Shown: positions 1 through 64,000 of the stretch, in pieces
Layout of the letters: each line of letters opens with the position of its first letter
Position numbering within the stretch: the first letter of the stretch is position 1
Source: Pisaster brevispinus
Taxonomy: Eukaryota > Echinodermata > Asteroidea > Forcipulatida > Asteriidae
Assembly: GCA_023634235.1 (NCBI GenBank)
Contig: JAMKCF010000006.1
Location: forward strand, 23,327,163-23,391,162
Direction of reading: 5' to 3'
DNA length: 64,000 nt
Made by a program: the position numbers and the translations under genes
The notes under the pieces: generated by a model
Seen by the model: the letters and a program-made list of their open reading frames with translations, nothing else
Told to the model about the DNA's origin: nothing
Databases searched by the model: none

Positions 1-429
1 TTCCAATCACAATTAACTGAGAAGATCATTCAAGATTACGTCGAAAATAAATGGGAGGGGAATAATGAAGGGAGGGTGCGAAGGGACAGGAAATAAACAA
101 GTCTAAGTACATGTATAGGCCTATGTATTTAGTTAGGAGTAAAACTGGCATTTTGCAAGACTGGAATAATTATAGTTATTAGCCGTAAGAAAGACATTAA
201 TTTTATGTCTATGTATCATATTCAAATGAGTAAGGCTCTAATTGGCTGTTTAAACTAATTACGTCATTCATATTCAATCTTCATTCATATTTTGTTACTG
301 CAATGCATTAATGCTGTACATGTACAGTAAATGATTTGAAATAATATTTGATATATTTCCTTTATTAATCAGACTTATTATTTCCTATGGATTACAATAA
401 GTAAGTGGGGTTCAATATCGAGTAATTAA
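1..429. other. non-coding, nothing recognised
   Basis: AT-rich sequence with no open frame of note, no RNA-gene box elements and no repeat recognisable by eye. Confidence 0.5.
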
Positions 430-431
430 CC

Positions 432-650
432 TCCACCCACCATAGCAACTGTCTACTAATGGTAGCTATTTTAAATAAGCCACACCCACCATAGCAACTG
501 TCTACCAACGGTGGCTATTTTAAATAAGCCACACCCACCATAGCAACTGTCTACCAACGGTGGCTATTTTAAATAAGCCACACCCACCATAGTGATCACT
601 ACCAACGGTGGCTATTTTAAATAAGCCACACCCACCATAGCAACTGTCTA
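432..650. repeat. 49-bp tandem repeat, about 4.5 copies
   Basis: A unit starting CACCCACCATAGCAACTG and ending in TATTTTAAATAAGCCA recurs with starts near 434, 483, 532, 581 and 628, so the period is 47-49 bp. The first copy is the most diverged, and the copy at 581 has lost part of its middle. The minus-strand open frame through it (a repeated GGCGLFKIATVG peptide) is only a translation of the repeat. Confidence 0.9.
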
Positions 651-654
651 GCAA

Positions 655-2460
655 CAATGCAAAGGTTGGATAATGACAAGAATGCCTCCGTACTTTAGTG
701 AACAATGCCACACATCAAGTGCTGGAATGCTAATGCCGAAAATGTATACAACATGTTCAATAATGTGCTTTTAATGTGTCTGAATCTTGTAGGATTTTGG
801 GTTGGGTATAGTTGTGATCGTGATTTGTCAACACATTGTGAAGCTCTGGGATTTGAACTTTTAGATGCCAATCTGAATTGTGATTGGTTAATACCTTAAT
901 AGGGCTTACCTTATTGATTGGTCTGTTCTTGTAGTAATTTAAATAAGGTACTTAGAGTCCTGCTCATCCAGCCCGCTCTTGATTTTTTGTTCCACTTGCA
1001 GTGTACTTAGTTTTACTCAGCTTGTTTTCTGTATCATAGTTAAAATGCTTTATTGCTACTTCAAATTTACATATTAAGGCTTTAATTAATGAATGAATTA
1101 AATCTATCAAGAGGGACTTTTATTTGTTATTATTTTGTAGGTAGATGCCAAGAAATCAAATTAGGTGTCGGGTCCATTGTGTGAAAGACATTATAGCCAC
1201 AGAAAACAGCTGTTATGTAAAGCTTTCCTCTTTGCACCGTGATGTAAATATATTGGCGGAATAAATTAGAGTTGGTTTATTGCTATTTATATACCGGTAC
1301 CTAAGTATACATTAGAAATTGCAGCGGATCCCTTCCTATGATTACATAAAACAAAATACAGGTATTACCTCCCAATAAGTACTATACTGAACAGTAGGCC
1401 TAATTGGTTATTTTTCAAAAAGTAGTTTTTTAAAATGGTAATTTTGAAATAAAATGTAGGGCCTATTGCACAAACTTTCAACTTTTGCATTCTTTCTGTT
1501 TAATTTAAAAGATCAAATATAGAAAATAAAATCTTGAGTCGTATGAGTGGGAACTGAATTATTTTTTTCTTGTCAGTGAAGAAAAGTGGCTGGTGATTAA
1601 CCTGAAAGAAATCTCTTCATCTTGGGTAGACAGACGGGCAGGAATTGTGGTTAGTTCAGGGTGGGAGAAATTGTGATCGGCAGGGTGTGGACATTCTTCC
1701 CCCACCTCCCCCTGGGGGTTTGTTGGACCTTCGTCTTCAAAGGAAACTGATTTTTCAGTAAGTCTCAAGCCTACAATCATCTCCACTATCCGACTAAAGA
1801 TGATTCTGAAATCCTTTGAAAAAAAGATCCATACAACCCCCTTTATCTTTACCAAACTCACCCGGTAATCTTTTCCAATCGTTCAGGATTCTTGAAAAAA
1901 ACCAAACACACATCAAGTTCCCAAGCCGATCTCATTTGCTTCTGGTAACGTGCCGTGCAGTACACCCATACCATAATTTCATTGTGCACTACAGAAAATT
2001 AACAAAGAATCACAGTACAATGTAATATATTCGAATTCACTAAACCAACATATTCCACACGTACCCCAGCCATGAGTAAACACGTGATACGCTGCTCTGA
2101 CATTCACGGACAACATTATCACAGCATTTGAATCCTGTCGCCCACTGAAAATAGTTCGCCACTGTGGGATTAAAATCTGAAAAGTGAGGGATAATTTTAT
2201 ATCACTCAAGTTCACACATAATTGTTTGAGTTTCTTAAAAGTTACCTTTCCAGAAGGTAATTCATCTTCTTCTAGAAGATTTACATAACTTAATTTTTAC
2301 GACGGTCGCGTAGAAATAATAGTCTCAGAGTGGATTTTGCCCGCCGGAATGCAAATCATTGTAAAACTTGTTTTCTGATTATAATAATACGTTTAGCGTA
2401 CGTTTTTTTCTCGTGTGTATTTATTATATGCATGGTGCATGTACATACATTGCACATAAA
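655..2460. other. non-coding stretch
   Basis: AT-rich, with several short open frames below 101 codons on both strands that overlap one another and lack splice or protein-family support. I see no RNA gene and no clear repeat. Confidence 0.4.
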
Positions 2461-2469
2461 ATTGTACAG

Positions 2470-2753
2470 TGCACACTTTGGACGAAGGCAGCGTGGACAT
2501 TCATGAAATCTTAATTCGAAGTCTCTTAATAAACCCCAATGGTTCTATTGTCAATGTATCGTTTACTGGAGGTGGTCCATTTAATGTTATAGACCAAAAT
2601 GCAAGTCGCTCTTGGGTGGACAAGGAGACATCCACTCTGAATTTTGAAGGAAATGTGGCATCCTTGATACATCTCAGCCGTACCACCAGACGTACGAAGA
2701 ACATGTCCGACATTTGGGTTCGAGGGGGCAACAACTCCCTGCAACCAGCGTGA
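2470..2753 (+). CDS. possible exon of unknown protein
   Basis: About 94 codons stay open after a plausible splice acceptor (ATTGTACAG ending at 2469) and run to a TGA at 2751-2753. The translation has a balanced, protein-like composition (for example NGSIVNVSFTGGGPFNV), with two potential N-glycosylation sites (NGS, NVS) and no low-complexity stretch. There is no ATG at the start and I do not recognise the family. The other two frames on the opposite strand are also open here, which weakens the case. It could be a terminal exon of a gene lying upstream of the window, a decayed retrocopy, or chance. Confidence 0.2.
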
Positions 2754-4255
2754 CCTGCAACCAGCAGTGTTGGATGAGCTTATTCGAAGTTGGACGCCAT
2801 TATGCTTACCTAGCCTACAAATCCTCGGTTTTGGGGTCAGTTAAACCTACCGTTTTCGTATAAAACTTGGGTTTGCACCGAGTGTGTCTACGGCAGCCAG
2901 TTCAAGGGGCGTGCGGAGCTTTCTACACCGTACCGCAGACTGACAATCCGCAACGCCGAGTGGTGATGAGGACTCAAAAGAAAATTCGAACTGATTGACT
3001 TGACTTGTCATGATGAATAATGTTGAAATTGTGCTGATTGTTATCAAATGACCGAAATTGGAGAGATCGTATCAAAGATGGGCCAATCTTGACCTGTAGG
3101 TGGTAAGTTGCAACAATTTATTGAGTCCATAAAAAAGGCTGTAGGCCCTACTATTAATTTAAAAAAGGGAGTTTTTAATGTGTACGTTTGCCTAATCCCC
3201 ACGTATTTTTATGAATAGACCATAATATATAGGCTATTTTTTATTTCATTGTTTATTTTTTGCAATTAATGAGATGGGAAAAGCCTTTTTAGGTACTTCA
3301 TGCCCTGAATATAACTGTTGAATGTTTTCGAAATTGTGCACTTGTTGCATGTGAATTTAGTCTACTCTAAATAAGACTACCTCAGACAACGCCCGCGTTA
3401 TTAAAACAAATAAATGCATACAAAATAAACAAATAAATAAATAAATAAACATAAAACAACAAAAAAAATACATAAAAAAAAAATATATATTAAAAAACAA
3501 TGGCAAAAGCCACCAGCTTACTTTGTGGACAACCCGTAGGCTATATCTATCGGAAATTAAAAAAATCATCGATTTTTTAAGTTGGTACATATGTATTACA
3601 GCATGGATTACAGTCTGATATTAAGAGTCCGTCCACTAATATTCTGAAAGAATGATAACACGTGCTTCCCGTAAAGCCATTTTTCCAGCTTTTGTATACG
3701 GCACATGTTCAATTGTTTCTACTCCTGCGGAAAAGCTAGCAGTCACTGTTGTCAGCACAAACTCTTATCTCTTTATATTATGTGCTTTTGTAAAAGTAAT
3801 ATGTTTACCATTAGGGCTTCACGTTGTGTAGTCTTTTAATTTTTATGTCTGCAGACGGCAGTGACTGATATGACTCTGAGTAACATGTTTTTAAATCCAA
3901 ATGCCTGCATCAATTTGGCAGTCCTAATTACTACATCTGTTCTTCCTTGATTTTAATAAATTAATTGTTGTGTTTTGTAGAAATGACTGTGCAGACAAAG
4001 GGTGTGCTGTCACTCAAATGCACTGTCTGGAACGCAGTCATCACCTCAATCGTGTACCTATAAATCATCTGTAATTATAGTAGGCCCTATTTCTTTTCCA
4101 TTTTCTTCCTCAAAATGCACACCTGTTTGGGAATTCGTTTTACACAATCTTGCCGTTTTTGTCTTCGTTGACTTATCGTGTAATTAGAAAAAGAGGACAA
4201 TTTTGCGTGTTTGTTTAATTTAGCCTAATGTAGTGAACGATTGCGATCGCTACCG
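2754..4255. other. non-coding stretch
   Basis: AT-rich, with an A-rich run around 3410-3500 (AAATAAATAAAT type). No gene, RNA or transposon signature recognised. Confidence 0.4.
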
Positions 4256-4374
4256 GGCATAAGATACCAAGAACAGGATGGCGGCAGCGTCCCCTTCCAA
4301 AATAAAGGCATGACCCCCACCCCCCACCATTGCCAAACCCTCTGCCCCTCCCCCACCACACACACCCTTACATA

Positions 4375-4690
4375 TCCGGTATGTGGGGTCCTGTTCTTAT
4401 TGTTCTAAGTAGTATTCCCTTTTCTAAAAAAAGAAACTCTCTGTGGGGGTACCAGTATGGGGTAGCATTGTTCCATTGTTAAAAGTACCCAGTAAGTTGG
4501 CGCGTGTAAGGGCAGTGACCCTTACTTATGGCAGTTAGTTACGGGGTACTTCCATTGTTGCTCTATTATTCCCTTTTCTGAATAAATCCTCTGTGGAGTA
4601 CCACTTGAACAAAGAAAACCTTGTGGGGTAGCATTGTTCTATTGTTAAAAGTACCCAGTAAGTTGGCGTGTGTAAGGGCACTTACCCCCA
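4375..4690. repeat. dispersed repeat R1 (two tandem copies)
   Basis: Contains TATGTGGGGTCCTG, a CCCTTTTCT segment, CTCTGTGGGG.TACCA and AAAGTACCCAGTAAGTTGGCG, the last part twice (near 4485 and 4645). Related copies occur at 11015-11130 and 36395-36550. All copies sit beside a short CA-rich run. No open frame or terminal inverted repeat was seen, so its class is unknown. Confidence 0.7.
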
Positions 4691-4699
4691 CCCCACTGA

Positions 4700-5480
4700 A
4701 AAAGTCCTGGCTAAGTCGCTGGGTTTTTGCTTGTAAAGTTGATACATTTTTACTAGATACAGATTTATAAGCAGCAAGTTCAACTCTGAACGAACCAAGG
4801 CTCAGTTGTGTTAATGATCTGATTAGCGGATCAAGGCCCCACCGTCGGGTTTTCTCCTGCTGTCTAGCCAGCCTTGTACAACCGCTTGCTCGTCCACACA
4901 GCCGGGGTTTGGCACTGACCTCTAGAGATCAGTGGGGTCTGGTCTGGCCGAGTTTTATTGACAGAAACTGATGTAGCGCCCTCTTTAGACGACTTACATA
5001 CAAAACGGGTTCCTAGACGGCTGTCATAGGAAAAGAAACGTGGCGGTGGTTTACAACCTGGAACCATGTGGACTTCAGTGTTGTGTAACAAAAACATTGT
5101 AGTAGTACACAATTACATCAAGTTACAACATTACGAAGGCAAAGTGTGCATGAATGGTAAGTTAGTTACTTTTATGGTAATAGTTCGATCTCAGTAATAT
5201 TTTTTGAAATTAAAGTTTGTAGTTGGTATGGTAATACAAAACTTAGAATTCATGTCAAATCGATTAACCCACTGACCCATGAATGAAGACAGTAAAATCC
5301 CAATTCATAATCAGATAATCTCTGGACGATCTACTAAAAAAATACTATGACTCTAAGCTGATACTCAGCAAAGTCCACTTCTAGATGTTAAAGCTGAGGT
5401 GAAGACTAGGTGTGCGTGAAACAGGTGGAAAGTTGTGCTTGGTAAATAAGTGCAAGTAAAAATCAAAACTAGTTAGTTAG
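4700..5480. other. non-coding stretch with unrecognised minus-strand ORF
   Basis: An 82-codon minus-strand open frame (4864-5112) begins with ATG but matches no family I know and has no splice or polyadenylation context. The rest is AT-rich. Confidence 0.35.
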
Positions 5481-5482
5481 AG

Positions 5483-6345
5483 CTAATGGGCAGGATGGGT
5501 GTAGACGTGTGACCTAAAGACGCCCACTGATGGAGCTGTGATGACGTCTGCAGGTAGTGCGTTCCAAAGTCTGACTGACTGTGGGCATGATTGAAGAAGG
5601 AGAATTTGTAGATTTAGAGGAATGAGTTGTAAGGAGCTGGTATTTTGCCGGGTGGTAGTTTCTGAGTCTAGTATGGGACATGTGGAGAAGTAGTAGTACT
5701 GGTCTCTGTCAATTGCGATAAGACTGTGTGAAATTTTGTACAGCAAGGTCTTAATTAATTGCTGCTTCCCTTCTGGATTGGAGTGAAGCCCACTGCAGAT
5801 TCTGAATAATTGTGGTGATACTCTCAGTGCGATTATGGGTGTTAAGCATAAATCTGGCTGCCCTCTTCTGAATAGCTTCAATCTGGTTGATGGTGGTTTG
5901 GTGATGGGGGTTCCAGACAGTTGAGCAATATTCTAAGTTGGGTCTTACAAGGGAGATGTAGGCCTGCTCTTTCAATTTTGGGTGGCACTGTCTTAGGTTC
6001 CTCTTGATAAGTCCTAGCATTCGATTGGCTTATAGGGTGATGTTTGATATGTGAGTCTTCTAGGAGAGCTTGGATGTGAAGGTTAGACCCAGATATGGAT
6101 GTTCTGTCTTTGCCTAGGTGGTAGTCAAAACTGATGCTGTTGGTACGGTGGGAGACTTGCATTACATGGCTGTTTGAATTGAACTTCAACTGCCACTTTG
6201 AGTGCAGAGAGTCCAAGTCCCTTTGTAGTGCTTTGCAGTCATCCTTGCTGTTAATAGAGCGGTACAACAAGCAATTATCAGCGAAGAGGCGAATAGACGA
6301 TGAGATGGAGTCGGATATATCATACATCCATGGATGGATACTCTA
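5483..6345 (-). pseudogene. degenerate LINE reverse transcriptase 3' part
   Basis: Read on the minus strand, three overlapping frames join into one reverse-transcriptase-like protein: ISDSISSSIRLFADN, then the region with LDSLHSKWQLKFNS, then MLGLIKRNLRQCHPKLKEQA, YISLVRPNLEYCSTVWNPHH and IEAIQKRAARFMLN. These are hallmarks of the C-terminal half of non-LTR retrotransposon polymerases (jockey/CR1-like), the class known for FADD-type catalytic boxes and the LEYCS.VWNP motif. The catalytic box reads FADN instead of FADD, and at least two frameshifts separate the pieces. The 5' half with the endonuclease is absent. It is a dead, 5'-truncated insertion. The exact clade is not assigned. Confidence 0.85.
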
Positions 6346-6483
6346 GTGAAATAGCCTTACGTACGTGCATGTTGGATCAGCATTTAATATAATGAGTCAC
6401 GTTCACGGTGCACGGTTGTGTTGATTGGAAATCAAGGTGTAGTTGAGGGGTGTATTTTGGTTACATAGATAAATTGGTCCAAA

Positions 6484-6943
6484 TTACTCCTAGCTAACTA
6501 AGCAGTTCGCTCCGCTATCGTCTCCGCGAACCTCATAGTCACTCAGTCATAGGTCATCATCATGTATAAAATACTGTTGGAAACTTTTTGCCCTTGTTAA
6601 TGCACCTGGAGTTTTCTTTTGAAAATGGATCTCGCGCAGCACACCATTGATTACAAGTGACAGCGGCCATTTTTGTAATCAGAAGGCGTTGATTTTGAAT
6701 AACGGTTAGAATTTATCATTTTTCCAACTTTTTTTTAATGGAGTGGATTTTCTGGACGCACGCCGACCTCACTGTGAAAGCAAAGAACTCATACAGCTTA
6801 ATTTAGGCGAGATCCGTTTTCAAAAGAGAACTCCTGGTGCTTAAACGTGAAGGGCTAAAAGTTTCGAATTGGATTTCGTACATGATGACCTATGAAGATC
6901 GTGGAGATGATATTGGAATGAACCGTATAGTTTTAGGAGTAGG
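6484..6943. mobile_element. fold-back (inverted-repeat) element, MITE-like
   Basis: Two arms of about 150 bp are imperfect reverse complements. The left arm (6484-6635) runs from TTACTCCTAG through CATAGGTCATCATCATGTA, TTTTTGCCCTT and CTTTTGAAAA to GGATCTCGC. The right arm (about 6808-6943) mirrors it, from GCGAGATCC through TTTTCAAAAGAG, AAGGGCTAAAAG and TACATGATGACCTATG to TTTTAGGAGTA. The spacer has no open frame. This is typical of non-autonomous fold-back or MITE DNA elements. No target-site duplication was determined. Confidence 0.75.
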
Positions 6944-7540
6944 TCCAAATCAACTAGCCACCACTGAGGTTACGAGTTCTGTGTCACTAGATTTTTTTTG
7001 ACCTTAACATTTTTCAGATTTTTGCTGAGATTGTTTCGGAGAAAAATCGTGTGAACTTCATCTGTTGGAAATTATACTCAATATTGCAAAGTACCTCAGA
7101 GCCATTTTAAGAACATACAGTCCACAGATTGTGCTAGTAATAGTTAGCAATTTGAATAAGGTTGTTTCATTTAGCTATTAATCATGATTCATGGATTTGA
7201 TAACCTAACAACCTCATAGTTTTATGAATAATGCTTCCAACTTTGCCCCTCTGTTGTATAATTGAAGTGGGCTTGTACAATGCACATTACATGGTTCATA
7301 TCAAAAGAACTGAGCAATTATGGTTAAGTGATATGCTCAAGGTCACAAGTGCCATAAATAGAACACGAATCAAAATTCTGCCAACATCCAAACTGGAGGA
7401 TTTAATAGATAATATTTGCATCGGGGATAAAGAATTAATTTGGTTTTACCATTACACCGATGTGTATTAAACATTTAACATCTATTAAATCGTTGCAGTA
7501 CCCACTGCTAAGGATTCCAACCCGCCTCTAGCCATCAGGC
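6944..7540. other. non-coding stretch
   Basis: AT-rich. The 79-codon open frame at 7231-7470 is unrecognised and ends without splice context. Confidence 0.4.
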
Positions 7541-7542
7541 TA

Positions 7543-7700
7543 GCTCGGTGGTCTAGTGGTAAGACATCTGCTCTAGCAATGCAAAGGTCGTGGGTTCGAA
7601 TCCCAACCGAGTGATTGTCTGTGGAATTTTTTCACAGAGCTTGGGAGAGCACTGAGTATACAGTGCTTAATACACATCAGTGTGAGGGTAAAACCAAATT
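7543..7700 (+). mobile_element. tRNA-derived SINE (tRNA-like head)
   Basis: The head (7543-7612) has tRNA features: acceptor arm CTCGGT pairing with ACCGAG, an A-box-like TGGTCTAGTGG and a perfect B box GGTTCGAATCC at 7593-7603. The anticodon stem is poor and the sequence continues into a non-tRNA body (GTCTGTGGAATTTTTTCAC, GAGAGCACTGAGTATACAG), as expected of a SINE and not of a free tRNA gene. The loop could be read as AGC (alanine). A functional tRNA is unlikely. Confidence 0.75.
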
Positions 7701-8155
7701 TAAAAATGGAGGATAGTATAATATTAGCAGATGGCTTGGCCTGGACATGACCATTTCTGATTCTGGTTTATGAGTATTCTATTTAGGCCTATGCCTAGTG
7801 ACCCAATTCACCTGTCTTGACTGACCTGGTTGCACCGTTCTGGGACACAGATTTCCGTTGTGCTACTGGGCAGTGCACATTAGATGTGCACCATATTATG
7901 CAATTTGACTCAAAAAATGACTGACCATGGACAAAAAGTAGCCACATGTGATTTTTATATTTAGATGAATATGATGAAGTAAACTGTTTTTGTATCCCTG
8001 TTTAGAAGCACTATTGCCATTCCGACCCAATCAGTTTCATCTAATATTCAAATTTTTGTTTTCAGATGTGATATGACTAGAAGCTTCAGCATAGTCCCAC
8101 ATCTCACAAAAACGTTTTGGGAATTCAGATAAGACTGCCTATTCAGTGTGTTACA

Positions 8156-9097
8156 ATGGCAAGTAGACACACTTCATCAGTCCTCTCACTTTATAAGAAC
8201 ATTTTGCTTCTTCATCGATTGCTACCTCTAGAGCTGAAGGCAGTGGGTGATGAGTACGTGAAGGCAGAGTTCCGTAGACACAAGAAAGTCAAGCCTGAGG
8301 AGGGCAGGAAGTTTATAGCAGAGTGGCAGGTCAGTAGATTGAATGTTTCTGTTTTGCCCACACACCGGATGTGTGATAGGCAAGTGTACTCTGTACTTTC
8401 TTGAGTTTTGTGAAAAAGAAGAAAACAAAACAGGCATATTGCTCGGGTGGGATTGGAACCCACATCTTGAAATTAGTTTTGTGTCCATTGCTTAAATTAG
8501 TAATGCAGTCTTGTTATATTGGAATAAATGTTTAATTATGTTTAATCCATACAAATTATCCTCAGAATTAAAAAAAAAGTAAATCACAGTTTGAAGCAAA
8601 ATGGTGGAGGCACTACCCAAATCCTTGTTAACAAAATGCTATGCAGTTTCATTGAACATTTTAGTGGAATTTTAAGGTGGTTCAAGAACCGATCACACAA
8701 AACATTAGTGCATTGCTCTTACTTGTGCCTGTATTCTTATAAAAAGTGTTTATCTGCAAGGTCTCTTTTTCAAACACACCAGGAACAATGTGTGTCACTC
8801 ACAGTATTGTAAAGTGCTGTAAAATTTTATTTAAAAACAAACAAACAACCAACAAAACAAAACTACAACAACTATTAAAATGATTACATTTTAAAATATT
8901 TTTTTTGAAAGAACTATGCAGCTGTTCTACAAGGTCAGTTCCAGCAAAGCAAATCCACTTTACAAGATGTTGGAGTCAACCTGTCAGACGAAAATCTTGA
9001 TGAACTGAGTCACGATCAGCTTGGACAGCTCCTAGAGCTGAGAAAAGAAACTTCTAAACCTTCTCCCTTTGTGCCACCTGTCGAAGGACCTTCATGA
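8156..9097 (+). CDS. SDHAF3: SDHAF3, succinate dehydrogenase assembly factor 3 (ACN9/LYRM10)
   Basis: Two exons, 8156-8329 and 8912-9097, encode 119 residues; the human protein is about 125. Exon 1 starts at the ATG of MASRHTSSVLSLYKNILLLH, contains the LYR-family LYK motif, then LPLELKAVGDEYVKAEFRRH and the KKVK...FIAEW segment. It ends TGGCAG|GTCAGT in phase 0. Exon 2 follows acceptor TTTGAAAG and gives NYAAVLQGQF, LSDENLDELSHDQLGQLLEL and KPSPFV before TGA. The order and the key blocks (SLYK, LHR.LP, YVK.EFRRHK, L...QLGQLLELR) match ACN9 proteins. In that family the product acts in the mitochondrial matrix as a LYR-motif chaperone helping to mature the iron-sulfur subunit of complex II. 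An upstream in-frame non-ATG extension was ignored. The gene looks intact and housekeeping, and is unrelated to its neighbours. Confidence 0.93.
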
Positions 9098-9132
9098 TAT
9101 ACACTGGTGTAATTTCAAGAACATTTTAGTTT

Positions 9133-9138
9133 AATAAA
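9133..9138 (+). other. polyadenylation signal of SDHAF3
   Basis: Canonical AATAAA lies 36 bases after the SDHAF3 stop codon, giving a very short 3' UTR. Confidence 0.7.
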
Positions 9139-9139
9139 A

Positions 9140-9942
9140 CATTGTTATTAAAATTCATGATGGTTCAAATGTGTCTGAAAGAGACGTTAGCATCAGTGAA
9201 TAAGAAAGATAAATTCTAACCCAGTGATTTGGCCGTAACTAGCTCAAGTATTTCTTATTTATTTATATTCTTTGCGAAAGTGAAGGATTCAGAAGGACTG
9301 GGGTTTGAAGGACATGGCAGTGGAGGAGGGTCCAGAAGGGTTGGGGCCATAATTGGTTCCTGCTTCGGGAGGATGTAGGATTGGGGCCATAGTGAGTTTC
9401 TGCTATGGGCATGACGGGAAGGAATGGGGTCATCAGGCTGTATTTGATATAAGAGGAAAGAGACGGATTGGGGTCTTATGCAGCGTGGCCAAAACGGCAT
9501 TCAGAAGAATCTGGGTTTTGTTGGGGGTGGGGGGGGGGGGGGGGAGGGGGTCATTGCAGGTAGGGTCCCAGTCATAAAAGGGTCTAGAAGGATACAGGCC
9601 ATTAGCCATAGTAAGCAAAACCATTAGACCCTGGTTTTGTCTATCCGTAAATTGATTTTCATAATTATTTTGGTTCAGATCGAAAAGTAATAGTTCGTAA
9701 TTTATTATCTTAAAGCTTTTTGCGAAAAGTTGTTACAGATAACAATTGCCCTGGAAATGATTGTGTTTAGTGAAGCATATTTGAGAAATCGAGTTGGAAT
9801 TTTCTGTCTTACAAAATTTGCGTTTACATGGAACTAAATTAAACGTTTACGTAAAATGAGAATATTGGACAATACTAGACAATTCAGCATTGTTTGTTAT
9901 GTTAATGACCATTTACTATGAATAGCGTCAGTGCCTTCGATG
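9140..9942. other. non-coding, with G-rich tract
   Basis: From 9300 to 9610 the plus strand is G-rich, with GGATTGGGGCCATA-like words repeated near 9340, 9380 and 9465. A long G homopolymer with one interruption lies at about 9524-9550 and could form a G-quadruplex. No credible gene. Confidence 0.5.
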
Positions 9943-10239
9943 AATTGTAGTTAGATGCCCTACAGATCGCGCACGATATTGTAGTTAGATGCTACAGATC
10001 GCGCACGATATTGTAGTTAGATGCTACAGATCGCGCACGATATTGTAGTTAGATGCTACAGATCGCGCACGATATTGTAGTTAGATGCTACAGATCGCGC
10101 ACGATATTGTAGTTAGATGCTACAGATCGCGCACGATATTGTAGTTAGATGCTACAGATCGCGCACGATATTGTAGTTAGATGCTACAGATCGCGCACGA
10201 TATTGTAGTTAGATGCTACAGATCGCGCACGATATTTCT
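9943..10239. repeat. 32-bp minisatellite, about 9 copies
   Basis: The unit reads GATATTGTAG, TTAGATGCTA, CAGATCGCGC, AC, repeated almost perfectly; only the first copy carries an extra two bases (GATGCCCTACAG). Each unit holds a short palindrome (TGTAG...CTACA). The last unit overlaps the 3' end of the minus-strand collagen C4-like gene, and its reverse strand encodes that protein's last residues plus stop. Confidence 0.95.
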
Positions 10240-10961
10240 CGCCCCTGTACATATGGAGGGCACTGGAGGGAGCCACATGCAGCTTCAATCAGGTAAAGGA
10301 ATGCCCCATCATCGTTGGCCTGACTGCCGGGGATGACCTCTGGCGCCTTATCCACACAAACAGCTTTTTGCTTCGCCTGAGTATAGTGGTCTGACATCAA
10401 GTAACCGCTGTATTCCTTTGTCCAGTTGTCAGGACAATCGTTCTTGGCGGGGAATAAAACCCGAGTGCCTCGACTGGTGAGGCGACACACCGCACACGGC
10501 ACGTCATGATCATGAATAACAGCAGAATTCTCGTGAGAAAAGGGGTCATAAGACGATACTTGGTATTCCATTCCATGAAGCTGTGAGTTACTTTGGAATC
10601 CATCTCTGTATGAAGGAGGCAGATCTGGATCAGTTGGGAGACAGAAAAGATCCACACTTCCTCCCTTATGGGAATAATGTGCACCAGCGCCATAACCTGT
10701 CAAGAAAATACACCTCTCATTATTCTTAGTATTTATCAATGTAGAAGGCACTTCACCTGTGGAGGTATTTGTGCAGAACGAACAAAATCAATCTAAAATG
10801 GCGACTTTCTGTGACCGTAGGCCTAATTGCTAAAGTCGAAGATTTAGAAAAGTTTGAAAAAGTAGACAAATACATACCCTGATACACAAGTTCTGTGCCT
10901 GCATGGTTTGGGCAAGTGGTTCTTCCCCAACGAATGTATGTCGGTCCAGAGGGTCTGTAGG
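10209..10961 (-). CDS. short-chain collagen C4-like C-terminal domain protein (partial, two exons)
   Basis: Two exons on the minus strand. The upstream exon (10961-10878) follows a TTTAG acceptor and encodes PSGPTYIRWGRTTCP through AGTELVYQ; it ends in phase 1 at G|GTATGT. The second (10696-10209) starts after CTTGACAG and continues GYGAGAHYSHKGG, VDLFCLPTDPDLPPSY, DHDVPCAVC, ending at a TAA. The order WGRTTCP, GxGxxHYSHxGG, LCLP, VPCAVC, CPxxWTxEYSGYLM, CVDKxPExxPG, CPPY and CAxC is the conserved cysteine-rich C-terminal region of short-chain collagen C4-like secreted proteins of sponges and echinoderms. Here the end reads SCAICSI-stop, inside a 32-bp minisatellite. The N-terminal exons (signal peptide, any Gly-X-Y repeat) were not found; the flank above 10961 is CA-rich and repetitive. 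The gene may be 5'-truncated or begin further away. Its ligand is unknown. Confidence 0.8.
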
Positions 10962-11014
10962 CTAAACAGTGAATAAAGTTCATCAACAAAACACACACAC
11001 ACACACCCTTACCG

Positions 11015-11130
11015 ATGGTGGCTTGTGGGGTCCTGCTATTGTTGTTCTATTATTCCCTTTTCTAAAGAATTCTCCTGTGGGGTCCAGGTTCCACAAAGAA
11101 TTCCCTTGTGGGGTCCATTGTTCTGTTGTG
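11015..11130. repeat. dispersed repeat R1 copy, beside CA and C/A-rich runs
   Basis: CTTGTGGGGTCCTGCTATTG and CCCTTTTCTAAAGAATTC resemble the copies at 4375-4690 and 36395-36550. A (CA)n run lies just before it (10989-11006), and a C-run plus an AAACAAAC-type run just after (11169-11240). Confidence 0.65.
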
Positions 11131-11239
11131 TTTTGGACCCCACAAGGATCGGTGGGTGTGTTCACCTATCCCCCCCCCCAAAAAACCCAAAAAACTAACA
11201 AAAAACAAACAAACAAACAAACAAACAAAACAAACAAAC

Positions 11240-13375
11240 ATTTATATTGGAAACGGCTTTGAAAACTTTTTCCAACGGCATAAAATTGACTCTCCTAAAG
11301 AGTCGTCCTAGCACTTGTTATAACTATTAATATAAAAAACACCTGTGAACAGTGACGTTTTCATGTTTTATATCACCGAACTATTTGATTTGCTGCTTTT
11401 ACAAAACTCGACGAATATGTTTTACTATCCAGTAGTTCATAATGTTCCCAAATGTTATTTGTATTTTGGGTTAAAAATTGGGGTACATTGAGGGTATAGT
11501 CTCTTTACAAACACGACTGTTAGGTTGCTGTTAAGATTACATACTTTTTATACAGCAATCTTGGGATGTTCATGTAATTCGATTCTTCAGAAGTCAACTC
11601 GTTTGAAAATATGTAGAACAAATTAATGGTAAGGCTGTTCCATCAATAGATCATAGCAATTGGCGCATATCATTCATTTATGGAGACGGAATGTGACAGT
11701 GTTGTTTGACAGTGTTGCATACGACGGAGTTTGAGTTTCAGCTTCGGCCGCGGTGCCTTCGCTGATGGAGAAAGCTCACAGTCATAAATCATTATTTATA
11801 ATCATAGTAATGACTTCTTACCAACCAACTTCATTTAGTCATCGTATTCTCTCTGTAGTCGATCGAGGTTGGAATCGTGTTGAGGTTTGCATATTCATGT
11901 CTATCCCTCATTAATATAGGATCATCCGTTGGATGCATCCCAATATCCCTCTGGCAACTAAATCTGTATAGCTGGGCTTTTGTCTTCCCCTATTTTTATT
12001 CCCCTTCATGTTTTGGTGACCAGGTCAGTGATAAGCTGAGAAACCGGTTCTTTGATGTTTCTTGTATAAGTGCCTTGCTAGTCTTAGACGACGATGTTGT
12101 ATTGTAGTGAATAATTTTGGGTCAGTGTTCATACTGCCGTATTTTTCAAATGTTGACTCCAGTGTGGGATGTACATTTTTGTTTAGAAGGGAAAATGGGA
12201 CTTTGCTGTTTACCATTGGTAGAGTGAACCTTTAGACTGAACCTTTGGGTTATAGGAAAATTTGCATTTTCTTCCTCAGTCTAGCCTTCTCCATATCTAT
12301 TTTGTATCTCTTTTGTGTGTAATTTTTATTGAACTTGTTGAGAGAAATAAAATAATAATAGTAATTATAACAAGAAGAAAGAAACAGTCAGCTTTACAAT
12401 TAACAAATGACAAAACAACAAAAAGATCAAACGGAAAAAAATAAAAATGCAAAGCGTAACATAAAAAAGTTCACGAAAACCTAAATGAAACTGTCGTTGT
12501 ATAAAGCGATTCATGCAAATTACAATTTAAAGGATGTAGTGTGTGTGACCTTGTTCGTGAGATCAGACAATGCGTATAAATAATTTGACAATAGAACACA
12601 CTGTTGTTGGATTTTATACCAGCAGATGACGACGTTAAACAAGAGGCAATATCCTTATTTTAATCGAGAGGCCTTTTCCTTCCGTGAGATATTGCTCTAT
12701 GATTGTTCGTGTTTGGTTGAGATCAAGGGCAGAGCCAATAGCTTTTGCTCAGTAGTTAAGCGATTGTCGGATCATTTTGTTTTGACACCACAAAGATGCG
12801 GGATTGAACACAAGCTCTGAAAATATTTATCTGCTCGTGTTTCTTCACTTTAATCATAAGGAAACTTAAGTATTCAAGGATGTCTTCACAGTAATTAAAT
12901 CGTAACATCCTTACATTCAAGAATCTGTAATTGCATTCTGAATAAATTTTTTTTCTTTCTAAAAATACGCTTCCAAAAGTGCCGGATAATTCACTTTTTT
13001 CCATCTTACATTCTCTTGAAAACGTTCTTGCCAATTTAAACCCAATTCAGATCGTCAGAAAGGTTTGTCCTTGAGCATAAAACTGCAAGTTCTTGTTTTC
13101 TCCTGACAGCGTGAAGTGGTAACTTATATCGGCTGCAATACACGGTTCTTGTCCCATTTAAAAAACAAAAAACGCCCAAGAATTTCTGTCAAGCCCTGCA
13201 ATGTAGAACAAAGGACAATAGTGGAAGAGTAGATCGGCTGAAGTTTACTTGGTTTTATTTGTTTACAGGTCTTGCAACATGATTGTGTAAAATAATGATT
13301 GTGAGACCATCAGTACTATGCTCTTGATTATTGGCCGATCATTTTTGTTTGTTCCTTTGCTACAAACCTCGATTC
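11240..13375. other. non-coding stretch
   Basis: About 2.1 kb, AT-rich. Several open frames of 60-92 codons lie on both strands, none with recognisable content, splice sites or supporting neighbours. It separates the collagen-like gene from the receptor locus. Confidence 0.4.
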
Positions 13376-13908
13376 CATGCTGTTTTTGTAATGGAGATGT
13401 TTCAATTTATTCTGGAACTCGGATATTACCAGCCCTTAACATTGTTCATTCTACGGTGGGTTTTCTCACTGACGGGCTACAGTCGGCCGGAGAAAGCTTC
13501 AGTTGGAGTTGCCTCCAAACTCTAATTTCACGAGAATGTGTCTGCATTTATTGGACCTACTTGGGTAGCAAACTTCTGAGTGTCTAGCTGACCCAGCTGC
13601 GTGGGTGAATGTTTCTGTTTTGTCCGGCAGTGCTGGTGCTGATGAACTGGATAAAAAGGAAATATTCCCTACTTTAACTCGAACTGTTTACGAACCTTCC
13701 ACGATGGGGTTACTTATACAAGTTTTACTGATGGAAATCTTGTGTTGTCCTTAGGTACGACTACTTATTCAACCGGCCGGAGACGCATAAGAGGCAGTTC
13801 CGAGGCTTGCTCAAATAAGATCACAGTGAGACTATCCTCTGGAGTTTCCCCCTATGATGCCGATAATTTCATCGAATCTGCCCTGAAAGAGGCTCAACAT
13901 GAGCAAGA
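13376..13908 (+). pseudogene. broken V exon psi1
   Basis: Pieces in the right order but in different frames: GDVSIYSGTRILPALNIV near 13395-13450, then a deletion joining straight to a VGF (compare WVF). GADELDKKEIFPTLTRTVYE and PSTM follow at 13632-13710, and a C-terminal piece DNFIESALKEA at 13861-13893. A donor AAGA|GTGAGT is kept at 13909. The closest relatives are the D and E exons. It is the most upstream V relic, so the cluster once reached at least this far. Confidence 0.8.
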
Positions 13909-13909
13909 G

Positions 13910-15829
13910 TGAGTTGATAATTAATTACCGTTCTCAAGCATGACCTTTACAACCTAAGAATCATCACTAAATGCTTTGCCATTGACCAAATTCACCTGTC
14001 GTCACACAATCACCCTGGGTGAGCTATTTTGGGAGTTATTGTCCTCTTGTGTTGATCAATTTTCTGCGCATTAGACTACGCGACGTTTATACCTTAACCT
14101 TTGCGCACAATCCCCTCCCAAAATGGCGAGCGTGCAGAGGGTGGTTGCGTGTGACTTGGGCATAAGGTGTCAGCACACTGGTAAAAAAAGGCCTCTGATC
14201 ATTTTCCGTTCCCAGTGAAGATATTAAATGAGTTTTAAAAACTAGATGATATAAGTGATATGTTTAAATTTATTATTAGTAGTAAATTGCTACTGACTAT
14301 AAACCTATACTCAGTGCAGATTGTTTTATTGTCTGAAGGAGTGTGTGTTGAATCATTTTGATTGCCTTATATACTTAGATCAATTTAGATGATTGTATTA
14401 CTTATTTGAAACCTCAAGTGGTTTAAAATCGTAAAAAGCACTATATCGACAACAATAGGCTCTTGAAATGGCGTATAAACCACCGATCATTACTACTGAG
14501 GTGAATCATACACATTTGACCATGTCGATTTTGTTTATTTCTGGACAGATATAGTTTTATGGACGGTTTTATTAGTGGGTGATTTATTAATCTGTGTAAT
14601 AGCGGTTGGGCTAGCGAAATTAGACAATTAAATAACACGAGTGCCCTTCAAACCATTCGAACACAATGGACCACTCTAACCCAATTGATAATTGTACGAA
14701 ACTGATCCAGCCATGAACACAATGGACCACTCTAGGGATTATTACTCAGTAAAATGTGAAATCTGGTAGAGAATTGGAGGGAACGAAAACATCATGGACA
14801 GTCTTGTCAGGAAGTGAGAACGACACTTTAGTGCTGTTACAGTGGATTAGCCTTTAATAAATGCAGGACTATGCTTTTGGTAATTTTGGTAATTGTAAAA
14901 AACAAGTATCCTCACTTGATGTACCCCAACATATTATGCATAAAATAACAAACCTGTGAAAAATTGGGCTCACTTGGTTATCGAAATGCTAGAAAATAAT
15001 GAAAGGAAAAAAAAACCCCAAATACAAACACCCTTTTGTATAGGAATGTTTGCTTTCATCAGAAGCCTGAGGAAGGCTTCACGCCCGAAGCCTTTCTTAG
15101 ATTCCAATGTTTGGATGAAACATTACCTCTTCCTCTAAAATTACGTTACCCCAATAAAGGGGGTTGTTTCTTAGAATGTTTAATAATACCAATATCTCTC
15201 CAGTATAACTCTTAGTCTGTGAATTGTGCAGAAATGACCAAAGTACACCCTACCCGTTTTTAAGTGATTTTATTTGGGAGTTACCTGTATACATTGTCCG
15301 AGGTAGATGTTTGAAGGAGGGGAGGGTTATGGTGCTTTTGAAGAGGGCAGAGCTAGCACAAGTTGTTCAAAATGCGCTTTACTCCACGTGGTTCCTACAA
15401 ATGGAGGGTCTTTTTACTACAGCTGTATCGATGCTGACGTTCGAATCATTTGTTTTAATTCCTGCAATAATATGCCACATCTTTAATACACGTCTGAGAT
15501 GTGTAGTAAGAAAATACTATTCTGTTCAATGAGACCAATCTCGTATTGTACAAGTGGATATGATGTTTTAGAAGAGACCGGAGCGCTCATGATCTTCAGT
15601 CCATCAGTTTCTTCATCACAAATTGGCATTTACTGAGTTTACCAAACTTCGCTGTTGAAGTTTGACATACGTGATTTATTTCACTTTTTTTTTTAGAGCT
15701 GTCATGAATTACTGGGATGTGTTGTAAGGAAATACTATTGTGTTAAAGTATTGAGTGTGGTAGAAGTCTAAATAAACTCACGGACCAAGTGATTTCAAGC
15801 AGATTCCTTGTTTTGGGGCGCAATTGACG
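13910..15829. other. non-coding stretch
   Basis: No intact exon. A short segment (GATGTGT.GTAAG.AAATACTATT) is duplicated at about 15498 and 15716. A small GAAGCCT...AGGCTTC hairpin lies near 15060-15100. Otherwise unremarkable. Confidence 0.4.
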
Positions 15830-15945
15830 ATGCCAGTTTCATTACTGTGCTGCTTTTGTTTGGGCTTATATAGATACAAACTTCTTCCACACTAAGTTGG
15901 ATGTTGGAGTAGTTGTGGTGGATACATCTTCCCTATCTCTGCGTG
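15830..15945 (+). pseudogene. V-exon relic psi2 (5' end only)
   Basis: TTGGATGTTGGAGTAGTTGT and GGTGGATACATCT parallel the start of psi3 at 19228 (TTGAAAGTTGGAGTAATTTT then GGTGGACAAATCT). About 100 bases upstream also align (CTTTTGTTTGGGCTTATATA against CTTTCGTTTGGGTTTCTAGT). After about 15945 the similarity is lost. Confidence 0.6.
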
Positions 15946-16645
15946 ACACCATTAACAAAAAATCACACCATTTCGCCATGCCTTACTTGTTGAGTAACAT
16001 ATTGATTTTAGCGTGTAATACATTTCTGTGAAGAACCAAACCACTTTTAAATCACCCAATCACTTTTAAATCAGCCACAGCATTAGATATAGACCCTTTT
16101 GACTAAATACAATCAATTCAAGCAAAATTGCATTTTGAGATGAGCCCACATGTCTCTTTCTGCTCAATCAACCATTTCTTTGACTAACGCCCTTTGTTTA
16201 CACAACTTAGCAAGGCTGAGAAATTGCTGTACAATTCATATGGGAATTTCTGGAGAGCGGGTCTATGTTGGATTGTGTTAGTTTAAAACAAACCCCGGGT
16301 AGTGATAAGACATTTGGCATGCTATTTGGCTATAGGTGCAGTTGTAGAACTTGGAATTTTTTAGATTTTTTGAAAAAAAAATGGCGGACTTTTTAATTAA
16401 AAACTGTTACTCAATAAGTGAGCGATGGTGTCACGGAGGGCTATATTAAGGTACAAGTTTACTACTATATAGCCCAGTTCAGATTTCAAATGGGGAGGGG
16501 ACATCGCGGGTGGTGGGGGGGCACGGACATCGATTGGCCCCTTCCCCCTCCCGTTACGCTACAGGACGCACGTTCGAGGAAGAATTGAAAAAGTTGATAA
16601 TGTTGCTTTCCGTTGCTCATGATTTGAACGAAACAAGCTGGAGCC

Positions 16646-16822
16646 AAGTTTCCAAAAGGTATCTCGATCTGCAATGAGTCAAGTTTCCAAAAGGTATCTC
16701 GATCTGCAGTGAGTCAAGTTTCCAAAAGGTATCTCGATCTGCAATGAGTCAACTTTCCAAAAGGTATCTCGATCTGCAATGAGTCAACTTTCCAAAAGGT
16801 ATCTCGATCTGCAATGAGTCAA
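16646..16822. repeat. 35-bp tandem repeat, 5 copies
   Basis: Unit starts AAGTTTCCAAAAGGTATCTC and ends TGCAATGAGTC, with starts at 16646, 16681, 16716, 16751 and 16786. A single diverged unit at the homologous place in the V-A2 upstream block (about 21262-21301) shows that the array expanded locally in the V-A1 upstream block. Confidence 0.9.
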
Positions 16823-16839
16823 GTTATACCAAAGAGCAC

Positions 16840-17300
16840 TCCAATGCGGTAATTGTATTTGTAACGAATCAAGGCTCTCAACTTCCCAGCGTCTTAATAC
16901 ATTTGCACGAACAAACGCATTGTATTTAAAACAAGGTGAGCACGTTCCATATTTTAGATCCATTAAAAAACATCGTCATTGCTTTCCACTTATACATCAT
17001 AAATAAGTAATCTACAAATCACCATAGCATAGTGAAAGACTGGTCTACAACAGTTACAAATAAGAAGAACAAAAGAAGAATATGGTTAAAACGACCTGAT
17101 AGTGATATTTCAAGGCGAAACAACCAAAATTCAATTTGCAACTCTCACAAGGCAATACAAAGCTGGGTCGACCATAAGAATCTGGTTTATATCACGAGAA
17201 GTTAAGTGTCAATTTACGAGGTTTGTCAAAAGAAAGCTACAGTTTCTCCACTTTCATAACCCATTTTGTTTTAGGTAGATTCTTCTTTTGGCATTACAAG
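16840..17300 (+). promoter_or_regulatory. conserved upstream block of V-A1
   Basis: This block (CACTCCAATG.., AACGACCTGATA, TTGCAACTCTCACAAGG) is shared with the region upstream of V-A2 (21300-21800). Its core at 17161-17215 (AGCTGGGTCGACC, AAGAATCTGGTTTATATCAC, AAGTTAAGTG) is also found upstream of V-A3 (24442-24497) and in an orphan block (29671-29727). In the three live copies it lies about 0.5-0.7 kb before the start codon. It may carry regulatory signals or simply be part of the duplicated unit. Confidence 0.5.
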
Positions 17301-17652
17301 GACAAACAAATCTTTATTTGTCTCATGGTGCTGGGTAAAAGGAATAAGATTTTCTGATATAGAATATTCTTCTTGAGTAATGTCGTCGTCTCGTTGTTAC
17401 TGGAGTATCTCAGTTATCGTTAGCCCACACGACTGAAAGTGAATTGTATCCGACCTATAGAGAGTGGTTTGAAAACTGGCAGCCTTTGAAGAAAGGATTT
17501 TAATCCCCGCATTTACGTGAGTTACAGTGTACTACGAACAGCACCCCAACTTCTCTACTGTGACGGCAAATCAGTCACTTATTTTAGCAGGACCCTCTTG
17601 TTTCAAGACATTGCTGGTTATAGATGATATTATTAATGAATAAGACCATGTG

Positions 17653-18334
17653 ATGGGATTAGGTTTCACACAACTCATGGCTAGAGTGTGGTTGATTTGG
17701 TTGGTACTAACATGCTGTTGCAGTGCTGCTACTGATGTACATGTAGATGTGGCTGTGTTCCTGTATGTACGTAGACGATCTATTTTCACTGTCGGACGGT
17801 TATTACCGGCCCTTGAGATTGCCCGCGAAACCATCTTGCACCGCGTAGAGAGAGGAGAGTATGCCAACTTTACTCTACGGTGGGATTTCACTCCCGATCA
17901 CTGCGGTTTCAGTGGAGTAAATGATGCAATACGGGTAGCTGCTAAACTCTACTTTGAAGGCAAAGCATTGGCTTATTTCGGACCGTCTTGTAGCCATACT
18001 TTAGTGAGTGTTGCTGATTTTGCTGCTTCGGTGAACGTACCAATATTCTCTGGCAGTGCAGGAACTCAAGAACTTTACAATAAGGACAGGTATCCAACAG
18101 CAACTCAAACTATTTATGACTCTAACACTATGGTGTCGTTCTTGAGGGAAGTGTTCTTTCTCTTTGGATGGGATTCCTATGTATTGCTGAGAAGAGGTTA
18201 CATTGCTAGCCTTATAAAGGATTCCATTGAGGATGGTCTTCGTGAGGCAGATCTTACTGGATTCGCGATTTTTGTGGAAAGCAGTGACGAGAGTTACAGA
18301 GAGTCACTTAAAAGAGCTTCTGTCATCAGCAGGA
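17653..18334 (+). CDS. V-A1: first coding exon, signal peptide plus ANF-receptor lobe
   Basis: Encodes 227 residues plus one base. Signal peptide: MARVWLIWLVLTCCCSA within a slightly longer MGLGFTQL start. The mature part begins TDVHVDVAVFLYVRRRS, then RLLPALEIARETI, the glycosylation site in YANFTLRW, a cysteine in PDHCGF and a second in FGPSCS. These two match the family's N-terminal disulfide pair. VADFAASVNVPIFSGSAGTQ, RYPTATQTIYDSNTMVSFLR and GWDSYVLL follow. This is the N-terminal part of the receptor family ligand-binding region (ANF_receptor) of guanylyl cyclases. It ends AGC AGG A|GTGAGT in phase 1. The extra HV in TDVHVDV is unique to this copy. Start chosen: ATG at 17653; a second in-frame ATG at 17677 is possible. 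ATG-TGA overlaps just upstream (17648-17653). If not spliced, translation stops about 17 residues into the intron. Confidence 0.92.
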
Positions 18335-18389
18335 GTGAGTATGGACTTTTGTTAGATTTTGTGTTTATAGGTTTGGTGTGTTCATGAAG

Positions 18390-19213
18390 TGATGGTGCTG
18401 TCTTTGAATTATCTTTTCGCTTTGTCGTTAGTAGTTCTCTTTAGAAAATGTGTTTTGTTCTATGAAACGCCTTCAACAACACTTTGTAAGTAGCACAAAT
18501 TCATTTATGACAATGTAGGGTGGATGTTTAAAACTTTTGGGAATATATATTTAAATACTACGTTGAGTGAACAAAAAATCAGAGGAAGGACGAAACCAAA
18601 TTTCAAGTTATGTTGATATTTGTAAGACGATTTACACTGAAAATCCCACCCAGTGACAAACATTCCCATTTACGCACGTTAACCGCTGCAACACTGAAAA
18701 ATGTCTGGTAATAATTATTGTGTACACATTTTATAGAAGTCTGACCACCCTTAACTATATTGTAACTGGTCGCAAAAGCTATACCGTTATTTTTAGTGGT
18801 GATAGAGAGTGCATTTCGACGGCATAAATGGTTTTCTTTTCTTCTAATGCTAATTCAACTCTTTTAATGGGGTGTACCGAAGCGTGATTGCAAAATACAA
18901 CAATTTGAGTGACCAGGTTCAACCAAACTTCTTTTTCTAAAAACGAAACCAATGCAATCCAATGAAGGGTTTACTAAACTACGTCGGCTAAGTTTATGCG
19001 ATTTTGTTCATTTTAAATTATTATTATTTTTTTCACCGATACTGAATTAGCATACTGACTCGATGACTGGGAGGGGTTGTAATAAGCGAAATCTCGTGTG
19101 GCACGAGATGTCTAAAATATTTCTTGTGATTTCAAGATACGATACCTGTTTCGTTACTGTGTAGTACGGATACCGTGAATTCTGCTTTCGTTTGGGTTTC
19201 TAGTTACATACGC
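18390..19213. other. spacer between V-A1 and psi3
   Basis: AT-rich and without exon-like sequence. The last ~100 bases before psi3 align with the flank of psi2. Confidence 0.5.
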
Positions 19214-19745
19214 CTTTCAAAATTTAGTTGAAAGTTGGAGTAATTTTGGTGGACAAATCTACCAATATTCTCACTGGTAAACGCTTATTACTAGCCCTTG
19301 AGACCGCCCTCGAAACCATCTTGTTTCACGTGGAGAGAGGCGAGTATGCCAACTTTACTGTAGGATACCCTTGTTTAAAGGTTGTAATCGATCGGGGCCA
19401 CCTTGTAACACCAATATGTAAAGTGTGGCCGACTTTGCTTCTATATTTGCTTGGATATACCGATCTTCTCAGGAAGTGCTGGGTCACATGACTTGGAAAG
19501 TAAACTAAGATATCCCACTTTGACTAATACTGTTAACAAAGTGAGTACGATGGTGTCTTTCATGAAGGGACTGTTGAAACTCTATGGTTGGGATTCCATT
19601 GTTTTTATCATTAAAGGTGTTGTTTTCAAGGCCATGCAAAGCAATCGAAAAAGGTGAACGAGAAGATGACTTACGAGTATATATATTTAATCTCTACAGT
19701 CATTTTGAACCGACTAGTTTCGAGTTTACTCTAGTTGAAGCCTAA
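19214..19745 (+). pseudogene. broken V exon psi3 (C-type)
   Basis: Begins KVGVILVDKSTNILTGKRLL (no ATG; a TTG stands at 19228), then LETALETILFHVERGEYANF as in intact copies. After YANFTVGYPC the frame is lost and a segment is deleted, including the disulfide region. It resumes at IPIFSGSAGSHDLESKLRYP (from about 19456), passes TVNKVSTMVSFMKGLLKLYG and GWDSIVF, then breaks again at about 19630. The C-terminal end (FEFTLVEA-stop) has lost the splice donor. Closest to V-C3. Confidence 0.9.
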
Positions 19746-19749
19746 AACA

Positions 19750-20950
19750 AATTATGTAAACGGTTTTATAGATCCTTCTTAAAATATATTTTGGCGAATC
19801 ATAACTTGCATTTTAAATTGCAACCAAAAATTGTCCAAAGTACATCTGTGAACTTTTTGTTTGTTTATGGTTTACCAGGAGTACAGAATCCTTATGTACA
19901 CAGATGCACTTGCAGATAGTATTGTTGAGATTGATTTGGTTCGAGTAAAACATGCTTCTCGACGCTACTAACAGTGCGTAGTGGCGTATTGCGGGTCAGG
20001 CCGAAAGGGACGAATGGTCGAGGATCGGTTACAAAAAAAGCTTAAATTAGATACTTTCCTGGTATTGTTTTTACTGCTTTCCAAAGGCATCCTATCGTGA
20101 CGTCCTGGGCTCGATTTCACGAAGCACAAAGATTCATCTAAAGTTGTGTTGACAGTATTACCATAATATAGTGATTTGTATGTGACTGTAAAAACGTAAA
20201 GGTTGTATACACACTACAACCAGGTAGAAACTAAGTCAATCCTGCAACAGCGGAAGAGGGCCTCCTGTAGGATGTGTACATATTAAACAATACATAATTA
20301 TGGGGAACCACCCGTAAAAAGTGTGACCTTGGAAACTGGCACATTTGACGGGGATAGTGGCCTGACGTTTCGACCCTGAAATTTCTTTCTTGATGTTTGG
20401 GTCACTGCCTACTTCTTGCAGTTTCTAGCTCATTATCTATCTGGAGTCGGCTCCCTGAGCTTTCAGTTTAATTTCCTACTTATTCAAGTGGTTCATGTTT
20501 TTTCTATCGGTTGAGGTCTACATGCCTACATTGGCGTTTCACATTATTAATGTAATCAAGGGTTTTGAGTAGACCCAGTAACTGGGGCGCTGTACTCCGT
20601 TTTTGAAATATTGACATCTGCGGTTGTACTAGCGCCCCAGAAAATACTTGTAACTTGTAGAGAACTATCGGAAATGGAAATTTGCTATAATTTTCCAAAT
20701 ACCCTGCCACAAAATATGCCCCCAAATGACAAGAAGACACCCCACATTTCTTGAAAATCGCCAAGCTTCTCGATATGCAACGTGCAACTGGCTTCTCAAA
20801 GATGCAACATCGGGCACTTGATTGCACTCGCGATCATTTTTATTGTGCTTCAAATTGATGACTTTTAAGTCCACAATCGGAGAAACCATCCACCACGATC
20901 GACTTCATTGGCCTCTGGGTAATATAGACGGGTGCTCTCTGCCTACCGCG
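19750..20950. other. non-coding stretch
   Basis: An ATG-initiated 107-codon minus-strand frame (20504-20827) is unrecognised and overlapped by another frame. The GGGGCGCTGTACTCC / ACTAGCGCCCCAG pair near 20582-20640 forms a short inverted repeat. No gene can be supported. Confidence 0.4.
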
Positions 20951-20954
20951 TCGT

Positions 20955-21045
20955 CGTGGTGCAGTGGTAGATCACGATCCCCAGCACTTCGCCACCCTTC
21001 CCTCTCAGGCACAGCGACGTGTGCGAAGTTCGAACGCGGGAAGCT
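20955..21045 (+). mobile_element. possible degenerate tRNA-like SINE head
   Basis: An A-box-like TGGTGCAGTGGTAGATCACG (from 20958) and a B-box-like AGTTCGAACGC (from 21029) are spaced too far apart for a tRNA, but are compatible with a decayed SINE head. Confidence 0.35.
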
Positions 21046-21299
21046 GATTCCAGTCGAAAACACGCCCGTTTATGCTAAGTGGCCTCATCTGCCATGGGGA
21101 AACAAAATACTCCAGCCGGGGGCACCGATATCAGTTGGCCCCCATGCCCCCCACCCACCCCCAGTTACGCAACTGCATGACGCACAGTCGATGATGGGTT
21201 GAACAAACCGGTTTAAGTTTCTTTCTGTTCCCCATTTATCGGAATGACGAAAAAAGCTTGGCTGAACTTTTCAAAAGTTTAATCTCGATCAATATTGAG

Positions 21300-21800
21300 T
21301 CAAGTTATACAAAACACCACTCCAATGTTGTAATTGTACAACGCATCGAACATCCTAACTGTGCAATTAGCAGCGCAAAAAAAAAAATCAAAAAAAAAAA
21401 AAAAAAAAATCACTCACACACACACTAGGTATTCAAAACAATAATTGATCCATAGAAAATTTGCCATTGCTTTGCAACATCTAAAATAAGTTCACAAACG
21501 AATCACTATATGGCGTAGGAAAAAAGGTCTACCAAAGTTACAAAAAGAAGAACAAGGAATATGGTTAAACGACCTGATATTAAACAACAAAATTCCATTT
21601 GCAACTCTCACAAGGAAATACAAAGCTGGGTCGACCTTAAGAATCTGGCTTATATCACGAGAAGTTAAGTGTCAATTATAAGGATTGTAAAATACAGTTC
21701 CTGCACATTCCACTTTTATAACCCATTTTGTGTAATGGGGATTCTTCTTTTGGTGTTACAAGGACGCTCAAATCTTTATTTGTCTCATGATGCTGGGTAA
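21300..21800 (+). promoter_or_regulatory. conserved upstream block of V-A2 (module 1)
   Basis: Homologous to 16840-17300, including the AAGCTGGGTCGACC / AGAATCTGG / ATATCACGAGAAGTTAAGTG core at 21623-21678. It contains an A-run at about 21379-21410. Confidence 0.5.
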
Positions 21801-21849
21801 AATGAATACGATTTTCTGATTTGTTTTTCTGTGGCCACACCCTGCTTGT

Positions 21850-22300
21850 GTGACCCATATTGCCTCGTAAAGATGACTGCATCAGACAAATTGAGAAACC
21901 TGGCTAGGAATGAGTGAAATAAAAGAAAGGTTTATAACAATCCGAAGAATTAAACGTGGCGGCATTCATATTCAGATAAGACCACAGTGACTGTAACTGT
22001 AATAAATTCAACACCACTGTCTGTGACCTTTGAGGGGCTTTGTTGGTGTTTAATATAGAAACGAATACGTTTCAGTTTGACATTATTAAATGGGAATTGT
22101 AAAAAGGCACGTGTTCCCATGAGAAAAAGTTGGTTTAAAAGAAAACCTTCAAAACGTTGATTCAATTGCAACCATAACTCACATGGAAAAGGAAGACAAA
22201 TACATTGTAGACTGCGAGGAATACGAAGTTTTAGTTGAATCTTCTTCGATCGCTAAATCCAGAACTATTCATCTGTATGAACTGAACTTCATAAGATTTC
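21850..22300 (+). promoter_or_regulatory. conserved upstream block (module 2) of V-A2
   Basis: CCATATTGCCTCGTA, CCTGGCTAGGAATGAGTGAA, ATAAAAGAAAG, CCACTGT.TGTGACCTT and AAAAAGGCAC recur in the same order upstream of V-A4 (27705-28060). No clear TATA box. A role in transcription is inferred only from duplication and position. Confidence 0.45.
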
Positions 22301-22353
22301 AAGACATTGCTGACTATAGATGATATTGCGTCATTAATGATTAAGACCATGTG

Positions 22354-23032
22354 ATGGGATTCGATTTGACACAACTCATGGCTAGAGTGTTGTTGATTTG
22401 GTTGGCACTAACATGCTGTTGCAGTGCTGCTACTGATGTAGATGTGGCTGTGTTCCTGTTTGTACATAGACGATCTGTTTTCACTGTCGGACGGTTATTA
22501 CCGGCCCTTGAGATTGCCCGTGAAACCATCTTGCACCGCGTAGAGAGAGGAGAGTATGCCAACTTTACTCTACGGTGGGTTTTCACTCCAGATAACTGTC
22601 CTTTCTCCATTGGAGTAAATAATGCTTTACGAGTAGCTGCTAAACTGTACTTCGAACGGAAAGCATTAGCTTATTTCGGACCGTCTTGTAGCAGTTCTTT
22701 AGTGAGTGTTGCTGATTTTGCTGCTTCGGTGAATGTACCAATATTCTCTGGCAGTGCAGGAACTCAAGAACTTTACAATAAGGACAGGTATCCAACAACA
22801 ACTCAAACTATTTATGACTCAAACACTATGGTGTCGTTCTTGAGGGAAGTGTTCTTACACTTTGGATGGGATTCCTATGTACTGCTGAGAAAAGGTTACA
22901 TTGCTAGCCTTATAAAGGATTCCATTGAGGATGGTCTGCGTGAGGCAGATCTTACTGGATTCACGATTTTTGTGGAAAGCAGTGATGAGAGTTACAGAGA
23001 GTCACTTAAAAGAGCTTCTGTCATCAGCAGGA
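22354..23032 (+). CDS. V-A2: first coding exon, ANF-receptor lobe
   Basis: 226 residues plus one base, phase-1 donor GGA|GTGAGT. Signal peptide MARVLLIWLALTCCCSA. Differs from V-A1 mainly in the loop between the two cysteine positions (DNCPFSIGVNNALRV, FERKALAYF, SCSSSLVSV) and in TVGRLL-flanking residues (FLFVHRRSV). From FGPSC onward the DNA is almost identical to V-A1 and V-A4, including silent positions. This suggests gene conversion or very recent duplication of the 3' two thirds. An ATG-TGA start-stop pair overlaps the ATG (22349-22354), as in V-A1. Read-through past the donor would add a hydrophobic tail ending at a TAA at 23143-23145. Confidence 0.92.
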
Positions 23033-23217
23033 GTGAGTATGGAGTTTTGTATCGTGTAAGATTTTGTGTTTGCAGGCTGTTCTGTGTTCATGATGTTGTT
23101 TTCTCGGAATTATCTCTTTTCTTTGTTGTTATTTGTTTTTATTAAACAAAAATCAGATTTTTGTTTTCTTGCACTACATTTTACGTGTTCGAAAAGTAAG
23201 TAAAAATCCGATATAAA

Positions 23218-23380
23218 GGTTCTTTCTGTTCCCCATTTCATGGATGCACAGTTGAGGAAGGGTTGAAAAAGCTGGTATAAGACTCTTTCCGTTCCACATT
23301 TGATTGATGCACAGTTGAGGAAGGGTTGAAAAAGCCGGTATAAGGCTCTTTCCGTTCCCCATTTGATTGATGCACAATAT
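23218..23380. repeat. 62-bp tandem repeat, about 2.5 copies
   Basis: TTCTTTCTGTTCCCCATTT...GATGCACAGTTGAGGAAGGG...TGGTATAAG repeats with a period of about 62. The same motif occurs singly at 24011-24060, 21190-21250 and 16560-16620 within the A-type upstream blocks. Confidence 0.8.
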
Positions 23381-24010
23381 TATTTATTTATTATTATTTA
23401 TTTAATAGTTTATTAAAAACTATTCAAATCGCCGCCAGCAGCAGAATTTTATGAACAGTAACAGAATGAAAAGTCTGGATAAAACATTAAAATTAGAATT
23501 ATGATTGATATTAAAACTATTACACTCATAAAAGAGATGTTTATAAAACTTTAAAAGTTATGAACTTATGAAAAAAAAACAAGGCAAACAAAATAATACA
23601 CAGGGGGTTAAATAATAAATAGGGGGTTGTAAACATATATCAAACAACAGAAGATCACCGGGTAGATCGAGATGCAAGTAAGGAACAAAAAAAAAAAAGA
23701 TGTAATAAAAACATTTTGTAAAATAAAAAACCTTATGAAGAATAACGTGTCAATCATTTTAAAGCAAAGTATAATTAAACAATGGCGTGATGAATATAAA
23801 TCAATACAACAGAAACTGAATATGCAGAGCTGGTAATGTAACTTAGAGAGATGTAAAGTAAGGACCACATCTAACAGAAACACAGGATAGTGACTATCGT
23901 TCCACTCCTTAGTCATGTACATTAAAGGGCTTTTTTGGCATCGTTTAGTCTTGGAGAGGGGTAGAGAGAATTTATTGTGGTCTCTAAGATTCCTTTTGTG
24001 GGCATCATTA
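23381..24010. other. AT-rich insertion within an A-type upstream block
   Basis: About 630 bp of A/T-rich sequence separates two parts of the GAGGAAGGGTTGAAAAGGCT motif, which suggests an insertion. No terminal repeats were identified. Long open frames on the minus strand are T-rich and uninformative. Confidence 0.4.
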
Positions 24011-24049
24011 TTGAGGAAGGGTTGAAAAGGCTGGTATAAGGCTCTTTTT

Positions 24050-24960
24050 GATCCTCATATATAGAAATGACGAAACAACTATGAATCAACTTTTCAAAAA
24101 GGTGTAGAGCAGCAAAAGGTAGTAAAATATAAAAAAACAAAAAACAATAAGCACAGTGAAGTTATTCCTAACGTACCAAAATTATGTATAACTATTGTAC
24201 TCAAAAATTTGCACTAATCACCTCAGACAAGATTTGCAACGTCTAATACAAATAAATTAATTCTTTTTTTATAATAATTTTCCATCGTAAGATGCTGCTA
24301 TAGAGGTTATCAAATTAAAGCTTGAGTGGTGGACAGTTTTAACAATGAAATTCATCATTAATGCTAATTTTATTGACATGACCCTATACGTCAAGGTTAT
24401 ATAACAACATTTCCACTTACAACTGATCTACATGGTAAAACCAAGGCTGGGTCAATTTAAAGAATCTGGTTTGTCAAAACAGCTTAAGTGGAAATTATTA
24501 AGACCCTATAAAAAGAATCCGTATTATGTAGGACTCCGTATTTAATGGCCATTACTTTTTCATTTAGTTTTTTTATGAGAAGCCATATATAAAGAAAATG
24601 ATTTACTGATCGAGAGGATTCTTCCTCGGTTGGTTTGGTGATGGCATGATGATAAAATGTCATAATGATTTACATTTGCTTAAAGTTATGTCATTTATTT
24701 AGTTGTTTCTGGTGACATTTGGTCATTGTGATTCAACGGGTTTGGTTGCGACACTGTCTCATCTAACCTAGGGACTATGTCATCAGGGTTCTGCAGTAAG
24801 TTTTCACTCTCTGTGTCACAGTGAAGACTGTAGTAGTGTTAGGAGTAATGTCTAAACTGTTTTAGGAGTAAACACTCATTGGATAGTGTCTCTATTTTAC
24901 GGTTTGATGAACATCGCTGCGTTTTGATTGCAGATCACGGGATATTGCCTCTAGACAGAT
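24050..24960 (+). promoter_or_regulatory. conserved upstream block of V-A3
   Basis: The whole ~900 bp aligns with 29330-30220: GACGAAACAAC, AATAAGCACAGT, AAGGCTGGGTC core, CATTGTGATTCAAC, GACACTGTCTCATCT, TAGGAGTAA.CACTCATTG and GATTGCAGATC in the same order. The downstream copy has no V exon after it. Confidence 0.5.
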
Positions 24961-25152
24961 CGCACATAAATCTAGAATTTCAATAAAAAGAAGTGGCTAT
25001 CCCAACAGTCAGACTTGGAAAAGGAAATTTTTGACTCGAATGTTTTTGCAGACAGTTGTTTTAAGGAGAACAAGAACGAAGACTTCTGCATTGCCAGAAC
25101 AAAGCAATCTTTTCGTCTGCACTGGTACAATTTCGCGTTGATTGAGTCAACT

Positions 25153-25825
25153 ATGAGAACAAATTTGACACAACTCTTGGCTAGAGTGTGGTTAATTTGG
25201 TTGCTACTGTCATGCTGTTGCAGCGCAACTACTGATGTAGATGTGGCTGTGTTCCTGTTGGCACATAGAAATTCTATTTACGATGTCACACGGTTATTAC
25301 CGGCCCTTGAAATTGCCCGCGAAACCATCTCGCACCGCGTAGAGAGAGAAGAGTATGCCAACTTTACTCTACGGTGGGTTTTCACTCCCGATCACTGCGC
25401 TTTTGGAGTTCCTGACGCAATAAGAGTAGCTGCTAAACTGTACTTTGAAGGGAAAGCATTGGCTTATTTCGGACCGTCTTGTAGCAGTTCTTTAGTGTGT
25501 GTTGCAGCTTTTGCTGCTTCGGTGAACGTACCAATATTCTCTGGCAGTGCAGGAACTCAAGCGCTTTACAATAAGGACAGGTATCCCACAGCAACTCAAA
25601 CTATTTATGACTCAAACACTATGGTGTCCTTCTTGAGGGAAGTGTTCTTACACTTTGGATGGGATTCCTATGTTTTCTTTAGAAGAGGTTTCATCGCTGA
25701 CCTGATAAAAGATTCCATTGAGAACGGTCTGCGTGAGGCAGATCTTACTGGATTCGCGATTGTCTTGGAAGACAACGATGAGAATTACCGAAAGTCACTT
25801 CAAAGCGCTTCTGTAACCAGCAGGA
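25153..25825 (+). CDS. V-A3: first coding exon, ANF-receptor lobe
   Basis: 224 residues plus one base, ending AGC AGG A|GTGAGT. It starts MRTNLTQLLARVWLIWLLLS before CCCSATTDVDVAVFL. The frame is open for 46 more codons upstream but without any ATG, so 25153 is preferred. This is the most diverged A copy: AHRNSIYDVTRLL, a shorter cysteine loop (PDHCAFGVPDAIRV), an extra cysteine in LVCVAAF, RRGFIADLIKD and a changed C-terminal acidic stretch (LEDNDENYRKSLQSAS). The odd cysteine could pair between protomers or with a constant-region cysteine; that is speculation. Confidence 0.92.
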
Positions 25826-25919
25826 GTGAGTATGGATTTTTGTGTGATGTAGATTTTATTTGTAGGTATTTGTCAGTAACAGCAGATCAAATTTATCTGC
25901 TGTTACTGATACTATAAGA

Positions 25920-26640
25920 CTAAAAGATGAGTTTCTTTTACTTAACGGCTTAACTGCATAGTCCTTTTGTATTAGTCTTTCTTATATTGTTTACTTAATC
26001 CTTAAACACTTAATACGACTGTTCTGTTACACACACACAAGAAGAGTGCTGTTCACCATCCACAATTTTCTAAAGAATCAGCTAGACTGTGAGTTGTAAT
26101 CACCCTCACCAGCCAGTTGTTTCCTCTTCAGCATCCCGTATGATAAAATATAAATACCAATCCTTATGGTTAATGAGAATGACAGCTATTTGTTTTATTC
26201 CAGTTAGTGCCATAAACCTGATTATTGTGGAAACAAGGTTTGATCTTGTTTTTGTTTTGTATGTTTACATTATTGCTAGCCTATGAGATCGCTTCTTTTT
26301 CATCGATTAGGGTGACATTCAGTTGTCAGCCTGTAGGTTTCTTAATTGTCATCATATTGTGACCGTCAGTTGTTAGCCTATGACATTGCTTCTTGTCATC
26401 GTTAATGGTGACATTCAATTGTTACCCTATGAGATTGCTTTATTGTTATCGCTGATGGTGACTACCAGGGGTTTTCAGCCTATGGAATTTCTTTCGAAAC
26501 CATTTCACCACCTGGGTCCAATAGACTGTGCAAGTTTAGCGCGTATTCGAACACAGGAAGCCGTCAAATCACGTGGGACCAAAGTTTTCCAAAGCGTTTT
26601 GGAGTACGCGCGAAACCTCACCAGTCTATTGCATAGAGTT
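25920..26640. other. spacer with local repeats
   Basis: GTGACATTCAGTTGT..CCTATGA..TTGCTT-like phrases repeat three or four times between 26280 and 26470, with period about 55-60. No gene. Confidence 0.5.
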
Positions 26641-26647
26641 TGCTAGA

Positions 26648-27027
26648 ATAAAGCCGCGTTCGCATTGGACTTAAAATGGTTAACTTACCGCCGCAAAATT
26701 GTTAACTTGCCGATATAAATTCCAAGTGCGAACAGCCGGTAACTTACCAGGGTGGTAAATTACCGCCACAGCGCTGTTAACTTAACAGGCAATTTCGAGT
26801 CGCGGTAACTTAACAGTGTTAACTTAACAGGGACAAGAAGTCCAATGCGAACGCACCAGCCGGTAACTTAACGGTCAGGGAGGGTGCTCTCTCGAAATCT
26901 AATTTGTCAACCTACGCGGCGTCCCTGGTAAGTTACCGGACACAAATTCATCCAAGTGCGAACAGCTGTTTACTTACCGGCCCGGTAAGTTACCAGACCC
27001 CAAAGTCCAATGCGAACGCGGCTTTAT
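26648..27027. mobile_element. 380-bp MITE with perfect 25-bp terminal inverted repeats
   Basis: The left end (26648-26672) begins ATAAAGCCGCGTTCGCATTG and ends GACTT. The right end (27003-27027) is its exact reverse complement. Inside are many copies, in both orientations, of a GGTAACTTACC/GTTAACTTAACAG motif and secondary GTGCGAACAGC motifs. There is no coding capacity. Flanks fit a TA target-site duplication if the outermost A/T bases are counted. Perfect ends suggest a fairly recent insertion. Confidence 0.9.
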
Positions 27028-27286
27028 AGTAAGAGTAATAATAAATATATAGTTCTTACACAGTACATTTAACAATACCGTATCAATGTGCTTTACATTA
27101 AGTGCCCTGTTCATCGGGCCAATAACATTCCTGTAATCTTTCTCAGCTCCCTGGGGAGTATACAGCTTCGGGCCGCCGTGACGCTCCGAAGGCTTTTTCA
27201 AACACAATATCAACCTCTACTCTCGCAGGTACCCATTTGTTCCTCTGGGTGAAGAGATGAGATAATAGTGAAGTATCTTACTCAAG

Positions 27287-27385
27287 GACACAAGTGTCAT
27301 GACCGGGATTCGAATCCACACTCCGATGACTTAATAACCACCAGAGCTTGATTTTGATGCTCTAAACCACTTGGCCAAGACACCC
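27287..27385 (-). mobile_element. tRNA-derived SINE head
   Basis: On the minus strand GGGTGTCTTGGCCAAGTGGT (from 27385), an AGAGC pair, a long variable region and B box GATTCGAATCC (27307-27317) resemble a leucine/serine-class tRNA. The acceptor stem is not closed properly and the sequence continues into a body (CTTGAGTAAGATAC). A SINE is more likely than a tRNA gene. Confidence 0.65.
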
Positions 27386-27689
27386 TTTATACTATAGCAG
27401 AAATATTGCTTGACAAAACTCTTTGTTTTTGCTGAGCAGAAAATACACAGGGACACCAGTCGCACCAATTAAACAATAAGACATTCTGGCTGGTAATTTA
27501 TTTCTGCTTTGCAATATTTTTCTGTCTGGATCCAGATTTTCTGACTCTGGAGAATAACATGCGATGCTCACTCAGTCTGCCGTAGTATTCTACTTCCGAA
27601 CGGTTTAATGCAGAAAAAGACACGGGAGTCACGGAGCTGCCGTTAATAGTTGAAGGCAGTCACATGTACGGACTCTTCTCTGGCCACTC

Positions 27690-28060
27690 CCTGGTGGTAT
27701 ATAACCCATATTGCCTCGTAGATAAACGCATGAAGACATATCTGATAAACCTGGCTAGGAATGAGTGAAATAAAAGAAAGATTCATAACAATCTAAAGAA
27801 TGGAACGTGACTGCATTAGTATGGCAGGTAGGACCACTGTAACTGTAACAAATGGATTACCACTGTCGGTGACCTTAGACGGGCTTTGTGATGGGCTTTT
27901 TCGGTGGTACAAAGTTAAAAAGACGGATACGTTTCCGTTTGAAATTCGTACATGGGTTTTGTAAAAAGGCACACGGTCCTTGGAGATAAAAGTGGTAAAA
28001 AAAGAAGAAAACCTTCAAAACTTTGAAATTAATTGCAACCAACCTACCTGGAAAAGGAAG
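27690..28060 (+). promoter_or_regulatory. conserved upstream block (module 2) of V-A4
   Basis: Shares CCATATTGCCTCGTA, CTGGCTAGGAATGAGTGAAA, TAACTGTAA and ACCACTGTC.GTGACCTT with 21850-22300, at a similar distance before the exon. Confidence 0.45.
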
Positions 28061-28254
28061 TCCGCAGCATTTTAGACTTAGAAGAATACGAGATGTATTG
28101 ATTCTTTTTCGAGATGAAACGCCCTCTCAGGTAACAAATAGTAGGTTTTTATTAAAAGCTGGTTGCTTAAAGTCACCGGATCGCCAAAGTCGGGTAGCAT
28201 TCACCTGCCCGAGACTCAACTTTCGGATATTTCAGTCCGTACTATTAGTTCAGA

Positions 28255-28933
28255 ATGATAGGAATAAGTTTGACACAACCCATGGCTAGAGTGTGGTTGA
28301 TTTGGTTGGCACTTACATGCTGTTGCAGTGCAGCTACTGGTGTAGATGTGGCTGTGTTCCTGTATGTACGTAGACGATCTGTTTTCACTGTCGGACGGTT
28401 ATTACCGGCCCTTGAGATTGCCCGTGAAACCATCTCGCACCGCGTAGAGAGAGGAGAGTATGCCAACTTTACTCTACGGTGGGTTTTCACTCCCGATTAC
28501 TGCGGTTACAGTGGAGTAAATGATGCAATACGGGTAGCTGCTAAACTATACTTTGAAGGCAAAGCATTGGCTTATTTCGGACCGTCTTGTAGCGGTTCTT
28601 TAGTGAGTGTTGCTGATTTTGCTGCTTCGGTGAACGTACCAATATTCTCTGGCAGTGCAGGAACTCAAGAACTTTACAATAAGGACAGGTATCCCACAGC
28701 AACTCAAACCATTTATAACTCTAACACTATGGTGTCGTTCTTGAGGGAAGTGTTCTTACACTTTGGATGGGATTCCTATGTATTGCTGAGAAAAGGTTAC
28801 ATTGCTAGCCTTATAAAGGATTCCATTGAGGATGGTCTGCGTGAGGCAGATCTTACTGGATTCACGATTTTTGTGGAAAGAAGTGATGAAAGTTACCAAG
28901 ATTCACTTAAAAGAGCTTCTGTCATCAGCAGGA
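28255..28933 (+). CDS. V-A4: first coding exon, ANF-receptor lobe
   Basis: 226 residues plus one base, phase-1 donor GGA|GTGAGT. It starts MIGISLTQPMARVWLIWLAL, then CCCSAATGVDVAVFLYVRRR. The N-terminal half is closest to V-A1 (FLYVRRRS, SGVNDAIRV, EGKALAYF), while the C-terminal half is closest to V-A2 (LHFGWDSYVLLRKGYIAS, GFTIFVE), a mosaic suggesting exchange between copies. Private differences are PDYCGY, SCSGSLV, TIYNSN and VERSDESYQDSLK. No ATG-TGA pair precedes this start (CAGAATGATA). Confidence 0.92.
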
Positions 28934-29329
28934 GTGAGTATGAACTCTTTTATCGTGTTAGATTTTGTGTTTATAAGCTGTTCTATGTGTTCATCGCAAT
29001 CTCCGTCCTCTGAAATGCCGTCAACTTACTACAACATTATATTTTCATTGATCTTTGGTTTTTAAAAAATTATTATACGACTGGAAAAGCTGACGGATTT
29101 CTACAAGGCGACCAGCCAAAAATAAGAGAAAATCCTGATTAGGTTTATCCGTTGACAAATTTAGATATTGGTGTATTGGAAGAACAACTCTTGTTGAAAA
29201 TTTAAGATAACTTCCTGCGCACTTTCAAAATGAGCTGAACTTCAAACGCAGTTTTCTCCAACATACATTTTTGGATGCAGGGGACTTTTTGGCCCATGGT
29301 GAAATCGCTAACGATTTATAGGAAGACGA

Positions 29330-30225
29330 AACAACCGTTCACAAAGGTATAGATCAGCAGAAGGTTATACACAAAATAAATTACAAAAATGCAATAAGCA
29401 CAGTATAATTAGGCCCTATTCATTACGTAACAAAACTTTGCAGTAATTAATCACCTCAGACAAGACTTGCAACGTTTAAAGTTAAAAAGTATTTTTTTTA
29501 ATAATCACTTTTTCTTCTAAGATGCTGACATAAAGGTTAAATAGAATTAATGCTCGAGTGGTACACAATTTTAACAATAAAATTTATCATTTATGGTTTT
29601 GTTATTAACATGACCCAATATTGCAAGGTTATGTAACGACATTTCTACTACTGATCTACATGGTAATACCAAGGCTGGGTCGATATTAAAGAGTCTGGTT
29701 TGTCACGAGCAGCTTAAGTGGAAATTATAAGACATTATATAAAATGAATCCGTATTAATGTAGGACTCCGTATAAAATGGCCATTACTTTTTTACATTTT
29801 TAAAATTTTTATATAAGCAGCCGTATATAAAGAACATGATTCACTGATCGAGAGTATTTTTCCTGAGTTGGTTTGGTGTGATGTCATGACTGTCACGTCG
29901 GACTAGAGGAGGAACTAATGGATAACATTGTCATAATGGTTTACATTTGCTCAAAGTATTGCCATTTATTCATTGTGATTCAACCCGCGGGATTGGTTGT
30001 GACACTGTCTCATCTTTATCTAGAGAACGACTATGTCGTCAGGATTCTGCAGTAATTGTTCACTCCCTGTGTTACCTTGAAGACTGCATTACGGTTAGGA
30101 GTAGCATCTGTTCTAGGAGTAAGCACTCATTGAAAAGTGTCTCTCTTTTCGGTCTGATGAACAACACTGCGTTTAGATTGCAGATCGTGGGATTTTGCCG
30201 TAACAACACGCGTGTCAACGTCCTT
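29330..30225 (+). promoter_or_regulatory. orphan copy of the V-A3 upstream block
   Basis: About 900 bp homologous to 24050-24960, but no V exon follows; a SINE lies at 30307. The nearest relic, psi4, is 2.1 kb further on. It is the remains of a lost A-type exon unit. Confidence 0.6.
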
Positions 30226-30306
30226 GACAGAGATCGTAAGGTTATATGGTAATTTGGGGTTTGAACCCGGACTGGCACCCCCAAACAAAAAATGTTGACA
30301 AACGTA

Positions 30307-30406
30307 GGGCTAGATAGCTCTGCTGGTTGAGCGCTGGAACATTAATCCGGAGGTCGTTGGGTCAAATCCCGCTCTAGTCCTTTTTTCTTTGTTCAACCCC
30401 TAAATT
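30307..30406 (+). mobile_element. tRNA-derived SINE with TTTCTTTGTTCAACCC tail
   Basis: The head (30307-30380) closes GGGCTAG with CTAGTCC, has an A-box-like TAGCTCTGCTGG and a weakened B box (GGGTCAAATCC). The loop suggests an ATT (Asn) anticodon but lacks U33. The tail TTTTTTCTTTGTTCAACCCC is shared with the inverted pair at 61838-61962, which defines a family. Confidence 0.75.
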
Positions 30407-30409
30407 AAG

Positions 30410-32330
30410 TTACTTGTTTTAAAATAGTAGAATATGGTAATCCAACAGGCAAGACTATAGAAAAACATTTAAAACGATTAGCAACAAAACATCAAACTCG
30501 ACAGAGTTGTGTACAGTTTCTCTGTTTCCAAATGCTAGAAAGAATACAGCAAATTTCGCTAGAGCAATTGTTTTGAACGTAATTCTATTGTTATGTTTGA
30601 TTTTGTAAATCAACACTTCTTACAACTCTCTTTACAAACTGCTGTTAGAGAGCACTTTGGCAGTTAGCGACGTCATGATATTGCGTAATTCGCACTTTTC
30701 ACAATTCAAAAGAAACGAATGAAAATATGCTCATCATTGCTTTTTAAAAGTTAATTGGACTAATGTCGCAGTTTGGTTGGTAGTTGATGTGTGTGTGTGA
30801 TTTACAGAAGTAAAATAAATCGTCGAGATGGCTCTCCTTGCTCTTCCTTGTTATGTAGATTTACAGCGATGCTCAACGCATCCCGATAGGGGAATAATCC
30901 ATTTAAGACTCGGGCAGGTTTCAAGCTCCAATTCTTCATTGTCCAAATGTGTATAGTTATTTTGGTTGAATTTAATGGCATGGACGGTGTTTCCCACCAA
31001 CCACGTGATAGCATCTTTCTTAAGAACCATTCAGCTTTCTAGGGAGTAATAATATGCAAAAATGGCCTAGAATATTAGTACGTGCCGACGGATAAAATGC
31101 CACTCCCGAAGCACTCCATTAAGGTCCATTATTTAATAGCTGGCAAGTTTTTCGCCTGTCGGCAGCACAACTTTGAAGACAACCTTGCGAACTGCTATTG
31201 GAATCAAATAATGTGCGGTAGTTACGAGTTCAAAAAGTGAGTAAATTGCAAATGCGGGGAATTTCTCGCTCCCATCGTCCAGTGCTATTGTTCTCAATAA
31301 GAAAGAGGAAGTTGGAAGGGAAGTTGAGAGACACTATCTTGTTTTTTCGTTGACAGCTCGTCAGAAGTAAATTTTAATCTTGGACATCTCCTAGCATGAG
31401 TAACAGAAATGTGGATAAGCCTCAAGCGATTTGGAAACTTCGAGGAAAGTCCCGTGACACCGTCTTAGATCATGATAAGATCCTGTCCTTAAAGAATATG
31501 TTTTGTGCAACGTTTTGCTCGAAAATAATCTTTATCGACCCATTTCACAACGTGCAGCACACTATCATGCACATCCTTTCCACTATTTGGGGAATCAAAA
31601 TTCCAAATGTATCCGAAGGAATTGACTCCCGAATGGCAGACGGACATGTGCGTTCCGCGTCGTGCATGGTCATTAAAATCACCGTTTGCTGACGCGCAGA
31701 AATACCAGCCTGCCGTATCGATACCTCTCGTCACTCACCCCTGGTAGGGATGTACCGAAAAACAGCGCTCATTGACTCCCAAAAGTGACTACTTTTCGTG
31801 CACGCTAAGTTAAAATATTTTCGAGCGCTTGTATGGCGCTTGTATAGGACGCTTAGTACTCGCGTGTGAAAATACAATCATGTTATTGTTATTCATTTCA
31901 AATGAATCATGTTTTTACACGGTTACCTTAAACTGCATACAGTTAGACATAACATGAAATTATCAAAAGATTAAAGAAAAATGAGACGTTAGCCTACCAT
32001 TTGCTCTTTGACTTGACGCCTCTTTTGTGGGTTACCATACATGAGCGAGCGCGCAGAGTGGATCGGCCTAATTAAAATGTGCCCAGATTCTGGCACATTT
32101 TATTGATCCAATTCCAAGGGTGTTGAGCGAGCAAGTCATGCTGGGGAAAAATGGCGCGGCGAGATCGATCACCCCTGGGATAGAGGTTGCATAAATACAT
32201 ATATCGAAATACACAGCAGTTGATTATTTTATGACGTCACATCTATCCTTAGTTTGTTTGCTTTGGTAATATACAGTACTATAGAGAAAGTCTGTCTATG
32301 AGTAGCTTCAAATTCAAACCCGTTGCCTAA
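30410..32330. other. non-coding stretch with a dispersed repeat
   Basis: The segment at about 31720-31830 (GCCGTATCGATACCTCT, CCCTGGTAGGGATGTAC, GTGACTACTTT, CGTGCACGCT) has a diverged copy at 43718-43835. Open frames at 31396-31692 (+) and 31489-31734 (-) overlap each other and are unrecognised. Confidence 0.5.
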
Positions 32331-32334
32331 ATTC

Positions 32335-32512
32335 AGGTTACTGTTTTATGGTTGGGATTCGTATCTTTTTTGGAGAAAATTTTACATCGATTGTCTTAAG
32401 ACAGATTCCATTGAGAATGGTGTGAGGCAGATCTTGCTGGTTTTACGGTTTTTGTTGTAGACAATGAACAGTTGCCGAGAGTTACTTCAAAGAGCTTCTG
32501 TCATCAGCAAGA
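32335..32512 (+). pseudogene. V-exon relic psi4 (A-type, 3' third)
   Basis: TTATGGTTGGGATTCGTAT, AGATTCCATTGAGAATGGT, GAGGCAGATCTTGCTGG and AGAGCTTCTGTCATCAGCAA follow the A-type 3' end. At least two frameshifts and one in-frame stop break the frame. The donor AAGA|GTGAGTATGG is intact at 32513. It resembles V-A3 most (SIENG). Confidence 0.88.
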
Positions 32513-32519
32513 GTGAGTA

Positions 32520-34300
32520 TGGACGTTTGAAGCGTAACACTTTCGATTCTGTTCAGTTAGTTAAAAGTGTTGATAATTTCGGCATGATGAAGACATTCGC
32601 TCAATATTTTTATGTTAGGTAAAGGTTGGGAACTCCTTTCGCTTTAATGTTGTTAGATACCTAGAACGTTGCTGCATTTCTTTCTTCGTTCCACTGAACG
32701 AATAGAACTGTTTATACCAATATACTGTTTTTTAACAGCAAACCTTATTGAAGTTGTCGCACACGTAACGATATATCTTCTTACGTGTGGAGTTCCCATG
32801 TACAATATTTTACTTCAATGTGTTTAATTCCACTTTTTGCATAAAGGACCTTCTGTAGGAGATTGTTGTCTGCCTCGTAATCTCGGGAAGATCGTAAAAT
32901 ATCAACGTTGAATAAAGGCCGGTTGACAAACTGAACTGGAATGTTGTTGAATTTAATTTTGGTAACAGAAAGCCTGCGGTGTTTTAAGTGCTGGCTTATC
33001 AGGCACAAAAGAAGAAAAGGGTTAACAAGCTTCGACGGCGAGAATTTACTCGGAAGACTATCTTGTTATCTTCACGGTGCAGTTGTTATAGAGTGATGTA
33101 AAATACGTTTCTCAATCTGACAGTGTTTTCTGTCTAGAAACATTCGATTTGTCAGTACGTAGAGATTCTCTACTTGGTTTCGCTCATAAAATGGACAAGT
33201 ACATAACATTATAATTCTGAAATAATCTCCAGATGGTCACTGTATAATGAGAGAATGTTATCGGTAGTAGGACAACAGCGACTTAATCCAGTGAATGAAG
33301 CCAAATCCTACTAATTTATCCAAAATGTTAAACAAATCACTTGCCATTTTATGTGCACAGCTGTAGAGCTCAGGTCATACGCGAATGTTTGTTCGCACCA
33401 AACTTGTTTGGCACTAGAGGGCGCTGTTTCAAATCTTAGCATCTCCTGCAAGATCCTAAAGCTATAAGAACTGTCATTAAACGATTATTGTACGTTGGGG
33501 GAGTTACAACACAATGATACCATCCGGCGTACAACCGTTATGTTGTAAGGCAAACATGATTATGTGCATGACGTTTACGTGTTGAATGCATGGACTAAAA
33601 TCGGAGCATTGACAGGGGCAGGTGGTAACGGGGGCTATCGGAGTGCTCGACGCCCTTCCCCAAAACAAGGACGACAACTATGAATAGAGAATCAAATGCA
33701 CAAGAGGAAAGAAAACCTTATTAGTGGGAGACTAATTAAACAAACATAAAGGTTGGCTTAGTGATTTTTCCCCTTCCTTTCACCTCTGTGGACCCTGGTT
33801 CGAATCCCAAGCCGGAGTCTTGTATGTGGATTGGGTTTCCAGCCCCTACCCGATTTTGTTGGCTAGACGTTTTCCCTCCCATATCTGAAACTGACATTTC
33901 ATAATCATCATAAGTATCTCCAGGCCTATGGGTGACTGTGCTAGTCGCTTTCTTTTTCGATAATAAATATAGTCCGTGTTCACGCATAAGCTTGTTGAAG
34001 ATTTGTATTGTATTATTTTACATAAGAATACACTACTAAAAATCTACATGAAATTTTCCTTGTAGATGTAATTAATTCCCCACAAAAGGCGAGTACTTCA
34101 AAGAAATGAAGCAAGTTATACTAAGATAAGCTTCATGTGTATTAACATGTTAGCGTGTAAAGGCGTTCCGCTATGACATGCCTATAGTTGTGATCTCACG
34201 CAGTTGCTGTGCAGGCGACATTCTTCTTGTCTTGATGTAAAGTCGTAAGTTTTCTGTTAAGAGAGAGACGCGCTTCTTCTATTCCCTGCTTATATTACAT
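32520..34300. other. non-coding stretch with SINE-like remnant
   Basis: Around 33750-33860 a GGTTGGCTTAGTG...CTGGTTCGAATCCCAAGCC segment looks like a tRNA-derived SINE head with a good B box. The rest shows no gene. Confidence 0.45.
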
Positions 34301-34307
34301 ATATATT

Positions 34308-34437
34308 GCTGGAGATACCATCGTACGAAGTGGATAGCAGCAAGTATGCAAACTTTACTCTTACGTGGATTCGTTTACAATCTGGTTGCAGCTGGGCAGT
34401 TAAGATGGTGATGGGAGCTGCTGCGCGTCTGTACGTC
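34308..34437 (+). pseudogene. V-exon relic psi5 (B-type fragment)
   Basis: ATTGCTGGAGATACCATCGT, AGTATGCAAACTTTACTCTT, TCTGGTTGCAGCTGGGCAGT and GGTGATGGGAGCTGCTGCGC match 35065-35200 of V-B1. One base is lost at ATCGTACGAAGTGG, shifting the frame. Similarity ends abruptly at CGTCTGTACGTCGTGTAA. Confidence 0.9.
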
Positions 34438-34899
34438 GTGTAAACGTTTTTTAATCCAAGGTTAAACGATGTGAATACAAATGGTCATGCTGGGGAAAAC
34501 GTCAGTAAAAAAGTCAAAACGTGTATTATATCCGGTAGATCGGGGCACGTTCGATGTTGGTACATGTAGTCTCTGTAAATAGGAAAGGTTAAAAAGGCGT
34601 ATTTAAAAAAATACTAGGCACGAAGGCTGACGTTTTCGGAGGTTCGACGTCCATATTTTCAAGTTCCGTCTTTAAAAATGAACATTAAATTGTTCGTGTT
34701 TTTATTTAAAAGGCAAGTCAACAACGTATGAAAGTAGCTAGAATTTATCTGTCACGTACGTATACACATTCAAAGCCCTTAGTTGTAATATAGTTCAGGC
34801 CCAACGTAAATGAAATGACTCTACACTGTAGCACCGAAGACGGTAAATTGGGCTGGCTTAAAATTTGAGCGATCAACGTTAACCAGCTTGCCCTTAAAA

Positions 34900-35581
34900 A
34901 TGAAAGGTAGAGAGACTGGTTATGTAATTCAGTGCATTATTGTGGTTTATTTGTTTTTGCCAATGCTCTTTTGCCTTCAAACCGATGTAGAAGTGGCAGT
35001 CTTTTTGTCAAGAAAATATCCAGTAGGAAATTTATTTGAAGAACCACGACTTCTTCCTGCCATAGAGGTTGCTGGAGATACCATCTCACGAAGAGTGGAT
35101 AGCGGCGAGTATGCAAACTTTACTCTCAAGTGGATTCATTCACAAACTGGATGCAGCTGGTCAGTACAGACCGTTATGGGAGCTGCCGCACGTCTGTACT
35201 TTGAAAACCATGTAATGGCGTTTTTTGGACCTGCTTGTAGCAACGGCATTCTAGGCATTGGTGACTTTGCTGCTTCGATGAATCTACCAATGTTCTCAGG
35301 TAGCGCTTATATACATGAATTGGACAATAAGGACAGGTACCCAACACTAACTCAGACTACTTACAAATCAAGTACGATGGTATCTTTCCTGAAGAGGCTA
35401 TTTGAGTTGTTTGGCTGGAATTCTTATTTCTTGCTCGGTAAGGGTTATGGATTCACTGTAACGAGATCCTCCATTGAAGATAATCTTCGTGATGCAGGAA
35501 TTCGAGGCTTTACTCTTGAGGTACACGACACCGAGACGGATTTTGAGATTCCTCTGAAAGAAGCTTCTACTATCGGCCGAA
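34900..35581 (+). CDS. V-B1: first coding exon, ANF-receptor lobe
   Basis: 227 residues plus one base, donor CGAA|GTGAGT, phase 1. Signal peptide MKGRETGYVIQCIIVVYLFL plus PMLFCLQ, then TDVEVAVFLSRKYPVG. Compared with the A type it has a longer first loop (NLFEEPRLLPAIEVAGDTIS), YANFTLKWIHSQTGCSW, a basic-to-neutral change in RLYFENHVMAFF, GPACSNGILGIGDF and PMFSGSAYIHELDN. It is the only intact B copy, with relics psi5 upstream and psi6 downstream. The start was chosen at the first ATG (AAAAATGAAA). In-frame read-through past the donor ends after about 16 residues. Confidence 0.92.
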
Positions 35582-36150
35582 GTGAGTATGGTACCATGTG
35601 GTCGCATGTCTCAAGAAAACATGAATAGGCTAATGGCATTTGTTTGTAAACTAGTCTTTACACTACGAGAATTTAAAATGGATGTTTATATCCAGTTAGT
35701 GTCTGGGTTGCTCATGTTTTCTTATCAGCAGGTTTCCTTGCGTAGCCTGTCTGATGACCAATTGTCTGATGTTAAAATTTGTGTATGGAAATAGGTTTCT
35801 TTTAGTAGCTGTATATACTTTTAAATGTTCATGTTTTAGTCAATCTTTGAGGATGTTGAGTTTGTGTGTTCCGCACCTACACCATTCTCAGATCATTGGT
35901 TCTTTTCCCGCGAGAGATAGGAGAAAGTGGACCTTTTATAGGGAAACTGTTCTTTCATCTTTAGACTTCACCGGAGGAGGTTCTTTATCTTCAACTTTCA
36001 CTTTGTGTATCAAAAGGTCACAAAACTGCTTGCAAACAGATTTTACGTCACTCTTAAGACATATGAAAGGGAGCCGTAGAATACATCAAATTAATGTCAC
36101 TAAAAGATAGTTTGAAGATTGAAAATGATCATTAGAACCTATTGATAAAA
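35400..36150. repeat. segmental duplication, copy 1 (V-B1 3' half and flank)
   Basis: From within the V-B1 exon (TTTGGCTGGAATTCTTAT) through GCTAATGGCATT, GTTAGTGTCTGG, CAGCAGGTTTCCTTGCGTAG and on to about 36150, the sequence recurs at 38037-38790. The break lies inside the exon. Confidence 0.8.
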
Positions 36151-36394
36151 GATTTTACTTTGCAGTAGATGATAAATTAGTTTTTCCTTTGAAGTGTGTG
36201 TGCCAAATCTGTCGCCGAAATGTTTACAAGACGACTACACACACGCACACACCCATGTAAATGGTGTGAACCGAGGACATCGCATGGTGTGGACTTAGTT
36301 TTTTTTAACGACGTTCCCATTGGTTTTGTACAACACCCGGGTCCCTTTTGTAAAAGTCCTCGGTTTCAACGGGTAGACACGCTCAAACTTACGG

Positions 36395-36550
36395 ATCCGG
36401 TATGTGGGGTCCTGCTATTGTTCTTCTATTATTTCCTTTTCTGAAGAAATCCTCTGTGGGGTACCACTATAACAAAGAAAACCTTGTGGGGTAGCGTTGT
36501 TTTTATTTTTAAAAGTATCCAGTAAGTTGGCGTGTGTGAGGGCACGCAAG
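36395..36550. repeat. dispersed repeat R1 copy
   Basis: GGTATGTGGGGTCCTGCTAT, CCTCTGTGGGGTACCA, CCTTGTGGGGTAGCG and CCAGTAAGTTGGCGTGTG, as at 4375-4690. Confidence 0.7.
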
Positions 36551-37163
36551 TGTGTAAACCCCTTCAATCGGGGACCTCCTGCTGTCCTTCTTTTGTTACT
36601 TTGTACAATTAACTTCTGGGCAACAGCTCCCCTTGGTTTTTTACACATTTTACAATTGGGGAGCTTTACCGAACCGGGGACCCTATTGTACTACTTTTTA
36701 TATAATTGGTACCCAGGTTGAAGGTGTTATACGCACCCACACACAGAAATCGTAGGGTGTTTGTGGGTAGGTGTGTATCGGCCTACGGAGTTCGTGCACC
36801 GACTATACGGGACGAACCTGCGGTCGGTAACGGCTTAATTAATGACCTTTCATTTGTATCGAAGTCTTTATGAATCGTTTTAATTGCAACTGGCATTATG
36901 ATTTAATTTGCAGAAAATAATTGACGAGTTCCGTACTTCAATTCAATATAAAGACTGAGAGCCCCAAGGACAAATTCAGTTTTGTGGTTCACTCATTTTC
37001 GAAAAGATAGAGTCCTTTTGAAAGTGGAGACAAAATTACAAGGCTCTAGAAACACGTGTAAATGGTACAAAATGGCATTTAAGTTGATTCTCTTTCACAG
37101 CAAAATCGTGAAGTGATCGAGCATCAAAAATCAAATCGGCATCTACATTCCACAGTGGAATTT

Positions 37164-37210
37164 CGACGCGTGTTCGTGGTTACGATTGGTCAATGCAGTA
37201 GGATAGGAAC
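37164..37210 (+). promoter_or_regulatory. conserved element upstream of V-C1 with inverted CCAAT box
   Basis: GACGCGTGTTCG, GGTTACGATTGGTCAATGCA and GTA lie about 125-160 bp before the V-C1 ATG. Nearly the same string is at 40563-40600 before V-C2. GATTGGTC is a CCAAT box on the minus strand. A TCAGTC initiator-like site follows at about 37286. Confidence 0.5.
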
Positions 37211-37324
37211 TTAATGGATCGGTCCATTATCAAGTTTTGAACCTAAATAACTACAAGAACTGTTCTGCAGCACAGTTTTCGTTGTCAGTCTCTGGTTTGG
37301 TTTACTTTAAAGTAAGAAGACAGT

Positions 37325-38000
37325 ATGGAGAGTGTAAGACAGCAGTTACGAAAAGTGATACTTTTGATTTTGACTTTGGCGACATGTTCTGGTTATGAAA
37401 CAATAACTGTAGATGTTGTAGTGTTTCTATTCAGAGGTGACCATATATACGGAGATACCCGTATCTTACCTGCCCTTGAGATTGCTCGTGAAACCATCTC
37501 ACACCGTGTGGAGAGAGGCGAGTATGCCAACTTCACACTACGGTGGGTTTACTCGGCGAATGGTTGTAGTCGTGGACGAGTTGTCTACGCCTCCGGGATC
37601 GCTGCGCAATTTTACTTTGAACGCAATGTAGTGGCTTATTTCGGTCCATCGTGCAGCAAAGACTTGCAAAGTGTGGCCGACTTTGCTGCTTCGATGAATA
37701 TACCAATCTTCTCAGGAAGTGCTGGGTCACATGAATTGGAAAACAAAGGAAGATATCCTACTTTGACTAACACTGTTAACAAAGTGAGTACGATGGTGTC
37801 TTTCATGAAGAAACTGTTGGAGTTCTATGGTTGGGATTCCATTGTTTTGATCATTAAAGGTATTCTATTTACAAATCCCGGTAACGCAATCGAAGATGGT
37901 TTACGAGAGAATGGAGTACGAGCACAATCTTTCTTCTTGAGTGGGAATGATGATAGCAAGTTTGGGTCAACTCTTCAACAAGCCGCATCAATTAGCCAAA
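37325..38000 (+). CDS. V-C1: first coding exon, ANF-receptor lobe
   Basis: 225 residues plus one base, donor CAAA|GTAAGT, phase 1. MESVRQQLRKVILLILTLAT begins the signal peptide. The mature part starts TVDVVVFLFRGDHIYGDTRI and passes YANFTLRWVYSANGCSRGRV, FERNVVAYFGPSCSKDLQ, SAGSHELENKGRYPTLTNTV and FYGWDSIVLIIKG. It ends ENGVRAQSFFLSGNDDSKFG and SISQ. C copies differ from A copies at almost every loop position but keep both cysteines, the NFT site and PIFSGSAG. Read-through of the donor hits TAG after two codons, so an unspliced product would end almost at the exon edge. Thirty bases on, a half exon of another subfamily (psi6) is fused in. Confidence 0.92.
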
Positions 38001-38029
38001 GTAAGTAGATATAAGAGAGTTGTTACGTA

Positions 38030-38214
38030 AATTGAAGCTTCATTTGGCTGGAACTCTTATTTTTTGCTCGGTAAGGGTTATGGATTCACTGTAACGAGAT
38101 CCTCCATTGAAGATAATCTTCGTGATGCAGGAATACAAGGCTTTAAGCTTGAGGTACACGACACAGAGACGGATTTTGAGATTCCTCTTAAAAACGTTTC
38201 TACTATCGGCCCAA
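38030..38214 (+). pseudogene. V half-exon psi6 (B-type 3' part)
   Basis: An open frame corresponds to FGWNSYFLLGKGYGFTVTRS to the exon end of V-B1, with substitutions (IQGFKLEV, PLKNVSTIGPS) and a kept donor CAA|GTGAGT at 38215. The 5' two thirds are missing: the segment starts 30 bases after the V-C1 donor. It comes from the 35400-36150 duplication. Its frame remains open, so use as an extra alternative exon is not excluded, but the AG before CTTCATTTGG has a poor pyrimidine tract. Confidence 0.85.
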
Positions 38215-38219
38215 GTGAG

Positions 38220-40560
38220 TATGTTACTATGAGGCTGCATATCTCAAGAAGACAATAATTAAGGCTAATGGCATTCGTTTACTCTACGAGAATTTTATTA
38301 TGGACGTTATCGCCAGTTAGTGTCTGGACTGCTCATCTGTTCTTATCAGCAGGTTTCCTTGCGTAGCCTGCCTGACCTGTCTTCTCTCCTAAGATTTGTG
38401 TACAATAATGGGTCTCTTTTACTAGCAGTTAACACATTTTAATGCTTATGTTTTATTCAATCTTTAAGGATGGCGAGTTTTTGTGAGTTTGTTCCGGACC
38501 TCTACCATTCTCTTATGATTGGTTCTTCCTGGAAGAGAAATAGAGGGGGGGGGGGGAGGAAGGAGGCCTATCATAATAGGAAAACGTTTCACCGAAGACG
38601 ATTCGTTACAGTCCTTCAACAATTTTCACTTTACTGTGTAGAGTATGAGATAACAGTATTTTAAGTGTCAAAAGAGCGGTTTCCGAAAAAAAAAAATCGT
38701 CGGTCTTTGGACATTTTATTAGGGGTACCTAGAATGAATCCAATTAGTGTCGCTAAAAAAACGATGTACTGAAGATTGACAATGATCCTTAAATTTTCTT
38801 ATAACAATCTTCCTCTTAAAGTTTTGACTGACAAACTAATGTTGCCTTAACTTTAATTAGACGATCAAAACTGTCCTTATAAAATGAAAAATCCAAAATG
38901 AAACACAAATAATTTGTCATAATATCCAGAATCTCACACATTTCTTTCAATGTATTATTATCCTTAAGCCTCGGTTGTGACGCTGCCTTCCCGTTGGCCA
39001 CTCATAAGGAGTTCCACGCATAGGACACTGCCCACCCATTACTACATTCCGTAAACTGGGCGCGTGTGCAAGGAGTCAGTGCGTGTGGAGTGTTATACTG
39101 GGTGAGCACTCAAACATTACACATCCAGTGCGTGGACTAGTGCAAAGGGATGGCGCATAACAGCCATGCCTTCAAGGCTAACATACTCACTGCTTTAGAC
39201 ACGGTTTTTAAGTAAGTTTATGTTGCAAACCCCATAGTGTACACGAATTATACGGGAACAACCTTCAGTAGCGGATTGGCTCAATGTATGGCCCTTCATT
39301 TAACATGGAAGTATTTGTTAATCGTTTTAATGGAAAGGGACCAATGATTGCAGAATATAATCGATAGAATCTGCACTTTGATTCAAGGACCTTCTTATGA
39401 ACCCATCGTGTAACTTAAAGGTTTGGTGAACTAAAGACCTACTTTAACGAAAACGGCAACAAGTGATCTTTGCTGAATTTCATTTTAAATGTTTTCAGTC
39501 AATAAGGAAATTGAGTTTACATGAGGTTTAACAGATTTTAGTTGAATGTGTAAAAAACAATCATTTTGAATTCCCTCCTGGTGTTTTTCAGACAGATTTG
39601 CGAAAAGCCCTGTTACATCATCATTCATGTTACGTCATGTGGGAGCTTCGTTTTGTTTAGCCGCTTTGTTGCACATGGCGGTATAATAAAGCAACATCCG
39701 CCACATGACGTCAACGAATTGTCATTTGACGCACGCCGTCAACGGCAGAAGTCTTTCTAGTTTTTAAAAACCTTGAGGCTGGGACCTAATTTTTTGCTCA
39801 ATAATAATAAAAAATATTAAGAATCGTACAAATATCAAAATTACTGTGAAATGATAAACAAACACATTTTAAACAAGTTTAAAAAGCATTCCCGTAGAAC
39901 GTCTTGTACTAAAGTTATAGCTGTTTAATTAAGTATTTATATTTTTACGTTATACCGTTTATTTATTAATCATTAATTCAGTTGGAAAGTCACCTTGTAC
40001 GTTTCCATATATATTTTACGTGATTTATTTGTCTTCAGAAACGCCAAGAAAAATACTTAGGTCATTTGCTCATATGGTTTGATTCCTTTTGTGATGCCAC
40101 ATGCATTACATACAGATAATCGAGATGGTTGAGTTTTTTTTTTTAATGGAAAGAACACATATTTTGTCATCACAAATAGCTCAGGAATAAGTTTTGTAAA
40201 GATTACGTCACCGAAGCTAGGTCCAATGTTTAAAATCAAGTCTCGCTGTGTACATTTGAATTAACTCTTCTTTAAAATCGCGAAAGCACGAAAACTTGAG
40301 TGCCAAACGACGAAAACAGATATTGACTTTAAAAAAATGTAAAAAGGAGAAGAAGAAGAAAAAAACCCCCAAACAAACATAAAAACATATAGAATCATAA
40401 TTATTCAATCAACGGATCCAGTGTAATATGAGCCTCGTGGCCACATACCAGCAAAGGTGGCCACATGGGTACCGGTCGCCCCCCTCCCACCCCCCGGTCA
40501 CCACCCGAAATGCTGGAATCTGTATAAGGAATTTTTATTTGCAGTACTTTCTCAGACTTT
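38220..40560. other. spacer between V-C1 and V-C2, with duplicated blocks
   Basis: 38220-38790 copies the flank of V-B1. About 39300-39970 is shared with 46150-46750 (AAAAAACAATCATTTTGAAT, CGAAAAGCCCTGTTAC, GCCGTCAACGGCAGAAG). Both copies hold a perfect CRE-like TGACGTCA (39706-39713 and 46534-46541). No gene. Confidence 0.6.
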
Positions 40561-40562
40561 TG

Positions 40563-40600
40563 GACGCGTGTTCGGGGTTGTGATTGGTCGATGCAGTAAG
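40563..40600 (+). promoter_or_regulatory. conserved element upstream of V-C2 with inverted CCAAT box
   Basis: GACGCGTGTTCGGGGTTGTG followed by ATTGGTCGATGCAGTA, as at V-C1. Here it is about 400 bp from the ATG. The intervening ~250 extra bases look like an insertion relative to V-C1. Confidence 0.5.
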
Positions 40601-40944
40601 AGGCGGAGCTTATGAATCGGACGTTTCATGAAGTCTAAAATTTAAGTTACCACATAAACTATTGTCATTTAAGTAATATTTAAATCAAATAACATTGTTA
40701 TCTGTCCGAAATGAGTTGCCTCTTTATAGTAGGACATATAGGTCAAATTTATTCCCTTGTTCTTTTTCTTGAATGATGTTCTAATATTTGTTTTTCCCCA
40801 TGACACGATAATGGAAAACGTAAGTTATGAATTCACACAAAGATTGAAGATAGCTCGGGACAAACTTGACCTTGAGGCACATCCGATTGATGGATGCTTT
40901 TCATACATATTGATTCCCTTGCGTAGTCATCACAGTTGTGGACC

Positions 40945-40952
40945 TATAAAAA
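40945..40952 (+). promoter_or_regulatory. TATA-like box before V-C2
   Basis: TATAAAAA 49 bp before the V-C2 ATG, followed by GTCAGCCTCTGGTTT. A matching GTCAGTCTCTGGTTT precedes V-C1. The spacing from TATA to the TCA (19 bp) is shorter than the usual ~30, so its role is uncertain. Confidence 0.35.
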
Positions 40953-41000
40953 TGAATTTTGTCAGCCTCTGGTTTAATTAACCCTTACATAAACGACAGT

Positions 41001-41676
41001 ATGGAGAGTGTTAGACAGCAGTTACGAAAAGTGATAGTTTTGATTTTGACTTTGGCAACATGTTCTTGTAATGAAACAGTAACTGTAGATGTTGTAGTAG
41101 TTCTGTTCAAAGGTGACTATATATACGGAGATACCCGTATCTTACCTGCCCTTGAGATTGCTCGTGAAACCATCTCACACCGTGTGGAGAGAGGCGAGTA
41201 TGCCAACTTCACTCTACGGTGGGTTTACTCGGCGGATGGTTGTAGTCGTGGACGAGTTGTCTACGCCTCCGGGATCGCTGCGCAATTTTACTTTGAACGG
41301 ACCGTAGTGGCGTATTTCGGTCCATCGTGCAGCAATGACTTGCAAAGTGTGGCTGACTTTGCTGCTTCGATGAATATACCAATCTTCTCAGGAAGTGCTG
41401 GGTCACATGAATTGGAAAACAAAGGAAGATATCCTACTTTGACTAACACTGTTAACAAAGTGAGTACGATGGTGTCTTTCATGAAGAAACTGTTGGAGTT
41501 CTATGGTTGGGATTCCATTGTTTTGATCATTAAAGGTATTCTATTTACAAATCCCGGTAACGCAATCGAAGATGGTTTACGAGAAAATGGAGTACGAGCA
41601 CAATCTTTCTTCTTGAGTTGGAATGATGATAGCAAGTTTGAGTCAACTCTTCAACAAGCCGCATCAATTAGCCAGA
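41001..41676 (+). CDS. V-C2: first coding exon, ANF-receptor lobe
   Basis: 225 residues plus one base, donor CAGA|GTAAGT, phase 1. Close copy of V-C1. Replacements are few: VIVLILTLATCSCNETVTVD, VVLFKGDYIYGD, SADGCS, ERTVVAYF, SCSNDLQ and SWNDDSKFES. The 3' half (from SVADFAASMN) is nearly identical in DNA to V-C1. The ATG at 41001 is chosen over an upstream non-ATG frame because MESVRQQLRKV is common to all three C copies. A TAG follows two codons after the donor. Confidence 0.92.
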
Positions 41677-41689
41677 GTAAGTAGACACA

Positions 41690-44220
41690 AGAGAGTTTTA
41701 AAGCTGTACTTTACTTCGCATCGGATAGACCAACTATCATCCGGCACATCAAATTGAGGAACGTGCTGCGCATTTGACTCATGGAGTTATGTTAGCCTCA
41801 GAAGCAAATATTAACCTTTCAAATGATTACAGAACTATGATTATTTTTCTTGAGTGATAGGACGACTTTGACACTCAATTTTCCCTCCTCGTTTTGTAAC
41901 ACATTTCGAGAGAAAAACAATTATTTAAAAGCGCGATGCTTTTTTTTTAAAATTTGTCTTTAGTTATTTTGTTTTGTTTTGCGCATAAACAAATAAAGTA
42001 GCGGAACTCGTTACAAATTGTATCATTATGTTAAAAAAAAAACTATAACATTTTGATAAGTGTAACACTGATCAAAATGTTCTTGTTTTGTGGGGCAACA
42101 ACGCCAAATTTCGCAAAAAGCCCTTCAGCGCCCATGGAATCAAAACAACACTGCAACGTCAAAACTTTAAAACTCCACACAGACTGAGTATTACATGCAA
42201 ACAGGCATCTCTGAAACGAAAATATTAAGATGATCAAAATGTCGGAAAGCAGCGCACTCGTTCTTTTATGAGCTCTTGTAATATTCTATTTCGAGCTCTC
42301 GAAATTATTTATTTGATCTCCCGAAATGATTTCGAGCGAAATATTTTTGGGAACAGCAAATGATTGCGCAATAATTTATTTCAAGCTTTTGCAATAACTT
42401 ATTCGAGCTCCCGTCATAATTAATATTTCAGCTGAAGAAATGATTTCAACCAAATAATTTTGAGAGCGGGAAATTATTATGGGATAATTTATTTCGAGTT
42501 TTGCTATAATTTATTTCCAGCCGTGCCAATATTTTATTCCGAGCGCACAACAATTTTTTTTTGAGCCTTCGAAAATATTTTGAGCGAAATGATTTGATGA
42601 GAACTTTCGGGAGCGCAATATAAATGACTTAAAGTGAAATAAATGTTTGTTTCTGTTTTTAGTATTTTTCCATTGAGTGCTCCGTAGTAACAAACCTTGA
42701 TCTAGGAACAACTTAAAAGTAATTTCAGATTTTGTAAAGAACTTTTTGTGTGAGCCCTTCATCATTATAAACTATTCAAGGACCATTTTTACAACTTGTA
42801 ATCCTTTCGAGAGTTGTTAACAAACATCGTCGTATTTGCCTCTTTTTGCTGTTTCTTGAATCCACCGACCGCACATTTGCTCCACATCTTATACAAACAT
42901 CCTTTATAGAAAAAAGAACTTGAAGAAATTGGAAACGATCTAAAGGAACCAACAGTAAACACATAAGGACGAACATAAGTTCTTCACCAGTTCGCAGTAC
43001 GATATCTTGGTTCCAATCATACGAGGGCGCCGCCAACGGTGATAAAAAACAGTAGTTCAAAATTTGAAAAAGGGGACTAGTTTTTACTAACAAGTTTCAG
43101 CAAAATTGCAGCGCAGAAAATGTCAAACTTACGACCTAATAATAACGTAACAGATAATAGAGGGTCAAACTTGTTTTCGTAAATTCGTTCAAGTTGATCT
43201 TCAAGGGGTTTGGTCATAGCCATTACTTCTAGTGCGGTACCTCCCTTTGGGGTTTTTGTAAACAGCTGGTAATGATCTTTTTAAACATCTGCTCTGGTTG
43301 CCATGGTTTTGTTGGACTTTTCTGAGCGATGGGATTCAGGTTTTGTCTGAGTTTTTGCTGGTTTTTTTTACCAATTTGTTTTTATTGGAAATGTTTCGTA
43401 AAGGGGTATGTCCAACCTCGTTCCCAGTGGTATACGATCTCGACGCGCCGTTTTGGTTTTTTCCCAGAATGCCTTGCTCGATCGTAACCCCTGGAAGTGT
43501 GACTTTAAAATATTCATTTGTACTGGATATTTCAACCAGTCCTGTGGTTTATCAATTCTGTGTTAAAGACTACACAGAGCGTGCTGTCAAAAGACGCATC
43601 AAGTCGTAGAGCAACCAGCCTCAATCCCATGTGTGATCGATCCCGCTCAAGTATGGTAACGCGCAAAAGAGGCATAAAGACAAAAACCAACTGGTCCCAG
43701 CCTGGCTACTATAGACAGCGCCGTATCGATACCTCTGGTCATTAATCCCTGGTAGGGATGTACTGAGAAACAACGCCGATTGGCTCCCAAGGGTGACTAC
43801 TTTGCGTGCACGCTTGTTAAAAGCTTTCGAGCTTAAACCGTCATTCCAGGTTCTTTGCAAAAAACTAACAAGTACAGGACAAAATTTTGGGCACTTCGTG
43901 AATGCGCAAAAGCCGGAGCTTTCATGCTTGGTACTGTGCCAAATGTACAATCAACGCGGTCGTGCATACAAGGTGTGGTTAACAGGTTTTTTTGCTCTTC
44001 TTGAAAATGCATTTCCAGGTTCTTATAGGGGTTTGGCCTGTCATCAACTTAGCATACTAACGAAACTAGATAATCTTGAAACCAATAACTTATAAACAGA
44101 GCTGCATTTCAGAACTAACCTGTTGTGATTTAATATAATGCTGGGTAATACCGTCGGCCCCAACTGAAAAGAATTAAAGTATTACAACCACTCAGAAGTA
44201 CCTTGGTAGTGAATATGCTA
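41690..44220. other. spacer between V-C2 and V-C3
   Basis: 41700-41830 repeats the flank that also follows V-C3 (45500-45620). From 42250 to 42600, degenerate short repeats of the CGAG.T(C/T).(C/T)GAAAT.ATTTATTT type form an unusual AT/CGAG alternation. 43230-43420 is shared with 45920-46090. 43718-43835 is the repeat also at 31720-31830. No gene supported. Confidence 0.5.
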
Positions 44221-44690
44221 TTGTGAGAGTATATATCACGAGCGGCGGAGAAAGACAATTATTAAAAGTCGGCATTCGATAAATACATTTATAAAGGTCA
44301 AAGAAATTCTACTGAAAAGGCTTCAGAGGAGAAATTATTTTATTCAATGTCGGCATTCAATAAATAGAAGTTCTATGGAATTACTGGAATTACTACTCTT
44401 CATCGACCAAAAATGCGTGTTGTAAATTTACACAATAGATTACTTTCACCACTTGGGAAAAAAACGCAGAAACCTTTTTGATTTCATTTCACAAAGAAAA
44501 TAACTCCTCTGTCGACTCAAGTCAATCTGCTCACCAGGAAGAGTATAACAAGCTGGATGTTCCGGAGTTAGTTCATAGCAGGCTGTCTGGACCATTAGGA
44601 GGACGATGTAGATATCACGATGTAGATATACAAATTGGACTGGGTATCGAAAAACTTGGTTTTTGTTTCCAAATTGGTGTGTAAAAGTTT
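44220..44690 (+). promoter_or_regulatory. conserved upstream block of V-C3
   Basis: TATCACGAGCGGCGGAGAAA, GTCGGCATTC, ATAGATTACTTTCACC, CGCAGAAACC, TTTGATTTCATTTCACAAAG and GAAGAGTATAACAAGCTGGA / GTTCCGGAGTTA recur in order upstream of V-D2 (51170-51520). The earlier part also recurs before the dead site at 57.3 kb. Exons of two subfamilies (C and D) therefore share one upstream module. Confidence 0.6.
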
Positions 44691-44768
44691 AACTCTTTGC
44701 CTTATCGTTGATATTTCAACCAGCTTGAGTATAAATATACTTACGTACAGAAGTTCTTGAGATTCATC

Positions 44769-44776
44769 TATAAAAG
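44769..44776 (+). promoter_or_regulatory. TATA box candidate of V-C3
   Basis: TATAAAAG, 34 bp before the V-C3 ATG. It would place initiation almost at the ATG. A second TATAAATA at about 44731 would give a more usual short 5' UTR. Confidence 0.4.
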
Positions 44777-44802
44777 AGCCGTATCTAAAGTAAATCGACA
44801 GT

Positions 44803-45478
44803 ATGGAGAGTGTAAGACAGCAGTTACGAAAAGTGATACTTTTGATTGTGACTTTGGCGACATGTTCTTGTAATGAAACAGTAACTGTAGATGTTGTAGT
44901 GATTCTGACTAGAAGTGACTATATATACGGAGACACCCGTATCTTACCTGCCCTTGAGATTGCTCGTGAAACCATCTCACACCGTGTGGAGAGAGGCGAG
45001 TATGCCAATTTCACTCTACGGTGGGTTTACTCGGCGGATGGTTGTAGTCATGGACGAGTTGTCTACGCCTCCGGGATCGCTGCGCAATTTTACTTTGAAC
45101 GGAATGTAGTGGCGTATTTCGGTCCACCGTGCAGCGGCGACTTGCAAAGTGTGGCCGACTTTGCTGCTTCGATGAATGTACCAATCTTCTCAGGGAGTGC
45201 TGGGTCACATGAATTGGAAAGTAAACTAAGATACCCTACTGTGACTAATACTGTTAACAAAGTGAGTACGATGGTGTCTTTCATGATGAAACTGTTGGAG
45301 TTCTATGGTTGGGATTCCATTGTGTTGATCATTAAAGGTTTCATATTTACAGTCCCTGGTAAAGCTATCGAAGATGATTTTCGAGAAAATGAAATACGAA
45401 CACAATCTTTCTTATTGAGTTGGAATGATGATAGCAAGTTTGAGTCAACTCTTCAACAAGCCGCATCAATTAGCCAAA
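44803..45478 (+). CDS. V-C3: first coding exon, ANF-receptor lobe
   Basis: 225 residues plus one base, donor CAAA|GTAAGT, phase 1. C-type with private changes: VVILTRSDYIYGD, DGCSHGRV, FGPPCSGDL, NVPIFSG, ELESKLRYPTVTNTV, MMKLLEFYGWDS, KGFIFTVPGKAIEDDFRENE and IRTQSFLLSWND. Changes cluster in the first loop after VVV, the cysteine loops and the 3' fifth. The core (RILPALEIARETISHRVERG) is invariant. Psi3 at 19.2 kb shares SKLRYP and other V-C3 features, so this subtype was once also near the 5' end of the cluster. Confidence 0.92.
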
Positions 45479-45489
45479 GTAAGTAGATA

Positions 45490-48050
45490 CAAGAGAGTTT
45501 TTAAGTTGTACTTTGCTGAGATAGTTTTCCATCAGTCGAATCGGAAAGACCATTGTCACCGGAACATCAAATTGAAGATTGTGCCCCAAATCCGACTTTC
45601 GGAGTTATATACATTAGCCTTGGAAGCAAATCCTAAAACCTTCATGGATTAAACATTTTTGACTAACCGACCTTCCTGAGCGAGATAATGGGGAAATTAC
45701 GGTGACCTCGACGCTCAAATTTCCGACTCGTTTTGGAAAACGTTTCTCAAGAAAAAGGGATTTGAAAAAAGGTGACGCTGCGTCGCACATCCATTATAAG
45801 ATGTTTATTGTAAATATTATTTATTTTTTTATTGTTATTTTTTTTTGGCATAACGTAAATATTTAAACAAATAGTTTTAGATATAGGGTTGTCATAACAT
45901 TTTTTTCCCCTGTGTTTCAAGTTTTTTTTGTAAACAGCTAGTAATGATATTTCCTGATTGCTCTTGCTGGTTTTTATTGTTCGTTGTTTTCAGTTTCATT
46001 CTCATTGTTTTCTGAGAAATGTGATTCAGGTTTTGTCTGAGTTTGGTTTCACTAATTTTACTTCATTTGAAATATTTCGTCTAGTGATTGTCTCTTCGTT
46101 TTGAAATAGATATAAATGACAGCCCCCCTCCTGAAAAAAAATGAAACAACATTTCAAATCCATAGCTGAAAAAATTTTAATTAAGAAAAGTCGAGTTTGA
46201 TGTCAATGAAATGAACAAAACCTAAGTCAGTGAGTTACACATCACAAAAACATAAGCATTTAACAAATGTAAGTGTACAAAGGAGAAAGAATGCTTTTAA
46301 TTGAACGGAAACGGCAACAAGTTATCTTTGCTGAAATTTATTTGAAATTTTTTTAGTCATTAATAGTTGAATGTGTAAAAAACAATCATTTTGAATACCC
46401 TTCTCCTGTGCGTTAGGAAGATTCACGAAAAGCCCTGTTACGTCATTACTTATGTTACGTCATATGTTGGAGTTTCGTTTTGTATAGCCGCTTTGTTGCA
46501 GCATGGAGATATAACAAATCAACATCCCACACCTGACGTCAAAGTATTGTCAATTTGACGCATGCCGTCAACGGCAGAAGTGTTTCTAGTTTTTCACAAC
46601 TTTGAGGTTAGGGCCAAATTGTTTGCTCGATAATTACGAGAAAACAGAGGTGTACAAATATCAAAGTTACTTTTATGTGATAAACAAAAACATTATACAC
46701 AAGTTTAAACACCCTTCCCGATGATTTTTGTTGCTCAAGTAGCTGTTTAATTCAACAGTTTCCCGGTGATTTAAAGGCAATTTTGCTCAATTCCATTGTC
46801 AGCACTAAGATTCTTTTAGTGGGTGTGTGTGTGTGGTGGTTGTCGTTGCTGTTTTTGTGCGTGAGGTTTTTTTCTTTTTCTATCTACTTTTTTTGGTTTT
46901 ATTTTGCGGGATATTCACTTCATACGGTAGTTTTGTTCACGCCGCATTCACCCAGTTTGGCTTTCCGCAGAGGCTTTCCCTAGCCTTAATAATTCCACTT
47001 GCATTACTGCATTTTTTATAAGGAATTTGTAAAGAAGAAATTATAGTTTCTTCTTTACAAAGCCTTGCCCTAAAAGTTCTTCACTGCCCTCTTTACTTTC
47101 TCTTCGGCATTTTCATGTATTTTCTTGTATGCTTTTTATGCACTCTAGATTACAAAATGTCTCGTGGTACTTCTTTTTAACTTGTCAATGCCACTCAGTT
47201 CCCAGTAGGTTTCTGGCGTAACTCAATTTCAGACGTTTTTACGTTGCTTTCTTAGGAACGTGCTCGGCCAGACTTATGACATACAGTAAGAAATATAAGA
47301 GATGTGGGGAGCATTGGATTGCAATACAGATGGGTATTTCGTTCATTCGTTTAAAAACATAAACATGGAAAATGTACAAAATGTCTAACATTGATTAAAG
47401 CTCCAGAACAGGACAGTACAATTTTGAAACATTAAGAAATAATTGAAAATGAGTTCAGGCAACATCTTTGTTTTAAACAGTGCAGTAGAACATTGGCAAG
47501 AGTTGTTATTTTATTAATCAAATGTAAAAAGTTAGTAATTTCATAGTAGTCTTTTAGAAGACAAATAGTTTATATTACTTGATAAAAAATACGATAGTCT
47601 AAATCATAAAAAAGTTGAGCAAGATTAAAGGGGACTTTGAAGTAGTTGTAGTAAAAGACTGACAACTAATCAAAGAACTCTACATAAATAAACAAAAGCA
47701 CGTCAATAATAGACGTAAGCACAGTCTGTCCCCAAACTTGTTTTATCCGGGCATGCTTAAACTATCAAAGAAGAATTCCTACAAAACAACTGGGATATCC
47801 GAAATAACCGTAACTCACCCATGTGAAACATTTGGGTAAAAGAATCAAAGTACCGATGGACACAGTAGTTTGCCCTCATTTAAATATGTTTCAGTTGTCA
47901 AGTCAAGTTTACTCTTTCGAAGACCTAATAACTTCATGCCGTAACGTGTCGTGATTTGACCCAAATGTTCGTCTTGTAAGTCATTTGGTTTGTACGAGAG
48001 CGCAGAGAGGAGCGAGAAACTGACCGGCAAACACCCACAAATAGCGGGAA
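45490..48050. other. spacer between V-C3 and V-D1
   Basis: Duplicated blocks as in the V-C1/V-C2 spacer (45500-45620, 45920-46090, 46150-46750 with a TGACGTCA at 46534-46541). A perfect 15-bp hairpin stem lies at 47026-47040 / 47047-47061 (TTTGTAAAGAAGAAA with a 6-base loop). Open frames here are T-rich and unconvincing. Confidence 0.55.
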
Positions 48051-48061
48051 TACTCTCGACT

Positions 48062-48068
48062 TATAAAT
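48062..48068 (+). promoter_or_regulatory. TATA box candidate of V-D1
   Basis: TATAAAT inside CTTATAAATTGC, followed 48 bp later by ATCAAACTGAGAATCTCTTT. V-D2 has CTTATAAAGG at the corresponding place (51676-51683) and ACCAAACTGAGAATTTCTT after it. Sequence between these points is not conserved, which makes the shared TATA stand out. Confidence 0.5.
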
Positions 48069-48201
48069 TGCAATTGAGCTACGGCACTGCACCGATAAAG
48101 GTCTAAATCAAACTGAGAATCTCTTTTTGAAGACTGTCGTTGTGGTATTGACCCGCATGTGTTGCTTGTGGTCAAACTGGATCATTCATCTGAATGTTGG
48201 A

Positions 48202-48871
48202 ATGGGAGGCCCTGTAACAGTCATATTAACTGTTTTATTGTTCGGGTTGCACACAACCTGTTCTGGGAATGTTGCAACCAACTTAACTATGTTTGTTTTC
48301 ACGTACAGACACCCATTCAATTCGATCTATTCAGAAAGCCGTATATTACCAGCCCTTGAGATTGCTCGTGAAACTATCTCGCATCGTGTGGAGAGAGGCG
48401 AGTATGCCAACTTCACTCTACAGTGGGTTTACTCACTACATGGTTGCAGTCACGGCGTACAGCATGCTGTAGGTGAAGCAGCTGAGCTGTATTTTAAACA
48501 GGCCGTAGTTGCTTATATTGGACCACCTTGCAGTTACCCCATCTCAAGTGTAGCTGACTTCGCAGCTGCAAAGGGTATACCAATTTTCTCCGGCAGTGCT
48601 GGTTCCAGGGAATTGGATGATAAAGTAAGGTATCCAACATTGACCCAAACTGTGTATAAACCAAGCACTATGGCATCTTTCTTGAGGGAATTGTTTTCTG
48701 TGTACGGGTGGAATTCCTGTGTTTTGATTCAATTTGGGCATTTCTTCATTCTACCTGCTACTAATATTGAAGCTGCTTTTTATGAAGCTGGAGTTAGAGT
48801 GTTTGATTTTCACTTAAAGAACGTCCATGACTTGGATGTTATATTGGAAGAAGCTTCTTTGAACAGCCGAA
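48202..48871 (+). CDS. V-D1: first coding exon, ANF-receptor lobe
   Basis: 223 residues plus one base, donor CGAA|GTAAGT, phase 1. ATG at 48202 (TTGGAATGGGA, good context) gives the signal peptide MGGPVTVILTVLLFGLHTTC. A weaker in-frame ATG at 48157 would add 15 residues (MCCLWSNWIIHLNVG), also conserved in V-D2. Mature part: SGNVATNLTMFVFTYRHPFN, SIYSESRILPALEIARETIS, YANFTLQWVYSLHGCSHG, YFKQAVVAYIGPPCSYPI and GIPIFSGSAGSREL, then RYPTLTQTVYKPSTMASFLR and YGWNSCVLIQFG. D exons carry a second N-glycosylation site (NLT/NLS) in the first strand and an extra cysteine (SCVL), shared with V-E1. Confidence 0.92.
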
Positions 48872-48899
48872 GTAAGTATCGCCATTAAAAAAAACAAAA

Positions 48900-51100
48900 A
48901 AACAAACAAACATTGCGTACTTTATTCTTTTTTGATTGAACATTCAGCAGATTGTCCACAAGTAACGACAGGCTAAAGAGATTTGAAATATAAACCCCAT
49001 TATGGGTAATCCGAAACAGTAACTAAACACAAAGTGAGACCAAAATGCCTTTACAAATCAACAGTGAGACTTAATCTGACTAAACTCGGAGGGGTTGAGT
49101 TGGGAGGCGGATAAGGGGCTTTGTATACAAAATGGTCAGGTAGTCTTTGGTAGAATTGATCCGAAAACGAAATTGGCTGGTGAAAATTGTAGCTTCCTTT
49201 GGTTTGTTTTGGCTGTACTTTGAAGTGGAACGAATATGACGTATTAGGATTAACACGTCTGTTACCATGGAATACAAACAAACTAAGATGATGATTCTTT
49301 TGATCTGAACGTAGTTAAAGACGAGGTAAATGATTAGTCATTCTAAAAACTAATGATCATTCCTTACAAACTAAAACCACTTTGACGTGTCAGGAAACAC
49401 AACTGTTTTATTCAAGGAAGACTATCTAGTTTTTTTTTATAACATTGACACTCGATTCCAGTCAGATTTTGTGTAGCGTTTGGCTCCAGATATCGATTCA
49501 GTGGCGCATAGTTCCGTGTTAAAAAGCGAGGGACGGTTGTTTTTGAAATTGTGTGAAATAACGTAAGCCTTTTAGTTGTGTCGATTGCTGAGGTGGATCT
49601 AGGGTAAATGTTGAGGGTGGCGACTACTCATCGGTTAAGGAATTGCGCAGCACACAATGAGAACATTTTACATCGTTTTGACCACCGGGCGCCGCTCCTT
49701 GGCAGGGCCCGCTCCAGGGTCCCGAGTAATTCTTATAATTGAGATAATGTCCTTGCATTCTGAGCATATCTGAGGTAACTTTAGAGCAAAAGTATGTTAA
49801 CTTTTTTTCTAGTTTTCTCCTTAATTATTGGTTTTGGGGTTCTTTTTAGCAAAAAGAAAAATGTCATTCGAATCAGTGAAAGTAGGGAAGCGTCCAAGTG
49901 AGCAACGCGGAACCTACCACGTCGTGGGGTTTAGGGCCCGCTCAAGGGCTCCGAAAATGTTTGAAACGGAGATGCTCTCTTTTGAACTCTTAAATTGTTT
50001 TGATCATGTAATGAGCAGATTTATATTGAACTGTCTGTGTTTCTCTGTATTTGCAAAACAACTATCCCCGAACATATAAAGAAAATTGAAAATAAACGAA
50101 TAGAATGAATGAATATGTATGTAAAAATGAATGAAGAAACGACTAAAATGAATAAGCAGTGGGCACAATTATGGAGTCATGCAAGCCGAGCGTACATCAC
50201 GAATCATGTCCTGGGTATCCAGAAAGTTGTCAGGTTGAAGATTGAAGATTTGATTTGGTGTATTCTCCGCACGTTTGTCTTATGTGTCTGTTTTGCCCTG
50301 TTTGCTATAGACTTGTGGACAAGTCATACAAATGTGTTTCGCGGTGATAGCGTAACGGCTCTCCCGCAACTATCTCGCGAGACTGCTGCTCTGCGCGAGG
50401 CTAATGCTCTGACGGCTGCGGTCTTTGCTATTGCTGTCTTTCTTTAAAATGTTAATTGGCTAAAAATTGGGAACTGTAAAAACACACATCGTGAAGCATA
50501 AAAGGTGAATGGCCTTATCGCGGGATTATTTTATTATTTAAAAATGTATATTTTTTGGGGGGGATATATTTTAAGCCTTTCTGGGCAATCTTTCTAGTAG
50601 GATTGTTTAGCGCTGTTTGCGTTTTTTCCCTCTATACTTTTAGTTTCGTTCTTTAAAATGCGTTATCCTCTCGGCTCAATATAAATTGAATAGGTTGCGC
50701 CTTCTGGGAAACACGCTTGTTCAGCAATTTTTAAAGACATTTTACAAACAGAATAAGAAGACCAAATCAACTTTATTAAAGTTATGTGTAAACTTCTTCC
50801 GTGTTATATTCTTGTCAATACTGTACGTTCTACACACCTGGATATTGTTGTATGCATGTTATGTTTCAACCTCAAGAACATGACAGGGATAAGCGAATGG
50901 CTAAACAGATCTTGATTTTCCAGAATGACTAACTTATCAGGTACTTTGGGTGTAATTGTTTTGGTATTCCGCTCCCTAATCTAGTTTGATGTAGCTGTAC
51001 CGGAATTCTTTCTATGATGTTGGTGTCATTGATTAGTACGCGGTATCAGATATGCATTTCAGAACAAGCCTGTTGTTGCGATTTAATATTGTGCTGACCA
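48900..51100. other. spacer between V-D1 and V-D2
   Basis: An AAACAAAC run follows V-D1. 48960-49110 repeats after V-D2 (52570-52720: TATAAACCCCATTATGGGTA, CCGAAACAGTAACTAAACA). 49500-50000 has a diverged copy at 54820-55450 (GTGTGAAATAACG, CCTTTTAGTTGTGT, GAGATG..GATGCTCTCTT). The open frames at 49828-50079 and 50109-50447 are unrecognised. Confidence 0.5.
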
Positions 51101-51169
51101 AGGTCTTCACGAAGTATTACAACCAGTCAGAAGTACCTTAGAGAATCTGCTATTGGGAGAGTAAATGTC

Positions 51170-51520
51170 ACGAGCGGCGGAGAAAGACTTTCATCCAATG
51201 TCGGCATTCAATCAATGCAAATATAACAACCAAAGAATTTCTGTTGAATGGTGTCAGCGGAGAAATGTCGGCATTCAATCAATAGAAGTATAGCTTTCTA
51301 TTGAAAAAAAGCGTGACCAAAAAAACTTAATTGCTCTTCACAAACCAAAATTACGCTACTTCTAAATGTACACATTGAATTACCTTCGCTATCTAGGGAA
51401 AAGAACACGATAACTTTTTTGATTTCGTTTCACAAAGAACGTAATTCCCTGTGTCGACTTAAGTCGACATGCTCGTTATGAAGAGTATAAAAAGCTAGAC
51501 GTTCCGGAGTTACATCATAG
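51170..51520 (+). promoter_or_regulatory. conserved upstream block of V-D2
   Basis: Homologous to 44220-44690: GTCACGAGCGGCGGAGAAAG, GTCGGCATTCAAT, TTGATTTCGTTTCACAAAG, GTCGACTTAAGTCGACATGC and GAGTATAAAAAGCTAGACG / GTTCCGGAGTTA. It has a full TATAAAAAG at 51486-51494 where V-C3 has TATAACAAG. Confidence 0.6.
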
Positions 51521-51675
51521 CAGTCTGCCCAGTCCATTAAGAAGGCGTGATGTAAAAATCACAGGACTGATGCAAAAGAATAATGAACGGAGTTTCGACG
51601 AACTTGGTTTTGGTTTGCAAAGTGATATATATCTAAGTTTAACTCTCTGCCTTACCGTTGGTATTGCAACCAGCT

Positions 51676-51683
51676 TATAAAGG
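51676..51683 (+). promoter_or_regulatory. TATA box candidate of V-D2
   Basis: TATAAAGG in CAGCTTATAAAGGTTTG, about 125 bp before the preferred ATG. It corresponds to the V-D1 TATA. Confidence 0.45.
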
Positions 51684-51802
51684 TTTGTTTTCACGTAAAA
51701 CCAAACTGAGAATTTCTTGATCTCTTTTTAAAGACTGTCGTTGTGGTATTGACCTGCATGTGTTGCTTGTGGTCAAACTGGACCATTCATCTGAATGTTG
51801 GA

Positions 51803-52472
51803 ATGGGAGGCCATGTAACAGTCCTATTGACTGTTTTGTTGTTCGGGTTGCACACAACCTGTTCTGGGAATGTTGCAACCAACTTATCTATGTTTGTTTT
51901 CACGTACAGACACTCATTCAATTCAATCTATTCAGAGAGCCGTATATTACCAGCCCTTGAGATTGCTCGTGAAACCATCTCGCGTCGTGTGGAGAGAGGC
52001 GAGTATGCCAACTTCACTCTACAGTGGGTTTACTCACTACATGGTTGCAGTCACGGCGTACAGCATGCTGTAGGTGAAGCAGCTGAGCTGTATTTTAAAC
52101 AGGCCGTAGTTGCTTATATTGGACCACCTTGCAGTTACCCCATCTCAAGTGTAGCTGACTTCGCAGCTGCAAAGGGTATACCAATTTTCTCCGGCAGTGC
52201 TGGTTCCAGGGAATTGGATGATAAAGTAAGGTATCCAACATTGACCCAAACTGTGTATAAACCAAGCACTATGGCATCTTTCTTGAGGGAATTGTTTTCT
52301 GCGTACGGGTGGAATTCCTGTGTTTTGATTCAGTTTGGGCATTTCTTCATTCGACCTGCTATTAATATTGAAGCTGCTTTTTATGAAGCTGGAGTTAGAG
52401 TGTTTGATTCTCACTTAAAGAACGTCCATGACTTGGATATTATATTGGAAGAAGCTTCTTTGACCAGCCGAA
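51803..52472 (+). CDS. V-D2: first coding exon, ANF-receptor lobe
   Basis: 223 residues plus one base, donor CGAA|GTAAGT, phase 1. Near-duplicate of V-D1. By eye the central ~315 bases (51985-52301, against 48384-48700) are identical. Differences sit at the two ends: GGHVTVLL, NLSMF, RHSF and SRRV on one side; FSAYG, IRPAIN, VFDSHL, LDIIL and LTSRS on the other. Most of these differences change the amino acid. An upstream in-frame ATG at 51758 exists. The unit duplicated with it includes the 3' flank to about 52720. Confidence 0.92.
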
Positions 52473-52876
52473 GTAAGTATCGCCATTTACAACATTTAAA
52501 CTAGTAAATAAACGATGCGTACTCTATTCTATTTTGGTTGAACATTCAGCACAAGTATCCACAAGTAAACGACAAGCTAAAGAGATTTGACTTGAAATAT
52601 AAACCCCATTATGGGTAATCCGAAACAGTAACTAAACATAAAGTGAGACCAAAATGCTTTTACAAACCAACAGTGAAACTTTTGGTCTGACTGAACTCGG
52701 AGGTGTTTTGTTGGGAGACGGCTGGGTGGGGCTTTGTATACAAATATAGAGAACTCTGGTTTTACCCCGGTACTCACTTAAAGCCAGTTTTCTTGTAAAG
52801 CCAAAAACAGGAAGTTGCGAAACAGCGCGCCAACTTAATTATTTTTACGGTTTACCTGATCGCAACGTCGTGAAAC

Positions 52877-53228
52877 TTAAAAGACTTTCTTTCGACCAAC
52901 TCATTCCCATTAGTTAAATATTAGAATACTTTCAGACTGTTAACGGAACTAGACGATGACGTGATTGCATCTTCTTACAATGAAATAATTGTAAGAAGAT
53001 GGATCACGAGTTTGGAGCTAGACTTCTATTGCAGTCTTGTTGGTGTAAAAGAATCTTAAGACTTTCTTGCGACCAACTCATTCCCATCAGTTAAATATTA
53101 GAATACTTTCAGAATGTTAACGGAACCAGACGATGACGTGATTGCATCTTCTTACAATGAAATAATTGTAAGAAGATGGATCACGAGTTCGGAGCTAGAC
53201 TTTTATTGCAGTCTTGTCGGTGTAAAAG
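52877..53228. repeat. 175-bp tandem duplication, each copy with a 14-bp hairpin
   Basis: CCAACTCATTCCCATTAGTT...GAATACTTTCAGACTGTTAA...GACGATGACGTGATTG occurs at 52897 and again at about 53070. Each copy contains CATCTTCTTACAAT, loop GAAATA, then ATTGTAAGAAGATG: a perfect 14-bp stem extended by a near-complementary GTGAT/ATCAC outer stem. It is possibly a small inverted-repeat element that duplicated with its flanks. Confidence 0.85.
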
Positions 53229-53239
53229 TTAATGCATAA

Positions 53240-53900
53240 TTCTGTTGCTAATGTGATAATGCTCATAAATTAAAATACAAGTTTCAAATATTGTACGTGG
53301 CATGCTTATAACCAATGAGCACAACTTTTAAACTTCTTTATGCTGCGTCCATCTTAGACACTTTGAATGGATTTAATCACAACCCTCTTTTAGAACAAGT
53401 TTTACATTATGTGTGACTTGCGTTAAAATTACTTCAGTGATGTTAATGGCCCACACAGGGGTTTACTGGTATGCATAAGCTATGCAATGGAAAGGTGCAT
53501 GCGCATAACCCGCGTGGCGGCCCAGCCCAGCTTGTTGTGTTTGTAACAGTGACACTGCATCCTCCGCTTTTACTTATAGTTGATTCATAGGTAAGAGAAC
53601 ATAAAAAAAATATAAAAAATGAAGGACAGATTAAACGACAGATTAATTCGACGGTCAGCGTTAGTATACGTTTTTTATGGTAAAGGCGGTTTCTAGCTGT
53701 TTTGCCTTGAGAGGAGGCTAAGTAGATGCTGAGATTTTGTAAAGATGGATGGGTGCTGTTAAAATTCCAAGGTTGTAATTTCTTTGAACGTTTGAATATA
53801 AGAAGCACTAGTGATTCGCTGATGGGAGGACACGACGAAGAAAAGCCGAGAAGAAAGTACGACAATCTTCTTATTTGCCTTCACACTGTGAATACGACAA
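53240..53900. other. upstream region of V-E1
   Basis: No TATA box or block shared with other V units was recognised. The V-E1 frame is open for 65 codons before its preferred ATG (from an ATG at 53726), so the 5' part may be leader or coding. Confidence 0.4.
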
Positions 53901-53920
53901 TTTGTTTCAAGCCAGAAATA

Positions 53921-54581
53921 ATGGAAGGTTTACAAGCACTGTTGACAGTCTTATCGTTTGCCCTGACGCTGTCTTGTGTTGTAGCAACCGATGTGAATGT
54001 AGTTGTATTTTTGTTTAGACGTGAGTCCGTTTATGGTGACACTCGTTTATTACCGGCCCTTGAGATTGCCCGTGAAACCATTTGGCACCGCGTAGAGAGA
54101 GGAGAGTATGCCAACTTTACTCTGGGTTGGGATTACTCAGCAGAAGGTTGTGGACATGGTGTTCAGTTTGCCGTCAGAGAAGCGGCTCAATTGGTCTTTG
54201 AGAAAGATGTCGTGGCTTTTTTCGGACCTTCTTGCAGTTCCAGTATGCAGAGTGTTGCCGACTTCGCAGCACCCATGAATATTCCCATTTTTTCGGGAAG
54301 TGCTGGTGCAGTGGAGCTGGATAACAAAAAACGATACCAGACACTTACTCAGACTGTGCATAGACCACGAACCATGGTTTACTTCGTCGTGGAACTCTTT
54401 CTTCGCTATGGGTGGGATTCTTGCGTCTTATTGCGAAAGGGTCATCTCTTCTTACGCGTAGGTGTCACTATGGAAGAGGTTCTTCGTGAAGCTAATATAA
54501 GACCCTATTCAATTTACCCGGCAAGTTCGAGTGAAGAAGAGTTTACATCTGCCTTGAAAGAAGCATCTTTGAATGGCCGAA
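53921..54581 (+). CDS. V-E1: first coding exon, ANF-receptor lobe
   Basis: 220 residues plus one base, donor CGAA|GTGAGT, phase 1. The preferred start is the ATG of MEGLQALLTVLSFALTLSCV, a clean signal peptide. In-frame ATGs at 53726 and 53822 would add a hydrophilic leader (EEKPRRKYDNL) that would hide the signal peptide. Mature: TDVNVVVFLFRRESVYGDTR, YANFTLGWDYSAEGCGHGVQ, LVFEKDVVAFFGPSCSSSMQ, APMNIPIFSGSAGAVELD, RYQTLTQTVHRPRTMVYFVV and YGWDSCVLLRKGHLFLRVGV. It ends SSSEEEFTSALKEASLNGR. It is the V exon nearest the shared exons (4.4 kb) and the only member of its type. Confidence 0.92.
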
Positions 54582-54932
54582 GTGAGTACCAAAGAAACGG
54601 ATACCATAACCGTTAAACCACACTTTATTGCAGTTTACTAGCACCTGTGATTCTTTTCTCATTATGTGCTTGACTTGGAAATTGTGGTTTGCAAGTCTCA
54701 TGGTTACTGGTGTAAACACACTCTCATGTTTGTTGACATTATTTTCAGTAAGAGTTTGTTGGTTGGTGTATTGTTCTGCTTCAAAAGATATACATGTAGT
54801 TTCATCGTATGTAAATCTTTGTCGAAAAGTGAGGGAGGGGCGGTTTTGAAATGTTGTGTGAAATAACGGATACCTTTTAGTTGTGTTTTCCCAAGGCGGA
54901 TCCAGGGTCTGGTAAAGGGTGGCGGATACTCG

Positions 54933-55128
<196 letters not shown>

Positions 55129-55675
55129 TCGTGCAGCAGGCAACGAGAGCCTTTTAGGCGTTGGGACCAGGGTATGCTTCCGAAACGGAACAATTCTTAT
55201 AGGTAATAATTTATATTCTATTGCAACCTATAAGCCTGTCTGTGTAATCTTTTGAGCAAAAGTAGTTTGAACGTGTTCCAATTTGCGATTTGTCCGTGTT
55301 AATGGAAAGGACGTTTCAAACGCCATCCTTCAGTGGGAAATAAGGGGAGCATGAGAGTGAGCATCGCACCCACCTACAACGTCTTAGGGTCAGGGACCCG
55401 TTCAAGGGCCCAAATAAATTGTGGAGATGGGGATGCTCTCTTGCGCATTTTGAACCTTGCTTGGCTATTTTCTGAGCAGGAAATTGAACTCGGAGCTGTT
55501 TTTCAGAATAGACCCGTTATCGTGACTTAATAATGTGCGGGCAGAATGTAATTATGAACTTTGTCCATGTGACCCAAGGGCCCCAGTTTTGTGTATAAGT
55601 AATGGGGCTACCCTGGAGAATAGACGAAATAAATTAATGAAAATTAATCCCCACCGAAAAAAAGCCACACAAAAC

Positions 55676-55696
55676 AACAACAGCAGCAGTAGCAGG

Positions 55697-55737
<41 letters not shown>

Positions 55738-55750
55738 AAGCAACAACAAC
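55676..55750. repeat. CAG/CAA trinucleotide repeat
   Basis: Interrupted (CAG)n with CAA, AGT, AGG and AAG units. No supporting exon is seen around it, so the Ser-rich or Leu-rich frames are not taken as genes. Confidence 0.9.
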
Positions 55751-55759
55751 GGAAAACAA

Positions 55760-56930
55760 AACCGGCATTTAAAGTATCGCAACCAGGGGTGCAATCTGTC
55801 TTGGGGGAGGGGGAGAGGCCATCAACGGTCGTAGCACTTACGGCGTAGGGTCTACGGGCCCGCTTAATGGCCCCTGGTGGGTTCAAGGGCGAAGAACTTG
55901 GCGCGGGTTCGGGGCGGAGCTGTTTGGTTTTAGCATGTCTGAATAGTCTAGGAAAGCTCTTCTTGCTACAAATATTTACATAAAATTGTTATAAAACTTA
56001 GACTTGTTTCAGAGACAGAAAGAACTAAAGACACAAGCCCAACATACATCATGATATAGTAATTCAATTACTTTAAACAAAACAGAAACACCGTTAATTG
56101 TCGACAATCTCCCTCCCTCCCTCGCGCGCACGCCCCCATGTTTCCTCGGTTGACACCATTCATTAATGTTTGAATTTCTCAACATCTTATTTGTTATCGA
56201 ATTATCGATAAATCTTTAAACTGTTTTTAAGTTTGTATACATTGACAAACTCCCATGCATTTAACTTGTTAGATTTGCACCGTCGACAGGCTACTACATG
56301 GATGGAATTGTGAGTAATAGTTTATCAACAATGCAAGGAATAGCAATATTGCTTACCAGCATCGAGCACTGTTGAGGACATTACTTGAAAACCACAGTTA
56401 CACGTACCTTCTCTAAATAAACCAATGCCCTGTTGGTTTACTTTGTTAAATAAAATGTTATATATACTATTTGGCAAGATTCAGATTCACATCAGAGGTA
56501 GATCACGCTTAAATTTAGTATGGTCATTGTTGTTAGAATTCTTTTGTTTTAAACATGGCAACAGTAATACTCCTTAGTACCATTGTCATTGGTTCTTTAC
56601 TTCTCTGTGGTAAATGCTATACAAATATTAAGAAATTCATATCAAAAGCATCATACTTAACACAAGCATGGTAAACTTCTGTAAAGCTCGCAGTGTCGTG
56701 AGTAATAATGGTGTTAGGTACCGTACCGATTTCAAACTCAGTCTCCTACCCCGCGATATATCAACCTTTAACTTTTCTCTAGTTTAGAACTAATAGTCTT
56801 GAGATGGCGCATTATATTGCCCAATATGAGATACACGAGTTTAAAAAAAACCTGGGGGACATTTGAAATAGTGTCTCCCACCCTTCAGAAAGGGAGGGGC
56901 GTGTTCCCCTGCCCCCCATGATTGACGCGC
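55760..56930. other. non-coding stretch
   Basis: Contains a GGGTCTACGGGCCCGCTTAA-type fragment related to 49930 and 55390, then AT-rich sequence without gene signals. Confidence 0.4.
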
Positions 56931-56934
56931 AAGG

Positions 56935-57195
56935 CCGCAACAAAGTGTAAAGAGAGTAAATATCACGAGCGCAGAGAAATTCTGAGTCTATGTCGGCACG
57001 CAAATACAAGTAGAAATCTAAGGATTTTTATTGAAAAGGCAGCCCTGAAAATAGTTGAGAGCTCTGACCAGACATAACTTGTGATTTTACACTATGGATT
57101 ACTTCACTGTCTAGGGAGAAGAGCGTAGAAACCTAATTGATTTCATTCTACACAGAAAATAACGTCCCTTGTAAAAACTTAACGTCGGCTGAAGT
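56935..57195 (+). promoter_or_regulatory. orphan copy of the V-C3/V-D2 upstream block
   Basis: AATATCACGAGCGCAGAGAA, ATGTCGGCA, TATGGATTACTTCACTGTCT, AGAAACCTAATTGATTTCAT and AGAAAATAAC follow the order of the live blocks at 44.2 and 51.2 kb. The TATA part and the exon are missing. A GTTT-type repeat and relic psi7 follow. Confidence 0.65.
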
Positions 57196-57291
57196 CGAAC
57201 TAATGTTGTTGTTGTTTTTGGGGGGTGTTTGTTTGTTTGTTTGTTTGTTGGGGTGTTTGTGCGTTTGATTGTGGGGGTGTTTGTGCGTTGG

Positions 57292-57343
57292 CTTGTTTGA
57301 AAAGCTGTAGTTAGAGTGTTTAATTTTCACTTCGTTGATGGAT
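57292..57343 (+). pseudogene. V-exon relic psi7 (D-type, about 50 bp)
   Basis: TTGAAAAGCTGTAGTTAGAG, TGTTTAATTTTCACTT matches the D-type 3' part (TATGAAGCTGGAGTTAGAGT, GTTTGATTTTCACTT). It is too short for more. Its place just after the orphan upstream block supports a deleted D-type unit. Confidence 0.65.
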
Positions 57344-57349
57344 CGGATT

Positions 57350-59019
57350 GATTTGTGGATAACGAAAATTAAGCTGAAGTTTAAACTGAATTCTTGAAAG
57401 ATACGAAGAACTTGAAGTCACTGTCAAAAAATGCGGATAATAAATGCTGCAATAAGATTTATCAAAACTGATTTTTCCGACTAAACAACTTTGTTAGTGA
57501 ATTTTTATTTATTTATTTGTATTTTTTTTTTACAGTTAAACATTTAATTTTATTTCGATTTTCGTAAACTGATGGGCAGTCAGAAATAACAAACAAACAA
57601 ATAATAACTAATAATAAAAAAATAATACAAAATACAAGAAGGGCCTAAATGAATCAAATAATTACGTGGGTAGCGGTATACAAACTTAGAAACTTCGTTT
57701 GTATCGAACTAACCTTGATTTTTATGAAATAATATTTCTACCCAAGAAAAAACAGTTTTGTCACTGTTGAGGAATCTATTGATATCTGTCAAGGATTGAA
57801 CCCACACCAGAGAATAAGTGCCGTGGATTGTAAGCTATTTATTGACACAACAGGAAGGGGCATCCACGAGGGGGATTTTAGTATCCAGCACAAACCCATT
57901 AATTTGTTGTTGAGAGGATGCTGTTCAATGTCACTCTGCCACAGTTTATTGTGAACTAAAAGTAGACAAGGATACTGGCGTTATCTTCCGTAAAGGCGCG
58001 CTATTTTCTGTCTGGTTTTAATTCAAATAGCACCTTCAAGATCTAACATATGTTCAGTTGTTACTTTTAAAATGTTTAAGTCTTTGCATTAGATAGTTTG
58101 ACATTTTTGAAAATACGTTGCTAGCAAGACGGCTTTTGAATAGTAATAGTTTATTGATCTAGTTTAAGGTTGATTATTTTGCGTACACTGGGATATGTGA
58201 TGATGTCTTCGATTTTGTGTAAGGTCGTGCTGACACAGTATTTATATTCAGCTAAACAATAATATCAATGTTAAAAGGGTGATTAATTAGGTTTCTTTCA
58301 AATTTTGAATCAGCCTGACCCCCTTTTTGATTGATGGATTTAATACAGTGTTCAGTTTTTACGTGAGGCTACCGTGATAATAATTGTGTAGCACCGTTGT
58401 TCATTGTATGTGCATCTGCATGTGTTACGGGAAAGTGCTTGCCTGTGCTTTTAGTATGCAATTTCCCAATTGTTAGTTCTCCCTTTTGTAATTCTTATTA
58501 TTTTTTAAGTACTTGAGTATTAGTTCTTGATTGTTTAACTGTTGTTTATGTACGGAAAATACCCTTTTTATAAATCATTCAGTAATACCTCAGATACATG
58601 ATGAATAGGGAGCCATTTAAGGTCACTAATGCTTTATGTATTTATGACTTACATTTTTTAAAGGCAACTTGTCCGTTAATGTTTGCAGCGTTTGAAAATA
58701 AAGGCCATGTGTTCTTGGATAAAATGTGTCATGTTCTACTTTGTCTTTTTGGAGTGATCTGTAACATTGACGATTCTGCTGTCGCGTTTCGTCCAAATGA
58801 TCCTATCTTCACTTTCTACAGACTCAAGGAGAGCAACGAACTTTCAATATCAGTTGCTTTGATCAAATCGAAGGTTTTGTGTGTCAGATTTGACCCTCAC
58901 CTTACAGATTCTTATCAAGTGTCGAGAAGCGCCCTTCAGATGGATTAACTCTAGGTCTCTTTTACCCGCTAAGGCCTACAACAGCAACAATTACTAACAA
59001 ATTCTAACTTTGTTTTCAG
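57350..59019. other. intron before shared exon K1
   Basis: AT-rich. It holds one ATG-initiated 116-codon frame (58598-58948, MMNREPFKVTNALCIYDLHF) that I do not recognise. It has no donor and no similarity to V exons, so it is left unassigned. K1's acceptor is preceded by a good branch/pyrimidine region (TTCTAACTTTGTTTTCAG). Confidence 0.5.
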
Positions 59020-59165
59020 TTATTGTGATTAGTGCCGATGGTGATGACGTCCGTAAGATCATGTTAAGTGCTTACAATCTTGGTATGGTAAATGGTGACT
59101 ACGTCTTCATCAGCTACCATCCCTTCAACAACACCAAGACATTTGGAGATGACTCGTGGAACCAG
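59020..59165 (+). CDS. shared exon K1: ectodomain, second lobe start
   Basis: Starts in phase 1 after TTTGTTTTCAG: the A left by any V exon plus TT makes Ile, giving IIVISADGDDVRKIMLSAYN and LGMVNGDYVFISYHPF. This is the classic ANF-receptor block (compare the DDVREIML.A..LGMTNGEYVFI pattern of natriuretic-peptide receptors). It ends AACCAG|GTAAGA in phase 0. No second copy was seen elsewhere in the window, so it is the first exon common to all V choices. It supplies the hinge and second lobe of the ligand-binding fold. Confidence 0.95.
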
Positions 59166-59499
59166 GTAAGATGACGTCACAGAGGAATGAAGTAAAACAC
59201 CTCCACTGCGTTATCTCTCCCAAAGCTTCAGGTTTCCCAATTCAAAGTAAAAAAGTAAAGTGTCGATGATGAGTGCGTTATACAACATCTTAAAGGCATT
59301 AAATTATAAATCACAGCAGTGACCTTATACCCATGTGTCACAGAAATCGATTAACTTCCCGCACCTAAGGGAATTGTCAATCAGTAGAAAAATGCTCAAA
59401 ATATTGATTGGCTCCCAAGTGTGAATAAAATAAATGATTATGACCATGGGCAAATTCATTAACTGTAAAAAGCTGATGATTGTATTTGTCATAATAAAG

Positions 59500-59655
59500 G
59501 GCGACGAGAATGACGCCAAACTTAAAATCGCTTACAAAGCGCTGATGACGATCCGACTCTTTGAGCCAACAACTGATGAGTACATCAATTTCCAAAGGGA
59601 GATGAACCGTCGAATGCTGGAGTCGTATAACTTTACCCCTGAAGCTGGAGATGAG
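59500..59655 (+). CDS. shared exon K2: ectodomain
   Basis: 52 codons, phase 0 both ends (AATAAAG before, GATGAG|GTTAGC after): GDENDAKLKIAYKALMTIRL, FEPTTDEYINFQREMNRRML and YNFTPEAGDE. The AYKALMTI and EY..F...M pattern fits the receptor guanylyl cyclase ectodomain. One NFT glycosylation site. Confidence 0.92.
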
Positions 59656-59896
59656 GTTAGCAAAATTATTGATATTCAGTCAATTTGATTCAAAAGTTTT
59701 TTTTTTGGAAGGCACAACATTGTAGTTTGAGCTAAATCTACAGGTTTTACCCTCGTTTTCTTAAATCAATTTACAAAGGCAAGTTCGTAGATCTGAACAA
59801 CATAAGACCATTCTAACAAAATCTGCTTGATGCTATTAATCCATATTTACGTATGGATGAATGATTCAGTATAAACTGATTATCTTTCATATTCAG

Positions 59897-60032
59897 GCCA
59901 ACTTCTTTGCTACATCTTTTCATGATGCTTTAATCTTATATTCTCTGGCCATTAATGAGACACTACATGAAGGAGGAGACATCCGGGATGGTCTGGCTCT
60001 GAGAGACAAGATGTGGAATCGCACATTTCAAG
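59897..60032 (+). CDS. shared exon K3: ectodomain
   Basis: Phase 0 in, phase 1 out (CATTTCAAG|GTAAAT). ANFFATSFHDALILYSLAIN, ETLHEGGDIRDGLALRDKMW and NRTFQ. The FHDALILYALAINETL-type helix is a strong family signature. NET and NRT are glycosylation sites. Confidence 0.95.
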
Positions 60033-60281
60033 GTAAATCACTTAATACTCGTATTGATGCATTAGGAGTCGGTTTTATCTGCGTGTAGCATACAGCAGTT
60101 TAGAGACGTTGTAACGTAGTGACAGGAAACTCGTACAGCACGACTTGACAAGAACAGTGGGTTTTAGGCTGAGTGCCCGATATTAACTGTTTTTAGCGAC
60201 TCAGGGACCTTGCTCACGACCTCGACGGGTTTAATTCCTCTAAACCATTATTTCAACCTTTGCGATTCTATTCCACTTTAG

Positions 60282-60376
60282 GTATTGCCGGTGCAGTTTC
60301 TATCACAGAAAAGGGCGACCGAGTTGCAGTGTATTCTCTATGGGATATGACAGACACTGAGAACGGTGTGTTCGAG
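60282..60376 (+). CDS. shared exon K4: ectodomain
   Basis: Phase 1 in, phase 0 out. G-IAGAVSITEKGDRVAVYSLW, DMTDTENGVFE, matching the G..G.V.I...GDR...YSLWDM block of the family. Confidence 0.93.
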
Positions 60377-60519
60377 GTTGGTCAATGCTCAATGGTGTAT
60401 GAGGAATCAGTAAATACAATGAAAAGGAGTCGAGTTTTTACCCTCAGTTACAATCATGTCAGAATGTGTTGACTGGTTCCAATGTCATACTGTTTGATTT
60501 ATCTTGCCTTTCTATGAAG

Positions 60520-60661
60520 GTGGTTGCTGACTATTATGGAGTGTCCAATACAATCCAATGGTATCAAGATATCGTATGGCATGGGAGAGAAGACGGCAGT
60601 GCACCACCTGACACTCCACGCTGCGGATTTTACAACGAGAATCCAGAATGTCAAGACGCAG
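60520..60661 (+). CDS. shared exon K5: membrane-proximal ectodomain
   Basis: Phase 0 in, phase 1 out. VVADYYGVSNTIQWYQDIVW, HGREDGSAPPDTPRCGFYNE, NPECQDA. The PxDxPxCGFxNExPxC motif is the conserved juxtamembrane disulfide of natriuretic-peptide-type receptors, which is involved in signalling across the membrane. Confidence 0.95.
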
Positions 60662-60854
60662 GTACATTAATAAGTTTTTTATTTTTCAAATATTGTTTAT
60701 TGACTAATATCTAGCCCTTCCCTTTTTAAAAATTTCAACGAATGGTTCAATGTTTACAATTTCCATGGCCAGGCACTAGACGTCACCGTCTATTGAAATG
60801 TATGTTGTGCATCTTGAAACTCAAACACCCCTTTTCCTGTTAAACTTCAAATAG

Positions 60855-60939
60855 GTAATGACACCTTGGTCCTGGTATCATCCATCCTAGCTGCTTGTGT
60901 GGTGATCGCCTCGGCATGTGGCATGCTTTTTGTCTACAG
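60855..60939 (+). CDS. shared exon K6: transmembrane segment
   Basis: Phase 1 in, phase 2 out. NDTLVLVSSILAACVVIASA, CGMLFVY: a single ~23-residue hydrophobic helix starting directly after the juxtamembrane motif. The following K7 is basic (RKMK), as expected on the cytoplasmic side. Confidence 0.93.
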
Positions 60940-61398
60940 GTAAATCCCACTGTATCAATTAGAAGAATGTACAATATTGTATGTGACGCAAGTCTTTTGC
61001 ACCCACTGTGCGAATAACAATTACGGCCAATTTACCATCAGTCTATAAAACGAAATTGCCTATGCTTGGACGAATGCAATATAAATAAATAACTCAATAG
61101 CTACCAAACAAGTTTTGTAAATATTACTCAAAGTGTTATGAAGTTTTAAATTTTCGTCCTTGAGATGAGATGTTCTGCGTGACACCGCAAATTAAAGTAA
61201 GGTTAAACTACGCACAAATCTATTGGGCAATAGACAAATGCTACCTTGTGTGTTATAAATGCGTCGCTTCTTGATTGGTCTTCCGGACTGACAACTTGAC
61301 ATTACATTCTATCATGGCCGCTGTCAATTATAATGGAAGAGTGACATGTCACTTGGAAACACACAAACACTAAAACAAGGATTTTGCTTTCTCTGCAG

Positions 61399-61513
61399 GA
61401 AGATGAAATTGAACTCGGAGTTGATGAACATGTCTTGGAAAATCCGTCATGAAGACTTGATTTTCAATCATATTTCCAAATCAGTATCCTCGTCGATTCG
61501 ATCCCTGTCAATG
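61399..61513 (+). CDS. shared exon K7: juxtamembrane and kinase-homology start
   Basis: Phase 2 in, phase 0 out (TCAATG|GTATGT). RKMKLNSELMNMSWKIRHED, LIFNHISKSVSSSIRSLSM. The RK.KLE.EL..M.W.IR.ED pattern marks the entry to the kinase-homology domain. The Ser cluster resembles sites phosphorylated in this receptor family. Confidence 0.93.
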
Positions 61514-61702
61514 GTATGTATAAGTCAACATTGAGTGATTGATAAATACCAAGAATCAGCTCGGGAGGAGTCAGTTGTACAGCTTAATGATTTTTTTTAA
61601 CAATATGTTGCCATATTGGCGTCTTCTAAACAGAGACATACTAATGAATTATTAAGTGCATTAAAACGCTAGCTTGATAAACGTCTCAATTAATGCTTTC
61701 AG

Positions 61703-61765
61703 ACCGGCTCTATGACAGATGTAAACAACCAACGACAGATATTTACCAAAGTCGCTCAGTATGAG
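61703..61765 (+). CDS. shared exon K8: kinase-homology domain
   Basis: 21 codons, phase 0 both ends: TGSMTDVNNQRQIFTKVAQY then E. This corresponds to the glycine-rich-loop neighbourhood and the F..VA.Y strand. Confidence 0.85.
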
Positions 61766-61837
61766 GTAAGCAAATCTTAAACCTGTTTGGGTAAAAGGCT
61801 TATCGAATTCACATTTTTATAGTTAACTGATTATTTT

Positions 61838-61962
61838 AGGTTGAACAAAGAAGATTGACTGGAGCGGGATTTGAACCAACGACCTGCGGATTAACGTACC
61901 AGCTCTTATCCGGAGGTCGTTGGCTCAAATTCCGCTCCTGTAATTTTTTCTTTGTTCAGCCC
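61838..61962. mobile_element. inverted pair of tRNA-derived SINE heads (palindrome) in intron K8-K9
   Basis: The left arm GGTTGAACAAAGAAGATTGA, CTGGAGCGGGATTTGAACCA, ACGACCTGCGG and the right arm (from 61909) CCGGAGGTCGTTGG, CTCAAATTCCGCTCCTG, TTTTCTTTGTTCAGCC are imperfect reverse complements around an 18-base spacer. Head and TTTCTTTGTTCA tail match the SINE at 30307-30406. Confidence 0.85.
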
Positions 61963-62299
61963 TGAATTTATTGTCTGTTTGTTATGTCTTATCCTGATTT
62001 ATGATTACTCAACGACTTCGACACAGTTACCCATGACGTTTTGATGCATGAATAAGAATACTATTGAGTGCTGAATAAATTTAAAATGGTTTAAAAGGTA
62101 TTTCTCGAATAGAAAACACTTTGTCCCATATAACTCTGCTGCTATGTATACTTAAGTTTCTCAAAAGTCTTCGAAAACATAAATAGAACTGATTCTTGTA
62201 CCTATAATTTCCAATACATTTCTATCACCACTTTTATGAATGAGAAGAATGAAGTAGAAGAAGAAGCAGTAGTAGCAGCGACATCAGCAGGGAGGGTGT

Positions 62300-62515
62300 G
62301 ATAGTGTTTTGGTCTGTTGGTGTCATGGTCCCGTGCTGTATAGTTGATTTTGAGTTTCATGTCCCTTCATCTGTGAGAGTATAGTAGTGTTATGGTCGCA
62401 TCTTGGTCTGTTGGTGTCCTCGTCCCGTGCTCTATGGTCGTTTTTGAGTTTCCTGTCCCTTCATCTGGGAAAGTACAGTATTGTTTTGGTCGCATCTTGG
62501 TCTGTTGATCTTATG
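62300..62515. repeat. about 105-bp intronic tandem repeat, two copies
   Basis: TTGGTCTGTTGGTGTC.T.GT, CCCGTGCT.TAT.GT, TTTTGAGTTTC.TGTCCCTT and CATCTG recur at about 62310 and 62402, with a third partial copy at 62498. Confidence 0.85.
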
Positions 62516-62588
62516 GTTGGTTGGTCAGTTTTTTCTTGAGTTTTTTCCAATCTGCCATAATCATCTTTTCTGTGTTTACTTCCAATAG

Positions 62589-62666
62589 GGTCGAATGGTG
62601 GCTCTTAAACAGATAAATACAACCAAGATAGACCTGAATAGAAAAGTACTACTGGAGTTTCGTAAT
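62589..62666 (+). CDS. shared exon K9: kinase-homology domain, VALK strand
   Basis: 26 codons, phase 0. GRMVALKQINTTKIDLNRKV, LLEFRN. VALK aligns with the ATP-site VAIK lysine, which is kept here. The EFRN then leads to the alpha-C region in K10. Confidence 0.92.
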
Positions 62667-62892
62667 GTGAGTACTGTTGTATTGCTCGGTGTGCAGTTGC
62701 TTCACACACTGAAATTTATATGAACTGAACTTATTCTTCGAGTATCCTCTTTTGTAGATTAACATCAGTTGATTCACTGGAAAGGAGAATCGGAAAACTT
62801 TCTAACATGATTTTCTCTCACACATCTTGTTCTTACTCTTGTTGAGACTGCCATTTTTAAAATACATCTTTCTACTTGAATTTGATTGACAG

Positions 62893-63006
62893 TTACGTCG
62901 TCTTGAGCATAGCAACCTTGTCCGATTCATTGGTGCATGTATTGATGGGTATGATGAAACCAAACACGTGATCATCACCGAGTATTGCCCCAAAGGAAGT
63001 CTACAG
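62893..63006 (+). CDS. shared exon K10: kinase-homology domain
   Basis: 38 codons, phase 0. LRRLEHSNLVRFIGACIDGY, DETKHVIITEYCPKGSLQ. The RxxxHxNLVxFIGACID and ITEYCPxGSLxD blocks are diagnostic of receptor guanylyl cyclases. Confidence 0.96.
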
Positions 63007-63221
63007 GTTAGAGAAATAATATTCAAATATTAAATGCGTTATAAATAAAAACCGACCCTCAAGAAGATTGTTGCCTGGATGAAAGGACACAATAATGAAT
63101 AATTCATTAATTTGGGACTTTGGATGGTTTCATTGCCCAATCACTTTAAAAGACCTTTCATAGGGCAGTACGAACATTCTGTGTCTCTTTATTCTTAATG
63201 GTTGACTTTCTAACTCCTCAG

Positions 63222-63293
63222 GATATTCTAGAAAATGACGCATTGAAGTTGGATTGGGATTTCAAGAGCTCCCTCCTCATCGATATCATCAAG
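63222..63293 (+). CDS. shared exon K11: kinase-homology domain
   Basis: 24 codons, phase 0. DILENDALKLDWDFKSSLLI, DIIK. D(I/V)LEN..L.LDW.F..SL..DI. is the family consensus. Confidence 0.96.
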
Positions 63294-63451
63294 GTAATAA
63301 CGATGGTTTGAATTGTCATGTGCCATCTTTAGTCGAGTTGGTCAAGGGGTGCTTATGGTGTGTGTAATTTAAGGCCGAGTATACCATATTTCAATTGATA
63401 TTTTTAATCAATAGGCCTAACTCGACACTCTCGATTGTTTCATTCATGTAG

Positions 63452-63614
63452 GGATTGAGTTTTCTTCATCACAGTGAGCTTGGTGTTCATGGTAGAATGC
63501 GCTCATCTAACTGCGTAGTGGACACCCGTTTTGTTGTCAAACTGACCGACTTTGGACTTCATGCTTTTAGAGACACTTCATCTGAGAACAACGACAGTCA
63601 GACTAAGATGAAAA
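63452..63614 (+). CDS. shared exon K12: pseudokinase catalytic-loop region
   Basis: Phase 0 in, phase 1 out (AAAA|GTAAGT). [40 protein letters not shown], then [14 protein letters not shown]. The kinase HRDLK loop is replaced by HGRMRSSN, lacking the catalytic Asp, while the DFG is kept. That combination is characteristic of receptor guanylyl cyclase kinase-homology domains, which regulate but do not phosphorylate. The remaining kinase-homology domain, the dimerisation helix and the cyclase domain are not in the window. Confidence 0.96.
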
Positions 63615-63829
63615 GTAAGTAATCTTTAGAAGAAGGTTAACAATATCACACATATCAAGAAGAACTATTGAAGAAGCCTCGTCATTGTCACTAATGACTG
63701 TAGTAATCAACCATTCAACCCTGAGATTGTGTGTTGGTAAACACATTGAGTCAAGAATTCAATTTCATTTTCCGGAGTGAGTCGTTGGAGTCACAACTTT
63801 ACCAATCTTTAATTCAGAAAAAGCTTTTC

Positions 63830-64000
63830 ACTTGACTACACTCTAAAAACTCCCATATATATGGTCAGAATTGACCCGGATTCTGGGACCCAAAGGACCA
63901 GACTAGTTTCTGGGTCAGGCTGACGCTAAAGCTTGTTAAGCTGGGATTTCAGCTGGGATTTCAGCTGGATTCTGCATCAGTTTGACCCATTCTGGTTCAT
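63830..64000. repeat. short internal repeats at window end
   Basis: GGGTCAG.CTGAC, GCTGGGATTTCAGCTGG twice in a row and related TTGACCC.TTCTGG phrases. It lies in the intron after K12 and its nature is unknown. Confidence 0.5.

What the first reader, a model, noticed from the sequence alone, without database searches (positions are those of the whole stretch)
17653..63614. Cluster of eleven alternative first exons feeding one receptor guanylyl cyclase
Eleven intact exons, each with start codon, signal peptide and the N-terminal ligand-binding lobe, precede a single set of shared exons for the rest of a receptor guanylyl cyclase. This is the gene layout of clustered protocadherins or UGT1, here giving one cell-surface cyclase up to eleven ligand-binding faces. 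I know of no described receptor guanylyl cyclase with this layout. In echinoderms such receptors bind sperm-activating peptides, so a diversified chemoattractant or chemosensory receptor is a reasonable guess, but it is a guess.
Basis: partly seen in the sequence, partly recalled or inferred. Interest (0 to 1): 0.96.

Follow-up and report, generated by a model that had tools for sequence, protein, structure and literature searches.

The report
Sea-star receptor with eleven swappable heads
Eleven intact tandem copies of the exon that begins a hormone-type receptor lie in front of one shared set of downstream exons in DNA that is likely from a sea star, so this one gene is predicted to make up to eleven versions of the receptor, each of which would sense a different signal.

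Summary
Eleven open exons (V1-V11, 17653-54581) each carry an ATG, a hydrophobic leader, the N-terminal half of an ANF_receptor domain and a phase-1 donor at the same codon. One set of twelve in-phase exons (K1-K12, 59020-63614) follows. No second K copy was found; five decayed V relics were. The window ends inside the kinase-homology domain, so the cyclase is seen only in relatives (closest: Asterias rubens, K 93%, V11 80%). Between V groups dN/dS is 0.14-0.39 where computable, as expected of old exons under purifying selection. The strongest support is comparative: six pairs of database proteins (bat star, sea urchin, sea cucumber, hemichordate, two butterflies) share the downstream part and swap the N-terminal lobe at this same boundary; in two the boundary residue is V or I, as a split codon predicts. 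So small versions of the layout already sit in public gene models; eight paper searches listed no report of it. No transcripts were available, and a search with V4 found no protein closer than 57%. I read it as a variable-first-exon receptor guanylyl cyclase that would diversify ligand binding.

The parts
17653..18334 (+). V1, candidate first exon (group A)
   Evidence: ORF with ATG, leader and phase-1 donor GCAGGA|GTGAGT; ANF_receptor 9e-13
22354..23032 (+). V2, candidate first exon (group A)
   Evidence: ATG to phase-1 donor; V profile hit
25153..25825 (+). V3, candidate first exon (group A)
   Evidence: ATG to phase-1 donor; ANF_receptor 2.3e-14
28255..28933 (+). V4, candidate first exon (group A)
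   Evidence: ATG to phase-1 donor; V profile hit
34900..35581 (+). V5, candidate first exon (group B)
   Evidence: ATG to phase-1 donor; ANF_receptor 3.3e-14
37325..38000 (+). V6, candidate first exon (group C)
   Evidence: ATG to phase-1 donor; V profile hit
41001..41676 (+). V7, candidate first exon (group C)
   Evidence: ATG to phase-1 donor; V profile hit
44803..45478 (+). V8, candidate first exon (group C)
   Evidence: ATG to phase-1 donor; V profile hit
48202..48871 (+). V9, candidate first exon (group D)
   Evidence: ATG to phase-1 donor; V profile hit
51803..52472 (+). V10, candidate first exon (group D)
   Evidence: ATG to phase-1 donor; V profile hit
53921..54581 (+). V11, candidate first exon (group E), nearest to K1; groups with the V part of Asterias rubens P0001
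   Evidence: ATG to phase-1 donor; ANF_receptor 1.3e-17; tree support 100/99 with P0001
59020..59165 (+). K1, first shared exon, ectodomain
   Evidence: acceptor ttgttttcag|TT, phase 1 in, phase 0 out
59500..59655 (+). K2, ectodomain
   Evidence: in-phase splice sites
59897..60032 (+). K3, ectodomain
   Evidence: in-phase splice sites
60282..60376 (+). K4, ectodomain
   Evidence: in-phase splice sites
60520..60661 (+). K5, ectodomain with the juxtamembrane Cys pair
   Evidence: in-phase splice sites; its two Cys align with two Cys of rat NPR1
60855..60939 (+). K6, transmembrane segment
   Evidence: helix 450-484 in the model of relative P0001
61399..61513 (+). K7, cytoplasmic linker to kinase-homology domain
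   Evidence: in-phase splice sites
61703..61765 (+). K8, start of kinase-homology region
   Evidence: in-phase splice sites
62589..62666 (+). K9, kinase-homology domain
   Evidence: in-phase splice sites
62893..63006 (+). K10, kinase-homology domain
   Evidence: in-phase splice sites
63222..63293 (+). K11, kinase-homology domain
   Evidence: in-phase splice sites
63452..63614 (+). K12, kinase-homology domain; last shared exon in the window
   Evidence: PK_Tyr_Ser-Thr 1.8e-23 on the spliced protein
13268..13788 (+). V relic r1, with stops and frameshifts
   Evidence: tblastn E 6e-17
19234..19742 (+). V relic r2, group C-like, with stops and frameshifts
   Evidence: tblastn E 4e-34
32311..32544 (+). 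V relic r3, 3' part, group A-like
   Evidence: tblastn E 4e-12
34177..34458 (+). V relic r4, 5' part, V5-like
   Evidence: tblastn E 2e-13
38043..38255 (+). V relic r5, 3' part, V5-like; the DNA copy runs 38043-38527 at 81% to 35410-35904

Best explanation
This is likely a receptor guanylyl cyclase gene of the natriuretic-peptide-receptor type from an asteriid sea star, in which eleven tandem copies of exon 1, each with its own start codon and a predicted leader, are predicted to be used as alternative first exons and spliced one at a time to a single set of shared exons. Each V exon encodes the leader and about the first 207 mature residues of the receptor (rat NPR1 numbering), the part that holds the natriuretic-peptide contacts of human NPR-A in a docking study. 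Inferred mechanism: transcription would start just upstream of a chosen V exon, and its phase-1 donor would join the K1 acceptor. Downstream V exons would be skipped because they lack an acceptor of their own. All receptors would then share the rest of the ectodomain, the membrane span, the kinase-homology domain and, outside the window, the cyclase. The array likely grew by birth, death and exon-restricted homogenisation of V exons, and would let one cGMP-making receptor respond to several ligands, most likely peptides.
For: 11 of 11 V exons are open, with phase-1 donors matched to K1. There is a single K set, next profile hit E = 3.2. Best acceptor scores within 150 bases upstream of V exons are no better than in random windows (10 of 11 at or below 1.9, V10 3.4; random median 0.6, 90th percentile 4.1; median for K exons 3.4). 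Among the same-species pairs compared, 6 pairs have both a V part and a practically identical K part, and 6 of 6 break exactly at this boundary; 2 of the 6 show a V/I difference at the predicted split codon. Between groups dN/dS is 0.14-0.39 at dS of 1.25 or more wherever it could be computed. Sites aligned to natriuretic-peptide contacts vary more than the rest (mean entropy 1.43 vs 0.92 bits, permutation p 0.003; one exon per group 1.32 vs 0.89, p 0.01). The V part differs more from Asterias rubens than K does (80% vs 93%).
Against: No transcript was available. One search (V4 region) found only P0001, at 57%, so no database protein found shows use of a V1-V4-type exon; the one near relative uses a V11-type exon, and its match to every other V is 57% or less. 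No shared upstream motif exceeded chance (best 9 of 11; random sets of 11 reached 9 or more in 55 of 60), and a TATA-like word lies within 200 bases of only 4 of 11, so separate promoters are not shown. Counting tests do not show positive selection (mature part pN/pS 0.52; highest segment 1.36, p 0.65). Three of the 12 V parts in the six pairs are short and start without a leader (P0002, P0016, P0017). The same docking tables place a few NPR-B and NPR-C contacts beyond the V part (residues 338-365). The cyclase domain is outside the window. Ligands are unknown.
Confidence: 0.82

Rival explanations
1. Only V11 is the working first exon; V1-V10 are duplicated exons that are rarely or never spliced to K1 and are on the way to becoming relics.
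For: V11 is nearest to K1 and is the only V that groups closely with a protein found; five relics show that V exons do decay; one search found no V4-type protein.
Against: Ten unused exons with saturated dS between groups would not be expected all to keep an open frame, a leader and a phase-1 donor with between-group dN/dS of 0.14-0.39. Gene models of bat star, sea urchin, sea cucumber, a hemichordate and two butterflies each show two V segments.
Confidence: 0.08
2. The V exons are mutually exclusive internal cassettes behind one common upstream promoter and leader exon, rather than first exons with their own starts.
For: No promoter motif shared by all V exons was found; an acceptor more than 150 bases upstream of the ATG, and a small leader exon, were not excluded.
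Against: Acceptor-like scores upstream of V exons are at chance level (weights recalled, not trained here); each V has its own ATG and leader; 5 of 11 have an in-frame stop with at most 3 codons between it and that ATG.
Confidence: 0.08
3. Assembly artefact: tandem complete genes whose K exons were collapsed or lost in assembly.
Against: The sequence between V exons holds diverged DNA and V relics but no K fragment that the profile detects; flanks of V exons differ, so they are not collapsed copies; other species show the same V swap.
Confidence: 0.02

Closest known systems
Natriuretic peptide receptor-type receptor guanylyl cyclases (GC-A/NPR1)
   Same: ANF_receptor ectodomain, juxtamembrane Cys pair, kinase-homology domain; the model of relative P0001 fits the rat GC-A ectodomain (1dp4 chain C) with TM 0.88 normalised by target length.
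   Different: One first exon in the vertebrate genes (recalled); here eleven intact copies.
Predicted receptor guanylyl cyclase isoforms of Patiria miniata X2/X3, Apostichopus japonicus X3/X7, Strongylocentrotus purpuratus (P0013/P0016), Glandiceps talaboti X2/X3, Vanessa cardui X1/X2, Pararge aegeria X2/X3
   Same: Shared downstream protein with the N-terminal lobe swapped at the same boundary.
   Different: Two V segments seen per gene among cluster representatives, against eleven here; database gene models whose transcript support I could not see; their genome layout was not readable here.
UGT1 and protocadherin alpha/gamma variable-first-exon clusters
   Same: Tandem homologous first exons, one constant set, birth-and-death with relics (PMC1885805, passages seen).
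   Different: Enzyme or adhesion protein; that paper calls the variable/constant organisation of Ugt1, Gcnt2 and Ugt2a vertebrate-specific; here a cGMP-producing type of receptor whose split falls inside the ligand-binding domain.
Chelicerate sDscam with tandem 5' cassettes
   Same: Variable 5' cassettes, in-frame stop before each ATG, separate transcription starts (PMC4835542, passages seen).
   Different: Cassettes of two or four exons, adhesion molecule.
C. elegans gcy-28
   Same: A receptor guanylyl cyclase with isoforms .c and .d and separate promoters (PMC9249223, passages seen).
   Different: Few isoforms, no exon array of this size known to me; that the isoforms differ in the ectodomain is recalled, not checked.

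Membership tests
Receptor guanylyl cyclase, natriuretic-receptor type | ANF_receptor ligand-binding ectodomain | tested here: met
   PF01094 E 3.7e-48 on the spliced V11+K protein; rat NPR1 1dp4_A E 3.4e-54
Receptor guanylyl cyclase, natriuretic-receptor type | Kinase-homology domain after a single membrane span | tested here: met
   PF07714 1.8e-23 and PF00069 2.3e-18, partial because the window ends; the membrane span was read from K6 by eye and from a helix in the P0001 model
Receptor guanylyl cyclase, natriuretic-receptor type | C-terminal class III guanylyl cyclase domain | not testable with these tools
   Beyond 64000; PF00211 is present in the closest relative P0001; the window's own assembly could not be searched
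Variable-first-exon cluster (UGT1, protocadherin, sDscam kind) | Tandem homologous first exons, each with its own start codon | tested here: met
   11 of 11 carry an ATG with a leader; that they are first exons in mRNA is inferred
Variable-first-exon cluster (UGT1, protocadherin, sDscam kind) | One downstream constant set, compatible in phase | tested here: met
   11 of 11 donors in phase 1; single K set
Variable-first-exon cluster (UGT1, protocadherin, sDscam kind) | A promoter before each variable exon | tested here: inconclusive
   No acceptor signal above chance, but no shared upstream motif above chance either
Variable-first-exon cluster (UGT1, protocadherin, sDscam kind) | Transcripts joining individual variable exons to the constant set | not testable with these tools
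   No transcripts of this species; database gene models of six other species break at the same boundary
Variable-first-exon cluster (UGT1, protocadherin, sDscam kind) | Birth-and-death evolution with relics | tested here: met
   Five relic loci; five V groups

The most novel reading that the evidence does not exclude
A single sea-star guanylyl cyclase locus acts as a chemoreceptor repertoire: eleven alternative first exons give eleven ligand-binding heads, chosen cell by cell, which pair in the receptor dimer into up to 66 combinations that all report through one cGMP output. The same first-exon split has been used repeatedly across bilaterian animals to diversify this receptor family.
Probability: 0.3. 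Interest if true: 0.93.

Novelty: new variant of a known kind. Interest (0 to 1): 0.8.

Why it matters
Receptor guanylyl cyclases are, as far as I know, described as diversifying by duplication of whole genes. Here the ligand-binding half alone is multiplied while the signalling half stays single, as in protocadherins and UGT1, which would turn one hormone-type receptor into a panel of sensors with one output. The matching swap in echinoderms, a hemichordate and butterflies suggests that this exon boundary is a general switch point, and I saw no remark on it in the listings and passages of my paper searches. It gives a directly testable route to orphan peptide ligands in sea stars, where a guanylyl cyclase is the receptor for an egg peptide (PMC8431315, passages seen).

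Tried and rejected
Collapsed tandem genes: rejected, since no K fragment was detected between V exons. Chance ORFs: rejected. A shared promoter element like that of protocadherins: an 8-mer scan of 350 bases upstream gave at most 9 of 11, no better than random sets. Positive selection: segment-wise counts on four disjoint pairs gave no ratio significantly above 1. Gene conversion: within groups, fourfold sites differ by 2-15% (10 pairs), while BLAST-alignable flanks (8 pairs tested) differ by 11-32%, or do not align; this suggests exon-restricted homogenisation but was not tested formally. A conserved tract (alignment columns 55-84) has fewer fourfold differences between groups (57 of 126 vs 255 of 408 elsewhere; pairs not independent); conversion or constraint, undecided. 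Pfam on four other window ORFs gave nothing. A bacterial promoter scan is not informative for animal DNA. Contact residues come from docking tables in PMC9699598 (passages seen); the first run held one residue added from memory, and repeats it without that one; two residues named only in a figure legend there (77 and 175) were left out, and 22 of the 29 used could be placed in the alignment.

Paper searches on the layout or on receptor guanylyl cyclases: (served other questions); none listed a receptor guanylyl cyclase with an array of first exons. I saw the listings, and passages of nine papers. The library holds only open-licence papers.
Full report
What is there. The window is animal DNA (39% G+C). 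Eleven V exons lie on the + strand between 17653 and 54581, each open from an ATG through a hydrophobic leader (mean hydropathy of the best 10 residues 2.4-3.0, 11 of 11) to a phase-1 donor GT(A/G)AGT at the same codon. They code for 220-227 residues and match the N-terminal half of PF01094 in the four tested (V1, V3, V5, V11; E 9e-13 to 1.3e-17). Twelve K exons, 59020-63614, splice in frame behind them. The joined V11+K protein carries ANF_receptor and kinase-homology domains, and its ectodomain matches rat NPR1 with E 3.4e-54. The V/K boundary falls at rat NPR1 residue 207/208. The window ends in the kinase-homology domain, so the cyclase is seen only in relatives.

One K set, many V. A K profile built from relatives ranks the 12 K-exon ORFs first and nothing else follows (next E 3.2; weakest true exons K6 0.026 and K8 0.14); a V profile finds the 11 exons and five decayed loci (detail).

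Origin. The closest protein is a 1033-residue Asterias rubens receptor (P0001): K 93%, V11 80%, other V at most 57%. A tree puts its V part with V11 (100/99). The window is thus likely from another asteriid sea star or a near relative.

Age and constraint. The V exons fall in five groups (V1-4, V5, V6-8, V9-10, V11). Between groups dS is 1.25 or higher, or not computable (6 pairs), and dN/dS is 0.14-0.39; within groups it is 0.31-0.74. Exon sequence within groups is much more alike than the flanks: V9/V10 fourfold sites differ by 2% while adjacent flanks differ by 11-17%, and the flanks of V6/V7 hardly align although their fourfold sites differ by 8%. That fits homogenisation confined to the exon.

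First exons. A position-weight score for 3' splice sites (general weights from memory) is no better in the 150 bases upstream of V exons (10 of 11 at or below 1.9, V10 3.4) than in random windows (median 0.6, 90th percentile 4.1), while K exons have best values of 0.1-6.5, median 3.4. Five of 11 V exons have an in-frame stop with at most 3 codons between it and the ATG. No common promoter element was found, and TATA-like words lie upstream of 4 of 11.

Relatives. Searches gave 107 proteins. In one search I compared the 18 same-species pairs among 27 named ones: 11 have K parts 53-82% alike (paralogues), one (Asterias amurensis P0003/P0007, K 98.8%) lacks a V part in one member and says nothing, and 6 have K parts of 99.6% or more with V parts only 23-43% alike. 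A scan of all pairs of the 107 for a shared C-terminal part of 500 residues or more gave 5 of these 6 and 3 pairs of metagenomic cyclases that match over their whole length; the sixth, Glandiceps talaboti, has a 3-residue length difference that this scan misses. In 6 of 6 the proteins are alike from the K1 boundary on (apart from that indel and one substitution in the sea urchin pair) and differ before it: Patiria miniata X2/X3, Strongylocentrotus purpuratus P0013/P0016, Apostichopus japonicus X3/X7, Glandiceps talaboti X2/X3, Vanessa cardui X1/X2 and Pararge aegeria X2/X3. In the sea urchin and hemichordate pairs the residue at the junction is V in one form and I in the other, as expected if a phase-1 codon is completed by G or A from the V exon. 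These are database gene models; I could not see their read support, and three of the 12 V parts (P0002, P0016, P0017) begin without a leader. P0001 stands for six sequences clustered at 90% identity, so isoforms with other V parts could be hidden in it.

Function. In docking tables for human NPR-A the natriuretic-peptide contacts seen lie at residues 59-189 (PMC9699598, passages seen), all inside the V-coded part; the same tables give a few NPR-B and NPR-C contacts at 338-365, in the K part. Sites aligned to the NPR-A contacts vary more among V exons than other sites (1.43 vs 0.92 bits, p 0.003; from residue 55 on p 0.007; with one exon per group p 0.01 and 0.02). The alignment is gappy near residues 140-190, so this is suggestive. 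No positive selection was detected by counting. Starfish sperm use a guanylyl cyclase as receptor for asterosap peptides (PMC8431315, passages seen), and in crown-of-thorns starfish an atrial natriuretic peptide receptor is raised in female sensory tentacles (PMC9759900, passages seen). Both roles remain possible; neither is shown for this locus.

Verdict. The best reading is a variable-first-exon cluster in a receptor guanylyl cyclase, one that would work like protocadherin or UGT1, with splicing of V1-V10 still unproven. The layout in small form is already visible in public gene models of other animals, which makes it more credible and less unique; the eleven-fold array is the new part.

Noticed in passing
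9944-10236: A 32-base unit repeated 9.1 times at 99% matches; its end overlaps a 192-codon open frame on the minus strand (10212-10787) with no Pfam match.
   Followed up: partly
35410-35904 and 38043-38527: The 3' end of V5 with its downstream flank has an 81% copy just after V6, so partial duplications carry exon pieces between groups.
   Followed up: partly
54041-54130 in V11 and the matching stretch of the other V exons (V alignment columns 55-84): A tract nearly identical in protein across groups with fewer fourfold differences than the rest (57 of 126 vs 255 of 408); cross-group conversion or a constraint on the DNA itself.
   Followed up: partly
61840-61960: In the K8-K9 intron, two arms repeat in opposite orientation around a stretch that resembles a tRNA T-arm (GGATTTGAACC), like a short mobile element (read by eye).
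   Followed up: no
5486-6342: Minus-strand open frames that look by eye like reverse-transcriptase remnants; no Pfam match at E 0.1.
   Followed up: partly
54949-55107 and 55681-55742: A TTTA run of about 40 copies and a CAG run of about 21 copies in the V11-K1 intron.
   Followed up: no
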